Of a stretch of DNA of 64,000 nt, positions 1 through 64,000 are shown in pieces. A program made the translations under genes and the position numbers. The first letter of the stretch is position 1. Each line of letters begins with the position of its first letter. The notes under the pieces are model-generated. The model made no database searches, was not told where the DNA came from, and was given only the letters and a program-made list of their open reading frames with translations. This DNA comes from Meandrina meandrites. Its lineage: Eukaryota > Cnidaria > Anthozoa > Scleractinia > Meandrinidae. The stretch is from NCBI GenBank assembly GCA_963693305.1, contig OY855904.1:46635315-46699314 (forward strand). Direction: 5' to 3'.

Positions 1-2
1 AT

Positions 3-97
3 TACTATTCGCACTGCATAAATTATCGACATTGCATATAAGAACTACAAATCATGAATAAATTGACAGTGTTCAAGTGCAACGCCGGAGGGAACAT
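3..97 (+). repeat. Direct repeat, copy 1 of 2
   Basis: This 95-bp segment recurs in the same orientation at 3939-4033 with about one mismatch. The two copies bracket the 91-bp satellite and its flanks, so the 3.9-kb block may itself be a repeating unit or the product of a segmental duplication. The left limit is cut by the window edge. Confidence 0.85.
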
Positions 98-896
98 GCC
101 TGTGCCCTTCTTCTTCATCGGAACTACATCACTAGCCTTCAGACCCTGACTCCAGGATAAGGCTCATCAGACTGAATGTGTATTTACTGATTCAGGTGGC
201 AAATTTGTACTACTTTTCCTTCGCCGGTTGCTATTTGAATTTAAGCTATGTACTGAATCGTTCGGTCTGAATGCTCATGCGAAGACTTCAGATACAGGTT
301 TCGTTGGCACCAAGAAGACACGTGGAGCGTCTTATAGTTTTGAACGCGAAGTTTCAGCAGAGAGGTTTTCAGCAACGCCTCAGCAGGGAGCAGTTCGGAT
401 TCCTAAAGCCTTGGCTTGCCTTCTTCAAGCATAGACGACGCAAGGCGTAAATGCGCTTGGACTTAAATCGAACATGGCGGTGTTTTCCTGAGGTAATATT
501 TTGTCCAGGTTAATGTGGCTTTGCGTTGGTATAGCTCTGTCAATTTTGTTTTTGCGTGCGACGGAAGGGCAGTGCTGGGTCGGCTAGGCGGCTCTTTTCG
601 TTCAAATGTCCGTTTTACTGTAATGGTAGTTTTGTAAACGGAGGCGATTTTTTCAGTTATTTTCCACGTGGTTGGGCTATGTAAATTACGTTACGCTACT
701 GACGGTGAGGTATAATGCCCAAAGGGAGTGGTTCTTTTGTTATTTTTTCCACGTGGTTGGGCTCTAGTGCTTATTCGCTCGACTTCTAGCGCCCTTGCTT
801 ACCAGAATTGATATTGTGTCACGTTATGCCAAAGGTTGGGCTCCGTACGTATCAGTATTATCTTACGAAGTATTTAAAAGGATTACTTGTCGCGTT
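98..896. other. Non-coding stretch left of the satellite
   Basis: No convincing gene is visible. The only open frames are short and lack recognisable domains. A short motif containing TTCCACGTGGTTGGGCT occurs twice, near 660 and 747, as a dispersed direct repeat. Confidence 0.5.
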
Positions 897-2560
897 TATG
901 AAATGTTATGGCCAGCGAGGCATATAATTGCCTGTTTTGTCATGAAGTGATTCACTCAGCGTGTGGTCTGTTTGATGATCGTGACTTTTGAGAATGTTAT
1001 GGCCAGTGAGGCATATAATTGCCTGTTTTGTCATGAAGTGAGTCACTCAGCGTGTGGTCTGTTTGATGATCGTGACTTTTGAGAATGTTATGGCCAGTGA
1101 GGCATATAATTGCCTGTTTTGTCATGAAGTGATTCACTCAGCGTGTGGTCTGTTTGATGATCGTGACTTTTGAGAATGTTATGGCCAGTGAGGCATATAA
1201 TTGCCTGTTTTGTCATGAAGTGATTCACTCAGCGTGTTGTCTGTTTGATGATCGTGACTTCTGAGAATGTTATGGCCAGTGAGGCATATTATTGCCTGTT
1301 TTGTCATGAAGTGATTCACTCAGCGTGTTGTCTGTTTGATGATCGTGACTTTTGAGAATGTTATGGCCAGTGAGGCATATAATTGCCTGTTTTGTCATGA
1401 AGTCATTCACTCAGCGTGTGGTCTGTTTGATGATCGTGACTTTTGAGAATGTTATGGCCAGTGAGGCATATAATTGCCTGTTTTGTCATGAAGTGATTCA
1501 CTCAGCGTGTTGTGTGTTTGATGATCGTGACTTCTGAGAATGTTATGGCCAGTGAGGCATATTATTGCCTGTTTTGTCATGAAGTGATTCACTCAGCGTG
1601 TTGTCTGTTTGATGATCGTGACTTTTGAGAATGTTATGGCCAGTGAGGCATATAATTGCCTGTTTTGTCATGAAGTCATTCACTCAGCGTGTGGTCTGTT
1701 TGATGATCGTGACTTTTGAGAATGTTATGGCCAGTGAGGCATATAATTGCCTGTTTTGTCATGAAGTGATTCACTCAGCGTGTTGTCTGTTTGATGATCG
1801 TGACTTCTGAGAATGTTATGGCCAGTGAGGCATATTATTGCCTGTTTTGTCATGAAGTGATTCACTCAGCGTGTTGTCTGTTTGATGATCGTGACTTTTG
1901 AGAATGTTATGGCCAGTGAGGCATATAATTGCCTGTTTTGTCATGAAGTCATTCACTCAGCGTGTGGTCTGTTTGATGATCGTGACTTTTGAGAATGTTA
2001 TGGCCAGTGAGGCATATAATTGCCTGTTTTGTCATGAAGTGATTCACTCAGCGTGTTGTCTGTTTGATGATCGTGACTTCTGAGAATGTTATGGCCAGTG
2101 AGGCATATTATTGCCTGTTTTGTCATGAAGTGATTCACTCAGCGTGTTGTCTGTTTGATGATCGTGACTTTTGAGAATGTTATGGCCAGTGAGGCATATA
2201 ATTGCCTGTTTTGTCATGAAGTGATTCACTCAGCGTGTGGTCTGTTTAATGATCGTGACTTTTGTGAATGTTATGGCCAGTGATGCATATAATTGCCTGT
2301 TTTGTCATGAAGTGATTTACTCAGCGTGTGGTCTGTTTGATGATCGTGATTTTTGAGAATGTTATGGCCAGTGAGGCATATAATTGCCTGTTTTGTCATG
2401 AAGTGATTCACTCAGCGTGTTGTCTGTTTGATGATCGTGACTTCTGAGAATGTTATGGCCAGTGAGGCATATTATTGCCTGTTTTGTCATGAAGTGATTC
2501 ACTCAGCGTGTTGTCTGTTTGATGATCGTGACTTTTGAGAATGTTATGGCCAGTGAGGCA
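897..2560 (+). repeat. 91-bp tandem satellite with 273-bp higher-order unit
   Basis: About 18 head-to-tail copies of a 91-bp monomer are present; the core GTTATGGCCAGTGAGGCAT recurs every 91 bp (for example ATG at 903 and 994). Between about 1260 and 2170 three monomer variants alternate in fixed order. They differ at a G/C near GAAGT, a G/T in GCGTGTGGTC, a T/C in GACTTTTGAG, and TATAATTG versus TATTATTG. This gives a 273-bp higher-order repeat, and identical segments start at 1352, 1625 and 1898. Because 91 is not a multiple of 3, the reading frame changes at every monomer, so the 61-residue open frames inside it are by-products and not genes. Confidence 0.95.
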
Positions 2561-2960
2561 TATAAGTGTCTGATTGATGATCGTGATTGTGAGAATCTTA
2601 TTGCCAGTGAGGCAGATAATTCCCTGTTTGGCATGAAGTGATTAATTCAGCGTCTTGATTGATTGATGATCGCGATTGTGAGAAGGTTTATGGCCACTAA
2701 GGCATATAATATGCTGTTTTTGTCATGAAGTGATTTATTCCGCGTGTTGCCTGATTGATGATCGTGATGGTAAGAAGGTTTATGGCCAGTAAGGCATATT
2801 ATTGGCTCTCTTTGTCATGAAGTGATTCCTACAGCGAATTCCTTGACCAGTGATCGTGATTAGTTGAATGAGGCATGTGATTTGCATTTGCCTGTTTTGA
2901 AGTGATATCTGGTTGTTGTTTATGACGTTGTTATGACCAGTGGGCATATAATTTCCCAGT
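2561..2960 (+). repeat. Degenerate edge of the 91-bp satellite
   Basis: About four diverged monomers with substitutions and indels continue the array. Recognisable remnants are GGCATATAAT and GTCATGAAGTGATT. Loss of homogeneity at one edge is typical of satellites maintained by unequal exchange in the centre. Confidence 0.8.
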
Positions 2961-3409
2961 TCTCTCAGGGAGTGACTGCCAGGTTGCGATTTTAGAAAGA
3001 CGTTTGGGGTTGCTTGGAGTGACAGTTGTGAAAAAGAGTATCTAAACAAACTCCCCCGGCTTTGCTGGGTCATGACTGTCATCCCTTGCTGGCCCCATGG
3101 GTTCCCCTATCAACGTTTGGTTTCGTCTTGTCGCATATCTACGGGACTACTGGTTGCTATCCTTTCTTCCCCATGTAATTTCGACCTTATTTGACCTGGG
3201 ATTAGGAGTATAACTCCGAGTTTGAGGAAAACTGTTCGTTTTTTCCATTTTTTCCTCCAGGGTCGATCAGCTGGATCGTCCGACAGGGGAACTCAAGTGG
3301 GGTCGGTAGCGGGGTGACAGTCGTAGGTTGACTGGATCATTGTTGTCGGGGAGAATGTAGTGAGATAAGACTGCTCACTGCTGTCTGCTTATTTGTGTTG
3401 GCATGGCTT

Positions 3410-3850
3410 GACCCCCATAGAAGACTATCAATGATCTCTTTGTTTGAAAATGAGTTTTGGCGGATAAGAGCCCATTGATGTTTAGGAATGATAAGAGGTA
3501 TCTTGATATTTGAAAATGTCGAGGCTGACGTTTTTTGTATCCTTTGGAAATGGATATAGGTGCTGTGTGGTGTGGTGTCTTGTGTGACTTGGCCATCATG
3601 CTGAGACCATCAATGGCCTCTTGTTTTGGATATGAGTATTGGGGGTTAAGAGCCCATTGATATTTGGGATTGATGAAACGTATGTTGATATTTGAAAATG
3701 TCCAGGCTGACATATTGATCTATCCGTTGGGAATGGATATAGGTGCTGTGTGTTGTGTTGTGTGACTTGGCCTTTATACTGAGACCATCAACGGCCTCTT
3801 GTTTTGGATATGAGTATTGGGGGATTAAGAGCCCATTGATGGTCTCCTGA
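3410..3850 (+). repeat. Three imperfect ~180-bp tandem repeats
   Basis: Segments starting near 3421, 3602 and 3782 share ACCATCAATGGCCTCTTG, GAGCCCATTGAT and GGATATAGGTGCTGTG-like blocks with a period of about 180 bp. The third copy is partial. No coding potential is visible. Confidence 0.8.
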
Positions 3851-3880
3851 TCAGTGAAGCATGGGTGATTCTAGGTGGGA

Positions 3881-3944
3881 GCCGAATTTCCTCCCCAATC
3901 TTAATGCGATGCGATGATTGTTGCAGTGCAGAATAGGATACTAT
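3881..3944 (+). repeat. 64-bp direct repeat, copy 1
   Basis: This segment is identical to 4188-4251 (both start GCCGAATTTCCTCCCC and end GGATACTAT). The 243 bp between the copies contains the second copy of the window-start repeat. The arrangement looks like a local duplication. Confidence 0.9.
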
Positions 3945-4033
3945 TCGCACTGCATAAATTATCGACATTGCATATAAGAACTACAAATCATGAATAAATT
4001 GACAGTGTTCAAGTGCAACACCGGAGGGAACAT
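3939..4033 (+). repeat. Direct repeat, copy 2 of 2
   Basis: Second copy of the segment at 3-97, in the same orientation. It overlaps the end of the 64-bp direct repeat at 3881-3944. Confidence 0.85.
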
Positions 4034-4187
4034 ACCAAGTGCAATAAGTAGTCAGCTGGTTGTTTGTTGAATACTGTTGGGGTCTGTCGCGGGTGTTCAT
4101 TCCGCTTGACGGTAACATGAATGGTACAACTTCACCCACCCACCCACCCATAATGTGCTTCTTTTGCACTGCGACTCTTGTCGTGTC

Positions 4188-4251
4188 GCCGAATTTCCTC
4201 CCCAATCTTAATGCGATGCGATGATTGTTGCAGTGCAGAATAGGATACTAT
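4188..4251 (+). repeat. 64-bp direct repeat, copy 2
   Basis: Perfect repeat of 3881-3944. After position 4251 the two contexts diverge. Confidence 0.9.
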
Positions 4252-4902
4252 GCTTAGTAATTGTTTGAAATAACTCCCACAACTTTTCCAATCAATAAGA
4301 AGTAAAACCAAAAGCAATCGTGACTCGCTCACATAAGTTATTCCGCGCTTCGCGCCGGCTCCATGTACATTTCTCGAGTTTTTATTGTGTTTGGATTGTC
4401 TGAGTAATAACCTTGGATTTACGACACTCAATCAAAAATCGCGATCGGTGATAGCCATTTGATTGTCAAGATTTTATTTTGCATTAAAAATATGGCAAAA
4501 CGGAGTAGCAAGTGTTCAAAAGTTGAAAAAAATGTATTCTTGTCATTTATGGGAGAGTTCCAACGAATTTTTTCCTGGCTTGTAGCTTAGTTCTACCATC
4601 TCTTTTATTGACTCCGTGGCAACCATAACATTCTTCAGAAGTTTAGTTTAGACATGTCAAGTTAACCGAGAACACATCAGCGACAGAACGAGATAAAGAA
4701 ACAAAGAAAATTAGAGTTATTTTCCTTATTTCATCACTTATGTCCAGAATTGAACGCATTTTCATAGTACTTCATATTTGACACATTTATATGTGTTTTA
4801 GCAGATCGCAAAAGAATACTCTAGAATGCCTATCATAAAGAGTTTTAAATCGCTTCTCATCAGTATTGGTCAATTTTAGGCATTTCTGTATTCATGTTTG
4901 TC
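4252..4902. other. Non-coding AT-rich stretch
   Basis: No gene, tandem repeat or inverted repeat is recognisable here. Confidence 0.5.
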
Positions 4903-6783
4903 GAGGCCTCAAATGTAATAAATGTCCCCAAATGTAATAAAGGTCCTAAGTGTAATAACTTTTGGTCCTAAATGTAATGAAGTTCCCAAGTGTAATAACT
5001 TTTGGTCCTAAATGTAATAAAGGTCCTAAATGTAATAACTTTTGGTCCTAAATGTAATAAAGGTCCTAAGTGTAATAACTTTTGGTCCTAAATGTAATGA
5101 AGTTCCCAAGTGTAATAACTTTTGGTCCTAAATGTAATAAAGGTCCTAAGTGTAATAACTTTTGGTCCTAAATGTAATAAAGGTCCTAAGTGTAATACCT
5201 TTTGGTCCTAAATGTAATGAAGTTCCTAAGTGTAATAACTTTTGGTCCTAAATGCAATAAAGGTCCTAAGTGTAATACCTTTTGGTCCTAAATGCAATAA
5301 AGGTCCTAAGTGTAATACCTTTTGGTCCTAAATGTAATAAAGGTCCTAAGTGTAATACCTTTTGGTCCTAAATGCAATAAAGGTCCTAAGTGTAATAACT
5401 ATTGGTCCTAAATGTTATAAAGGTCCTAAGTGTAATACCTTTTGGTCCTAAATGTAATAAAGGTCCTAAGTGTAATACCTTTTGGTCCTAAATGCAATAA
5501 AGGTCCTAAGTGTAATAACTTTTGGTCCTAAATGCAATAAAGGTCCTAAGTGTAATAACTTTTGGTCCTAAATGTAATAAAGGTCCTAAGTGTAATAACG
5601 TTTGGTCCTAAATGTAATAAAGGTCCCAAGTGTAATAACTTTTGGTCCTAAATGCAATAAAGGTCCTAAGTGTAATACCTTTTGGTCCTAAATGTAATAA
5701 AGGTCCTAAGTGTAATAACTTTTGGTCCTAAATGTAATAAAGGTCCCAAGTGTAATAACTTTTGGTCCTAAATGTAATAAAGGTCCTAAGTGTAATAACT
5801 TTTGGTCCTAAATGCAATAAAGGTCCTAACTGTAATAACTTTTGGTCCTAAATGCAATAAAGGTCCTAAGTGTAATAACTTTTGGTCCTAAATGTCATAA
5901 AGGTCCTAAGTGTAATAACTTTTGGTCCTAAATGCAATAAAGGTCCTAAGTGTAATAACGTTTGGTCCTAAATGCAATAAAGGTCCTAAGTGTAATAACT
6001 TTTGGTCCTAAATGTAATAAAGGTCCTAAGTGTAATAACTTTTGGTCCTAAATGTAATAAAGGTCCTAAGTGTAATACCTTTTGGTCCTAAATGTAATAA
6101 AGGTCCTAAGTGTAATAACTTTTGGTCCTAAATGTAATAAAGGTCCCAAGTGTAATAACTTTTGGTCCTAAATGTAATAAAGGTCCTAAGTGTAATAACT
6201 TTTGGTCCTAAATGCAATAAAGGTCCTAAGTGTAATAACTTTTGGTCCTAAATGCAATAAAGGTCCTAAGTGTAATAACTTTTGGTCCTAAATGTAATAA
6301 AGGTCCTAAGTGTAATAACTTTTGGTCCTAAATGCAATAAAGGTCCTAAGTGTAATAACGTTTGGTCCTAAATGCAATAAAGGTCCTAAGTGTAATAACT
6401 TTTGGTCCTAAATGCAATAAAGGTCCTAAGTGTAATAACTTTTGGTCCTAAATGCAATAAAGGTCCTAAGTGTAATAACTTTTGGTCCTAAATGCAATAA
6501 ATGTCCTAAGTGTAATACCTGTTGGTCCTAAATGCAATAAAGGTCCTAAGTGTAATAACGTTTGGTCCTAAATGTAATAAAGGTCCAAAGTGTAATAACT
6601 TTTGGTCCTAAATGTAATAAAGGTCCAAAGTGTAATAACTTTTGGTCCTAAATGTAATAAAGGTCCTAAGTGTAGTAACTGTTGTTCCTAAATGTAATAA
6701 AGGTCCCAAGTGTAATAACTTTTGGTCCTAAATGTAATAAAGGTCCTAACTGTAATAACTTTTAGTCCTCAATGTAATAAGGT
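4903..6783 (+). repeat. 40-bp tandem array, forward arm (~46 copies)
   Basis: The period is 40 bp, and each unit consists of two related ~20-bp halves, one containing GGTCCTAAGTGTAATAAC and the other GGTCCTAAATGTAATAAA. Sporadic T/C and A/C variants are shared between non-adjacent copies. There are no unique spacers, so this is not a CRISPR array. Confidence 0.95.
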
Positions 6784-8142
6784 TCAGCTTGTGACGTTAC
6801 ATTCGGAAAAGGAATCGTACATCCATTTGCGTGACAGATCTGTTTATTTGAGTGGATAGCTCAGATTTCCCTTTCATGGTTGTCACATCAATTAAATTTA
6901 TATACATTATAAACTGGCTTAAATTGTCGACTTAGATATTCATATGATCGAACTGGTATAAAATGACATTGGCCAAGATTTACTACTTTTTGTTGTTACT
7001 ATGTATAAATACTGACAACGAAAGTAATAATCCATTTAATTTCATGACACCAAGTTATTATACTTGCGACCTTTCTTACATTCAGGGCAAAACATTATTA
7101 ACCGTGCGGCCATGGACCGAGCGCGGTTCTTGCTCTGCACGGGATTTTTTTTTCGTTTTTTTGTCGGTGACCAGACCCAAACCTCCACTCGACCAAATCT
7201 TAATCGAGACTGAATCACGCAACCTGGGATGCTTATTCGCCAAAAGCTGTTGGAACAATGATGTACGGGAAATGTTACGGATAATGTTTTCTTGTTTGTG
7301 AATAATATATATTTTTCTTTGGGTTTTTTCGAAGCGTTGGATTCAAAGGGAATATTGAATCACTAAAAAAAAAGGTATGACATCACCCATGGAATGCGCT
7401 GACGTTGCAGCTTTCACTTTCGCTACGTGACAAGTAAGATTGTGCTTTTGCAAGTTTATTTCGCCAGAAGCGATGGTCACTAATTTATTTGCAATTTTGC
7501 AAGTGTTTCTTGTGGGTTTTAGCAATTGAAGTGGATCCTTTGGCCGCTTCATCTAAGCGAGTTCAGAGATTTGAAGGAAAAATAAATATTTGCAAAGGTA
7601 AACAATTGAACGTGCCTGAACGTGCAGGGGTTACGTCATTTTTGGGGAAAAAAACACCAAGCTAAAGATAGTCTTGGATAACGCAACCTCTGGTTGTGTG
7701 ACTCGCGTGACTTCTTTGCTAGTCCTTTCCTATACTCGTGACAAATAAAATTGTGTTTTCTTTGCAAGATGATATCGGCAGAAACGACTGTCATTAATTA
7801 GTTTGCTCTTCTGCGAGTATTTCTTGTGGGTTTAGGCAATTGAAGTGAATTCTTTAGCTGTTTCATCAAAGCGAGTTGAATGATTTAAAGGGAAATTAAA
7901 TACTTGCTAAAGTAAACAATTGAGCGTGCCCGAACATGCAGGGGTTACGTCATTAGAAGGGAAAACCCCCAAGCTAAAGATAGCCGGGGATAACGTAAAC
8001 CTCGGATTGTGTGACTCGCGTGACTACTTTGCTAGCCCTTTACTCACAATGCAAACAGATTAAATTTTACCGTGACTATTGAGAAAGAAAGCTGTTAATT
8101 AGCAAAAAATAAAAGCGCGGTTTAAAGTTGTAAGCAACTTCT
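6784..8142. repeat. Spacer between inverted arrays, with internal ~310-bp duplication
   Basis: This is the unique centre of the element. About 7425-7730 is repeated in tandem with divergence at about 7739-8040; both copies contain GTGTTTCTTGTGGGTTT-like, AAACAATTGA and GCAGGGGTTACGTCATT blocks. One 112-codon open frame at 6963 has no recognisable domain and I do not call it a gene. Confidence 0.7.
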
Positions 8143-9117
8143 TGTTACACTTAGGACCTTTATTACATTTAGGACCAAAAGGTATTACACTTAGGACCTT
8201 CATTACATTTAGGACCAAAAGGTATTACACTTAGGACCTTTATTACATTTAGGACCAAAAGTTATTACACTTGGGACCTTTATTACATTTAGGACCAAAA
8301 GTTATTACACTTAGGACCTTTATTACATTTAGGACCAAAAGGTATTACACTTAGGACCTTTATTGCATTTAGGACCAAAAGTTATTACACTTGGGACCTT
8401 TATTACATTTAGGACCAAAAGTTATTACACTTAGGACCTTTATTGCATTTAGGACCAAAAGTTATTACACTTAGGACCTTTATTACATTTAGGACCAAAA
8501 GTTATTACACTTAGGACCTTTATTGCATTTAGGACCAACAGTTATTACACTTGGGACCTTTATTACATTTAGGACCAAACGTTATTACACTTAGGACCTT
8601 TATTACATTTAGGACCAAAAGTTATTACACTTAGGACCTTTATTGCATTTAGGACCAAAAGTTATTACACTTAGGACCTTTATTACATTTAGGACCAAAA
8701 GTTATTACACTTAGGACCTTTATTACATTTAGGACCAAAAGTTATTACACTTAGGACCTTTATTACATTTAGGACCAAAAGTTATTACACTTAGGACCTT
8801 TATTACATTTAGGACCAAAAGTTATTACACTTAGGACCTTTATTACATTTAGGACCAAAAGTTATTACACTTAGGACCTTTATTACATTTAGGACCAATA
8901 GTTATTACACTTAGGACCTTTATTACATTTAGGACCAAAAGTTATTACACTTAGGACCTTTATTACATTTAGGACCAAAAGTTATTACACTTAGGACCTT
9001 TATTACATTTAGGACCAAAAGTTATTACACTTAGGACCTTTATTACATTTAGGACCAACAGTTATTACACTTAGGACCTTTATTACATTTAGGGACATTT
9101 ATTACATTTGAGGCCTC
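8143..9117 (-). repeat. 40-bp tandem array, reverse arm (~24 copies)
   Basis: Same 40-bp unit as 4903-6783 but in the opposite orientation (TTACACTTAGGACC / TTACATTTAGGACC on the plus strand). The arm is about half the length of the forward arm, so the arms have expanded or contracted independently. Confidence 0.95.
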
Positions 9118-9205
9118 AACATGTTGCTGCCACAATAAATAAGCCAACATTATGGTCCTATGCCTTCATTGTAGTTTGACAGACAGAGGCCCATAGCTTT
9201 TGTGT

Positions 9206-9275
9206 AATACAATATAATGTAATGTACTGTAATGTAATGTAATATAATGTAATGTAATGTTATGTAATGTATGAC
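9206..9275 (+). repeat. TAATG pentanucleotide microsatellite
   Basis: An imperfect run of TGTAA/TAATG units follows a short GTAATACAATATAATG lead. Confidence 0.85.
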
Positions 9276-10888
9276 TCTTATTAAGTGTCAACGGTATTTA
9301 TAGCTTTCACAAACTAATTGAGAACACTAATAAAGTTAAATAAAGTTAAAAAAGAAGGCGACACTGAAATTTCTTAAAGTGCTACTGAAACGAAATTTTC
9401 TTACCTGAGATTTTTGTTTCAACCTTGCTAACAAGTGCTATCAACTTTTTTTTCGCCAACGGTTTGCGAAACCTGCTTTTTAGCCGCTCGAAGTTGGCTG
9501 GTTGGGAAGAAAATTGGCGGCCATTTTGGGCGCGCCCAAAACAGCCTTGTGACGTCACTGGTTGTGTTGATTTCGTGCCGGGACAAAAATCAACAGTGAA
9601 AATAAGGGAAACAAGAGATGTGGCCGGCGGTTTAAGCCCTCGAATCTTATGTTTTAGAACCCTCAGAGCTGCAAGGAAGTCAAGAACAGTTAGCCTGACA
9701 TACAATTTACGAATTGTTCGAATCTGTAGCGTTTTCGGTTCGGTTTCGATATTTTCACGATATTCAGTTCTACCCAAGCAATCCAGTGCGCTGTGCCGAG
9801 TTTTTGAAACTGCTTGACAAGTACACGAATTGAAATGGCATCTACTGCAACAACTAAAGCCATTGAATACGATAAGCATAAAACTTAGAGAAGTGACTTT
9901 AGAAAGCATAGCTTACTCGGACAAGAGCTCTCCGAAAACAATGCGATTCTTAACAAGATCTGCTTCTATACAGTCAGTCTCTCAAGGTACATGTATATTC
10001 GAGGTCATTTGACCTTGAAGGTTTTGACCCGCGAACACTATGTATACTTCTAAGAATTACATGAAGAAGTCGAATTCCGGCTTCAATTGTTCATTTTGGT
10101 TAAGCGAAGCTTTCTAGGGAATGATTTTTGTATTTTGTATTTCAAAGATCTTACTTTTCGGATCCTCATTTTCCAATCGACATGCGACGGAACGCTGTTC
10201 TAAAACACAAGTAGCGCTCTTGTCTGAATCTGAGCTCAAGTTTGCGGTAATTATCATAAAGCATTTTACGAAGGAAACAAGTCTTCTGTCAAAAATAACG
10301 AAGATTATATATTTCCGAGAGAGAAAGCGTGATATTTTTGAGGCCTGACATTTACTGATATTTGTTTATTTCCTGCTGGGCAATGTAACCTTTTTTATGT
10401 TCTCATGCATTGCTTATTTTGCAACTGATATGAAACATTTTCAAATCTATTAAGGACGATTGTAAAAAGAAATAAATATTAAAACAACCTAAAGCTTGCC
10501 ATCAACTGTAAATTATGCGCAAGTATATCAATAACTTCATAATGAAAGAGTAGTGCGTTATTCCCGCATGTTGAACACTCGACTCCTGCGCCAACACAAA
10601 GACGACCCTCGATCAAGGACATCACAAGTTTTGTGGTCTTCTTGGGCTAACACAGTGAAAAGTCTACTTTTCTGTCCTTTGATATGCCTTCCGAGTAGTC
10701 AACTCAAGGCTTACAGACCGTGAATGGTCGTAGAAAAACCTACAATCGGGTGGCTCACCGATGCGCTGAACGTAAGAATGTGGACCATCAATTCTCATCT
10801 GTTGCACTGATTTAAAGTAGAAAAGAACTTAATCCTCTCTCAGATGTCTACACTGTGCATTTTCCGTTTGTGTCTGGACAAAAATTAG
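9276..10888. other. Non-coding stretch, possible old repeat at 9380-9910
   Basis: Overlapping open frames on both strands at 9382-9909 have no domain I recognise. Their long opposite-strand overlap suggests a dispersed repeat and not a gene. The remainder shows nothing supportable. Confidence 0.35.
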
Positions 10889-13816
10889 GAATAATTGTTG
10901 CCCTAGCTTCCTCCGCAGGCAACCCCGCTGCTGAGAGAAAACTAGGGAACAACGAAAGGAAAGTAAGCAAAAAAGACTAGGAACGAAACTATGTGAACGA
11001 GAAAGACTAGAAACGAAACGCGCAAAATAAAATAGAACTTGCGGGACTTCCCGCGGCCTGCAGCCCGTGAACTCGCTTTTGTTTCTAGTCCTTGTTGTTC
11101 GCCTCCTTTTCCCGGGTCATTGGCTAGTCTTCCTTCAAAAGCGTAAATGCTTGCAGAGGAGGCTATTGTTACACCACACAACTAAATCAGGCAAGTTAAA
11201 AAAATGCGAGGACTTGGTAAATAAACTGCTGTATTTGGATCCAATGAAAAACTGTGTTGTTTTGCTTCGTACGCGAGATTACTTTACTAAGCAATTAAGC
11301 AGAATGGTCGTAGTTAAATATAACCACAGACGGTGTAATGTTTCGTCGCGGTCAAAGTGATTGTTGTTGCCTGAGCTCTGTTCGGATTTTTCCCATTGAA
11401 TTTTGCCAAACTTATCACTGAGAAAATTTTATTAAAAGACTTAGCATTTTGCTGGCATCGACATCATATAACATTAACCGAACAGCAAGTTGCGAAAACT
11501 CTAGAAATTAACCTGGATTCAGTTAGGTTACTGTGAGCTCGAGTTGAGTTTCATTCCTCAAATATTTCCGGCTAAAGACTGTCTGTCTAAAAATATATGT
11601 GCAGTTAGGTCTTTTGATTTTCACCGTCTACGCAGCAAAGTACAAACTTTGTGTGCCCTCTGATGTCCAACATTTTTACATTAAACAAGAATTAATCCCT
11701 ACACTAAATTGCAAAAGTACTTCCACGAGTTTCACTTTTTTTAAAAGTGCATATTCCTATGAGTGACGCTTGAACGAAGAGGTCATTCCCGGAATCGATT
11801 GACCTCGTATTAGCGTCCATTCTTTGAATTTTCTGGTTTATACAAAAGGTAATACAATCTCAAGTTGTCTAAACGCTTGATACTCGAAATTCAAGAAGGC
11901 TACATTTAAAGCTGTAATCTTGCTAAACAATTCGATGTGGTATGTATTCAAAGATTCTTTTCCTCTGCATTAGGTAGCACAACAACAAGAAACGCTTCAA
12001 ATACTTTGCCGGACATTTGGTCCCAAACGTGACTACAATTAGGCTCCTGGCCCAGCGATATGCTTGCCTAGTTTTTGACGTCTCGTTAATCTCTTTAAAT
12101 CTTTGTCTGCGTTCACTGCTAACGAAGGCGGTAAAAATTGCAATCTTCTACACTTGTAACAGGCAATAGATCGGTCTCGGTTACTTTCAAAAGAATGAAA
12201 ACGAACTTGATAGACAATTAAAATTCCGTTACACCAAAGACATCAGTTACTTAAAAGCAGGATTGAGCTACAACCGAAATTCCGTTATCCAGAAGAGGCG
12301 GAAGCAAGGGCTGTGTAAACAATACAGAGCTCTTCGAAACAAATATCATTAGACTCAGTTAAGTCGCAAAAACTAGCAGGCTTCAAAATACTCACTGCTA
12401 ACAATACCTCATCAATTAAGGATCTTATCCTCACCTTTTCTTTAGTGCAAACGGTGTCCGTAACGAACTGAGAGCTTTAACCCAGAGACGAAAACAGTCC
12501 TCGTAAATTGTTTGCGCAAAATTGATATAGGTTTTCGCATAATTCACTTAATGTGTCAATAACTCTTGCTATCAGACATTCGATTGGTTCAAGGCCAAAT
12601 GAATTGGATTAAGTACTGGGCGCAATACGTTTCGCCGGGCAGACTGTAGAGGAGAGATTGCACCCAAAAGAATATTCTTTTAAAGGCAATCTTTGCCATT
12701 GGGCAAACGTATTTTCTCCAAGCTAGGCCAAGTAAACTAAAAGCTTTTAGCGTCCACTCCCCATCGGTAAAAGAAATCGATAGACTTCTCAGTCTTGTGA
12801 AGAGAATTTATAGCTTCCAGTCCCCATCGGCTAAGAGGGTCAGGAGGCTCTGGAGACGAGAATGTCATGCAACTTCGTGCCCAGTCTCTACTGATTTTGT
12901 TCTTTCTGCCTCATTTTCAAAATGTAGCCTGTGTGGCAGCGCGCAGACGGTTTAAACCGGCGGTTATTTCCGTGTGCGCAACGTGTGACCGCACACGTTA
13001 GAAAGAAATACGAGACTAGCCAATCAGAATGAATATCACGAACAATGCCCGGCCGTAACGCAGGCTATCAAAATGAGGCCTGGTGCAAAAAAATTCATTT
13101 GCATGAACTAAACTCACTTTGGCCTAAAAAGTTTCACAAGCCCTCAGCTTGAAACATGCAGAGGCAAAAGGCAACAGCCGTGGGGTGTGCACGCATCCAT
13201 CCTCGCAGACCCAGGGGCAGTTAGTCGGGGTAAAGCAATGTAAACCGGGCAGAAATCGTAGCGGCCAAAGTTTTGAAGAATAGTTGCAATAGCCACTAGG
13301 AAACTAGTCTCTCCAGACCATTTCCAAACGGCTCTGTGAATAATGGCTCCTGATTGAGCCAAAGAAATCCTTTGTACTATTCTGCCCAATCGGGTAACAG
13401 TAACTTCAGAGTCACTTTCGTGTGTTCTTACTTGAATAATGAGAAAACCAGCTTTTCGAAGTATACAAACCCCTCCACGTGATAGTATGGCGGCCATATC
13501 CCTGACCCAATATATTAAAATTGTTTGCAAGCACCAAGAGCGCTTTTCACTTGTGTCGACAGTATTTCGCATCTGCTTTGGTTTTGCATTACTACGCTTA
13601 GTGATTGGTTTTAAAATCTCGCGCCACTTTGTCACCAAACCACAAGTAAAACTAATCCTAATCGTGACTCCCTCACAGATGTTTTCCCGCGCTCTGCGCT
13701 GGCTACATGTATTGACCTCGAGTTTTGATTGGTTCTTTGGATTGTCTGTGTTCTTTGTGATTGGCCAGAGTGATTACTTTGGTTTTGGTTTTACGAAACT
13801 CAAGCGAAAATCACTG
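10889..13816 (+). repeat. Dispersed ~3.2-kb repeat, copy 1, left part
   Basis: Shares nearly continuous identity with 47171-50241 in the same orientation, beginning at GAATAATTGTT in both places. It continues at 22404-22720 after interruption by a BEL/Pao retrotransposon. No transposase or other long open frame exists in either copy. The short conserved open frame on the minus strand near 10942 and 47259 reflects nucleotide identity only. This is probably a non-autonomous transposable element of unknown class. Confidence 0.85.
13812..13816. repeat. BEL target-site duplication, left (CACTG)
   Basis: CACTG directly precedes the TG of the left LTR and recurs at 22404-22408 directly after the CA of the right LTR. 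The uninterrupted repeat copy near 50240 contains a single CACTG in the same context. Confidence 0.95.
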
Positions 13817-14021
13817 TGTGCCTCCCGCTTCCCGAACTTCCGTTGTCAAGTTACATGGTAAATTACATCATGTTGCTATGGGCCACGTGCGCCTGTCGAG
13901 ATAAGCAGAATTTCGCTCGAGCTGTGTTGTGACTGTTGTAAAATGAAAATCTCGAGTGTCTGAGTAAAGTTTGTGTTGAGTTAACGAACCAGCCTTCGTG
14001 TTTAATCGTCGCCCCGCGACA
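13817..14021 (+). repeat. 5' LTR of BEL/Pao element
   Basis: 205 bp with TG...CA ends, matching 22199-22403. A plausible primer-binding site beginning TGGTCCACGGAGCCGG lies at 14024, three bases inside the LTR, consistent with tRNA priming (TGG complements CCA). The tRNA species was not identified. Confidence 0.95.
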
Positions 14022-14143
14022 TTTGGTCCACGGAGCCGGATAGTGAGACGACAATCGAGAAAATACGCCGTCCGGTTTCGAATGTGAGCTGTGCAGAGTT
14101 GTGTTACGTGATTCAAAGCTGTCAAGAACTGTGAATTGCCGAA

Positions 14144-15634
14144 ATGAGTGTCAGGAGAGATGAAACCCCGCGGCTATTTACGTCGAATGAATCGACTTCA
14201 TCATCAAGGTCAAGCAAGGTTTTCATTCTAAGAAAGAAAATGGAAGCCGATAAGTTAGCGCTGGAGGTGAAATTAGCGGAGCAAAAGTTTGCTGATGAAA
14301 TCGAGTGTTTACGCGCCGAACAACAACAGCGTGCAAAGATTCTGGAGCTCAAAAAGAAAGCCGAGGAATTACGACTGGAATATGAGTTCGAAGATGCTAT
14401 CGCACAGGAAGAAGGTATGTCGAATAACAATGATGTTGATAAGGAGTTGAATGAATTACCTGTTGATGATATGAGTGACCGGGTCTCACGCTTAGACAAG
14501 AACACTGCTGAAAATGATGTTGTCGATAAACCTCCTATCGAGCCAAGTTACTTTACCAAACCTGAACTAGTGAAAGATGAATTAAGTGAGCCTCGTAAAG
14601 ATGAGAAAAGTGAGTTTGGTCGAGCTGATTCGAAAACGAGTGCTAACCCGAGCGTACAGGCGTCGAACATTGATAAGTTATTGGAGAAAATGCTACCAGC
14701 CTTTGTCAAAATAGTGAAACCAAGCGTGCAGAAATTCAATAGGAATCCATTAGAGTTTTCAAAATTTAAGGCGGCGTTTAAGGTGGAGGTTGATAGTAAG
14801 GAGGTTTACGATGCAACGAAGAAGCTTAAATTTTTGTTAGATTCTGTGGAAGGTAGTGCAAAATCCTGTCTTGCAAAATTCATGCCAGGTTCAGATAGAT
14901 ATGAGGTGGCGTGGACTGCGCTCGAAGAGCGTTTTGGCCGTGTGGATACGGTTGTGTCAGCCGCTAAGAAGCGCATAGATCAATTTCCAGTCATAGTCAA
15001 AGGAAATAGCGGGCAGATCAGGCAGTATCAAGAAGTGGTTTCTGAGCTGATAGGTGTTTTCAAGGAACATAAGTTTGTTCACGAACTTAACTCACAAATC
15101 CCTGAAGAATGTGTCGCGAAACTCCCGGTACGCCTTTGCGGTAGATGGGCTGAATTTGTTGAAGGAAAGCCAAAATTATCGACCTGGAGTTCGTTTGCAA
15201 GTTGGCTGGAAAAAGAGGCAAAAATCTCTGAGTCCAAACAGCGGTGGCTAACAGAAAAGAGAGAGTGGAAACGTCCTGACCCATTTAAAGGTGACAGGCG
15301 TAAGACCCCTGACAAACCCACACCTGGGTTGTTTGCAGGAGCTACAGGAGAGTCTCTACGCACCAGGAATGGAACAAAGTGCCCAGTTCATCAGTCGACT
15401 AATCACGTGTTACAAGAGTGCAAAAAGTTTGAGGGAATTTCGACAAGCGAGAAGGAGAAAGTTGTGGAGGAGAACAGACTTTGTTTGCGTTGCCTGTTAC
15501 CTGGTCATCGTCTGAGCAAATGTTATAGTAAAAATAGATGCAATGTTCGCAACTGTGATATGCGCCATCACACCCTTGTACATGAAGTTGACTTGAAATT
15601 TATTGAGCGTGCGAAAGCAAAACGTGAATCATAG
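14144..15634 (+). CDS. BEL/Pao Gag polyprotein
   Basis: A 496-codon open frame encodes the structural protein that packages the retrotransposon RNA. Residues about 25-90 are a charged coiled-coil segment. Residues about 190-330 resemble DUF1759, the Gag-like domain typical of BEL/Pao, with the segment KFNRNPLEFSKFKAAF. Residues about 412-485 hold the Cys/His knuckles characteristic of this family (CPVHQSTNHVLQEC, CLRCLLPGHRLSKC, a CNVRNC cluster and HHTLVHE). The frame ends in TAG at 15632, but the downstream protease/RT frame is in the same frame, with only one more TAG (15728). Gag-Pol was therefore either one polyprotein now interrupted or made by stop readthrough. The start is the first ATG after the primer-binding site. 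Confidence 0.9.
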   Translation: MSVRRDETPRLFTSNESTSSSRSSKVFILRKKMEADKLALEVKLAEQKFADEIECLRAEQQQRAKILELKKKAEELRLEYEFEDAIAQEEGMSNNNDVDKELNELPVDDMSDRVSRLDKNTAENDVVDKPPIEPSYFTKPELVKDELSEPRKDEKSEFGRADSKTSANPSVQASNIDKLLEKMLPAFVKIVKPSVQKFNRNPLEFSKFKAAFKVEVDSKEVYDATKKLKFLLDSVEGSAKSCLAKFMPGSDRYEVAWTALEERFGRVDTVVSAAKKRIDQFPVIVKGNSGQIRQYQEVVSELIGVFKEHKFVHELNSQIPEECVAKLPVRLCGRWAEFVEGKPKLSTWSSFASWLEKEAKISESKQRWLTEKREWKRPDPFKGDRRKTPDKPTPGLFAGATGESLRTRNGTKCPVHQSTNHVLQECKKFEGISTSEKEKVVEENRLCLRCLLPGHRLSKCYSKNRCNVRNCDMRHHTLVHEVDLKFIERAKAKRES

Positions 15635-15745
15635 AGAGCATCAGAGGTTGAGAGAGATACATGTAACGTGCCTACCTCGCAGGAGAACATAAGCTCACCA
15701 TCAAATCAGGCTGTGGAACCGCAAGAGTAGCAGCAGCATCAATCA

Positions 15746-17302
15746 GTGTACTCAGGTCATGAGACTGATGGTCGTGCATTAGTTGAAGTCTTTCCTGTAG
15801 TTGTCTTTGAAGAAACAGGGAAACAACAAGTGATGGTGTTGCGTGACTCAGGCTGTAACACAACACTCATGGATGAAAGTTTGGCGCTGGTGCTAGGGCT
15901 TCAGGGCAAGGAGGTAGATCTTGAAATACAAGGAGTTAATGCCCAGAAAGTGTTTACTTCCCAGCACATCAAGAAATGCAGTGTTGCACGAGTCGATGAA
16001 GAGAACATTAAGTATTCATTACGAGACGTGAAAACGATTCCTAACCTGAATGGTCCGGATCAGAAGTTGAAGTGGTCAACAATAAAGCACAAGTATCAAC
16101 ACCTAAAGGACTTGGACTTGCATGATACAGACACAGATCCAGTGCAGCTGATAATTGGAACAAACAATTCTGACTTAATTCTACCAAAACAGATTGTGAA
16201 ACCCTCAGGTGAATCGGAAGTTGAAAGAGTACCTTATGCAGTTGAGACCCTACTCGGATGGGCGGTCACTAACTGGTTACCGGGTGAACACAGAGTATCA
16301 TCACCCTACAGTGGGTTCAATGTTTATGAAAGAAGTTCAGTTGATGACGAAGAGTTGAAGCAGCTTGTCATGGCCCAGTCAGAGATAGAAGGTTTAGGCG
16401 TGGTGAAGGTAGTAAATCCGACCCGTTCGATCAAGGATAAGCGGGCACTCTCACTGATGGAGCGGACAACCTTTAAGAAGGAGGGTGAAGATGCGTATAT
16501 GTCAGGCCTACTTTGGCGAGAAGAGAATTCATCGCTTCCCAACAACTATGACGTGGCGAAAAGGAGGCTACAGTCCCTGGAGAGGAAGTTCGAGAATAAC
16601 CCTGAGATCAAAGAGAGATATGCGAAGTCGATTGAGGATGACATTGAGAAGGGCTATGTAAAGAAACTGAGTAAAGATGAAGTGCAGTGTGATCGCAGTG
16701 TGGTTTGGTACTTAACTCGCAGATTTGTCATCAATCCTAAGAAACCTGATCGTCTCAGAAGAGTGTATGATGCATCGGCGAAATTCATGGGGCAAAGTCT
16801 GAATGACAAAATCTACACAGGATCAGATCTCCTGTCCTCTCTGTTTGGAGTCTTCCTCAGGTTCTGCGAAGGGAGAATTGCTATGGCTGCAGATGTGAAA
16901 GAAATGTATCATATGCTTCACCTACCTGACAGTGATAAGCCAGCGGTGAGATTCTTGTGGAGGGAGTCATTAGAAGAAGAACCGAGCGTGTATCAGTTTG
17001 AGAGAACAGTGTTCGGAGAGGTGTCTGCACCATCCAGAGCTAACTACACCATGAGGCGTAATGCGGATGAGAATGGTGCTGATTTGCACCTTGGTGTCAG
17101 AGCAGTCTACAGACACTTTTACATGGATGATGGTTTGCCATCTACCAATTCTCGAGAGGAAGCTATTGAAATGCGGGAGCAGATGACAGAGTTACTACGC
17201 CGTGGAGGTTTCCGCCTACACAAATGGCTTACGAATGACCCAGAAGTCTTAGCCAAAAATCCCCGAACAAGACAGGTCTCCGCGTTTTCTAGAGCTGAGT
17301 AA
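15746..17302 (+). pseudogene. BEL/Pao protease and reverse transcriptase fragment
   Basis: 518 codons. Residues 25-170 form a DUF1758-type retropepsin with the active-site pattern LRDSGCNTTLM (D-S-G near residue 33). Residues about 300-500 are a reverse transcriptase with AADVKEMYHM around residue 381, and FYMDDGL around residue 459 containing the catalytic YMDD. The HKW motif that follows is typical of BEL/Pao. Translation runs into a TGA at 17300 after a frameshift near 17285, and homology resumes in another frame (17291-17516). The frame lies in phase with Gag. I treat the gene as a broken Pol because the thumb/RNase H part is missing. Confidence 0.9.
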
Positions 17303-17612
17303 AGATAGGCTGCCAACAGACAGAACGTTGGGCATCACTTGGGATTCTCAGGAAGATGTGCTAAGGTTTACTGGGCTCAGTGGCGATCCAGGAACAACCA
17401 AGAGGAAGATCTTGAGCCAAGCATTCGCAGTGTGGGACCCACGAGGACTCCTCCTCCCTTTTTCAGTCAGAAGTAAAATCATCCTCCAGAATATGAACCG
17501 CATGAAGTACGGGTGAGATGACGAGCTGAAAGAATGTGATCTTCGAGAGTGGCGTGAATGGCACAAGGAAGCAAAGGAACTGGACGAAGTAAAGATTCCG
17601 AGAGCTCTCCTC
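17291..17612 (+). pseudogene. BEL/Pao Pol continuation after frameshift
   Basis: Homology to the RT connection region (DRLPTDRTLGITWDS, AVWDPRGLLLPFSVRSK) resumes in a different frame from the upstream RT. A TGA at 17514-17516 interrupts it, where a Trp codon is likely ancestral. The coding trace then continues to about 17612 and stops abruptly at a homopolymer hairpin. This is a decayed internal part of Pol. Confidence 0.8.
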
Positions 17613-18650
17613 CTCATATTTTTTTTTTGGGGGGGGGGGAGGGGGCGTATGCCCTCCCCCCCCCCCCCCCCCAAAAAAAAAGATATAACAACACGCAATA
17701 ACATACGTATTAAGGCGTTTTTTGCAACGTTCGTTTACAGCATATTTTAGTTATTATTCACTTCCATGGGCAGTTGTAGCTAGGCACGCGAATTGCTATA
17801 TATGCTGTTCTTTGCTAGTTGTATTCATTCCCTGAAGAAGTCTCAGTTAGAGACGAAACGGGTCGAAAATAAACGACAAGCTTACAACTACAAGAAGTCT
17901 TTCCTTGTGCTGCTCACTGGTCTTCGTTAAAAAATTAAAAAAAAGTTTCTCTGACTTCTATGCAAACTATTTTTTTTAATACATATGATGTTTGCAAACA
18001 ATTTATTTTGTCTTTTTAGGCCCTGCAAACAATTTTTTTCAATATTTTTCATCCCCCCCCCCCCCCCTCCAGAAAAATAATGGTCCGTTCCTAAGCGTAC
18101 CGGCCGGTCCCGCCAACGAATAGTTGACTGCAAATTATTCATACGCGAGTACAGACTTTCGTCGTAGACTTTCAATACTGATTATTTAAGTCAATAAATT
18201 TTCTATCTTTTTAAAACTCTGAGGCGATTCTACTTATTTAAACTGTGCATGCTGTGCCAAGGTCAACAAGTCGTGTTGTGTTGCGATACTGCGTGTCGAT
18301 TACGGATTAGGGCTCTCTTGGTCTCTCTTTGAGTTTAAAATGCTCAGGCAAATTTCGTGATAATCTTTTCCCACGTATGTACATACAGACATATATAAAC
18401 ATGCAGTACTTGAATTCTCCTATAATAAGTTATTACATTGAAATTCTACGAAAATTATTTACTCGCCGTCCAGATATACTCCTATTATTCCACTTCAGAA
18501 CGATTACCAATATCCTGGTTTTACGTCACTAGTCCCAGTTTCCACTTCACTCGGTCGTGAGTAGAAAAATCTCAACTTTAAAAATTCGCAAAAAATAGCG
18601 ATTTTAACCAAATCAAAAAATTTTTGCGGCATTTTACTCAGTACAATGCA
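17613..18650. other. Foreign ~1-kb insert replacing part of BEL Pol
   Basis: The DNA between the RT connection region and the integrase core has no BEL coding trace. It begins with a homopolymer foldback (T-run 17619-17628, G-runs to 17645, C-runs 17656-17672, A-run 17673-17681). It also contains a C-run at about 18053-18067 and the segment CTGAAGAAGTCTCAGTTAG near 17833, followed by GAGACGAAACGGG, a pattern I associate with retroelement 3' ends (weak). RNase H and the integrase zinc finger are absent, so this is a deletion plus insertion and not a simple insertion. Confidence 0.65.
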
Positions 18651-19302
18651 AAGATTTAATCCGGCCAAAAAATGTTTTGGGGGTTATAGGCACTTTAAGG
18701 TGTATGGTTGTTTGTTCACTTGCTTGAGTACGAGAGCGTGTCACCTGGAATTGGTCGATGATCTTTCAACAGATCACTTCATTATGGCATTAAAGAAATT
18801 CATTGCACGGCGTGGAAGACCGCAGAATATCTACAGTGATAATGGCTCGAACTTTGTTGGGGCTGATAATGAACTGCGGAAGTGTATTAAGCAACTAGAT
18901 GAGAAGAGAGTACAAAACGTTTGTGCGCCTAAGGAAATTGAATGGAACTTTCAGCTGCCAAATGCTCCACACTTTGGGGGTGCATGGGAGAGATTGGTGC
19001 AGTGCACAAAGAAGATGCTGAAAGCAATACTGGCAAACAGGATCGTTTCCAAAGAAGTACTTAGAACTGCACTCGTCGAGGCAGAAGGGATACTGAACAG
19101 CCGACCGATTACTCATGTGTCCAACGATGCAGGAGACATTGACGCACTGACGCCAAATCACTTCCTGCTGATGCGGGCGAATCCGAGTTATGAAGATGCT
19201 GATGTCAGTGATAGAGAGATCAACTCGACAAAGCTGTGGCGACAGTCCCACTGGCCAACTTCTTCTGGAGACGTTTCACAAAGGAGTACCTTCCTAGCCT
19301 GA
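18646..19302 (+). pseudogene. BEL/Pao integrase core, truncated
   Basis: About 195 codons of integrase core are visible: CLFTCLSTRACHLELVDDLS, then SDNGSNFVGA carrying the second catalytic Asp, and PHFGGAWERLVQ carrying the Glu. The segment with the zinc-binding HHCC module and the first catalytic Asp is missing upstream. A frameshift near 19234 ends homology in this frame. The apparent ATG at 18646 is not an authentic start. Confidence 0.85.
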
Positions 19303-19526
19303 CAGAAAGGAAGAAGTGGAAAGAGAAGAAGCAGAATCTCAAAGAAGGAGATGTTGTACTAGTCGCGGAACCTAATCAACCGCGAGGTGTATGGCCATTG
19401 GGCAGAATCGTGTCTACCTATCCTGGACGGGACGGGATGGTTCGAGCAGTTGCAGTGCGTACTAAGACCGGAGAGTACAAGAGACCAATAGCAAAACTTT
19501 GCTTGTTAGAGGAAGCGTTAGGCTAG
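19236..19526 (+). pseudogene. BEL/Pao Pol C-terminal DUF5641 domain
   Basis: 96 codons in a second frame directly continue the integrase. GDVVLVAEPNQPRGVWPLGR, YPGRDGMVRAVAVRT and the C-terminal LCLLE segment are the hallmark DUF5641 tail of BEL/Pao integrases. It ends in TAG at 19524. In the parent element this was fused to the integrase, and a frameshift separates them here. Confidence 0.9.
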
Positions 19527-19590
19527 AACTGGAATTTGTCGTAACATTGTGTCTCGCATGACGAGCTTTGAGTTCCAAAAAAAATTTATA

Positions 19591-19633
19591 CAAATTAGCT
19601 GGCTGCACACTCAATGTGCAGCCAGCTAATTTG
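19591..19633. repeat. Perfect 19-bp-stem hairpin in BEL 3' region
   Basis: CAAATTAGCTGGCTGCACA (19591-19609) is perfectly complementary to 19615-19633 across a 5-nt loop. It lies 65 bp downstream of the Pol stop. It may be an RNA structure of the element, or a remnant of a small foldback insertion. Confidence 0.85.
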
Positions 19634-20212
19634 CATAAGTTATTTAAGCCAAGGCCTGACACCTTCTGATCTCTTGAGGTGTCAGCCGAAATCCCTAGGA
19701 CTTCCTTTAATCGCCCACAGAAAAGAAATTCAAGCTACCCATGATGACAGAACGGTGAAATATAAGTAACCGCAAATTTTAAATAAAGTCTGTCTTCCGA
19801 CAAAGACAAAACAAAGGTGCGTGTGCTATCACACAAAAATAATCGAACGGCGAAACATACTTCCAGCCAGCTATTTTTTTTTTCAAATCGCACCAAATAC
19901 ATTGTAACAGACAGAACATGTAATAACAGATATTTGTCCATACAATCAACCAAAATAGTCTTGGAAAAATGTTCTCATTGCTAAATCCTCAAATGGCCGA
20001 ATTTATAGTCCCCAAAATTATTTACAGGGTCTTTACACTGAAGCATAATAATGCAGCGAGAGTAAACTATAGCAAGCCGGCGGTACGTAACAGAGTTTTT
20101 ACTTCAGAGATTAACGGTCTATTCGCAGCTTTGGCAGACAACCCTTTCTTTACAACTGCAATCTCTGAGAACGGGATTTCTTTATTCTGCTTTATTGCGG
20201 GGGTGAGCTCCT

Positions 20213-21045
20213 GCAAGTTAACTGTAACCATCATGTATACACTACCCAACACAGTGCAGGATTGATTAAGCGATGTTTTTGCAAGTTAACTGTAACCATC
20301 AGGTATACACTACCCACGACAGTACAGGATTAATTGAGCGATATTTTTGCAAGTTAACTGTAACCATCAGGTATACACTACCCACGACAGTACAGATTAA
20401 TTGAGCGATATTTTTTGCAAGTTAACTACAACCATCAGGTATACACTACCCAAGACAGTACAGGATTGATTAAGCGATATTTTTGCAAGTTAACTGTAAC
20501 CATCAGGTATACACTACCCACGACAGTACAGGATTAATTGAGCGATATTTTTGCAAGTTAACTGTAACCATCAGGTATACACTACCCACGACAGTACAGG
20601 ATTAATTGAGCGATATTTTTGCAAGTTAACTACAACCATCAGGTATACACTACCCACGACAGTACAGAATTAATTGAGCGATATTTTTTGCAAGTTAACT
20701 ACAACCATCAGGTATACACTACCCAAGACAGTACAGGATTGATTAAGCGATATTTTTGCAAGTTAACTGTAACCATCAGGTATACACTACCCACGACAGT
20801 ACAGGATTAATTGAGCGATATTTTTGCAAGTTAACTGTAACCATCAGGTATACACTACCCACGACAGTACAGGATTAATTGAGCGATATTTTTGCAAGTT
20901 AACTACAACCATCAGGTATACACTACCCACGACAGTACAGAATTAATTGAGCGATATTTTTGCAAGTTAACTGTAACCATCAGGTATATGCTACCCACGA
21001 CAGTACAAGGTTGATTATAGCAATAGCTTTGCAAGTTAACTGTTG
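20213..21045 (+). repeat. 68-bp tandem array in BEL 3' region (~12 copies)
   Basis: GCAAGTTAACT recurs every 68 bp (20213, 20281, 20349, 20417, 20485 and onward). Variants ACTGTAACC/ACTACAACC and GATTGATTAAG/GATTAATTGAG alternate in blocks, suggesting multi-unit duplication. The last copies are diverged. Confidence 0.95.
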
Positions 21046-22186
21046 GGAGGGAATAACCAAGCGAAACTCTATTTTGGTAATTGTGTTCAGTGCATCATAA
21101 AATAAATTACAGCATAGCTGGAAGAGAAGACCCCTGGAGTATTTATGATTTTAATGGCAAAAAAGTTTAAGCTTGGTTGAATGGATTATTCTCATTTTGA
21201 CGTTAGCATGAGCGGTTAACGTTTTTTTTTCAAATACTCTGTGAATAGCTTCTTCTTTAAATTTAAAACAATGTTTGAAGCAGACTTACCTCACCTGTTA
21301 CCTGAAATCCTCCTCACTTACCATTGATTTTAAAAAACAATGGACGATCCATGATGTGAGAACCCAAATAAATTAAACAAAGTCGGCTAAAAATGTAACA
21401 TTTCCCTGGTTGCACGCAAACAGCTTTCAGGAGCGCGTGCTTCTGCACTTCAGAGCAAAAGGACCTTCACCACCGACCATCTGCGAGATCTAGAAACGTT
21501 TTGAAAGGCAAAGCCGTTCTCGATGGACGGAAGGCACTCTTTCGGTGTAAAGTGAATGCGTCATTTTCGACTTCCCCGGATTACGATCTATTAATGGTGA
21601 CCGTCATCTTGTAAAGTAAAACCTCTCACTTGAACTGCATTTTACCTCACGAAATCGAAAGTTTATACAATACCGAGAGGCTAGAAAACAACGCTAGCTA
21701 TACTCCTCGTGATTTGCCGCCAAGCGAGTTCCCGCAAAACATTATAATTTATTCTGCCGCCTAAAATGAAAACTGACCTTTCGTACGTGACGATCACTTG
21801 ACCCACACTTAATTAGTTCACCTCATACAGCGTGAACCATTCTCTAATCGTTCTAAATGATTCGCGTAAAAAATGCCTTGAATGAATGAATGCTGCGATT
21901 TTTTCCGATCGAAACTCGTAATATTTAATCCTTTTTTCAAAGTTTTTGTTGCTGTGGTTGGGTCTAACACAATCGGTTCATACTCAAACAATAGCATTCG
22001 TTTGGAGTCTGTTGGATATCGTTACAGTAATTATAGGAGATGTGTCATGACGTCTAACCGCATGGACACATACCGACTGCACGAGTTGACATAATTCCCT
22101 ACACTGCTGACAGAAATGGTTGGCAAAAAAAACCGCAGTTAATGGACGCATGCTGTGAATTTTTTTCTTGGACTAAGCTCGTCATG
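21046..22186. other. Non-coding remainder of BEL 3' region
   Basis: No env-like gene or other supportable open frame lies between the 68-bp array and the right LTR. The 2.7 kb between Pol and the LTR is long for a BEL element. Confidence 0.6.
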
Positions 22187-22198
22187 TAGGGACGGGGA
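22187..22198 (+). promoter_or_regulatory. Candidate polypurine tract
   Basis: A purine-rich run AGGGACGGGGA abuts the TG of the 3' LTR, the expected position for plus-strand priming. Confidence 0.7.
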
Positions 22199-22403
22199 TG
22201 TGCCTCCCGCTTCCCGAGCTTCCGTTGTCAAGTTACATTGTAAATTACACCATGTTGCTATGGACCACGTGCGCCTGTCGAGATTAGCAGAATTTCGCTA
22301 GAGCTGTGTTGTGACTGTTGTAAAATGAAAATCTCGAGTGTTTGAGTAAAGTTTGTGTTGAGTTAACGAACCAGCCTTCGTGTTTAATCGTCGCCCCACG
22401 ACA
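22199..22403 (+). repeat. 3' LTR of BEL/Pao element
   Basis: 205 bp, about 96% identical to 13817-14021 by direct comparison (about 8 substitutions, no indels). It is followed by the second CACTG. Confidence 0.95.
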
Positions 22404-22720
22404 CACTGTAAATAGAACTCGATGAGTTTAAATTTGCAGAATACCTACGAGTGCTAACGGTACTCCGTGAACTTACATTACCACTCTACGAATGACTGTT
22501 GATTGACATTTTTTTGTATGACGTTATAAAGAAAACAACGACAACTACGACAATTTTTTTTTTTATTGTCAAGAGAATAGTCGTTCTATTTAACAATTAG
22601 ACTATGAGCGAATAGTCAACGACAAGGCGCAGCCGAGTTGACTATCGCGCATAGAAAGCTAGGGTGATTAGTTTAATAGATATTTTTCAGCAATTTATAT
22701 TCTTTTGTATTCATGCTACT
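22404..22720 (+). repeat. Dispersed ~3.2-kb repeat, copy 1, right part
   Basis: Resumes the repeat interrupted by BEL and aligns with 50237-50533. It contains a near-perfect inverted repeat, with TAGTCAAC and GTTGACTA arms and outer CTATGAGCGA / TCGCGCATAG, just before the shared end. The identity stops at ATGCTACT. Confidence 0.85.
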
Positions 22721-23218
22721 CTCCCCGCCAAGCCTCGTCAGTATGAACAAAATACAAAAGAATTCGAACTCCAAAATGAAATCTAGCGGGCAATTGACAT
22801 AAACATAAACGAATAAATAATAAACAGCGGGAAAACGGTCTATTGCCTTAGTGCAAACTCTAAAAGATTGCAGTCCAAAACCTACAATTTTATGTACATT
22901 TTTAAAAGCCAAAAATCAAGGATAATTGTCCCTTTAAAGATCAACACGTGCGAGATCGTGTTGTATCAGCGAATAGAAAACAATGGGATAACCAATCAGA
23001 TCCGCGGATTTCCAATACAACATGACTGAGTTTCTACTCAGTTACAATATTCGATCTACAGCGAGCTACTGACATAAAAAGTTCAGTATTGCACCAGAGC
23101 CGCTAGCTCCAATTCGCAGAACTCGTACACGTTCTCCAAGTCTCAATATTTGCTGTTTTGAGGGGGGGGGGGGCGTCTGCTAAGGAACGTACTATGTATA
23201 ACGCGCGTGCAAAGCTAA
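22721..23218. other. Non-coding stretch
   Basis: Nothing recognisable except a G-run at 23162-23173. Confidence 0.5.
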
Positions 23219-23700
23219 AGCCCGGTTCATACGTCGCATTTCTGCCATGTTCGAATTTAATCAATTTAGTGTGGCAAAAATGCGACTGTTGATTCATACG
23301 TAGCACTTGTGTCGCACCTTATTTATACTGCAAGTTGTGTTTACTGGCTAGCCGAACTATATATCCAAACGCAAGATATGTGTAGTTTTTATTAGGTTCG
23401 ACACGGCAGAAATGCGACGTTTGAATCGGTGTCGCATTTCTGTCGGACAAGTCGAACGTGCGGCAGACTGAATTCGACAGCCGATTGAGACGTTGAACTT
23501 CTGCCGAATTTAATTCGTTTAATTGAATAGGCCATTTCCGAGTTACCCTTTTCCTCCTCTGTTTCAAAACGAGTCTACGTGCGAAACCATTCATTTTCAT
23601 TTCAATGGTTTCGCACGTAGACTCGTTTTGAAACTAAGGCAAAGGGCAACTCGGAAATGGCCTATTCGACAGGGCAGAAATACGACGTATGAACCGGGCC
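23219..23700. mobile_element. MITE with TAA target duplication (PIF/Harbinger-like)
   Basis: Terminal inverted repeats of about 28 bp (GCCCGGTTCATACGTCGCAT on the left, its near-complement ending GAACCGGGCC on the right) are flanked by TAA at 23216-23218 and 23701-23703. A perfect long inner stem, centred near 23603 and spanning about 23561-23634, lies within it. Several GCATTTCTG/CAGAAATGCGAC motifs occur subterminally. The 3-bp TAA duplication points to PIF/Harbinger mobilisation; no transposase is present. Confidence 0.8.
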
Positions 23701-23703
23701 TAA

Positions 23704-24646
23704 TTGTGCTGCTAACTAAACCCTATTGTAGCGACGTTTTCGTTTATAAATTACATGCAGTAAGAACGAATATACACAATTATTTACAAAATTCAGCATT
23801 CCTTGACTTACGAGTATTAAAATGTTGTAGCTAATCCTCGATTACGACTAATCCACATTTCATGTTGTCATTTTCCTAATTAGGAATTATCATTTGATTG
23901 GACACTGGTTGGTGTTTCTTCTTTGCCTAGGCTAAATTTAGAACAAATGGAGGAGTCACGCTCATTAACTAGGCTGTTAAAAATGTATATTTAGACGTCT
24001 GTATATTTACGAGTTCAGTGTGACACGTTTTCTTTGAAATATAGCGATACTCTAAATTCTATAACTATCGAGGAAAATTAAAGTTTGATTAGTAGAAAGC
24101 TGGAGAGAAACCAAAATTTAATAAAGTATATATTGACATCCTATGTCCTACTATTACATATATTATGCAAAAACGTTGTTTGACTATTTTACACATTATT
24201 TCAGATCTCAAATATTGTTTACTAAGAAGTGCGCATGCGCGTAAAAAAAAATTGGAGAAAGCCCAATCTCGTCCCAGAGCCTGCATAACCTCGGCGAGAG
24301 AGCCGTTAATCACCCAGGGAAAAATTTCCAGGTTTTCTTAGCAGGAGACGAACCTATTACATTCCACACAACTTTCCAACGTTCTACAACAAGCATTGTG
24401 AGAAAAGTTTTTGTCAAATTTGAACCCAATTGTATTCCTACCGCTCGTTTTGCAGATACCGTAAATCTAAAGCTTAGTTGTAAATCCTTTTGACCATGTG
24501 AGGAAGGTGATAGGTTTGACTCCTTTCACTCCATCTACCTGACATCTGTCTCTATAAAATACATACCAGGCATGATATAAACTACTAATAAAAGTGGTTT
24601 TTGTTTTGAAAAGGAATACCGTTTAATAAGAGAACATTTCGGAATA
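23704..24646. other. Non-coding stretch
   Basis: No gene or repeat recognised on either strand. Confidence 0.5.
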
Positions 24647-24813
24647 CAATTGACTATAAAAATAAGCGAAATAAGATTACGACGTCTCGCGAAACAGCTC
24701 TTTTAAATATTCTAACATACTCTGTCACCTTTATCTTTCTTTCTACTTGGTAATGGCGTCAAGATGATTCCGAAACGTCGTAATCTTATTTTGCTTATTT
24801 TTATAGTCAATTG
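24647..24813. repeat. Inverted repeat, 39-bp arms
   Basis: 24647-24685 and 24775-24813 are complementary with one mismatch (arm starts CAATTGACTATAAAAATAAG). The short loop contains a GATTCCGAAACG segment. Small foldback element, no clear duplication. Confidence 0.85.
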
Positions 24814-25058
24814 AATACCGTTTAGTTGGCGATAACTATTTTTTGACATCGGTTATTGGTAACTTGCTTCACGCGTTGACATTTTAGCTACTAACTCTTT
24901 CTTTACTGTTGAGGTTCTAAGTTAAATTTGCGAAAGCCTTTTCCCAAAAATGAGAGCAAATCAGCTTTACCTTCTGTTACGGTTTTGTAATGGGATCAGG
25001 GTTTGAATCGATAAGCAAATCTACCATTGATCAATTTTGATAGTGTATTTCCACTCAA

Positions 25059-25122
25059 TCAGTGCAACTCGTTGTCTTGTGAAGCAAGGAGAATGCGCAG
25101 TTCTTCCAGCTCATCTCTGGTT
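25059..25122 (-). CDS. STAND/TPR gene, terminal exon
   Basis: A 64-nt exon after an acceptor TTTACACAG on the minus strand encodes about 21 residues rich in Glu/Leu (RDELEELRILLASQDNELH) and ends in TGA. Its phase exactly completes the CG left by the preceding exon. An alternative is that the preceding exon runs into its own TAA at the splice site, in which case this exon is not used. Confidence 0.65.
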
Positions 25123-28100
25123 CTGTGTAAAGACATCAAGTAAGACATTATTTTGTCATTAAAAAGTCATTAAAATTCCACGGTATTCTGATGATTATAG
25201 AAGTAGCAGTGTTAGATACATAAACGTTGTCTTCATCAACACCACGTAGTATTTTCCCACTACTCAACGTATTAATCTGTACCCTCATAACATAGCAGAT
25301 GACAAATCCTCTGTGAATGTGAAAAAATAGATACGGATGGTATCCGTTTCGCTTCGCTTATTTCCCTGGCGTTCATGTAACAAGTGAAAACGAGTTTCTC
25401 CTTCCTCTAAACCTGTTCTGTTTGGAATTGTAACAATACGTTAGTGGCGGGTTTACCCTCAACTTTGCTGGGATAATACTTGTATGTTTGTATAATTGGA
25501 GCTTTGATGCTCGTCCTGAAAATAAACAGACACACTTGCGGGCAAAAAAAATGCCAAACGGGACTGTCTGTTTTTATTTCCTAGCAAAAGTAAACGGAAC
25601 ACATACTTTTTTGATGAGTTTTTATAAATTTAAAAGAGGCCCGGTAAACAAATAGAAAACATTGATTTACCGTTGAAGATCCTTAATGTTGTCATCTAAC
25701 ACCTTCTTCTGCATCTCCATTGACTTTTCAAAGCAATCTCTCGCTTGCCGGAATTCTTTTCTTTCTTTGTGTACCATTCCAAGATCAAACAGTGATTTGG
25801 CCGTGTCACGATGATCCTTCAGCAAATCAAGCCGCATCCTCAACGCTTCCTCAGAATATCGTTTAGCGTTGTCATATTCACCCAGGGCGTAATAGTTGTT
25901 CGAGAGGTTGTTGAGAATGGTTGCGGTGAAGGGGTGGTTGCCCAGTTTTTCTCTGTAGATTGGAAGGGTCTGTTGTTCTCTGACCTCTATGGCTTGTCGA
26001 TGTTTTTGATCAAGCGAGAGGGCGACTGGAAAAATAATTTACAAACTCTTTTAATAACTAATTGAAAATTATTTCTAAGAAAAACGACCAATTTTTTAAG
26101 TTTACAAAACATGTTTCGACAGAGCTTCTGTCATCTTGAGTTGAATGGTTTACAAAAAAATTGGTCGTTTTTCTTAAAATCTTTACGTGTCCGCTGTTAT
26201 CAAGACCTTTTAAAATTATTTCTCTAATGACACAATGGCTTCCCGATGCCCTTCTTCAAGTGATAGGCCAACTAGGAATAAAATTTGACAATCAAAGATA
26301 ACCTCTGTTTGGCACGAAAATGTGCACTGATATTTTTTCCGAGAACCGAAGTCAAATGAAAGCTATTTTGTTTATTATCGTTCCAATATTTTCACACAAA
26401 ACCGCTGAGTTTGGGAGACCTTCTCGAAGTTATCGCAGTTCAAAAATATTGGCAGGGTGTTTGGAATATCGTCTGAAATTTACAAAGATTTGGTTGCATC
26501 AGGTGGTGTGTTTTATAGACCAGTCGTGTGCGTGAAACATATTTGATGGATTTTAAAAATGAACATTATGTGACGGCATAGACAAATGCACTACACTCAC
26601 CTGCCATGTCATTGTATGTTGCCGCCAGCATAACGATGTCCTCTTCCCCGTGTGTTTGTCGAATGTCGATTGCCTGTTGGATCTTGTCTCTCCCTTCACG
26701 AAACTTGCCTTCTTTGGCAAGACATCGGCCATGTTTAGCGAGACACTGGGCTCGGCTGTTACCGGTGTTGATGCAATGATCCGGACTGCTCTGGATTCTG
26801 TCGGCTTCTTCCAAATATTTCCTGGCTCGTCCAGCGGCTTCATCACATAGACCCGGTGAACAGGAACAGTTGAACACTTCCTTGATGCCCAAGGAGGTGA
26901 GACATTCACTCGATCTCTTTTGATCTCCCATTTCTTCACACTTCTTTCTTAACAATGCGAAAACAGATTCATATTTGATCTTTCCAATCATCTTTGCCAG
27001 TAGCTCCCCAACGCTGTTGAAGACATCGATGCACCTTGCAATTTGCCCTTCATCAATTTCACCGTTTTCACACCACTCAATAAGCTGCATGACATTCTCT
27101 TCCTCTTGTCGGAAAGCTGATATTGCGTCTGAAGCGTTCAAGCTGAAGAACATTCGAAATTTTTCAATGAGGAAGGCCAAAAAGTGGGTTTCGAATAGAT
27201 TGCGGGCATTGGCAAAGACGTCAGGAAAACCGGATTCCTTACTTCTGCAGTAGTCGCGAATGACTCTGAGGAAAGTATAATGACAAGTACCCCCAATGAT
27301 GTTTTGTTCCAAAAGAGACCGCTTAGCCAGTTCCAAAGCGCTATTTTTGAGCTGATGTCCACTTAACGCCATTGGACGAAATATTTGTACAGCCCCGGAC
27401 AGAGTAAAGTGCCCTCTCAATAATGCTAATGTTATGAGGGTGTTCTGTTCTTGTTTATCAAGTCTGCCAAAGCAAGTGTCGAGGCACACGCTTATCTTTT
27501 GCTCCAATGGAACTGACTGGATCTTTAGTAAGAAGTCGAATTTTTCTTGTGGTGATGAGCAGTTCATAAGTTCCACGAGGCCAAGCAAGTCGCGATGCGA
27601 TAAGGCCAATGTGTAAAGGACGAGTGGAATCCCACTACAAATCTCTGATAGCTGGAAGGCATGTTGTCGGTTGACCACTCCATCTTTCCACGCTATTTGC
27701 AAGAGCTGAAGTGATTCTTCTGGTCTAAAGCAAGGAAGATGGATCATTTCTTGGCCTAATGTCGGGAAAACAACTTTTTCCGATGAGGTGACCAGTAACT
27801 TAACTTTTCTTGATGTGTTTACGATTTCAGTAATAAAGTTCATCACCTGCGATTTTTCTCTTGCTGGATTCATCATTCCTTGTGCAATTTCCAATTGATG
27901 GGGCGTTTCTTGTCCACTGTCGCCCAAATGAAGCAAAAATTCAAAGTTGTCGAGTAACAAGATCGTGTAGAAATCCTGACTTTTCAGACGATTTTTTAAC
28001 TCAGATATCGGGCTCTCTACAGGGTAATGGTAAACTTGTTGAAGAATCTTTTCCGAAAAATCGTCTAGTGAGTTTATGTATCGGCAATTCACGTAGACAA

Positions 28101-31100
28101 CAACGGTGCGACTGTCAGTGTCCAATCTTTCGTTCGCCACCTTAATAGCTGTGCTTGTTTTCCCCACGCCAGTAACACCATGTACGAGGACGCATCTGCA
28201 ATTGTGTGTTGGACAAAGGTATCTCTTTATGTCCTTGCATTCCTGGTAGCGACTGACAAAATGAGGAACTGTTTGGGGAAGGTGGGACAAATCTCTACAG
28301 GCTCCTATAACACAATTGTTATTTCAGTATTTAAATGATGTAGCTAAAACTCCATCTGGAAGGAGTCGCCAAATGAAAGGGGTTTCCTTATCAGCATCGG
28401 CAATGAAATACAGCAAACCCCCTTGGAGAAATAAAACCAGTTTTTTTATATATATATGATCAACAAGCGGACAAAATTGGAGTCTTGCTGCAGTCAGCAT
28501 GATCAATTCGAATGTTTTTGCAAAGCAAACTACTCCGTACTTATCCTACTTCATTTTAGTTCCTTTCAAAGTTTTTTTTCATTGTTTCTTAAGTAACCCC
28601 TTACGTAGATACAACGTAAATACAAAACATAGTCACTGTGAAATGAATCGAAATTGAACGTTGGCAAATGGCAAATGGTGTCCTCTAAATTTCAAAATAC
28701 CTGCAGGAGATTCCTCTATTGGTAACGGCACAGCAGCACCTGCGTGATGCGGATCTGTCAAATAATGTACACCATTCGTAAGTATTAAGCAGTATTTAAA
28801 TTACCACATCCACCCGTCCTCACAATGTTTTCTCGAATGTTTCCATCCTCCTAACCTCATATCTTCCCATTCTCTTGATGAATCAGATAAGAAGTGGACT
28901 CTGTTCCCTCAGGGAGGGAGGTTAGGAAAAGACCAGAGGCTAAGTTTAATATACCTGTTTCCTGTGTTGGCAATGAAGCAGTGTCACCCAATTTTTGTTG
29001 TGTTAAAGAACAATAAAACACTTGTAACTTTTTTTCATGAAGATGTTTTGTCGTTTTAACTAGAGTACCATTGTTTTTCTATCATTTTCAAATTCTCTGA
29101 TATTCCAATTTTTTTCTTCTCTCTGTCCTTTCACCCTGGCATTCTCCTTTCCTTTTATTCTTCAATACACCCATTCTCCCATCCTTTTTTACCTTCCCAT
29201 CTAACTGTTCTTCAATCCCCTCCTCCCCTTTTACTAAAATTAACAATCTTAGGGAAAGGGTTGACGTTCAACAATAATCCTTTTTCCTCTTGCCTGATAA
29301 TGAGATTGATAAAATACTTTATACCTGCACTAGCTCCCTGTGGTGGCGATAAAGCTGCGCCACCCACTTCCTGATCTGGCGATAAACATTAAACTCTCTT
29401 AAACACGACTGAATGACTAAGTCGTGAAGAAGTTTTGCTCTTACTATTATCCCATTCTTGGATTTCTTTCGTTCACCCATTACTTTCCCATATCCTCCCA
29501 CACTTTCATTTATTTTCATTCCCTCGTCCTCCAAAACCTATACCCCCTCATTCTCCATCCCTTCATCCTCCAATTCAACCCACTCTCCCCGTATTATCAT
29601 CCCCCATATTCCCGTCTTTCTGTCCTCCCATTTTCTTACCACCATTTCCCATAAATCCTCCAGTCCTCCCTTTATCCAAATCAAATTCCTCGGGTGAAGA
29701 AAAACCCCAGTCTCTATGTTAAAATAAAAGTTAGAAATACCTGGATTAGTTTCCTGTATTGGTAATGAAGCTGCGCCACCTCCATGGTAATCTATCAAAG
29801 AACGTGAAACACTCGTCAATACAATTGACTAAGTCGTGACGCATTTTTCTTGTTTTTCCAATTATTATCTTTCCAGAGACGTGTATAAAGAACAGATTGA
29901 CGGTTCAAACCACAGGAACTAAAAAAATATTTTTTCTCCTTTACGATGACACTCTGCAAATCGAAATGAAATCCAACCTTTAGTCCCTTTAGAACTGTCT
30001 TGGTTTTTAGCTCGTACTGTCACAAGACCGCACTCAAAGATATCACTGCATTACTCTGAATGATGTAATTTCATGTAGACAGTGGTGGCATTCAAGGATA
30101 TAAGAGCGGCCTTCCGTAAATATCGCCTAGAGGAGTGCAATTTGAAAAGAATCAAAAATTCTAAAACTTGGTCAGAATGTAGGTCTAGTGGAACTATTTA
30201 TAAAAAAATACTTTAAGTTCAATCAGATTTTTATTATACGCAAAAGGTGACGATGACGGTTTGATGGAAATACCGTTACACGAAATACCACTTGCATTTC
30301 GCGCTGTCAAATTTTGTTGTTTAAGTAGCCCAAAAATGCTATTGCATATATTGGAAGACGACATGTTGCTCTTTCGTTCAGATATATTTTTACAGCACCG
30401 GCTTATGTACCAAGTTGAGCTTTTTCTCTCAATTTTGCCATTTTTTGTTGTGCTGAAATCGGCAAAATAAGCCGAAAAATTAAAAATCTTGAAAATATTA
30501 TGTTTTGAGTCAAATTGTTTATTTAACATTTAAATTTTTAAGCAGTTTGTCTTCTTTTCAATTATGTATTATATGTTTGACTGTGCCATTTTGTTCATTT
30601 TTGGTAAATTTTTAAGTCATTGTTGTATAAACCCCTTGTGAAAGATTTCAAAAGGTCATCGTCGCCGATCGCGATGAAGAAAAATCTGATTGAACTTAAA
30701 GTATATTTTTATAAATAGTTTCACTAGACTTACATTCTAGCCAAGTTTGAGAATTTTAGATTTTTTTCAATTGCACTCCTCAAAGAGATACTTACGGAAG
30801 CCCGCTCATTTCGACATTACAGAAGAAGACGATGAGAATATCACCGCTTATTTTGCGCTCGGATATCCATAAAATAAATACCTTATGGTAATGCAAAACA
30901 CAAATAAAGTTGTTCAGCAGAATGTGCAAGATAAATGCCATTCGACTGTAATATTTTAGATATAGAGTAGCATGGCTTTGAGAGACCTAGCGCATTTCAT
31001 TTTTCTAATTTGATTTTATTGAATTTTTTTTCCTTTACATATTTTTCATATTTTTTTCCTTTAAAATATGTAAAGGAAAAATGACTTAAAGAATTAAATC

Positions 31101-34100
31101 ATTCAATATAATCAATGGAGAATCTCAAAGTAAAAGATTTGAAGGCTCTCGCCAAAGAGCGAGGCATCAAAGGGTATTACAGATTGCGTAAAGCGGAATT
31201 GATCCAAGCGTTAAATCAGGCGAGTGATTTGGTTGACCTCAGAGAGAACACAACAAATGATCAATCTATACCAGAGGTTAATATCCCTATTCCCGCACCA
31301 TCAAGATTAACACAGATAAAGAATCTTGTGGCAGCGCCCGTAAAGAGTGTAATGAACCCTAATCCTATTAAAAATGCTGTATATGAACTCATCGAAGCTT
31401 TGACAAAACCTATTAAACCTGAAGAAACGGTAAAAGAGATCACCAATGATAAGAGTGAAACTATCGAAGAGAGATCAACTATTAGTTGCAGTGATCCAAA
31501 TATAATACCATACAATGGATTTCCAAGATGCCCTCACGGAAAAGATAAACCTCAATGTAAAGAGTGTGGAGGGTGGAGGATCTGTACTCATGGTAAATTT
31601 AAACCTTACTGCAGAGATTGTAAAGGATCACAGATCTGCAGTCACGGAAAAAATAAACATCAATGCAGAGATTGTAAAGGATCACAGATCTGCACTCATA
31701 ATCGAGTTATCTATAGTTGTAAAGACTGTATGGGGTGTACACACGGAAGATTAAAAAAATATTGTAAAGAGTGTAAAGGCAGCAGAATCTGTGAGCATAA
31801 TCGAGTAAAGTACACATGTAAAGAGTGCGGAGGAAAAGGCATCTGTCAACACGGAAAGAATAAAAGATACTGTAAAGAGTGTAAAGGTAGCGGAATCTGC
31901 CCTCACGGAAAGAATAAACCTTGCAAAGATTGTCCTGAAAGAGAGATATGCCCTCACATTAAATATAAACGTTATTGCGAAGAGTGTAAAGAGTGTCCTC
32001 ACGGCATAGAAAAGTTTAAATGCGAAGAGTGTAACGCAACGCAGTAACGCTATAATTAAATATTCACAAGGCTGTTAACGTTAGTTTTCATAACGCGTAT
32101 CACGTTATGAATACAGGTCTAATATCTTATATTGTCTAAAAAATTCCTTTCATGCTTAAATTTATCTTAGCATGAAAGGAATTTGAAAACAATAGATTTT
32201 TTTTGTCGGGGTGATTGACAGTCACCGGAAAAGGCAGAGATTTGCATATCATCGAAAAATATACCAAGCTAATCCGCCAGCGACAATTGTCAATACCGCA
32301 AGATTAATCTCATGTTTTGTTGTGTCGGGCTTAGCCGGCGTCGGTTGATGTTTATCAGCAGATCTATGATCTGTAGCAGAATCGCTTGAGTCAGAGGGTT
32401 TATGTGACTCATTCTTAACCACCGGCTTATTTTTCACAACCGAAGTGTGAGGTAACGATACCTTACTCTTTCCGAGGTTATGTTTTATACCGACCGGCAC
32501 GCTCTTCGAATTAACATCTGTATTCACTCCCAATTTCATGGTCGGTTCAACACGTTTCAGTCTATTGTTATAACCTATTGTGCTCTCTGTATTGATCACC
32601 ATTTTTGATGGCATCAACCACGTACCGGGAGAGACGGCAAGATCAAGCTTAACTTTGGCCTCCTGTACAGCGAGTTGAAATCTCTGTACACTCTTACTTA
32701 TGTCCGGCTGTTTAATCGCATCCTCCAATAACACGAGAAACTCTCGACGAGCCTCCTGAGCACTTCCTATGTTTCCGAGAATACTGCTTCGAACGTTTAC
32801 CTGAGCACCCAATACACAGTAAACAAGCGCTTCAATCGATTGATTCAGTCTCGCCTGACCGGCGTTAGTCAATCCGTTAGATACCCTCGTGAGAAAGTAC
32901 TCATACTGATCTGCAGTCTCAGAATTTATAATCCATTGCAGAAGATTACCGTCCGATCCTTTACCTCCCTCATCACTGAACTTATAAAATCCCGGATACG
33001 GAGAGTCAATCTTATGAGGTCCGAGACCTGTGTACCAAATGTAAACAGATCCCAACCCGTGATTATCTCCTTTATGACAGCGAAAGTCAAGATCGGTCGG
33101 AACATTAAACTCTTTACAGATCCTCTTATAAGAAGGAATATCGTATCTGTTGTCCTTTTCATTAAAGGGAGTATCACCGGGAAGAGCAATCGAACTCTGT
33201 ATTCCCCCCATCTGAAACAGGATTCGTCTAATCGTAAAGTAAACGTGAAACCAGAGAACGGCTCGTATCTGCGGGGGAAGTTTGAGTTCATGGTCAGTCG
33301 CATCCATTCCCCCTATCTTCTCTTCTAACAGAAGACGCAGGCTTACACCACAACCTGTCGTCGCACACCAGACAGCAAAATTGAGCTGCTGTGGCCAATA
33401 CCGCATATTCGGTCAGTTCAACCACTCATGAGTCTCTTTTGCAGAGGTGTGTTTAATTACCGTATTTGTAAAGATGTCTCTGACGGGAACGGATAAAGAG
33501 TCTGTTGGCGTAGCGAAGATCTGAAGTTTACTCAGCTTCTCTCTCAAGTTAAGACCTCTTAGTGGTTGACTATCACCGAAATCGATCGCGGGAATCGGTA
33601 AATGGGGATGAGGATACAGTGTCAACTCCTGCGGAAAATCCATCGGAAGACCCAACGCTTTTTTCAACTCGTCGGAGAAGTACAGACTCGGTTGTAATCT
33701 TTTCTTAAAGAACATATCAAACTCTGAACCATCCCTTTCGATAAATCTTACAAAGGGTTCTTCATCATAACCATCGATACCGTGTTTAAATTTAGAAAGG
33801 TTGGCGTTGGGATAACGATCAAGAAATATATTCCACAGAGATTTGGGTTCGGGTTTATTATCATCTTTCTGATTGCTCATTTTTACTTATGTAGAATAAT
33901 ATTTTTAAACGAAGTAAGGATTATACGGCGGATCTCTGAGCGATTCATTCAGAGACTCATCTCTCGATAGCAGTATCATGCAATTACAACTTACTCTGAC
34001 TGGGCGAGTTTTTTTAACATCTCTGCACGAATATTTTCCTCCATCTTTTTTAAATCCACCTGCGGAGGTGGTGGAGGGGGAGGCTGATCTTTATTTTTTT

Positions 34101-37100
34101 CTCTTATCGATCTCTTCATCTCATAATACTTTTCAAACTCTGATTTAACCAAAAGAAACTCTTCATGGCTTATCTTATTGTCTGTCAAAGCTTTAGAGAC
34201 TATGTCTTTCACTGTGTTTATCTTCGCTTGGCAGACAGAGACGGTCTTCTCATGCTTACTCACCTTTTTTGAGATGATCTTTGCAAGACTCGCTGTTGCT
34301 ACGCTCGTTAAGGCACAGACAGCCCCGACAGCTCCCAATGCGACAGAGACGGGAATACCGACTCCTGTAAGTCCTGTACCCAGTCCTCCACCGCAGAGAG
34401 CGACAGACAGAGTTCCGCTGCCTGTAGACAGATTGAAAAGATAACTCCTTGCCCTCTTATACTTTTTGTACACTTTTTCACAATCATGTAGATCCTTCTC
34501 TAGAAGGGATAACCAATCTGAACACTGTTTTAATCTGAAGTTATCACCGGTGACTTCGGTCGGCAACTGAGGGTATATCTCTTTGTAACTCTCCATTTAC
34601 TTTCTCTTTTGATTATTTTTAAGTTGTTCAACGAAGTAGACAACGACGGCGACTATCAACAACCAAGCATTCTTTGCAAGAAAACCGATCGCCTCACCCG
34701 CTGTTTTAAAGATAAAACTTGCTATCGCACCGATCATTCCGGGAAGTATCTCTCCCAACTTCTTTCCTATAGCTTTAAAACCGTTACCTACTCCTTTACC
34801 CAATCTCGACAGACCGCTCTTAAGGTTAGATACGATCACACCGATCACTGCGCCCACAGCGGAGAGAACAGCGAAGGCGGTGAAACCGTACTTTTTAAAG
34901 ATCGCTTTGACTCTATCTCTGAGTGACATTCTCTCCTCTATCGCTTCATTATCTCTCTCCAAATTCTCTATCTCTTCTCTCTGAAGATCAATATCGTGAT
35001 CAATGTTCTCTCTCTGGTCTTCTCTCACCTCTTTACGAGAAGACTCTAAGGTGGTAATTTTCTCTCTTCTCCTCGATATCTCTCTCTCATTGCCCTCAAT
35101 CACCTCCTCTGCGGTAGGTCCGAGACTCTCTTTTATCGTTTTTGGTAATTTATCGTTCGGTTCACCGTCTGATTTAAAAAGAGTGTATGCCTTACCTCCC
35201 TGTCTTTTCAGTCTGACTACCACTCGATCAAACTTGTCAAGGGCGGCTGTGAAAGAGGATTTAACGGGATTGACCTTCGGATACTTTCTCTTAACTCTTT
35301 CCCAAGCTTCATCTCTGTTCTCTTCTCTCTGCATAAGAGAAGTATTATCATCATCAATAAAAGAGGTCTCATCATAATTAGGATTATCAAAACCTCTGTC
35401 ACGATTCGATGTGGATGTCATAGGTATCATCTCTCCCTCATCATCATCATCACCGGGATCGACCGGTTCAAAAGGATTATCTCTATCAGTCTCTGTCGGG
35501 TCAACTTCCATGATTCTTTACAAGATAAGTAAAGAATCTTTAAACTTAAAACAGTCTACTCGCAACATAACCCAAAGCCAACATCCCTCCTCCGACGTAG
35601 GCCATCTCACCCACTCTCTGATCATCACTCGGTCGATAATAATCAGAGAGTCGAGGTTCTTGAAGAGAGTAATCAGGATGTGTCTGAGAGTAGAGTTTGA
35701 AAGCCTCATCAGTGTTTGAGAGATTCTGCGAAGCCTGATGCTCTTCATCCCTCTGCTGATTATACCAATCCAAAAGTCTCTGCCTCTTCTCTTGGTAAGC
35801 TGCGTAATCTCTTTGATACTTTTCCAAGGCTTTATCGTGTCGAATTCTCTCTGTGTCCGTATTCGATCCGCTCAGATACTTTGCCAAATAAGAACCTCCG
35901 ACAAATGCCGTGGCGTTTAAAACCGCTCCACCTATCATTAACGCAATGGTAGCCATATGAATATTATTGGTGAAACCTTTAATATGAATATAATGCAGAA
36001 CCTTTAAGAGGGTAAAATCTTCTGTTTTTCCAAATAATCTTTCAAGTACATACTTCCGGAAAGAACAGCGACCCATTTACCGTAGTTAACAATGCTGGAT
36101 GAGGGATCGTTTATAAATGATTCTTTAATGGCCTTCTTCGCAATGTATCCGACTCCCGCAGAGAGACCGATCAAAACGGATGCATCAGTGACGGTCTTCA
36201 CGAGTTTATTCTCTGACATTTTTACTCTTCAGTGATTATCTTTAAGCGATTCACACAATGCTGTTTACACAATGCTGTTTACGAAAGTTTACGAAAGTTT
36301 ACAGAACGGTATCGTAAGAATTTTCCTTCCTCTTCTCATCTTCGATTCTTTTTAACTCCTTTTCTCTTAGTTCATCTTTACCGTCAATCTTTATGGTCAT
36401 ACGACCGTTATACTCTCCGCATTCACACATTCCCCCTCCCTCAGGTATCCTTACTCCGCAGGCGCAGTTTTCTTTCGGTAACATTAAATATATGACGACT
36501 TCTAAAAGAATTGCTGTGAGAAATGAAACAATGACCGTTCTCCACATTTTAAAGAGGGGAGTAACTCTTTAATCGATCTTGTTTATAAGTATCATACCGA
36601 ACTTCTTATAACCTGAACCCAAACCGTCAAAGACTGTGCGGGCATCCGAGGTCTGTATAGACAGTTTTGTGTTTTCGTATATATCTATTACGGAGATGAA
36701 ATTATACGTTTTGAATCCCTTGCTTGAGTTGGGTACCGTGATGTTGATATTATCGCTGAGTTTCAAAAAGGGTGCGGGATTCAGAATGAACTGAACTGTT
36801 CCGTTATCATCATCTCCGCTCGTCTTTAATCCGTCGATGAGAGATATCGAGTAGACTCCCGGATTCTTGATTATTATTTTCTCTTCATCGTTGTCATTCA
36901 CGATAAAATCGGATGGATCACTCTGTCTGGTGTACCGAGTGTGTGATTCTGTTCCGTTTGCAAAGAATCTGATGAAGCTATCATTGTTATGTTTAAGATA
37001 ACCTTTGTAAAAGACTTTTTTTACAGTCTCATCGACGTACTTTCCCATCTTAGTAATCTCTCTCCGTATGATCGACTCGACTGTTCTGTTAACATAATTG

Positions 37101-40100
37101 ACATTCGCTGCAAACGTGGCATCCGAAGAGGTTGCCTCTTTAATATTCTTTATCTCGTTTCCGCTCATGTCGAGATCGCCGGTCATTTTATCTCCCGTTT
37201 TACTCACCTTGTTGTCCGCATAACTCTTATTGACTGCATCTTTATCACCTACGGGATTGGCGAGGTTTATGATTCTCTTTGATTTGAGATCGAGATTCTT
37301 AGCCTTCTTTGAGTTAAGGTTCTTACTTGCTATCGCTCCCAAAGTGGTATCCTTCTTTGAGTTGAGGGAATCAATCTTTTTCAGTATCTCTTCTCTCTGC
37401 ATATAATCTTTCAAGTAAATACTTCCGGAGAGGATGGCTACCCATTTAAGGTAGTCGATCACACTTGTTGAAGGATCGTTCATATTAACAAAGTAACCGA
37501 ACCCTGAGGAGATACCTATCAGAACGGAGGCGTCATAAATAATCTTGAAGATCTTCTCTTTCGACATTTATCTTGAGAGAGAAGATCTTTAAATCACGAC
37601 GCAGGAGGTGGCTCTGAACTTTGTTCAGAGCATCCCCATCTTCGGTACGGGAATCTTTGATGCTATCGCAGGGGGAGGTTCCGTTAAGGGAGGTTCACTC
37701 AGAGATTTATCTCTCGACAGAACCTTTGTGTCTTTTCTGTAACTCATAAACATATTCAATGCGGTCAAGCCGATACCGACAAGAGAGATCGCGGTTGTGA
37801 AAGAGATCTCAGGAATCCACCCCTCTGCTGTTAGAGCAGATTCACCCGTCTCTCTCTCCTCCGGTTCAGTTGCCTTCTCTGCCTCACGTTTTATCTTCTC
37901 TTTCAACGCCTCCTTCGCCCTTTTGTTATACTCAGCGAGTTTCTTTCCTGCGGCGACCTTCTTGGGATCTTTCTCTTTTGTTTTGACATTCTCAACAGCG
38001 GGAGTCTTTGTGATCTGTTCAACTTCTTCTGACATTTAGTTACTCTTAAGCATCTCTTTAAATCAACTGATGTTGTTGATTTAAGTTAACGAGAGTTTAC
38101 ACAATGCTGTTTACGAGAGTTTACAACGGTGAAAAGAAAAAATCATCCTCATCAATGATTTCGTGTTTCTGTACCTGATCTTTACTCATATTTATGGTAA
38201 CTCCCCTTCCTTTACCGAAAGCGTTGGCTATTCTTTTAAACTGTTGCATAGTGAAAGCGATGAGATCATCACCTCCAGAAAGATCCTCATGTCGGAATCT
38301 TATTGTGACGGCTTCGCTGTTATCAATGGCTGAACAGAACTTTTCTCTCTGTTCTTCAGAAATGTTCACTCTGTGATCAACGTAACGCACCTTCTCTTTA
38401 GACATTTTAATAAGTCATAAGAAGTCTTTAAATCATTTTTCTACATACTGTTAAACCTTTTTTAGTTAAGCTTAACACCCTCTATTACCAATCTTCCGAT
38501 AATGAAAGGCTTGAGATCCCAATAAGGAATGTAGTGAGGTATTCTTATTAAGAGAACTCCTTCATCTCTGAGAATCTCTTCCTTCAAAGAGTCTTTCATC
38601 ACTTGATACTCAAAATCACCTGCACAGGAGTGAAAACAGGGAGTGAACCTTGAGTGCTGCGCACCGTCGTACTCGAATGCTAAACCTTTACCGAGAGGAG
38701 TGACCACGTCAGGGTTATAACCGTCCAACTCGAGGTTCTGGTAAGTCCAAGGATTCTTCAACCAATCGGGTCTCACCGTTCTGAACTCTTTTTTGAATAA
38801 CTCTTGAAATATCTTTCTGCACTTCTCTTCATATACTCCGAATGACATTTTAGATAACTCTTAAGAAGTCTTTAAGTTAAGCTTAACAGTCTTATTCATT
38901 CTCCTCATTCTCCTTAAAATTCTCCTCATTCTCCTTAAAATTCTCCTCACTCGGTCTTAACTTTACGTGCTTAGCAACCTTAAAGAGTCCGCTAGCTAAC
39001 GCTACCAATCTTCCTCCTTTCAAAACAAGAAGACCTGCGAAGTTCGACAGTTCACGTTTAACAAGATCATCGTTCTTCAAGTCATCTCTGAGAGCCTCCA
39101 CATCATCCACGGGAATCACATAGGAGATAAGAACACTCGCAGCAGAGATTGCTGACTCCACCAGACCGGTAGACACCTTCTTACCCATGACCGTCTTATA
39201 ACGATTGAAGTACTTTTTCAGATCCTTGGAAGAGAGCTTTTTAATGTCTCCCAGGCTCATCGCTTTACTGAGAAACTCCTCTGTCGATCCGAGTGATGCG
39301 AGGATTGCGAGTGATTCTCTCTTTGTCTCCAGATCGTCATCATCAGTCTGCTCTTCTATTTTCTCAGGCTGTACCTCATCAATGTAATCTTCAACGTTTG
39401 CCATCTTTGTTAATATGATTTATGATGCCTTTAAATTCTTAATATCACACTTCTTTTAAACCGGTATCTCAAGATAACACTCAAAAGGATATCTGAGGCA
39501 GAGACAGAGTCGAGAGTATCTCTCCTCCTTCAACATTCTGCAGAGTACTCTTTTCGTCTCGATGTCAAGATCTCCTCCGTAATCTTCAAACAGGGTCTTC
39601 ATGCCGACCTGAGAGGGATTGTGAAAAGCGACAACGCAGGCGACGTTCTCTCGGAAGGGTTTCGCGATCGAGGTCAACTGCTGTGTCAACACCCATACAC
39701 TCAATCCGTCGTGCCTCCCAGAGAAAGCGAGATCGATGAATTTATTGGAGCGTTGCTTAAGGTCTTTGGAGACGGCGCAGTCGTCAAGAATTAACAGGGT
39801 GTTGGTTCCGGAGAAGAGAAGTGACACGTCTGTAAGAAGGGAATCGATCTCATCTGAGTTGGAGGCATCAGGAGAGAGAACAAAGAAGCGTTTATCACCT
39901 CGGGCGAACCCGTGGTAGGTCCTGTTCTTTGCATAGGTCGGGCAGATCAGAACAATGTATTCAAAGACTTTTCGGAAGGGTCCTCGTAACTGCTCGATCA
40001 GGTACTTTGTTTTTCCGCAGTTTGTAGGTCCGGTTATGATCATGTGAAAGGGAATCTTATCTCTTAACTCTTTCATTTATCATTATCTTTTCGGTCTTTT

Positions 40101-43100
40101 ATACAAATATATTTTTAGTTTAGTAAAAATATATTTTACAATGAACGAAGTTCAGTACTTGATTGACTTTAAATCTTTGCTCATGATCTCCATCACCGCG
40201 TCAGCGACCACGAACATATGACAGGTGATGTTTCCCGATCCTCCGGTCTTTCTCTTGATCTCCAATTTGACACCGTCTTTTGTGTTGTTTACGCTCAGTC
40301 CTCCGCCATGAATACCGTTATCAGGAAAGGTTCTCAAATCAATCCAAAGACCGAACTTATCACCTGCGTAAAAATCCGTCTCTTTTACTGATCCCTTTGA
40401 ACCCATTCGTCTCTTAATGCATCTCCAGAAGTCAGACGGAATCATTCCCTTTGAGTAGAGTTGATTCGGCATACCATCGATATTGATGCTTACCGATTTG
40501 ATGTCTGGATTTACAAACTTCTCAGAGTCTCGTTTACCTCTGTCATAACTCTCTTCAAACAGTAAGAGTATACCCGTCATCGACCTCCTCGATATATTAA
40601 CATGCTCGTTAATCACACTATCATTCGGTTTTGAGATGGTAAAACTTTTGAGAAGCTGAACGTTCTCATAGTAAAATCCTTTACCCGTTTGGTAAGTTGC
40701 CATCGCCTCACGAGCCAATTGATCACTTTTGATGCAGTGGTACTCTAACTCAATGTTTTCAAGTTTATAATTCAGGGGTGTCTTTTTCTCTTCCGTTTTA
40801 TCATGATTTACGATTTCATTCACAGCCGGCAGTTGCAGCTCAAATGTAAGGTCATGATTAAGCACCCTCGGATACAGTGACCCGTTATCACTGAGAACAG
40901 GATGGTCGAGAGGAATTTCATGCTTTTTGTTGTGAATGGCCGCCATGGCGACCTCCTTTGTGTTAGAGGTGACTTTATCACCTGCGTCCGTTCTGAGTTT
41001 TCTCATATTCTCTGATGAGATTCCCTGTTTTAATCTGTCCTCTCTATCCTCAGTCTCAAGAAAGAGGTCATGGTAGGTTTGAAAGAGATCATATCTCACT
41101 GTATGCTGTAGTGTCTCACCTCCGAAAAGAACCTTGAGGTCTTTAACAAGGTTTCGACCAATATTATTTACGACGGTGTTGTTGGCATGACCGCTGACTA
41201 TCAGATCGAATATGAGTTTAACACTTCCCGGAACAATCACCACATCATCTGTCAATTTAGGTATTATCACTCGGATAAGATCTCCTGGATTATGAGATGA
41301 ACGATCGAATGTTATTCTGTTGATAGATGACTCTGCCTTAAGTCCGAACGGTTCTCTCGGTACTCGGTTCGGATTAATCTTCTCGGATACTGTAAGTGAC
41401 ATTTTAAAAGAGAGAGATGTTATTTTTAAATGAGTAATCTTTCAAAAATATACTACAGCACAGAGGGTTATTTGAAAGGATACTCCGCTGTATCGAAGTT
41501 GGCTTCCGCGGCCAAAGTCAGTGAGGATGAGGTGAGATATTGGTTAGAGAGACAGGCACTTTGGCAGATCTATCTTCCTCCGCCGAAGTATTTACCGAGA
41601 CCTCATTGGACTGTTGATAAACCGAATGAGATTCACCAAGCGGATCTTCTCTTTCTTCCACATGACAGGGTGGGAAGAAAGACTTATAGATATGCGTTGG
41701 TTGTGATCGATGTTGCAACGAGATATAAAGATGCTGAGGCGTTAACATCGAAAGAGAGTCAAGAGGTAGCGAAGGCCTTTGAGAGTATTTATAAAAGAAA
41801 GCTCCGGTGGCCAAAGACATTGATTGTCGATCCCGGTAAAGAGTTTATGGGTCATTTAACAAAGTTGATGGATAGACATAACGTAAAGATACAGAGAAGC
41901 GAAGCGGGTAACCATCGAGCTCAGGCCTTCGTTGAGAGAGCGAACAGGACTTTGGGAGAGAGATTATTCTCTCATCAGTATGCGCAAGAGATGGTGAGTG
42001 AAGGGAGATCAAGAGTCTGGGTGAAGAGGTTGCCAGCGGTCATGAAGGCCTTAAACTCTGAGGTGATCAAAATCACAGGTAAAGAGCCTGAGAAAGCCCT
42101 CGGTTTAAAAGAGGTTGAGATTAGAGAAGTAAGTTACAAAAGACCTGTCGGATTAAAGGAGAAGAGATTGCCTCCGGGTGTTCAGGTAAGGTATCTTCTC
42201 TCTCCCGGAGAGGATGAGGGAGGAGAGAGAAGAAGAGCGACTGATCCTATCTGGAGTATCGAGGTTTATAATATAACTCGTGTGGTGATCTCTCCCGATC
42301 AGCCTGTGTTATATTATCTTCTCGATGGACCGAAGAGATCGTTTGTGAGGGAAGAGCTTCAAGTTGTACCGTTTGACACTGAGTTACCGCCCTTATAACC
42401 GTAAGCGAAGGTATGAATGTTATCCTCCCGTATTAATCTCTTATCATCGAACGGAGAGAGAGCAATTTTGTTAACCGTCTCGGTATACATGGTGTGTAGA
42501 TGACTTCTTATGACATTCATCTTTCTCATAGCGGGTTTATTATTAAACAAACAGTCTTTGTAATCGTTAAAACTTATAGTCTTCTTTATCACCGCCTTCT
42601 TGACACCCTTACACTTCTTCTCCTCGTAAGACTCCTCTACTCTGTATGAGTAGAGTTTTGCCCTCAGGCCGACAAACTCTGCGATCTGCTTCCCTGAGGC
42701 CTCGTCTTTGAACATGCCGATGACCTTCTTGTTAACACCTGTGAGAATACCGCTTGGGTGATTCTTCGGGTAATTACTCGTGTCGAATCTTAATTCTATA
42801 TCGGAAGAGATGTCTCTGTAAAAATCTTCTGTCTCTATCTCATAGGCGAGGCTATCCGTGTCTGTAAAGAGTAATTTAGCGCTATCTCCGTACTTGGGTT
42901 TGATGTAATTATAGTGAAAATCGTACATCAAGGTCTTACTCAAGTCAAGGATTGACATGCCGAGGTAGACGGGTTTATTAAAGTATAACTTTACCTTCTT
43001 CATATGAACGGCAGCGAGATTCTTAGAGAAGATTGTGTGATGTTGATAGTTGGGTTTACATGTCAACTTCTTTGCCTGGCTCTCTCGAGTTACCAATCTT

Positions 43101-46100
43101 ATGTCTACTCTGTTTCTGATGTTCTCCATAGTCTTACCGAATACGGAGTTATTCATCAACTTGAAAAAGTCTTTCTCAAAATCGTTCTGTGCCTTCGCTC
43201 TGAGATCGGTGTTAAGATCGATATACGGCTTTAGCCAAGCACACTCTGTGAATGTGATCCCTCTATGAATCTTGGTGAGTTTTAATCCGAGAGAGAGATA
43301 GAGTTTAAGAGTTTCGTGATGAATAACGTACTTGGTCTTGTTGTTTAGATTGGGGATCAGTTTCTCAACCTTATTCACGGTGAGTCTCTCCGGCGCTAAC
43401 GGATAGTCGTTATGCAGGTCGTGAAGTTTTTCAGGATACTCCAAGTCTACCTCAAGTATGCAGGGCATACTCTCCCAATTCTTCAACTCCTCTTTAGACA
43501 TAAATCTGAAACAGTCAGTCGGCAGAGGTTTACACATTGCCCAACCGTAGAGATTGTTTGCGTCTAGATAAGATATGTACTTGGTCGGTTGATCGGGATC
43601 ATAATCTTTCATATAAGGGTTGTTTGCCTTTCCATATCTTGTAGAGATCATTGAGACTCCCCCTCGAATACCTTTCTCAACCATCATTAAAATGTCGTAA
43701 TCGGTTAATAACTCCAGTCTGACCTTTGTAATCTTTAAACATGCATCCCAAGCAAGACCGGGCGCTGTGTAATAGAATGCAGGATCGAGACGGTAATTAT
43801 CAAGGCAAACATCTCTGAAGTTTTCAAAGACATCGGAGAGAAGAAGAACATCACTCTTGAGATAGAGGTTATGGTAATCCCTCACGGTCTTCATGTCAAA
43901 TACATCCCAAACCTTCTGTGCGTGTATGTAATCCTCTTCTGAGATTCCGCTGTCATTAAGTATTGAGTGAAAAGCCTCTTTAGGTGGAAGGTGATCGGCA
44001 GAGAGTTTATTAAAGTTATCAAACCAATCGTAGGGAAAGACACCCTTTCTTTTGATAAGGTCTAACTCATCACCTTGATAAAATTCTGTAAGATTTTTAA
44101 AAGAGTCTTTTGTAAGATTCTTTACCAAGTTATCGAGGCTAGCCGCCATGAATTTGAAAGAGTCTATGAATCTTAATTCACGCATAACCACTTTCTCTTT
44201 TCCCTCTTTATTAATGAATCTGTCAACAATGATATGCTTGGTAAATGAGATATACTTCTCCTCGTTGTTGGGAATGCAGTCTATATATCCCTCTGATTTA
44301 CCGAGGTTTTTGATGAAGAGATGACTGTCGTAACCGGAGAGATTGTGAAAGATGACAGGATAGAACTTGGGTAGTCTGTATTTTAAATTACACATGCTAT
44401 GGGCAGCGCCTCTAAACTTTCCGGTGAGATGACAGTGATCGCGAACCTTTTTAAATCTTGGATCATCACACACTTTGGGTATACCGCTCTCACAGATGTG
44501 GCAGATATTTGCCTTTTTATAGTTGATCTTATCTTCTTTTGTCATCACCATCTTCTTTGGTTTTTTAAACTTATTATAGATCTCCTTGATATCTTCCTCC
44601 AAAGACTCTATGAATAACAGAGGGATGTCTTCGTCAGGAGATTCGGCTGTGTACTGTCTAAGGTGGGGTGCGAGAATGTTATCATCGAAGCATTTGATGA
44701 GATAACTGAAACCTGATGGTCTGTGCTTTTGGTATCTGTTTGTGAAGCTTTTACCGTCATCCGGTTGGCATGTGTCAATCTTCTCTGTGAAACATTCAAA
44801 ATCAGCATAAACAACAAAGGGAACTCGCTGCTTTCGATAATAATTCTTAAATAAGATATATCTTGGTCCTAAGAATTTTCCTTCGTCATCTTTAAACATT
44901 GGCATCTCTATCTTGACAGCCTTGTTATTCTGGCAGTACTCTTTATGTTTATCCAGTGATTTCTCTGAGTGAAACGAGTTTAAGCATCTGTAGCAGAAAT
45001 GTATCTTACCATTATGATTACTTTTCTGCTTGGATAACAGTCTCGACATGTTCTTGATCCAACAGAAGTGATTGGTCTCTTTGTTTGCGATAAGGAGAAG
45101 GTTTATCACCTGTTCACAATGCTGCTCATTCTTTTTGCTTATTCTCAGAGGGTAAACAACACCTTCATAACCGAATACATTGATTGCGTAATTGTTCTGC
45201 TTTTCAAACTTATCTATCTGTTTAAGTGATACGGGAAACTCGATACCTGTCCAGTCAAACTTCTCTGAATCTTTTTTCATCTGTTTGCTGAGTCTATCAC
45301 CATCTCTCTCTGCAGGAAACACTGCTGAGGTTACTGCCCACTTAAAACACTCATTATCTTTTTCATTCTTAACGTTGATGATCGCCTTCTTATCTGCCAA
45401 CTTTTTAGGTAAGGGAATGTAAGATGAAGCAGACAGAGGATTGTAAGGGTTAATGTTGATGTCAAGGTGTTCTACTCGGTCAAATTGCCAACCGGAACCT
45501 CTGTTATGAAAATTCTGTATCAATTCAAAGATTCGACTCGTCATCGTATTATATAAGTCAGAGAGATCGGTTGCCTCTGTTATTATTACCGGGTCTGTGG
45601 GAAAGTACCATATATTTATGTCAATGTTGCCAGTGGCAGGATTCTCTTTGGTAAACCTTACGGTGAGAATTAACTTGACTGTTATAGATTCCTTACTCTT
45701 TATGAGATCTATAACCTTCGGTTTTACACTATTAATAAATGTCTTTTCATCCATACCGTCTACTCCATCCACTCTGAATGTTTTAAAATAACCCTTTATG
45801 GCTGTCTTGTGCTCTTTGGGTGTGAGGTTATCATACCTCTTAAATATACGGTTCACTCTCTCTTTTAGACTGTTAACTCTTTCATTAACAGTCTTTTTAA
45901 TCGGTTCGGGGACTTGAGATATTATCCAGTCTGCAAACTTGTTTATCTCTCTCTTTACCGGCTTTGCAGCCTTAGAGGCAAGATTCTTTAGTTGTGATAC
46001 TTTAGAGGTATTTTCAGGTTTTGACGGTTCGAGGATAGGGATATCAATCTCAGGTATGGATTGATCGATTATGTTTTGAGGTATGGGAGGATTTTTAGGT

Positions 46101-46483
46101 TGTGTAGGATCACTCACCTGATTCAACGCGTTCATCAATTCCGCTTTACGCAATCTGTAATACCCTTTGATGCCTCGCTCTTTGGCGAGAGCCTTCAAAT
46201 CTTTTACTTTGAGATTCTCCATTGATTATATTGAATGATTTAATTCTTTAAGTCATTTTTCCTTTACATATTTTAAAGGAAAAAAATATGAAAAATATGT
46301 AAAGGAAAAAAAATTCAATAAAATCAAATTAGAAAAATGAAATGCGCTAGGTCTCTCAAAGCCATGCTACTTATAGTATTTATTACTTATTATTTGTTAC
46401 CAGAACAAAAGTAAATTTCAAATACCTCTTTGTCCCGCAGGAATTGGAATAGGTGAACTACCAACTCTCTCGTTTTTAGCCAT
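25059..46483 (-). CDS. STAND (NB-ARC-like) NTPase with TPR repeats, multi-exon gene
   Basis: I reconstruct a seven-exon gene: 46426-46483, 29741-29791, 29325-29375, 28701-28754, 26601-28304, 25671-26025 and 25059-25122. All introns have GT-AG ends. Exon phases agree throughout (phase 1 up to exon 6, phase 2 before exon 7), and the sum is 2337 nt, or 778 residues plus stop. Residues 1-72 are a short repeated Gly/Pro-rich leader. About 95-330 is a P-loop STAND module: Walker A GVTGVGKT at 114-121, Walker B LLLDN at 187-191, KLLVTSS at 240-246 and GIPL at 296-299. A helical region and C-terminal tetratricopeptide repeats follow (YNNYYALGEYDNAKRYSEEA-like). The architecture resembles cnidarian NLR-type sensors, so a role in innate sensing or scaffold assembly is inferred, not shown. 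Intron 1 contains the whole Polinton-like element. A further degenerate mini-exon at 28955-28992 is excluded. Confidence 0.75.
25671..26025 (-). CDS. STAND/TPR gene, TPR exon
   Basis: 355 nt with acceptor TTTTTCCAG and donor CG|GTAAAT. It encodes two to three tetratricopeptide repeats of the kinesin-light-chain type (LNNLSNNYYALGEYDNAKRY, LFDLGMVHKERKEFRQARDC). Open throughout in the phase dictated by the large exon. Confidence 0.85.
26077..26175. repeat. Intronic inverted repeat
   Basis: AAGAAAAACGACCAATTTTTT (26077-26097, split by one base at the end) pairs with AAATTGGTCGTTTTTCTT ending at 26175 around a ~55-nt loop. It lies in the STAND gene intron between the large exon and the TPR exon. 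Confidence 0.8.
26601..28304 (-). CDS. STAND/TPR gene, large NTPase exon
   Basis: 1704 nt. The 5' end is an acceptor TTATAG followed by GAGCC; the 3' end is a consensus donor, GGCAG|GTGAGT at 26601/26600. The P-loop NTPase (Walker A GVTGVGKTST, Walker B TILLLDN) lies near the start. A winged-helix-like and helical region follows, and the first TPR motif (CLAKHGRCLAKEGKFREGRD) lies near the end. No ATG opens this exon; the frame continues upstream through the acceptor, so the exon is internal. Reading beyond the donor gives only 12 more codons before a stop. Confidence 0.9.
28701..28754 (-). CDS. STAND gene mini-exon (54 nt)
   Basis: Acceptor TTTGACAG, donor CTGCAG|GTATTTT, symmetric phase 1-1. 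It encodes a peptide ending AAVPLPIEESPA, similar to the two other intact mini-exons. Inclusion or skipping would preserve the frame. Confidence 0.7.
28955..28992 (-). pseudogene. Degenerate STAND gene mini-exon
   Basis: It retains GDTASLPTQET-like coding similarity to its neighbours and a donor ACAG|GTATAT, but there is no AG acceptor at the expected upstream position. Probably a dead copy of the tandem mini-exon. Confidence 0.6.
29325..29375 (-). CDS. STAND gene mini-exon (51 nt)
   Basis: Acceptor TATCGCCAG, donor TGCAG|GTATAAA, phase 1-1, encoding GGAALSPPQGASA preceded by DQEV. Paralogous to the mini-exons at 29741 and 28701. Confidence 0.7.
29741..29791 (-). CDS. STAND gene mini-exon (51 nt), first after the long intron
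   Basis: Acceptor TTTGATAG, donor ATCCAG|GTATTT, phase 1-1, encoding GGGAASLPIQETNP. It is the exon immediately downstream of the 16.6-kb intron that contains the Polinton-like element. Confidence 0.7.
30104..30808. mobile_element. Foldback element with ~150-bp inverted arms
   Basis: Arms at about 30104-30255 and 30655-30808 are complementary with scattered mismatches (shared GAGCGG, CTTCCGTAA, GAGGAGTGCAAT, ACTATTTATAAA, AAGTTCAATCAGATTTTT). They enclose ~400 bp without a gene. It is a non-autonomous element lying in the same intron, 158 bp left of the Polinton-like element. Confidence 0.8.
30961..30965. repeat. Target-site duplication, left (TATAG)
   Basis: TATAG directly abuts the left terminal inverted repeat and recurs at 46372-46376 directly after the right one. 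A 6-bp match, usual for Polintons, is not found; the visible duplication is 5 bp. Confidence 0.85.
30966..31203 (+). repeat. Left terminal inverted repeat (238 bp)
   Basis: Base-for-base complement of 46134-46371. It contains a CTTAAAG box (31084-31090), the ATG at 31115 and the first 29 codons of the SAP/zinc-repeat gene. After 31203 the two ends diverge, but the encoded peptides remain similar for another ~10 residues. Confidence 0.97.
31115..32047 (+). CDS. SAP-like / Cys-His zinc-repeat protein of the element
   Basis: 310 residues. Residues 1-35 (MENLKVKDLKALAKERGIKG and onward) have the helix-extension-helix look of a SAP DNA-binding motif and are identical to the polymerase N-terminus because both lie in the TIR. 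Residues 40-138 are a variable linker containing DQSIPEVNIPIP, again echoed in the polymerase. Residues ~139-306 hold ten copies of a short Cys/His unit of the form C-x-H-G-x5-x-C-x2-C, with consensus ICxHGKxKxxCKxCKGS. Related repeats occur in predicted proteins of algae and large DNA viruses; their function is not established. A role in binding element ends or nucleic acid is inferred. It is convergent with the gene at 32249. Confidence 0.85.
   Translation: MENLKVKDLKALAKERGIKGYYRLRKAELIQALNQASDLVDLRENTTNDQSIPEVNIPIPAPSRLTQIKNLVAAPVKSVMNPNPIKNAVYELIEALTKPIKPEETVKEITNDKSETIEERSTISCSDPNIIPYNGFPRCPHGKDKPQCKECGGWRICTHGKFKPYCRDCKGSQICSHGKNKHQCRDCKGSQICTHNRVIYSCKDCMGCTHGRLKKYCKECKGSRICEHNRVKYTCKECGGKGICQHGKNKRYCKECKGSGICPHGKNKPCKDCPEREICPHIKYKRYCEECKECPHGIEKFKCEECNATQ
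32088..32184. terminator. Two hairpins between convergent element genes
   Basis: TCATAACG (32088-32095) pairs with CGTTATGA (32103-32110). AAATTCCTTTCATGCT (32141-32156) pairs perfectly with 32169-32184 across a 12-nt loop. They sit in the only sizeable convergent intergenic gap (32048-32248). A shared transcription-end or mRNA 3'-end signal is inferred. Confidence 0.6.
32249..33406 (-). CDS. Element structural-type protein with C-terminal membrane anchor
   Basis: 385 residues. It begins MRYWPQQLNFAVWCATTGCG. The first ~270 residues look globular and the segment at ~315-366 is Ser/Lys/Pro-rich and disordered. The last ~19 residues (INLAVLTIVAGGLAWYIFR) form a membrane anchor, giving a tail-anchored topology. 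I recognise it only as a protein type associated with cnidarian Polinton-like elements; it could be a minor capsid or membrane-vertex protein, which is inference. It starts 6 bp after the stop of the upstream gene and is the only gene in the element without a TTTAAAG-type box at the usual distance. It may therefore be co-transcribed with 33413-33880. Confidence 0.8.
   Translation of the reverse strand: MRYWPQQLNFAVWCATTGCGVSLRLLLEEKIGGMDATDHELKLPPQIRAVLWFHVYFTIRRILFQMGGIQSSIALPGDTPFNEKDNRYDIPSYKRICKEFNVPTDLDFRCHKGDNHGLGSVYIWYTGLGPHKIDSPYPGFYKFSDEGGKGSDGNLLQWIINSETADQYEYFLTRVSNGLTNAGQARLNQSIEALVYCVLGAQVNVRSSILGNIGSAQEARREFLVLLEDAIKQPDISKSVQRFQLAVQEAKVKLDLAVSPGTWLMPSKMVINTESTIGYNNRLKRVEPTMKLGVNTDVNSKSVPVGIKHNLGKSKVSLPHTSVVKNKPVVKNESHKPSDSSDSATDHRSADKHQPTPAKPDTTKHEINLAVLTIVAGGLAWYIFR
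33413..33880 (-). CDS. Element protein of unknown function (155 aa)
   Basis: Soluble, no membrane segment. It has aromatic and proline-rich stretches (YPHPHLPIPAIDFGD) in the middle. A TTTAAAA box lies 22 nt before the ATG. It directly precedes the tail-anchored gene at 33406, suggesting a two-gene transcript and perhaps a shared virion role. No family recognised. Confidence 0.75.
   Translation of the reverse strand: MSNQKDDNKPEPKSLWNIFLDRYPNANLSKFKHGIDGYDEEPFVRFIERDGSEFDMFFKKRLQPSLYFSDELKKALGLPMDFPQELTLYPHPHLPIPAIDFGDSQPLRGLNLREKLSKLQIFATPTDSLSVPVRDIFTNTVIKHTSAKETHEWLN
33991..34596 (-). CDS. Element membrane protein with Gly/Ala-rich hairpin (201 aa)
   Basis: Residues ~1-60 are charged and helical. 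Residues ~61-105 form one long or two close hydrophobic Gly/Ala/Val-rich segments (ALCGGGLGTGLTGVGIPVSV and onward). Residues ~108-168 are helical, followed by a proline run (PPPPPPP) and a short amphipathic C-terminal helix. The architecture suggests a helical-hairpin membrane protein. Its ATG abuts the stop of the preceding gene (34597) with no spacer, and its CTTAAAA box lies inside the end of that gene, 20 nt before the ATG. Function unknown. Confidence 0.8.
   Translation of the reverse strand: MESYKEIYPQLPTEVTGDNFRLKQCSDWLSLLEKDLHDCEKVYKKYKRARSYLFNLSTGSGTLSVALCGGGLGTGLTGVGIPVSVALGAVGAVCALTSVATASLAKIISKKVSKHEKTVSVCQAKINTVKDIVSKALTDNKISHEEFLLVKSEFEKYYEMKRSIREKNKDQPPPPPPPQVDLKKMEENIRAEMLKKLAQSE
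34597..35511 (-). CDS. Element membrane protein with acidic head and coiled coil (304 aa)
   Basis: Residues 1-65 are strongly acidic (DPGDDDDEGE) and Pro/Asp/Asn-rich. Residues ~130-195 form a highly charged coiled coil (EREISRRREKITTLESSRKE). Hydrophobic segments follow at ~208-228, a Gly/Lys-rich stretch at ~235-270 (SGLSRLGKGVGNGFKAIGKK) and a second membrane segment at ~275-292, with a basic tail. The Gly/Lys amphipathic region resembles membrane-active peptides of small non-enveloped viruses; that comparison is inference. The TTTAAAG box lies 26 nt before the ATG. Confidence 0.8.
   Translation of the reverse strand: MEVDPTETDRDNPFEPVDPGDDDDEGEMIPMTSTSNRDRGFDNPNYDETSFIDDDNTSLMQREENRDEAWERVKRKYPKVNPVKSSFTAALDKFDRVVVRLKRQGGKAYTLFKSDGEPNDKLPKTIKESLGPTAEEVIEGNEREISRRREKITTLESSRKEVREDQRENIDHDIDLQREEIENLERDNEAIEERMSLRDRVKAIFKKYGFTAFAVLSAVGAVIGVIVSNLKSGLSRLGKGVGNGFKAIGKKLGEILPGMIGAIASFIFKTAGEAIGFLAKNAWLLIVAVVVYFVEQLKNNQKRK
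35546..35956 (-). CDS. Element small membrane protein (136 aa)
   Basis: I choose the ATG at 35956 over an upstream one at 36076. It gives MATIALMIGGAVLNATAFVG, a clean N-terminal hydrophobic segment, and an ATTAAAG box lies 20 nt upstream; the longer version would run into the preceding gene. The middle is charged and helical (RIRHDKALEKYQRDYAAYQE), with a conserved-looking LSDYYRPSDDQ. A C-terminal hydrophobic segment (~115-133) follows. I recognise it as a recurrent companion of cnidarian Polinton-like elements; function unknown. Confidence 0.8.
   Translation of the reverse strand: MATIALMIGGAVLNATAFVGGSYLAKYLSGSNTDTERIRHDKALEKYQRDYAAYQEKRQRLLDWYNQQRDEEHQASQNLSNTDEAFKLYSQTHPDYSLQEPRLSDYYRPSDDQRVGEMAYVGGGMLALGYVASRLF
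36004..36219 (-). CDS. Stand-alone copy of the fibre protein N-terminal module (71 aa)
   Basis: Two hydrophobic segments (~12-30 and ~47-62). It is clearly paralogous to residues 1-63 of the fibre-like protein at 36569-37567: both share DASVLIG, NDPS-S, KWVA-LSGS and YLKDY. The CTTAAAG box lies 20 nt before the ATG. Probably arose by duplication within the element. It may anchor, or compete for, the same site as the fibre base. Confidence 0.8.
   Translation of the reverse strand: MSENKLVKTVTDASVLIGLSAGVGYIAKKAIKESFINDPSSSIVNYGKWVAVLSGSMYLKDYLEKQKILPS
36232..36306. repeat. GTAAAC / ACAATGCTGTTTAC repeat cluster, copy A
   Basis: CACAATGCTGTTTAC occurs twice and ACGAAAGTTT twice, overlapping the stop of the gene at 36299. 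The same motif set reappears at 38090-38127 at the 3' end of another gene. It may mark transcript ends. Confidence 0.6.
36299..36547 (-). CDS. Element single-pass membrane protein with Cys pairs (82 aa)
   Basis: Residues ~4-22 are a membrane segment. Two CxC pairs (C28/C30 and C41/C43) in ENCACG and GMCECG form a possible metal site or disulphide knot, and a charged C-terminal helix follows. The ATTAAAG box lies 19 nt before the ATG. Function unknown. Confidence 0.75.
   Translation of the reverse strand: MWRTVIVSFLTAILLEVVIYLMLPKENCACGVRIPEGGGMCECGEYNGRMTIKIDGKDELREKELKRIEDEKRKENSYDTVL
36569..37567 (-). CDS. Fibre-like protein with membrane module and phage-tail-type repeats
   Basis: 332 residues. 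Residues 1-63 are a two-segment hydrophobic module duplicated in the 71-aa protein. Residues ~64-97 are linker. Residues ~98-160 contain two repeats of the type found in trimeric phage tail fibres (RIINLANPVGDKDAVNKSYA, then KTGDKMTGDLDMSGNEIKNI followed by a second YVN). Residues ~161-176 form a short helix. Residues ~177-332 are a beta-rich head that could be a TNF/C1q-like or other jelly-roll receptor-binding domain (NPGVYSISLIDGL, TYNFISVIDIYENTKLSIQT). A trimeric attachment spike is the best inference. The TTTAAAG box lies 19 nt before the ATG. Confidence 0.8.
   Translation of the reverse strand: MSKEKIFKIIYDASVLIGISSGFGYFVNMNDPSTSVIDYLKWVAILSGSIYLKDYMQREEILKKIDSLNSKKDTTLGAIASKNLNSKKAKNLDLKSKRIINLANPVGDKDAVNKSYADNKVSKTGDKMTGDLDMSGNEIKNIKEATSSDATFAANVNYVNRTVESIIRREITKMGKYVDETVKKVFYKGYLKHNNDSFIRFFANGTESHTRYTRQSDPSDFIVNDNDEEKIIIKNPGVYSISLIDGLKTSGDDDNGTVQFILNPAPFLKLSDNINITVPNSSKGFKTYNFISVIDIYENTKLSIQTSDARTVFDGLGSGYKKFGMILINKID
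37625..38035 (-). CDS. Element basic single-pass membrane protein (136 aa)
   Basis: Residues ~17-55 are Lys/Glu-rich (KDPKKVAAGKKLAEYNKRAK) and could contact nucleic acid. A membrane segment spans ~78-98 (ISFTTAISLVGIGLTALNMF), followed by a Pro-rich tail. The TTTAAAG box lies 20 nt before the ATG. Recognised only as a recurring partner in such elements; a link between DNA core and membrane is inferred. Confidence 0.78.
   Translation of the reverse strand: MSEEVEQITKTPAVENVKTKEKDPKKVAAGKKLAEYNKRAKEALKEKIKREAEKATEPEERETGESALTAEGWIPEISFTTAISLVGIGLTALNMFMSYRKDTKVLSRDKSLSEPPLTEPPPAIASKIPVPKMGML
38058..38084. repeat. 10-bp-stem hairpin at 3' end of the 38121 gene
   Basis: TTAAATCAAC pairs with GTTGATTTAA across 7 nt. 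It lies just beyond the stop of the gene at 38121-38405 and overlaps the TTTAAAG box of the next gene (37625-38035), so one element could end one transcript and start the next. Confidence 0.6.
38090..38127. repeat. GTAAAC / ACAATGCTGTTTAC repeat cluster, copy B
   Basis: GAGAGTTTACACAATGCTGT and a second GAGAGTTTAC at the 3' end of the gene at 38121. It matches the cluster at 36232-36306. Confidence 0.6.
38121..38405 (-). CDS. Element small protein (94 aa)
   Basis: A compact soluble protein with TIRFRHEDLSGGDDLIAFTM and FKRIANAFGKGRGVTINMSK. The pattern recurs in Polinton-like elements, sometimes fused to membrane segments, and is separate here. Acidic, Phe-rich C-terminus (DEDDFFFSPL). The TTTAAAG box lies 20 nt before the ATG. 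Minor virion protein by inference only. Confidence 0.75.
   Translation of the reverse strand: MSKEKVRYVDHRVNISEEQREKFCSAIDNSEAVTIRFRHEDLSGGDDLIAFTMQQFKRIANAFGKGRGVTINMSKDQVQKHEIIDEDDFFFSPL
38462..38848 (-). CDS. PD-(D/E)xK-like endonuclease (128 aa)
   Basis: A short nuclease-like protein. LELDGYN (residues 39-45), AFEYDGAQH (57-65), an Asp at 78 and Lys residues at 85-89, and GVLLIRIPHYI (~97-107) match the pattern of Vsr/PD-(D/E)xK-type nucleases found in several large DNA viruses and polintons. The acidic pair around D42/E59/D61 and the QH motif are the likely metal-binding and catalytic residues. A role in replication or resolution of genome intermediates is inferred. The CTTAAAG box lies 21 nt before the ATG. 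The C-terminal codons lie in a GTTAAGCTTAAC palindrome. Confidence 0.8.
   Translation of the reverse strand: MSFGVYEEKCRKIFQELFKKEFRTVRPDWLKNPWTYQNLELDGYNPDVVTPLGKGLAFEYDGAQHSRFTPCFHSCAGDFEYQVMKDSLKEEILRDEGVLLIRIPHYIPYWDLKPFIIGRLVIEGVKLN
38465..38476. repeat. 12-bp palindrome GTTAAGCTTAAC, copy 1
   Basis: Perfect palindrome within the last codons of the nuclease gene, repeated at 38876-38887 just after the 3' end of the next gene. Confidence 0.75.
38876..38887. repeat. 12-bp palindrome GTTAAGCTTAAC, copy 2
   Basis: It lies 4 bp beyond the stop of the gene at 38892 and overlaps the start of the CTTAAAG box of the nuclease gene. A dual end/start signal is possible. Confidence 0.75.
38892..39404 (-). 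CDS. Element helical protein of unknown function (170 aa)
   Basis: Acidic N-terminus (EEQTDDDDLETKRE), central helical region (LGDIKKLSSKDLKKYFNRYK), then Ala/Val-rich helices (~85-150) that could be membrane-associated. It ends in a tandemly repeated ENFKENE motif encoded by a 21-bp DNA repeat. The TTTAAAG box lies 24 nt before the ATG. It directly follows the packaging ATPase in transcription direction. Recurrent in related elements; role unknown. Confidence 0.75.
   Translation of the reverse strand: MANVEDYIDEVQPEKIEEQTDDDDLETKRESLAILASLGSTEEFLSKAMSLGDIKKLSSKDLKKYFNRYKTVMGKKVSTGLVESAISAASVLISYVIPVDDVEALRDDLKNDDLVKRELSNFAGLLVLKGGRLVALASGLFKVAKHVKLRPSEENFKENEENFKENEENE
39456..40076 (-). CDS. 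A32/FtsK-HerA-type packaging ATPase
   Basis: 206 residues, typical for Polinton and virophage genome-packaging ATPases. Walker A GPTNCGKT is at 16-23, Walker B TLLILDDC at 93-100, and a sensor/motif III region SVWVLTQQLTSI at 126-137. Family members translocate DNA into preformed capsids using ATP. It stands between the capsid gene and the small structural genes, as in many Polintons. Its promoter box, TATAAAAG, is the most TATA-like of the set and lies 19 nt before the ATG. Confidence 0.92.
   Translation of the reverse strand: MKELRDKIPFHMIITGPTNCGKTKYLIEQLRGPFRKVFEYIVLICPTYAKNRTYHGFARGDKRFFVLSPDASNSDEIDSLLTDVSLLFSGTNTLLILDDCAVSKDLKQRSNKFIDLAFSGRHDGLSVWVLTQQLTSIAKPFRENVACVVAFHNPSQVGMKTLFEDYGGDLDIETKRVLCRMLKEERYSRLCLCLRYPFECYLEIPV
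40152..41402 (-). CDS. Probable major capsid protein (double jelly-roll type)
   Basis: 416 residues. It starts near RVPREPFGLKAESSINRITF and contains beta-rich blocks throughout (GDLIRVIIPKLTDDVVIVPG, RNLVKDLKVLFGGETLQHTV, LIFDLIVSGHANN, KLEIKRKTGGSGNITCHMFV). It has no catalytic signature. Its position beside the ATPase and integrase and its size fit a capsid protein; 416 residues is short for a double jelly roll, so a smaller variant or another structural protein is possible. The TTTAAAA box lies 21 nt before the ATG, in a 27-bp gap shared with the divergent integrase gene. Confidence 0.72.
   Translation of the reverse strand: MSLTVSEKINPNRVPREPFGLKAESSINRITFDRSSHNPGDLIRVIIPKLTDDVVIVPGSVKLIFDLIVSGHANNTVVNNIGRNLVKDLKVLFGGETLQHTVRYDLFQTYHDLFLETEDREDRLKQGISSENMRKLRTDAGDKVTSNTKEVAMAAIHNKKHEIPLDHPVLSDNGSLYPRVLNHDLTFELQLPAVNEIVNHDKTEEKKTPLNYKLENIELEYHCIKSDQLAREAMATYQTGKGFYYENVQLLKSFTISKPNDSVINEHVNISRRSMTGILLLFEESYDRGKRDSEKFVNPDIKSVSINIDGMPNQLYSKGMIPSDFWRCIKRRMGSKGSVKETDFYAGDKFGLWIDLRTFPDNGIHGGGLSVNNTKDGVKLEIKRKTGGSGNITCHMFVVADAVMEIMSKDLKSIKY
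41403..41429. promoter_or_regulatory. 27-bp divergent promoter between capsid and integrase genes
   Basis: The gap has a TTTAAAA box on each strand: TTTTAAAAGAGAGAGATG reads into the integrase (box to ATG 20 nt), and the opposite strand, starting in the integrase ATG context, reads into the capsid gene (21 nt). Each box overlaps the other gene's start region, so the two genes probably share one compact control element. Confidence 0.7.
41430..42398 (+). CDS. Retroviral-type DDE integrase
   Basis: 322 residues. The N-terminal ~55 residues resemble a helix-turn-helix (SKLASAAKVSEDEVRYWLER). The rve core carries D72 (HQADLLFL), D134 (IVDPGKEF) and E169 (AFVERANRTL), with 34 residues between D134 and E169. 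The C-terminal region (~225-320) is beta-rich (YNITRVVISPDQPVLYYLLD) and probably an SH3/chromo-like DNA-binding domain. It would insert the linear element via its TIR ends and make the 5-bp TATAG duplication. It overlaps the end of the convergent polymerase gene by 40 bp. Confidence 0.95.
   Translation: MSNLSKIYYSTEGYLKGYSAVSKLASAAKVSEDEVRYWLERQALWQIYLPPPKYLPRPHWTVDKPNEIHQADLLFLPHDRVGRKTYRYALVVIDVATRYKDAEALTSKESQEVAKAFESIYKRKLRWPKTLIVDPGKEFMGHLTKLMDRHNVKIQRSEAGNHRAQAFVERANRTLGERLFSHQYAQEMVSEGRSRVWVKRLPAVMKALNSEVIKITGKEPEKALGLKEVEIREVSYKRPVGLKEKRLPPGVQVRYLLSPGEDEGGERRRATDPIWSIEVYNITRVVISPDQPVLYYLLDGPKRSFVREELQVVPFDTELPPL
42359..46222 (-). CDS. polB: Protein-primed family-B DNA polymerase with SAP-like N-terminus
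   Basis: 1287 residues. SAP-like motif at 1-35, encoded in the TIR. A conserved N-terminal domain at ~130-400 carries a Cys in NECFKW (~291) and a His in HFCWIKN (~384), a possible cysteine-protease-like pair (inference). C2H2-type finger at 409-429 and an HNH/endonuclease-VII-like zinc cluster at 573-610 (CHIC, RDHCHLTGKFRGAAH). Exo I YADFECF 471-477, Exo II HNLSGYDSH 625-633, Exo III YLKSDVLLLSD 786-796. Polymerase motif A YLDANNLYGWAM 884-895, motif B KLMNNSVFGKTMEN 1020-1033, motif C FTDTDSL 1118-1124. All catalytic Asp residues are present. It replicates linear DNA from its ends, probably using a protein primer. The CTTAAAG box lies 23 nt before the ATG. Confidence 0.96.
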   Translation of the reverse strand: MENLKVKDLKALAKERGIKGYYRLRKAELMNALNQVSDPTQPKNPPIPQNIIDQSIPEIDIPILEPSKPENTSKVSQLKNLASKAAKPVKREINKFADWIISQVPEPIKKTVNERVNSLKERVNRIFKRYDNLTPKEHKTAIKGYFKTFRVDGVDGMDEKTFINSVKPKVIDLIKSKESITVKLILTVRFTKENPATGNIDINIWYFPTDPVIITEATDLSDLYNTMTSRIFELIQNFHNRGSGWQFDRVEHLDININPYNPLSASSYIPLPKKLADKKAIINVKNEKDNECFKWAVTSAVFPAERDGDRLSKQMKKDSEKFDWTGIEFPVSLKQIDKFEKQNNYAINVFGYEGVVYPLRISKKNEQHCEQVINLLLIANKETNHFCWIKNMSRLLSKQKSNHNGKIHFCYRCLNSFHSEKSLDKHKEYCQNNKAVKIEMPMFKDDEGKFLGPRYILFKNYYRKQRVPFVVYADFECFTEKIDTCQPDDGKSFTNRYQKHRPSGFSYLIKCFDDNILAPHLRQYTAESPDEDIPLLFIESLEEDIKEIYNKFKKPKKMVMTKEDKINYKKANICHICESGIPKVCDDPRFKKVRDHCHLTGKFRGAAHSMCNLKYRLPKFYPVIFHNLSGYDSHLFIKNLGKSEGYIDCIPNNEEKYISFTKHIIVDRFINKEGKEKVVMRELRFIDSFKFMAASLDNLVKNLTKDSFKNLTEFYQGDELDLIKRKGVFPYDWFDNFNKLSADHLPPKEAFHSILNDSGISEEDYIHAQKVWDVFDMKTVRDYHNLYLKSDVLLLSDVFENFRDVCLDNYRLDPAFYYTAPGLAWDACLKITKVRLELLTDYDILMMVEKGIRGGVSMISTRYGKANNPYMKDYDPDQPTKYISYLDANNLYGWAMCKPLPTDCFRFMSKEELKNWESMPCILEVDLEYPEKLHDLHNDYPLAPERLTVNKVEKLIPNLNNKTKYVIHHETLKLYLSLGLKLTKIHRGITFTECAWLKPYIDLNTDLRAKAQNDFEKDFFKLMNNSVFGKTMENIRNRVDIRLVTRESQAKKLTCKPNYQHHTIFSKNLAAVHMKKVKLYFNKPVYLGMSILDLSKTLMYDFHYNYIKPKYGDSAKLLFTDTDSLAYEIETEDFYRDISSDIELRFDTSNYPKNHPSGILTGVNKKVIGMFKDEASGKQIAEFVGLRAKLYSYRVEESYEEKKCKGVKKAVIKKTISFNDYKDCLFNNKPAMRKMNVIRSHLHTMYTETVNKIALSPFDDKRLIREDNIHTFAYGYKGGNSVSNGTT
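46134..46371 (-). repeat. Right terminal inverted repeat (238 bp)
   Basis: Perfect complement of 30966-31203. It contains the promoter box and first 29 codons of polB. Confidence 0.97.
46372..46376. repeat. Target-site duplication, right (TATAG)
   Basis: Matches 30961-30965. Confidence 0.85.
46426..46483 (-). CDS. STAND/TPR gene, first coding exon
   Basis: ATG at 46483 followed by 18 more codons (MAKNERVGSSPIPIPAGQR) and a donor AGAG|GTATTT in phase 1, the same phase and donor style as the mini-exons at 28.7-29.8 kb. The peptide resembles their GGAASLPIQE pattern. It lies 55 bp outside the right end of the Polinton-like element, on the side opposite the rest of the gene. This is the evidence that the element sits in intron 1. 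Confidence 0.65.
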
Positions 46484-47170
46484 TACATCACGTCAGTAAG
46501 GTGCTCCTCGACTAAAGAAAGTAACAAATATTGTAGCATTGTAGTACAGTATTGTGCAAAAGTAATGCAAACGTATTTTGACGAAATTCGTGGCTTTTCG
46601 TGGCTTTTCGCGGCTTTTTGAAGAAATTTCGCTCCGAGCGATACTTCGGCGATATTTCTCCGCATTTTCGTGACACTTATTGTTTTTCGCTCTTTGGGCT
46701 CGTATCCAACGGCAAGTAGCATCAAAACGTTACACACTAAAGTAGTACCACTGACAGCTTGGGTTTTGAATGCAGAAAATGGTTTACAAAGAACAAAATG
46801 AGCTTTGACTAATTATCTTAGATTGTAACCATTGATGCTAATGGCACTAATGGTTAATAATATTTCATTTTATCTTAGTTCTTTTTGCCAAATAGTTGGC
46901 ACATACATCAAAGTCACGTTTAAGATCCCTGGGCTTTTGTAACATTGTATGGAATTTTGGATGAGCTGATAAATTGGGAGGCTTATATCCAGGGGTGGCT
47001 GGTGGTTTAAATTTATTCACGTAAAAGCCCGCCTTAAAATAAGGGACACAAGGGAAACTAGAGTGGGGCTTATATCTGCGGGAATTATAATCAGATATAC
47101 TTTTGTCTTCAGGTACATGGGCCTATAACCAGGCAAGGGGGCTTATAAACGGGATTGTACGGTATACTGT
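46484..47170. other. Upstream flank of the STAND gene
   Basis: Expected promoter/5'UTR region. A short tandem TTCGTGGCTT (x3) occurs near 46589-46617. No other feature supportable. Confidence 0.4.
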
Positions 47171-50100
47171 GAATAATTGTTACCCTAGCCTCCTCCGCAG
47201 GCAACTCCGCTGCTGAGGGAAAACTAGGGAACAACGAAAGGGAAGTAAGCAAAAAAAACTAGGAACAAATTACGTGAACGAAATAGACTAGAAACGAAAC
47301 GCGCAAAATAAAATAGAACTCGCGGGACTTCCCGCGGCCTGCAGCCCGTGAACTCGCTTTTGTTTCTAGTCCTTGTTGTTCGCCTCCTTTTCGTTGGCCC
47401 CTGGCTAGCCTTCCTTCAAAAGCGTAAATGCTTGCAGAGGAGGCTATTGTTACACCACACAACTAAATCAGCCAATTAAAAAAAATGCGAGGACTGGGTA
47501 AATAAACTGCTGTATTTGGATCCAATGAAAAACTGTGTTGTTTTGCTTCGTGCGCGAGATTACTTAACTAAGGGCGCGTTCGTTTGGAATATTCTGGAAT
47601 GAGAATATATTCTGGAATATATTCTGACTATTCTGCTCCTGGGAGCAGAATAGCCAGAATGGAAATCCAAGTAGTCCGGAATAGGAAGAGAAGCCAAACG
47701 AACGCTAACTTGCATTATTCCAATTATTCTTATTCCGGATTGATCCCAAACGAACGCGCCCTAAGCAATTAAGCAGAACGGTCGAAGGTAAACATAACAA
47801 CAGGCGGTGTAATGTTTCGTCGCGGTCAAAGTAATTGTTGTTGTCGGAGTTCTGCTTGGATTTTTCCCATTAAATTTTGCCGAACTTATTACTGAGAAAA
47901 TTTTATTAAAAGACTTAACATTTTGCTGGCATCGACATCATATAACACTGACCGAACAGCAAGTTGCGAAAACTCTTAAAACTAACCTGGATTCAGTTAG
48001 GTTACTGTGAGCTCGAGTTGAGTTTCATTCATCAAATATTTCCTGCTAAAGGCTGTCTAAAAATATATGTGCCTATTAGGTATCTTGATTGTCACGGTCT
48101 ACACAGGAAAGTACAAACTTTGTGTGCCCTCTGATGTCCAACATTTTTACATTAAACAAGAATTAATCCCTATTGCAAATTGCAAAATTACTTCCGCGAG
48201 TTTCACTTTTTTTCTAAGAAAATAAAAGTGCATATTCCTATGAATATTAGTGACGCTTGAACGAAGAGGTCAATTCCCGGAATAGATTGACCTCGTATAA
48301 GCGTCCATTATTCTTTGAATTTTCTGGTTTATACAAAAGGTAATACAATCTCAAGTTGTCTCAGATGTGGTATTTACTCAAAGATTCTTTTCTTCTGCAT
48401 TGGGTAGCACAACAACAAGAAACGCTTCAAATAGTTTGCCGGACATTTCACCATTTATATCATATTTACGGTGTTCCAAACATTAAACAAATATGGAAAA
48501 ACCGGACAAAAAATATTCAAAAAGACATTTTGGTCCAAAACGTACTGCAATTAGGCTCTTGGCCCCACGATACGCCTGCCTAGTTTTTGACGTCTCGTTA
48601 ATCTCTTTAAATCTTTGTCCGCGTTGCTAACGACGGCGGTAAAAATTGCAATTTTCTACACTTGTAACAGGCAATAGATCGATCTCGGTTACTTTCAGAA
48701 GAAAAACAAACTTGATCTTCAATTAAAATTCCGTTGCACCAAAGAAATCAGTTACTTAAAAACAGGATTGAGCTACAACCGAAATTCCGTTATCCAGAAG
48801 ACAGAGGCGGAAGCAAGGGCTGTGTAAACAATACAGAGCTCTTCGAAACAACTATTATTAGACTCAGTTAAGTCGCCAAAAATTAGCAGGCTTCAAAATA
48901 CTCACTGCTAGCAATACCTCATCAATTTAGGATCTTTTCCTCACCTTTTGTTTAGTGCAAACGGTGTCCGTAACGAACTGAGCAGTTTAACCTAGAGACG
49001 AAAACATCCCTCGTAAATTGTTTGCGCAAAATTGAGATAGGTTTTCGCATAAATTTACTTGATCTGTCAACAACTCTTCATATTAGACATCCGATTGGTC
49101 CAAGGTCAAATGAATTGGATTAAGTGCTGGGCGCAATATTTTTCGCGGCGCAGACTGTAGAGGAGAGGTTGCATATTCTTTTAAAGGCGATCTTTGTCAT
49201 TGGGCAAACGTCCTTTCTCCAAGCTAGGCCAAGTAAACTAAAAGCTTTTGGGCGTCCACACCCCATCGGTAAAAGAAATCGATAGACTCCTCAATGTTGT
49301 GAAGAGAATTTATAGCTTCCAGTCCCCGCCCGCTAAGAGGGTCAGGAGGCTCTGGAGACGAGAATGTCGTGCGAACTCGTGCCCAGTCTCTAATGATTTT
49401 GTTCTTTCTGCCTCATTTTCAAAATGTAGCCTGCGTGGCAGCGCGCAAACAGTTTAAACCGGCGGTTATTTCCGTGTGCGCAACGTGTGGCCGCACACGT
49501 TAGAAAGAAATACGAGACTAGCCAATCAGAATGAATATCAAGAACAATGCCCGGCTGCAACGCAGGCTATCAAAAATGAGGCCTGGTGCAAAAAATTCAT
49601 TTGCATGAACTAAACTCACTTCGGCCTAAAAAGTTTCACCAGGTCTCAGCTTGAAACATGCAGAGACAAAAGACAACAGGCGTGGGGCGTGTACGCATCC
49701 ATCCTAGGAGACCCAGTGGCAGTTAGTCGGGGTAAAACAAAGTAAACCTGGCAGAAATCGTAGCGGCGAAAGTTTTCAAGAAAAGTGGTAAGAGCTCCTA
49801 GAAAACAAGTCTCTCCAGACCATTTCCAAACAGCTCTGCGAATGCACTGACTGAGCACAAGAAATCCCTTGTATTATTCTGCCCAATCGGGGAACAGTAA
49901 CTTCAGAGTCACCTTCGTGTGTTCTTACTTGAATAATGACAAAACCATAGCTTTGGAAGTATACAAACCACTCCACGTGATAGTATGGCGGCCATATCCC
50001 TGACCCAATATATTAAAATTGTTTGCAAGCACTGAGAGTGCTTTTCACTTGAGTGTGGACAGTATTTCCCATTTGCTTTGTTTTTGCATTACTACGCTTA

Positions 50101-50533
50101 GTTATTGGTTTAAAAGCTCTGCGCTGGCTACATGTATTTACCTCGAGTTTTGATTGGTTGGTTCACTGGATTGTCTGTGTTCTTTGTGATTGGCCAGAGT
50201 GATTACTGTAGTTTTGGTTTTACGACACTCAAGCGAAAATCACTGTAAATAGAACTCGGCGATTTGAGTGCTACCTATAGTTCGTGAACATACATTACCA
50301 CTCTACAGCTGACTGTCGATTGACATTTTTTTCTGACGTTTTAAAGAAAATAACAACAACTACGACAACTTCTTTTATTGTCATGAGAAACAGTCGTTGT
50401 ATTTAACAACTAGACTATGAGCGAATAGTCAACGACAAGACGCAGCCGAGTTGACTATCGCTCATAGAAAACGAGGGTGAGCAGTCTAATAGACCTTTTT
50501 CAGCCATTTATATTCTTTTGTGTTTATGCTACT
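47171..50533 (+). repeat. Dispersed ~3.2-kb repeat, copy 2 (uninterrupted by BEL)
   Basis: Aligned end to end with 10889-13816 plus 22404-22720, same orientation, with scattered substitutions and small indels. It contains a 190-bp MITE absent from copy 1, and retains the single CACTG at the position where BEL inserted in copy 1. No transposase gene. Near the right end, TAGTCAAC and GTTGACTA arms could form a hairpin. Confidence 0.88.
47572..47761. mobile_element. 190-bp MITE with TAA duplication (PIF/Harbinger-like)
   Basis: Perfect 16-bp TIRs GGGCGCGTTCGTTTGG / CCAAACGAACGCGCCC flanked by TAA at 47569-47571 and 47762-47764. Repeat copy 1 (around 11290) has a single TAA and no insert, giving a clean empty site. 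An internal palindrome TATTCTGCTCC/GGAGCAGAATA marks the centre. Confidence 0.92.
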
Positions 50534-53500
50534 ATTACATTTTATACAACAACCGAGTTACTGCGCGCATTGTGATTGGCTGATGCCTGTCATCTATTAG
50601 AGTACAGATGTACAGTTGACGTCATTGCGTGGTGTGACTCGCGCGCGTGATCAGAGTTCATAGTCCAAGTCAGTCTTCTCGGCAAAGTTTTTCAAAACTT
50701 GCAGCGAAAACAACAAGAGAAAATTCAGCTTAATTATAAATCTACATCGAGGAACAATCCGCCAAATACTCTACACCTTTCGAGACATTTAACTGGGCTA
50801 AACAAGCTTAAAGTAGACAGTGGCTGACTTGTAAAATATTTATCGAATGCTGCAAGTGTTTGTCCGATGCTCGAGCAGTTTGAAGACGCTACGGGAAATC
50901 CATGAATGGCAGTTTAACGCCGTTGAACGCTTACCTTTAGTTAAAGCTTGCAGAGTACAAATGGAATAAAGGTCAGTTTCTTTTGTTGACATTTCATTTT
51001 CCTTCGTATTGCGTATTTTAAAATCGGTTTAACAGTGCTTCGTGATTACGGAAAACTCAGCCTAGTCCCTAGGCGTTCTCCTCCTCTCTCGGGCGAGCGC
51101 GAGGGCCACGTAAGGGCCTGGGAACGGGTTGGCGTGCCGGCCGGAGAACGCCTAGTGAATCAAAGGCCCTTTGGGCTGTCTCGTGTCAGTCAAAAAGAGA
51201 TTAAAAAATACTTTACTAAATAGTTATTATAAAAGTAAATGTTTTGCTAGGCCGCAAAAAGCTTGTATGTTATTTACGCTTGCAATATTTACAGGGAGTT
51301 CATTAAAGACTTTCGCGCCACTAAAAAAATAGGTGTTCTTAGGAAATTTACCATATCCAGGGATAGGGAAAGAAGAGACGGGGGAACATTTTGCTGGGAT
51401 AATATTTAGTCTTCTTTTTCCATACGCGGGAAATAAAAATGGCGAACAGGCGGGAAAACAAAATGACAGAACACATATTATTTATGATTTTTACCAAAAA
51501 AACGTCCGTCCTCTCTATTTCCGACGCAAACTGAACGCAAGAGGAATTGAGCGTTACTCGAAGCACTCGTCCCCCACTTCACCTCTTTGTGCCGACGTTT
51601 TGCGCTGTTTTCCATTTCTTTTGTTATTTATTGCCCTTTTTTAACGATCAAAGAACAATATCAGAAAATAGAGTATTTCATACATGTTTCTTGTGACGAA
51701 AACGCTGAAAATAGAAATTCCGATATGTTTGTGACGAATGTTTTACACTGCACATACCCAGGCAAATAGCATTCCCAAGGTAAATAACACCAAGGTAAAC
51801 TCACCGCGGGAATACGTTACTGAGGCGTTTGCGGTCACACACTTAACACTTTACCAAGGTCAATTTTTCATACTGTTTTCGGCGCGAAATGCGAAAATGG
51901 GTAATTCGAGGGTGCTTGCTTAGCGTCATCTCGCTTTTATTATTTATACTCTTTCGACAATCCTCTACTGCTTTGTTATGTCAGTGTTTCAGACAGCGAA
52001 GAAATAGAAGGCTAAGACTCCGTTTATATAAATCTCTTTGTTGGATTTTTCTAAACCTTGAGATGAAATCGAAATACATATAAGAAAACGCACTATAGAT
52101 CTTCCTTGACTAGTGTTGTATTTAAACGCCAAATTTCCAAAAAAAAATAGCATTTACTTACAAATCAGCAAGCCATCAAGCCATGATTCTAAGAAAGACC
52201 ACGTTTTTGCTGCCTTGAACACGCAAAGTTGACCTCAGGAAATCTAAACCTCACGCCATCACATTTAATGTTTTCAGCTCCCATAAGCCCCCTCCCATGT
52301 TTTCAGCTCCCATCCCGGCCGAATATCACCACATCTTCTTATCTGGGTTACTTAGCGTGAGGTCTGTCTTTGACCTTGTTAACACTCGACATTTGGAGGA
52401 GTGGTCATTGAACCAATTGTGACATCATCAGTTTACACGTCAATCAACTTTTCAGATGAGCAACTGATACAGCGTGGATTGATCTTTCCATAGGACCATG
52501 CATTTGCTATATCGACTGCATTCTGATGGAGCTAATCGAAAAAAACAGGCTGCGTTTTTGGTGCAAAATTGGTGCATAAGCAGGCCAACACACCTGTAAT
52601 TGATCAACGTCCCCTTTTCAGGGTTTACCGATGATTTTGTCCAAACTTATCCTGCCAGAAAGAAGGCTGTGAAGAATAGAAAGGAAAGAGGATAAGAAAG
52701 AAGGAAAAAAAAAGGAAAAGGAGCAAGAGAAAATTTGGAACGGATTCAGCAAAAAAAAAGTGCAAATTTTGGCTTATGCGCATGCACCAAAGTGAAGAAT
52801 TGTACATTGTTACACGGAATCTCTATCGAAATGTTGCTGCGATGCAAAAAAGTGCTTTTATAGCAAAGTTTGGGCAAAATTAGCATCGTAACAACAAAAA
52901 TTGGGTTAAACGGTTAAAAAAACGCGTTTTTGGGGGGAAATTCAGCAGTGAAAGGGTTAAAGGGCAACTCTTGGGAAATTTACCCCGATTTTTTTATTTT
53001 TTCTATAAGTTGTTTATAGCAACAGGAATCTTTAGAAGGTAAAATTTTAAAGATATGTGCCAAAATGAATTTACTACGAATTTTCTTTTACGCCAATTTG
53101 GCGGCCATTTTGAAAACGTTCGGATTTTGGTACGTCACGTGATGCTACGTCACAGGTGTGGAATGCAGATTTGCTTTTGCATGCTTCTGATAAGAGGAAA
53201 ACACGCCAAGCGTCTCTTCATAAATGAGAATGACAATGAGTGAAAGACCCTATGCTGTTCAATGCTGTCCAAGTGCTTAAATATGAAAGGAAGAGTAAAT
53301 CATGTGTCGTGAAACGAAACAAATCCGTCAGATTGATCGGCCTTCTAAGGTCAGCAAATGTACATAGCTTTATGCATCCTCTCTTGCACCATATCGTGAT
53401 AAAGATGCCTTTTGTCTGGAGTAGATAGTAAATTGAAAAGGGTCTGCGAGTGCTGACTCCCATAATTTGTCAGAAATCTCTTCATTTATGAGAAGGAACA

Positions 53501-55313
53501 CTGAGCCTCTATATGTCCTATAAGTAAGCGAAATCCACGCGTTCGGAAACAGACCGATATATTTTGATTCTGTTGTTAAGAAATTTGTAGCCACCCTCAG
53601 ATTTCTCCTGCTGTTAATTGGCAAAATAGAAAGCAATTCCCACCAGCAAATGTAGTGTTTCTTTGAAGTATATGCCTTCGAAAGGCGCGCGTGATTTGCG
53701 TGCAGGTCAGTACTGCGCAATAAGAAGCCACTACCCCGCGCGCTAGCAGAGGCGCTCTCGCGGGATATAAAATTATACGAAGAAATGGGGAATCAAATAT
53801 AAAATAATATCCGGATAACTAAGAGAAGAAGTGTTGCGTGAAGTACTTATTCTGTGATTCCTTTTGAGAAACAACTGTTGTAAATTAGGCAACCTGGGGT
53901 GTAGCATAAAACCTGGGTATGAAAGCGTGTCACGCTCTTTCCCTTCACCCTCCCTAGCCTGACCACGAAACAGTTTCGTGTGCAGATTCGAGCAGATGTC
54001 AGTTGACGAGATAACTAAAGGAAAACATGCCAAATGTTGTAAGACACGAAGAGCGCAACGACCATTTCAAATGCAAACCATGAATTAAAACGCAAGCAAA
54101 CGCGAAAGTAATAAGGAGCCAAACACAGCACAATTTTCGATTTTCGTGGGGGTTCTTTTCGCAAAAAGATAAGAAATTGCAAAATAAAAACATGACAACT
54201 TAATTATACCGATAAATATAAAATCACGCAGGGTCGTGTAATAGTCCCGGTGGCAGTAATCAGTTTACTAAATCATTCTCAGTACAGTTTTACGCATACA
54301 AGCACGAACAACCTTGAACAAAGTTTCCTCGAGGCAAGTTGTTTCAACTACAGAAAGCGCAAACTCCCTTCTCCCAACAAAAGAAGTGAAGACCCAGCAG
54401 AGTTTTGTCCACATTTAATTGCAAGCCTGTGTAGACCTGTGTATGTTCTAGATAAAATCTGACGAGAATTTCGGATAGTCTAGTTTCGGTAGCTGGCATT
54501 TCGCCGGCAGAATTCTTCGTTTTCGAGCAGAATTTAGAAAAATCGGTAACACAAAAGAGTCAACGAATTTAACTTGCGTTTCTGTATTTGCAAGCTTTCA
54601 AACGCACAAGATAGATAGTGTACAGTAGGCTGAAGCTCAAAAGGTCAAAACCTATTGTGATAAACATGAGCAAAAATATTTGAAGACCGAATATAAACAA
54701 CAAAATGCAGCAAACAGTTTGGTTGTATAAAAGCATGTTTAATTAAGCTTCTCGCGTACATGCAAATAATAAGAAGGCTTTTCAGGTTTGACTTAGCTCA
54801 CAAACAACTGGCCGAGGTAATAGAGAAAGAAACTGTACATTTAGGCCTTCAATTCACTCACCATTCGTCGCCGTCGGCAGTGAAGAGGTTCGATATTTTA
54901 CTCCCTTTCTCTGTCTCGCTGTTTTTTCCTGGAGGCTCAAAACGCCAGAGTTGAAATACCATAGAAGGTTCTTAATTATCCCCTGACATATCCCCTCCTA
55001 TAGCTCTCTAAAAATCAGTGAAGTCGCTAGCAGAAGTTGAGCTCTCACTGCAAGAATTTGAGTCAGCCATGTTCGTGACTTGTTGCGGTTCCACACCTGT
55101 GACGTATCACATCTCGTGATCATAATCGAAGCATCCATGGCGAAATGTCACGTAAAATACGAAGTTTTACGTTAAAATTAACCGGTAAAAAAGCTTCTGA
55201 ATTCAATATTTTTGCTTCCTGTGTAATTTTGGAAACATTCGGAAGCTTTTACTGAAATATAGTTTTCTAGCCAAGAGTTGCCCTTTAACTTTTGAGATGT
55301 TTGTAAGATAAGT
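50534..55313. other. Gene-poor stretch
   Basis: No protein-coding gene, RNA gene or long repeat is recognisable across 4.8 kb apart from the small inverted repeat at 51069. Purine-rich low complexity occurs at about 52670-52730. Exons of an unrecognised gene cannot be excluded. Confidence 0.45.
51069..51155. repeat. 87-bp GC-rich element with 13-bp inverted ends
   Basis: CTAGGCGTTCTCC at 51069-51081 pairs with GGAGAACGCCTAG at 51143-51155. GC content is much higher than the surroundings. Possibly a tiny MITE. Confidence 0.6.
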
Positions 55314-56400
55314 CCAGGGGCGGGGCAGAACACTCTGCGACGCCTGGCACTATTTTTGTATCTGAATCATCCAACAACAAATGACGTCACATCCGGTCAA
55401 AATCGGTAAAAAAGCGGCGCGGCGCTCGTTTCTGTAGAGTTGAAAAGTGAAGTTTCGGTCGAGTGTGATTTTTTCGTATTTGTGAACCAACACTTTCATG
55501 GTATTTTATTATGAGGATATCAGCAAGTTGCAGAGACATTGTTTCGACTTCCTGAGCAAAGATTTTGGCAAGAGAGGAACGTTTATTATCATTTTGTAGG
55601 GGAAAAACAGAGAGCGAAGTGCCATATCATGGCGGATATTTCACACCTTGAAAACGAGTGGCGTTCCAACTTTTGGCTCTAGTAGTTCCTGATGCATCGA
55701 TAACATCATGTTCTATAGCCTACGATCTCCACAACATCATGGATGAAATACTGGTGATCATAATTTGTAGTGTTAAGTGCTGGGAGTAGTTAACCCTCGC
55801 TGTAAAGTTTTGAAAGTCGCTGTCACTAAAAGCTGTTGTTATTCTTCATCCACGTGTGTTTCGTCTATAAGAGGGAAGCTGCATCGGATGCTGAAGGTTG
55901 GTCTTTATTTTTTTCTGCCTTTCCTTTCCTATTGTTGTTTTCAGGAAGATTGAAAACATATTCACTTAGGTTTAGAGTAATCAGTTGCCTTTTTTGAGCG
56001 TCATTGTGAATTATTTAACGACTTAGCTTCATAATCATGCAGATGACAAGTTAATAAATGTGCACACACCATCATCGGCCTCTGATCTCCTGGATTTATT
56101 CAGAAATTTTAAGCCATCCATATGATATTCTCCAGCAAAAGGAGACCTGATATACATTACCCTACCTCACAGGCTTTCCTCCTTAACTGATCCAGTGCTC
56201 CTCAACTTACTTCCCCTACATATATATATTAACCCTCCAGGCCATGATGATGGGTGTGTGACTATATCTGAGAAGTTGAAAGTTGTGTAACAATGGGCAG
56301 GTACTTTTTGCAGGCTGCAGGTTGAAACTTTGACCTGCATAATTTACTTTGTACAGCTGATCAATACCATTTTCAATGACTTTCCATGACCAGGCTTACA
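55314..56400 (+). repeat. Left arm of the large foldback element
   Basis: Complementary to 61970-63189; continues at 58014-58085 after a nested insertion. Confidence 0.88.
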
Positions 56401-58013
56401 CAAGGCTGCTTCCTAAGGAAATTTCTAAGGAGCCCTTCGGGCTCCCTAACATCAAAAGTTAGGAGCCCAACCTAAAAGTTGCCATGGTCGATCCTCGGGG
56501 GAGGGGGGCAGGGTAGAAGAAAAAAACAAATCTAGGGGAGGGGCCTGGGGAGCAGCCCCCCCCTCCCATCCCCTTCCACATGCACAGACATTTTGATTTA
56601 TCAGTAGAGCCTTTGTACGTGAACAGAGAACTCCTTCGGACAAGATTTTTTCTCTGAGAGCTCCTGAGACTGAGGGTATCCCTCAAATAGTGTCAGAAAT
56701 TCTAGCTTTCTTAACTTGACAGTTTATTTAGCCGAGCCTCTCCTTCGATAAAACCCTTTTTACACTGATTGGGTGACATGAACAGGAGTGTGTATATTAG
56801 AAAGTTTCTGTAGGCTTAAAATGAGTTTGAAAATCCGACCAGTATATTGTGCTGTGATGATGAATGTTGGATAAAATACTTTAAGTTGAAAATGTGTAAA
56901 ACAAAATAAAACATTGTTTAAAAGGAGTTTTGAACATCCAAAGTTTTGAAGCAAAATCAATGAAGCAGCAAAATTATTATTTCACTTTTGCACAGCAAGC
57001 TCACTAAAGAACTTGAATTATTGCTATCAGGTCTATTTGAAGGTTATTTAAATTATGATTTTATCTACATTTCATAATCAGTTGTCAAAAATAGACCAGA
57101 AAAATTAAGTTGTGAAAAAAAACAGTTTCTTGGCTTATCAAATGAGTTGCTTATACCAATAGATTTTAGTAGTTTTAAAAACATTATTCATGTTATTCAA
57201 GCTGTTTTCAGCAAAGTTTTATAGCACATTATTGTTTTCAAGTGTAATTTTCTCCTTGTCATGGTTCAATGAGCGAGATAAAACACAAAACAGTTCCAAT
57301 GAACAATCAAACAAACTTGATCCACAAAAAGCACTAGCTGATAAGAATGTCACAGAAAAGGCACATATTTTCTGTTGTCATGAAATTAAGCGTTCTCAAA
57401 AGTGAAAAAATAAAAGTTTGAGTTAAATAATAAGCTTAATTACAGTAATTCGTGAGTGTAACATCAAAACATTCTGCACATTATTTTAGGCTTGTTGAAA
57501 AGGTTTTTGTATCAAGCTTTTGCAGATTAAAATTGTCATGATCAGACCTGATGCATGGATGGCCAGGAGATTCATTTCACTTTTGTATCCATAAATGTTT
57601 ACTTCAAATTCACTATAAACTCCTCCAAAACATCAACAAAGCGAACGAAATGTGAAGCAGCCCATAATACCATTCATTCTTCATTCCATATTTGGGAGTA
57701 AGTCCCAGTCCTAAACAGTCGAAAATAAATCGTTTTCGAAGTTGCCAAATTTTGCAAAAAAAAAAAATTTAAAAAAAATTATCTCAATTGTTGACAAGTT
57801 TAGTATTTCCATTTTGAAATGAAGCACTTACTGTTTTCAACGGGATATATCTTACGCCAGTGGAACAAAGTTACAAGGAAATTGAAGTCATTACATGAGA
57901 ATGGAAAATCGATGCTTAGGCACCTATGCGGGCTCCTTGAACAAAAATTTAGTCGCCCGCACTCGTAACTTAGGCGCCCCAGGTGATTGGGCGCCCGTTA
58001 GGCAGCAGCCTTG
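56401..58013. mobile_element. 1613-bp TIR element nested in the left arm
   Basis: Ends CAAGGCTGCTTCCTAAGG and, on the opposite strand, CAAGGCTGCTGCCTAACGG form imperfect TIRs. They are flanked by TTACA at 56396-56400 and 58014-58018. The uninterrupted right arm of the host foldback shows where it inserted. TIR composition (CAAGG and GGAGCCC/GGGCGCC) resembles hAT elements, but hAT elements make 8-bp duplications, so the class is uncertain. No transposase. Confidence 0.8.
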
Positions 58014-58690
58014 TTACATGTAAAATCCATAATTTTCCAGGCCTGGGAAATAAAAATTGTTAAATCCCATTTCCAGATTTTCCATGGACCCACCTTGCAT
58101 AACAAGGGATAACAATGAGGATTTAATTTAATTTGTCTTTATGTGAATCATAATACTGCTTCTCTCCCATTCATTAATTTTTCAGAAAAAGATTTTAATA
58201 CTGCAGCCAGTCAAGGATTACCTAGATTGTCTTACATTTCTTTTCATCTACTCTTCTATAGGTTAAGTGTTATATAAAATCCCAGAAGAGTGCAAAACAT
58301 TCAGGAGTGTAATGGCATTTGAGAGCAAGAACGGAAGACAAAGAAAAGACAAGAGCACAAAGAAAATCTTAAATGGAAAAGAAGAAAAAAAATTTAAAGA
58401 AGAAGAAGATACAAAAAAGAATTAAAATGAAAACTAAACTTATCCAAAAAATGAAGCAGCTGAAAAGAAAAAAACAAAAAAGGAGAAAAAACTCCTTTTC
58501 GAACTACTACTAAAAAACCAAATTAGATGTAAACAGCTGGCAGCCCAGCTTGCCCTCATGGCAACAGAGCTGAGGAAATTAATGCAGGAAACACAGAATT
58601 TGTATCAAAAAGTTGTCATAAATTAAAACTCAGTGGTTAGTTTTTTATACAAAATAAGTTAAAGTATGGCTGTAGAGCAACAAAATGAAC

Positions 58691-58977
58691 AGCGGTGGCC
58701 TAATGGTTAGTGCGCTGGACTTCGGATCGAACGGTCTGCGTTCGAGCCCGGGGCACTGCGTTGTGTTCTTGGGCAAGACACTTTACTCTCATAGTGCTTC
58801 TCTCCACCCAGGTGTATAAATGGGTACCGGCGAATGTACTGCTGGGGGTAACCCTGCGATGGACTAGCATCCCATCCAGGGGGGAGTAGAAATACTCCTA
58901 GTCGCTTCATGCTACCGGGTTAAGCTCCGGCCTGATAGGCCACTAGGCTCGTATGCAGACTTTACCTTACCTTACCT
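58691..58977 (+). mobile_element. tRNA-derived SINE
   Basis: The head GGCCTAATGGTTAGTGCGCT carries an A box (TGGTTAGTGCG near 58704), and GCGTTCGAGCCC near 58737 is a B box. It is followed by a body with TTGGGCAAGACACTTTACTC and CACCCAGGTGTATAAATGGG, found in many invertebrate SINEs. It ends in a CCTTA simple-repeat tail. The tRNA-like head does not fold as a functional tRNA. Pol III promoter-bearing non-autonomous retroposon. Confidence 0.85.
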
Positions 58978-59039
58978 ATTATGAAATTACCACTCAGTTC
59001 CAAGCACCTTCTTTCAAAATAAGTCAAACGAAACTATAA

Positions 59040-59257
59040 CAACCCTCCAAGTTAAGACCGTTTTAGTCACCATGGCGACTAAAACTTTGGAGCCGGCGAC
59101 TAAATTGGAACCGAAGTCGCCAGCCTGACGACTAAAATTGAGAAGAATGATTGAAAGTGTGAGGTTAATTTAGCGACTAAAAGTTTTCACTGGCGACCAA
59201 ACTTGAGCAGTCAGTGGCCAAATGGCCACTAAGAAAAAAAATAAACTTGGAGGGTTG
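59040..59257. mobile_element. Small MITE (218 bp)
   Basis: CAACCCTCCAAGTT (59040-59053) pairs with AACTTGGAGGGTTG (59244-59257). The interior has repeated GGCGACTAAA / TTTAGTCGCC-like motifs. No clear target duplication. Confidence 0.75.
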
Positions 59258-60387
59258 TGTAAGTCTTTATAAAGTATGTTTAATTCAACGGAAATAACAA
59301 CTTTATTTTTTGCAAGAACATGTACATAGATCTATTTCTACAAATGTTTTAAAGAAATAACTTAACAGTTCATGCAGGCCTCAAATGAAAAAATATTTTC
59401 AAAAATCTTTCCAGAGAGCTATTACTGGTAATCAATTATCTTGGCCTTAATTATAATTTTCTCTTTTCTCTAGAGGAACAATCGTCTATTATTTTGTCCA
59501 CTGTATATGCCAAATTCTCACACCACTTCTTCTTTTTAGAACCCCTGGGACAAAAGAAACAAACACCTTAATTAGCAAGGGAAACAAACAAAGGAACTAT
59601 TTATATTTACAACAATTATTAATCAACTTATGCCAGTTAAATCAATCAATCAATCAATCAGTTAATTGTTTCCCAAAAAAATACACTCTCAAAGTCTAAC
59701 TGTTTCCACCAGAATGTTTAAAACATGCTCAGCCCTCATCTCTTCAGTACGGTTTTCAGGCATATAATTTGTGGGTATGTTTACTATTTACTCAACTGTA
59801 CTTTCATTCATTTTTTATGACTCAGTTCCACTAAACATTAACACTAATATATATTTGGAACATTAAATCTAGTAATATCACCAGCATCCTGATTTAAATA
59901 AACAACAACATCCAAAAATGTTAAAACTATTTCACAGGTTTAACATATCCTGCCAAAATATAACAAACTAGTCATTCATTCACCAGGATGGTTATACATG
60001 CTCAGCCCTCGTGCTTGCCTGGTCATTTATGTACCTGAGGCCATGTTGGCTTGTCATTCAACTGTTCATTTGCACGGTTGTCTCTATTGTCTGTATCTCT
60101 CACATCCATTACCAACATAAACATTTAATAATTGTAATAATTTTTTAAAATCTGCTCATGCCCTAATGCCTCGGTTGTTTTGAAGACATCCTACATGATC
60201 AGAACTTACTATCACGTTAACTAACCAAACAAAAGTCAAGCAATTAAAATTCATTTCTTACCCACTCCTTCCACCTTCTGGTTTGTTGGCTCCTAAATTT
60301 GTTCACTGTCCAATTGTCATCTATCCACCTTTCAGGTCAATGTAAGCCATTGTCTGTTAATTTTAAACAAATCTGCATGAGGTATAC
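59258..60387. other. Unique centre of the foldback element
   Basis: No gene seen. A short ATCAATCAATCA simple repeat occurs near 59642. Two loosely similar segments containing ATGCTCAGCCCTC occur near 59726 and 59998. Confidence 0.45.
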
Positions 60388-61123
60388 AGGGTTGGACATT
60401 AGCGCTCGCCCAGGCGAGTGTCAAAACTGTTGGGCGAGTACAAGTCGCCGATCACTCGCCCGGTTTGGCGAGTAAGATTTTCAGCTCCAGAATATATTAT
60501 TCAAAATAAGCGAAACTTTATGCTTTCTACTTAAAAATAATCTACACTGTCCACAGCTAATAGCTTATGGTTACCATTTCGAAATCTCCCACAAACCTGG
60601 TGCTTTGTCGCAAATAAATTTCGGGTTCATGAACATACAAAAATAGCTTCGCCCGGTAATCGTTAGATGATGAAGAGACCCAGTATATTTGAACTCACTT
60701 AGTGTTAAAAGTGGAGATTTCTTCCTGGGGTGTCTAAAGTATCCGCTAGCAAGAAAATACCGTGCCTGATAACAGCACGTCAACAACGGCCGTGATTCTC
60801 GCGAAAACGGAAATGAAGAAAAAGCTAAACACAGATGATGAGGGGATGATGTCGGATTATGAGTCAGAGCCTGAGATGTCCGAAGGACATGTGCTGAAAT
60901 ACCTTGAAAATGAACTGGGAAACTCAAAGGAAACCTTGCCAACTTCCTTAAACTAAGTAACAGTGTCAAACGTAATTAAAAATTAAAGTTTGGGGGGTGG
61001 TTAATGCTTTCTGTGTTTGTGTGGAGCTAGAAGACTGGGCGAGTGAAAAATTATTTGGGCGAGTGCAGCTTGAAGATCACTCGCCCAAATGGCGAGCGCT
61101 CCGAAATTTTAGTTTCCAACCCT
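60388..61123. mobile_element. hAT-like non-autonomous element (736 bp)
   Basis: Inverted ends AGGGTTGGACATTAGCGCTC and its imperfect complement ending TTTCCAACCCT are flanked by AGGTATAC (60380-60387) and GGGTATAC (61124-61131), an 8-bp duplication with one mismatch. Multiple GGCGAGTG/CACTCGCC motifs cluster near both ends, as expected for subterminal transposase sites of hAT elements. The internal 64-codon frame has no recognisable domain. Confidence 0.8.
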
Positions 61124-61884
61124 GGGTATACCTTAAATATAATAATTTTTTTTACTAATTATATCCTTAACACAACCATACAATGAACACTATGGTGTTT
61201 CTATATGATGGGCTCTCATGTATTCAGTGGGATGATTCAGACATTCATGTGCTCCTGCGCATGCCGGCTGGTCATTTGGCTGTTCATTCTTTCTGTTGTG
61301 TGCATGACTAGCATCCATTTCAATAATCAACATCATAATCTGAAGTATCAAACGAAAATAACATCCGACATTGGGACTTCTTGATGACATAAACCTATCA
61401 AAACCTAAATTACATAACACTCTTGAGCTCATCAATCACTTGCTATGATGTCTTCACACTGTTCAGTATGTTCAGTTTGTTCAGACACTCGTGTACCTGT
61501 TGACATGTTTGCTGTTCACTCGGCTGCTCATTTAATTTGTTTGTTTCTTTGAGTGAACCACATCCACTGCATAATCTTTAAAATCCGAACTATTAAAATC
61601 TTGCCTTATCCCTTACTTCCTTGCTTTCAATATAAAAAATGGTATCTCACAGCATTGGAACTAGTCCATTGCAGATAAACAGACAAAACAAAAAATGCAG
61701 AAAACAGCTAGATCAGAGTTTGGCAAAATAAAAGAACATACAGATAACATTTCCGAGTTTTAAGAAAATCACGAATAAGAAGTTGTGTGGATTTATGACA
61801 GGTAGCTTTTGCAGGTTAAAAAAAAAATTCTATTCAAGTTGAAGTTACTTAAAAACCCAATTGAAAGGCTAACCTCAAGCAGGT

Positions 61885-63189
61885 TTCATGGAAAATCTGG
61901 AAATGGGATTTTACAACTTTTATTTTCCAGGCCTGGAAAATTATGGATTTTACATGTACACATGTAAGCGTGGGTCATGGAAAGTCATTGAAAATGGTAT
62001 TGATCAGTTGTACAAAGTAAATTATGCAGGTCAAAGTTTCAACCTGCAGCCTGCAAAAAGTACCTGCCCATTGTTACACAACTTTCAACTTCTCAGATCA
62101 CCCATCATCATGGCCTGGAGGGTATATATATGTAGGGGAAGTAAGTTGAGGATCACTGGATCAGTTAAGGAGGAAAGCCTGTGAGGTAGGGTAATGTATA
62201 TCAGGTCTCCTTTTGCTGGAGAATATCATATGGATGGCTTAAAATTTCTGAATAAATCCAGGAGATCAGAGGCCGATGATGGTGTGTGCACATTTATTAA
62301 CTTGTGATCTGCATGATTATGAAGCTGTCGTTAAATAATTCACAATGACGCTCAAAAAAGGCAACTGATTACTCTAAACCTAAGTGTATATGTTTTCAAT
62401 CTTCCTGAAAACAACAATTGATCGCTTGCAACCACGTGACAAGGCGGCCATGTTGGTGGTCAAAACAATAAAAAACTTTTTCGCAGAATTTGCATGATAA
62501 AAAAGTTTAGTTCCCAGCGGAGGAAAACGCTTTGTTGTTGTCCCCCAGCATGGCTGCCGTGACGTCAGTTGCAAGCCAGCAATAGGAAAGGAAAGGCAGA
62601 AAAAAATAAAGACCAACCTTCAGCATCCGATGCAGCTTCCCTCTTATAGACGAAACACACGTGGATGAAGAATAACAACAGCTTTTAGTGACAGTGACTT
62701 TCAAAACTTTACAGCGAGGGTTAACTACTCCCAGCACTTAACACTACAAACTATGATCACCAGTATTTCATCCATGATGTTGTGGAGATCGTAGGCTATA
62801 GAACATGATGTTATCGATGCATCAGGAACTACTAGAGCCAAAAGTTGGAACGCCACTCGTTTTCAAGGTGTGAAATATCCGCCATGATATGGCACTTCGC
62901 TCTCTGTTTTTCCCCTACAAAATGATAATAAACGTTCCTCTCTTGCCAAAATCTATGCTCAGGAAGTCGAAACAATGTCTCTGCAACTTGCTGATATCCT
63001 CATAATAAGATACCATGAAAGTGTTGGTTCACAAATACGAAAAAATCACACTCGACCGAAACTTCACTTTTCAACTCTACAGAAACGAGCGCCGCGCCGA
63101 CTTTTGACCGATTTTGACCGGATGTGACGTCATTTGTTGTTGGATGATTCAGATACGAAAATTTGAGGAGTTTTCTGCCCCGCCCCTGG
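61885..63189 (-). repeat. Right arm of the large foldback element
   Basis: Complementary to the left arm. It contains an extra ~165 bp at about 62416-62581 with CTTGCAAC/GTTGCAAG ends that is missing from the left arm, so this is another small nested insertion. Confidence 0.85.
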
Positions 63190-63301
63190 ATAAGTCAAGC
63201 AAGGCTTTTTTTAGTCCCCTAACGCAGCTGACTTAAAATGATTTTATCTCGGCGCACTGATAAACATTTCTCGATGATCACCAATTCTACTGGCAAGAAG
63301 C

Positions 63302-63935
63302 ATGCCATCGCCTCAGTCTTCAGTTGCAAGTGATGTCGAAGTACTTGCTACGGCAAACACAAAACGAAAAAACCTCGCGTTAAGTCTGCTGACAGGACTG
63401 AGAAAGAAACGCACGAACTTCTTGAAGCGTGGGCCCCCAAATTCAGTAAGCTGTGGGGAGTTTCACAAAGAAAAAAATAAAAATGTGAAACGATATTTAT
63501 TCTTCGTATAAAGAAAGGTGTCCAGAAAGCCAGAGAATGCTACAGCAGGTGAAGAAACGGCAGCAGAATCTAGAGTACGAGTTCAAGCAGTTCTGGCAGC
63601 GATCTCGCTCGACTGGAAAAGATGGAATTCAGGAAATTAAAGAAAGCTTCCCCTATTTCAACATCCTGAGTAAAGAAAGGCGAGAAAGTACGACTCCAGA
63701 CTGGCATGCAGAGATCTTTTATGGAAATGTGTGAAAAGAGTATGGAACAGGACAACGCAAGATTTGAACGATCAGCTGAAATGTTCCTTGACGCCCAGAG
63801 CAGGCAAATGGAACAAACAAACGCCATAGTTGACATTTTTAAAGATTTAACATCCAGACAATTGTCTTTATCTAATCGTTTATCTTCTGTTATTGAAACG
63901 ATACATACAATTGTTGTGCAAAACTCACGTAGCAA
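63302..63935 (+). pseudogene. SANT/Myb-like gene fragment with frameshifts
   Basis: Coding traces in three frames follow one another. An ATG-led Ser/Lys-rich start at 63302 is followed in another frame by TEKETHELLEAWAPKFSKLW (~63399-63460), which looks like the first helices of a SANT/trihelix DNA-binding domain. Then comes QQVKKRQQNLEYEFKQFWQR with GKDGIQEIKESFPYFNIL (63537-63700), and after another shift a Gln/Met-rich helical tail (MEQDNARFERSAEMFLDAQS and onward). Such proteins are common in cnidarians and often linked to PIF/Harbinger elements. A broken copy or unrecognised introns are both possible. Confidence 0.5.
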
Positions 63936-64000
63936 TCAGTCTTTTTTAGGATGCTCGTTTTTTGTCCAACTTTTTTCAACGCAATTCTCCAATGAACTTT

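What the first reader, a model, noticed from the sequence alone, without database searches (positions are those of the whole stretch)
30966..46371. Complete, apparently intact 15.4-kb Polinton-like virus genome with perfect 238-bp ends
The left and right TIRs match at all 238 positions and all 17 reading frames are open, including polymerase, integrase and packaging ATPase with their catalytic residues. With a precise TATAG duplication this is a recent or still mobile insertion. The gene set lacks a recognisable penton and a separate adenain-like protease, so it may represent a lineage distinct from canonical Polintons and adintoviruses.
Basis: partly seen in the sequence, partly recalled or inferred. 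Interest (0 to 1): 0.85.

Follow-up and report, generated by a model that had tools for sequence, protein, structure and literature searches.

The report
Integrated Polinton-type virus with one broken gene
This is a recently inserted virus-like DNA element in what looks like a coral-type animal genome, complete at both ends but with one conserved gene cut by a stop codon, and it belongs to a large and diverse family of such elements whose shell protein resembles that of giant viruses.

Summary

It is not intact. ORFs 33413-33880 and 32249-33406 are halves of one conserved ~540-aa gene. Of 80 scored genomic copies (835 candidates), only the window's has a stop.

It is one of many: 100 of 798 MCP candidates were scored, all match, 96 without a stop. 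In 9 of 10 sampled copies both ends were found: AGTAG...CTACT, 5-bp duplications, own-TIR identity 93-100%. Genes differ greatly between copies yet are constrained (PolB dN/dS 0.15, dS 0.50). The window is mosaic: a copy 96% identical in the split gene is only 75% identical in MCP.

Least expected: the TIRs encode a Rho_N module that starts both PolB and a Cys/His-repeat protein.

Verdict: new variant of the Polinton/meldvirus kind.

The parts
30961..30965 (.). target-site duplication TATAG, left
46372..46376 (.). target-site duplication TATAG, right
30966..31203 (+). left terminal inverted repeat, starts AGTAG; encodes the Rho_N start of the left gene from TIR position 150
46134..46371 (-). 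right terminal inverted repeat, identical; encodes the same Rho_N start of PolB
31115..32047 (+). a310: Rho_N N-terminus plus array of CxH..CxxC repeats (31 Cys)
   Evidence: Rho_N E 1.4e-8; Cys count; sequence; relatives
32249..33406 (-). C-terminal part of the split ~541-aa gene (385 aa, C-terminal hydrophobic stretch)
33413..33880 (-). N-terminal part of the same split gene (155 aa)
33991..34596 (-). d201: protein with a hydrophobic stretch, unknown
34597..35511 (-). e304: protein with two hydrophobic stretches, no cysteine, unknown
35546..35956 (-). f136: hydrophobic start, weak match to Rz-like spanins; in 9 of 10 sampled copies the ORF starts at residue 41 of the window's 176-aa ORF
   Evidence: (E 1.1e-4)
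36004..36219 (-). s71: small protein; a 71-aa ORF in all 10 sampled copies is 50-52% identical to the fibre N-terminus
36299..36547 (-). f82: small protein with N-terminal hydrophobic stretch
36569..37567 (-). g332: fibre-like protein (phage tail-fibre shaft motif; the beta-rich look of the C-terminal head is an impression)
37625..38035 (-). h136: charged protein, one hydrophobic segment by eye, unknown
38121..38405 (-). i94: unknown; 115-117 aa in 8 of 10 sampled copies
38462..38848 (-). j128: nuclease-like (PHROG 559, E 1.5e-5; PD-(D/E)XK-like look recalled)
   Evidence: found in 8 of 10 sampled copies
38892..39404 (-). k170: conserved, one hydrophobic stretch, unknown
39456..40076 (-). packaging ATPase, A32 type, Walker A GPTNCGKT
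40152..41402 (-). major capsid protein, double jelly-roll of giant-virus type
41430..42398 (+). rve-type integrase
   Evidence: E 3.3e-8
42359..46222 (-). protein-primed-type PolB, 1287 aa: Rho_N start, endonuclease VII-like zinc motif (561-613), DTDS and KxxxNNSVFG motifs
   Evidence: full length in 8 of 10 sampled copies

Best explanation
It is a recently integrated provirus of a Polinton/meldvirus-type dsDNA virus in an anthozoan genome, now defective in one conserved gene. Shown: matched TIRs, 5-bp duplication, gene content, predicted capsid fold, one stop-split gene, many diverged relatives whose sampled genes are under purifying selection while their own TIR pairs are nearly identical, and gene mosaicism. 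Inferred: linear DNA is replicated from the TIR ends by a polymerase that carries its own priming domain; the rve integrase inserts the AGT-ended DNA with 5-bp staggered cuts; the double jelly-roll protein and A32 ATPase build and fill an icosahedral, perhaps membrane-containing particle; the fibre attaches it to cells. The TIR-encoded Rho_N module, shared by PolB and the Cys/His-repeat protein, probably lets both bind nucleic acid, perhaps the ends themselves. The many diverged, mosaic but constrained copies are best read as repeated insertions from a replicating, recombining pool.
Against: No virion, expression or polymorphism data. Pfam gave no DNA polymerase B match at E <= 1, so PolB rests on motifs. 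The dN/dS sets hold open frames only, from best-scoring copies, which favours constraint. TIR identity could be kept by gene conversion. Hit lists score only the best 100 of 798, 80 of 835 and 40 of 420 candidates. Two of 120 listed relatives of the split gene (P0095, P0112; 373 and 374 aa) begin at the same internal methionine as the window's 385-aa part, so a C-terminal-only form is not unique to this copy and may not be wholly without function. One adintovirus protein (labelled penton) ranks 17th in the viral fold list. No relative was found in viral contigs, so a free virus is not shown.
Confidence: 0.8

Rival explanations
1. A self-synthesising transposon that amplifies only inside the host germ line; capsid genes are kept by linkage or for intracellular particles, with no cell-to-cell infection.
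For: Integrase, TIRs and TSD suffice for transposition; several hundred candidate copies in one genome; groups of copies with near-equal scores look like local bursts.
Against: Scored MCP and 541-aa-family genes are mostly open and the sampled ones constrained; the fibre, however, is split in 3 of 10 sampled copies. The window's TIR and MCP have no close sibling in the scored lists (next best 91% and 88%), unlike a recent burst. Mosaicism fits either view.
Confidence: 0.3
2. The stop in the split gene is an assembly or base-calling error and the element is intact.
For: A single in-frame stop, the other frames open; only the assembly was available.
Against: No read data here. No other scored copy has it, which fits a private mutation as well as an error.
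Confidence: 0.15
3. An old, co-opted element whose TIRs were homogenised by gene conversion.
For: Conversion between inverted repeats is possible in principle; both ends of most sampled copies carry the same or nearly the same Rho_N allele.
Against: Exact TSD and a 238/238 match up to the very end; 8 of 9 other copies also at 98.9% or more; a disrupted gene argues against co-option of the whole.
Confidence: 0.07

Closest known systems
Maverick/Polinton elements (vertebrate Mavericks, PMC8097293; passages and section 7 read)
   Same: PolB, rve integrase, ATPase, double jelly-roll MCP, ~15-kb size, TIRs starting AGT
   Different: 5-bp instead of 6-bp duplications in the copies examined; no protease or minor capsid protein recognised; capsid fold nearest giant viruses. 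Vertebrate genomes are reported with at most 38 intact elements; here hundreds of candidates, but whole-element intactness was not tested
Meldvirus chimeras such as Meld23486 (PMC11071296; section 16 and passages read)
   Same: adintovirus-like PolB and rve integrase joined to virion proteins like those of poxviruses and megaviruses
   Different: not compared by sequence here; TIR-encoded Rho_N and Cys/His array not mentioned in what I read
Cnidarian MCP outliers of Bellas et al. 2023 (PMC10120064; section 9 and passages read)
   Same: Cnidarian MCPs were the only metazoan ones outside the main Maverick-Polinton cluster
   Different: identity with this family not tested; that section gives no fold or gene content for them
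Maverick repeats in Caribbean stony corals (PMC12005156; section 14 and passages read)
   Same: Maverick makes up 5.20%, 6.74% and 1.41% of three coral genomes
   Different: RepeatMasker totals only, no anatomy
Polinton-like viruses with bacteriophage-like fibres (PMC12220804; passages read)
   Same: fibre with phage-like parts; PLVs sometimes flanked by 5-6 bp duplications
   Different: protist hosts and often large modular fibres; here 318-558 aa with an optional middle domain

Membership tests
[quoted passage not shown]
   motifs DTDS and KxxxNNSVFG, 1287 aa; no Pfam polymerase match at E <= 1; no tree run, priming domain not shown
Maverick/Polinton | retroviral-type (rve) integrase | tested here: met
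   PF00665 E 3.3e-8, 34.1 bits against a cut-off of 32.6
Maverick/Polinton | terminal inverted repeats with AGT-type ends | tested here: met
   AGTAG in the 9 of 10 sampled copies with both ends found
Maverick/Polinton | 6-bp target-site duplication | tested here: not met
   5 bp here and in 9 of 9 copies with both ends found; PLVs are reported with 5-6 bp (PMC12220804 passage)
Maverick/Polinton | A32-type packaging ATPase | tested here: met
   PF04665 E 7.9e-12
Maverick/Polinton | double jelly-roll major capsid protein | tested here: met
   predicted model; giant-virus type ranks highest
Maverick/Polinton | single jelly-roll minor capsid protein (penton) | tested here: inconclusive
   no profile match; model of the 541-aa family poor; other unknowns not folded
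Maverick/Polinton | adenovirus-type cysteine protease | tested here: inconclusive
   no Pfam match; narrow regex negative and 6 of 16 ORFs without cysteine; a divergent or fused protease is not excluded
Adintovirus | hexon recognisable by BLASTp against adintovirus hexons | not tested
   no reference hexon set used
Adintovirus | integrase with C-terminal chromodomain | tested here: inconclusive
   Pfam lists only rve at E <= 1
Adintovirus | N-terminal OTU-like domain in PolB | tested here: inconclusive
   His and Cys candidates only by regex; domain not folded
Meldvirus chimera (adinto-like PolB/integrase with giant-virus-like virion genes) | capsid structurally nearer to pox/megavirus than to adenovirus | tested here: met

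The most novel reading that the evidence does not exclude
The inverted repeats are themselves genes: each end encodes the same short nucleic-acid-binding module, so replication copies one module onto both the polymerase and a zinc-repeat regulator and keeps the module matched to the end it sits in. The host genome holds hundreds of recently inserted, recombining lineages of an animal virus with a giant-virus-type shell, drawn from a pool still circulating.
Probability: 0.3. Interest if true: 0.75.

Novelty: new variant of a known kind. Interest (0 to 1): 0.55.

Why it matters
If right, one animal genome holds enough open, diverged copies of one integrating virus family to ask directly whether Polintons in animals still spread as viruses, a long-open question. 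The family also joins Polinton-type replication genes to a giant-virus-type capsid in an animal, which may help place the cnidarian capsid outliers already noted in print. The TIR-encoded shared module offers a simple, testable idea of how an origin and its replication protein stay matched.

Tried and rejected
Phage collection by tblastn with the MCP: no match. Viral contigs with the MCP, the 541-aa-family alignment, the MCP alignment and part of PolB: no confirmed relative. PDB sequence searches with MCP, PolB, the 385-aa part and its alignment: none, or one chance-level row. AlphaFold of P0005 (541 aa): pLDDT 37.9, not used. The fibre profile gave only weak PDB rows: a bacterial grappling-hook protein E 0.013, T7-type fibres E 0.033-0.11, SMARCB-type chains; a C1q/TNF-like head is my impression, borne out by no call. 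Penton in h136 or k170: thought unlikely because both look helical by eye, not tested by folding. Hexon-type capsid: ranked below giant-virus types. Papers: Polinton with 'Rho termination factor', and polinton-like with terminal inverted repeats and 'SAP domain', gave 0 papers; Polinton with Nucleocytoviricota, major capsid protein, cnidarian and integrase gave 0. The library lacks most subscription papers, and PMC8502044 (adintoviruses) is not held. My first mosaicism test compared MCP identity to the window with split-gene identity to P0005, not to the window, and used 49 of 100 and 39 of 80 rows; I dropped it, which uses the window's own residues; 40 copies tested, 36 kept (one without the gene, three with short alignments dropped), Spearman -0.47. 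The set is not random (20 best by MCP, 17 picked from both lists, 3 picked for low MCP identity), so the sign of the correlation is not to be leaned on; the single-copy contrasts are.

Full report
WHAT IS THERE. The window lies in an unnamed 551-Mb assembly of 56 contigs. The host is probably a hexacoral: 69 GFP-domain matches, 0 of 14 control genomes, with one exon closest to amFP486 in the PDB (that amFP486 comes from a sea anemone is recalled). This is an inference, not an identification. The element spans 30966-46371 (15,406 bp). Its TIRs match at 238 of 238 positions, then at 98% up to 263 nt, and TATAG flanks both ends.

GENES. Seventeen ORFs make 16 genes. Pfam supports Rho_N on the left gene and on PolB, an A32 ATPase, an rve integrase and, below its cut-off, a capsid N-domain. 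PolB shows family B motifs by regex and an endonuclease VII-like zinc motif, but no Pfam polymerase match. j128 matches a PHROG nuclease family (E 1.5e-5). g332 matches eight PHROGs at E 7e-6 to 0.02: the best is a head-decoration family, the other seven are tail fibres. Six of 16 ORFs show strongly hydrophobic stretches by a simple scale, so a membrane-containing particle is plausible but inferred.

NOT INTACT. A search with the 385-aa ORF returned relatives that are mostly 514-555 aa long (120 of 2,982 listed). Aligned to seven of them, the window's 155-aa and 385-aa ORFs are consecutive halves. In the own genome 80 of 835 candidates were scored: the window copy has one TGA inside, the other 79 rows none (best-scoring rows, so biased to open frames). 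In 20 fetched copies, 19 hold the gene, all open at the junction; one of them is broken further on. Against uniqueness: two of the 120 listed relatives (P0095, P0112) are 373-374 aa and begin at the same internal methionine, so C-terminal-only forms exist elsewhere, as split genes or gene calls. Here the gene is cut by a stop private among the scored copies, or the base is an assembly error. Other genes in sampled copies: PolB full length in 8 of 10 and split in 2; fibre short (318, 324 aa) in 2, long (554-558) in 5, split in 3 of 10. The long fibre has an extra middle stretch of about 200 residues.

ONE OF MANY, RECENT, DIVERGED. MCP search: 100 of 798 candidates scored (window included), all matching, 96 without a stop. 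TIR search: 40 of 420 scored; 32 of the 40 form 16 inverted pairs 14.8-16.8 kb apart, the window included, four form two longer pairs and four are single (pairing read from the list by eye). I fetched both expected ends of 10 other copies. In 9 both ends were found, starting AGTAG, ending CTACT, with 5-bp duplications; in the tenth one piece had no TIR match. Identity of a copy's own TIR pair: 100% in 3, 98.9-99.6% in 5, 93.3% in 1 (local alignments, one of which overran into flanking sequence). Yet genes differ widely between copies: PolB median dS 0.50 and dN/dS 0.15 (window and 8 of 10 fetched), MCP 0.24 and 0.35 (8 loci, window included, 26 of 28 pairs kept), the 541-aa family 0.44 and 0.22 (12 of 20 fetched, those with ORFs of 500 aa or more). 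Most divergence therefore seems to predate insertion and to have arisen under constraint. Vertebrate Mavericks are reported with at most 38 intact copies per genome (PMC8097293, passages). I did not test whole-element intactness, so the comparison is only suggestive.

MOSAICISM. Using the window's own first 300 residues of the 385-aa part, the copy at C4:35.5 Mb is 95.7% identical, yet its MCP is only 75% identical, near the bottom of the 100 scored. Six further copies with MCPs at 76-78% are 90-93% identical in that gene (one over 154 residues only). The best MCP match (C14:16.0 Mb, 88%) is 86.7%, and none of the 19 gene-bearing copies among the 20 with the best-ranked MCPs taken exceeds 89.4%. 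The window's MCP and split gene thus have different nearest lineages, most simply by exchange between lineages. The window's TIR and MCP have no relative above 91% and 88% among those scored.

THE TIR MODULE. The start codons of the left gene and of PolB lie inside the TIRs, so both proteins begin with the same Rho_N module. Of 9 other copies, 7 showed such an ORF at both ends, with the same or nearly the same allele in most; one showed it at one end and one at neither by my pattern, though a looser look found the start in that last copy. Over 9 of 10 TIRs (36 pairs; one dropped for lack of a recognised start) the first 90 coding nt are 84% identical at the median, the upstream part 54%, and coding exceeds upstream in 36 of 36 pairs. 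The module is thus kept while the rest of the TIR drifts fast. The left protein continues as a Cys/His-repeat array. One relative, P0301, has such a module fused to an MCP, perhaps a deletion product. I found no paper on such an arrangement in the library, which is a narrow test.

HOW IT PROBABLY WORKS. Replication from the ends by a self-primed PolB, insertion by the rve integrase, packaging by the A32 ATPase into a double jelly-roll shell, attachment by the fibre: each step is inferred from named relatives. PMC11071308 (abstract and section 9 read) describes terminal-protein and OTU-like domains in such polymerases; I could not show these here.

KNOWN OR NEW. The kind is known. Cnidarian MCPs outside the main Maverick-Polinton cluster (PMC10120064), chimeras of adintovirus-like PolB/integrase with giant-virus-like virion genes (PMC11071296) and heavy Maverick load in corals (PMC12005156) are in print. 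The 5-bp duplications, the giant-virus-type capsid fold, the unrecognised penton and protease, the fibre with an optional middle domain and the TIR-encoded shared module make it a variant worth describing.

Noticed in passing
window 14144-19302 +: ORFs with DUF1759, aspartyl protease, reverse transcriptase and rve matches: probably an interrupted Pao/BEL-type LTR retrotransposon (type name recalled).
   Followed up: partly
window 26566-28290 -: 574-aa ORF with NB-ARC/NACHT-type NTPase matches, perhaps an NLR-like immunity gene, close to the insertion.
   Followed up: no
window 30142-30770: Inverted repeat of 123 nt (85%) with a 383-nt spacer just left of the insertion, perhaps a small foldback element.
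   Followed up: no
P0301; P0334: A relative with a TIR-type Rho_N module fused to an MCP (P0301), and an MCP cluster with 4,980 member sequences (P0334), which suggests an even larger expansion elsewhere.
   Followed up: no
G000 C14:15996456 and C14:15999170: Two MCP genes 2.7 kb apart on one strand, probably a rearranged or nested element.
   Followed up: no
window 36004-36219 -: 71-aa ORF whose counterparts in 10 of 10 sampled copies are 50-52% identical to the fibre N-terminus: a possible duplicated fibre anchor.
   Followed up: partly
P0095, P0112: Two database relatives of the split gene consist of the C-terminal part only and start at the same internal methionine as the window's 385-aa ORF.
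   Followed up: no
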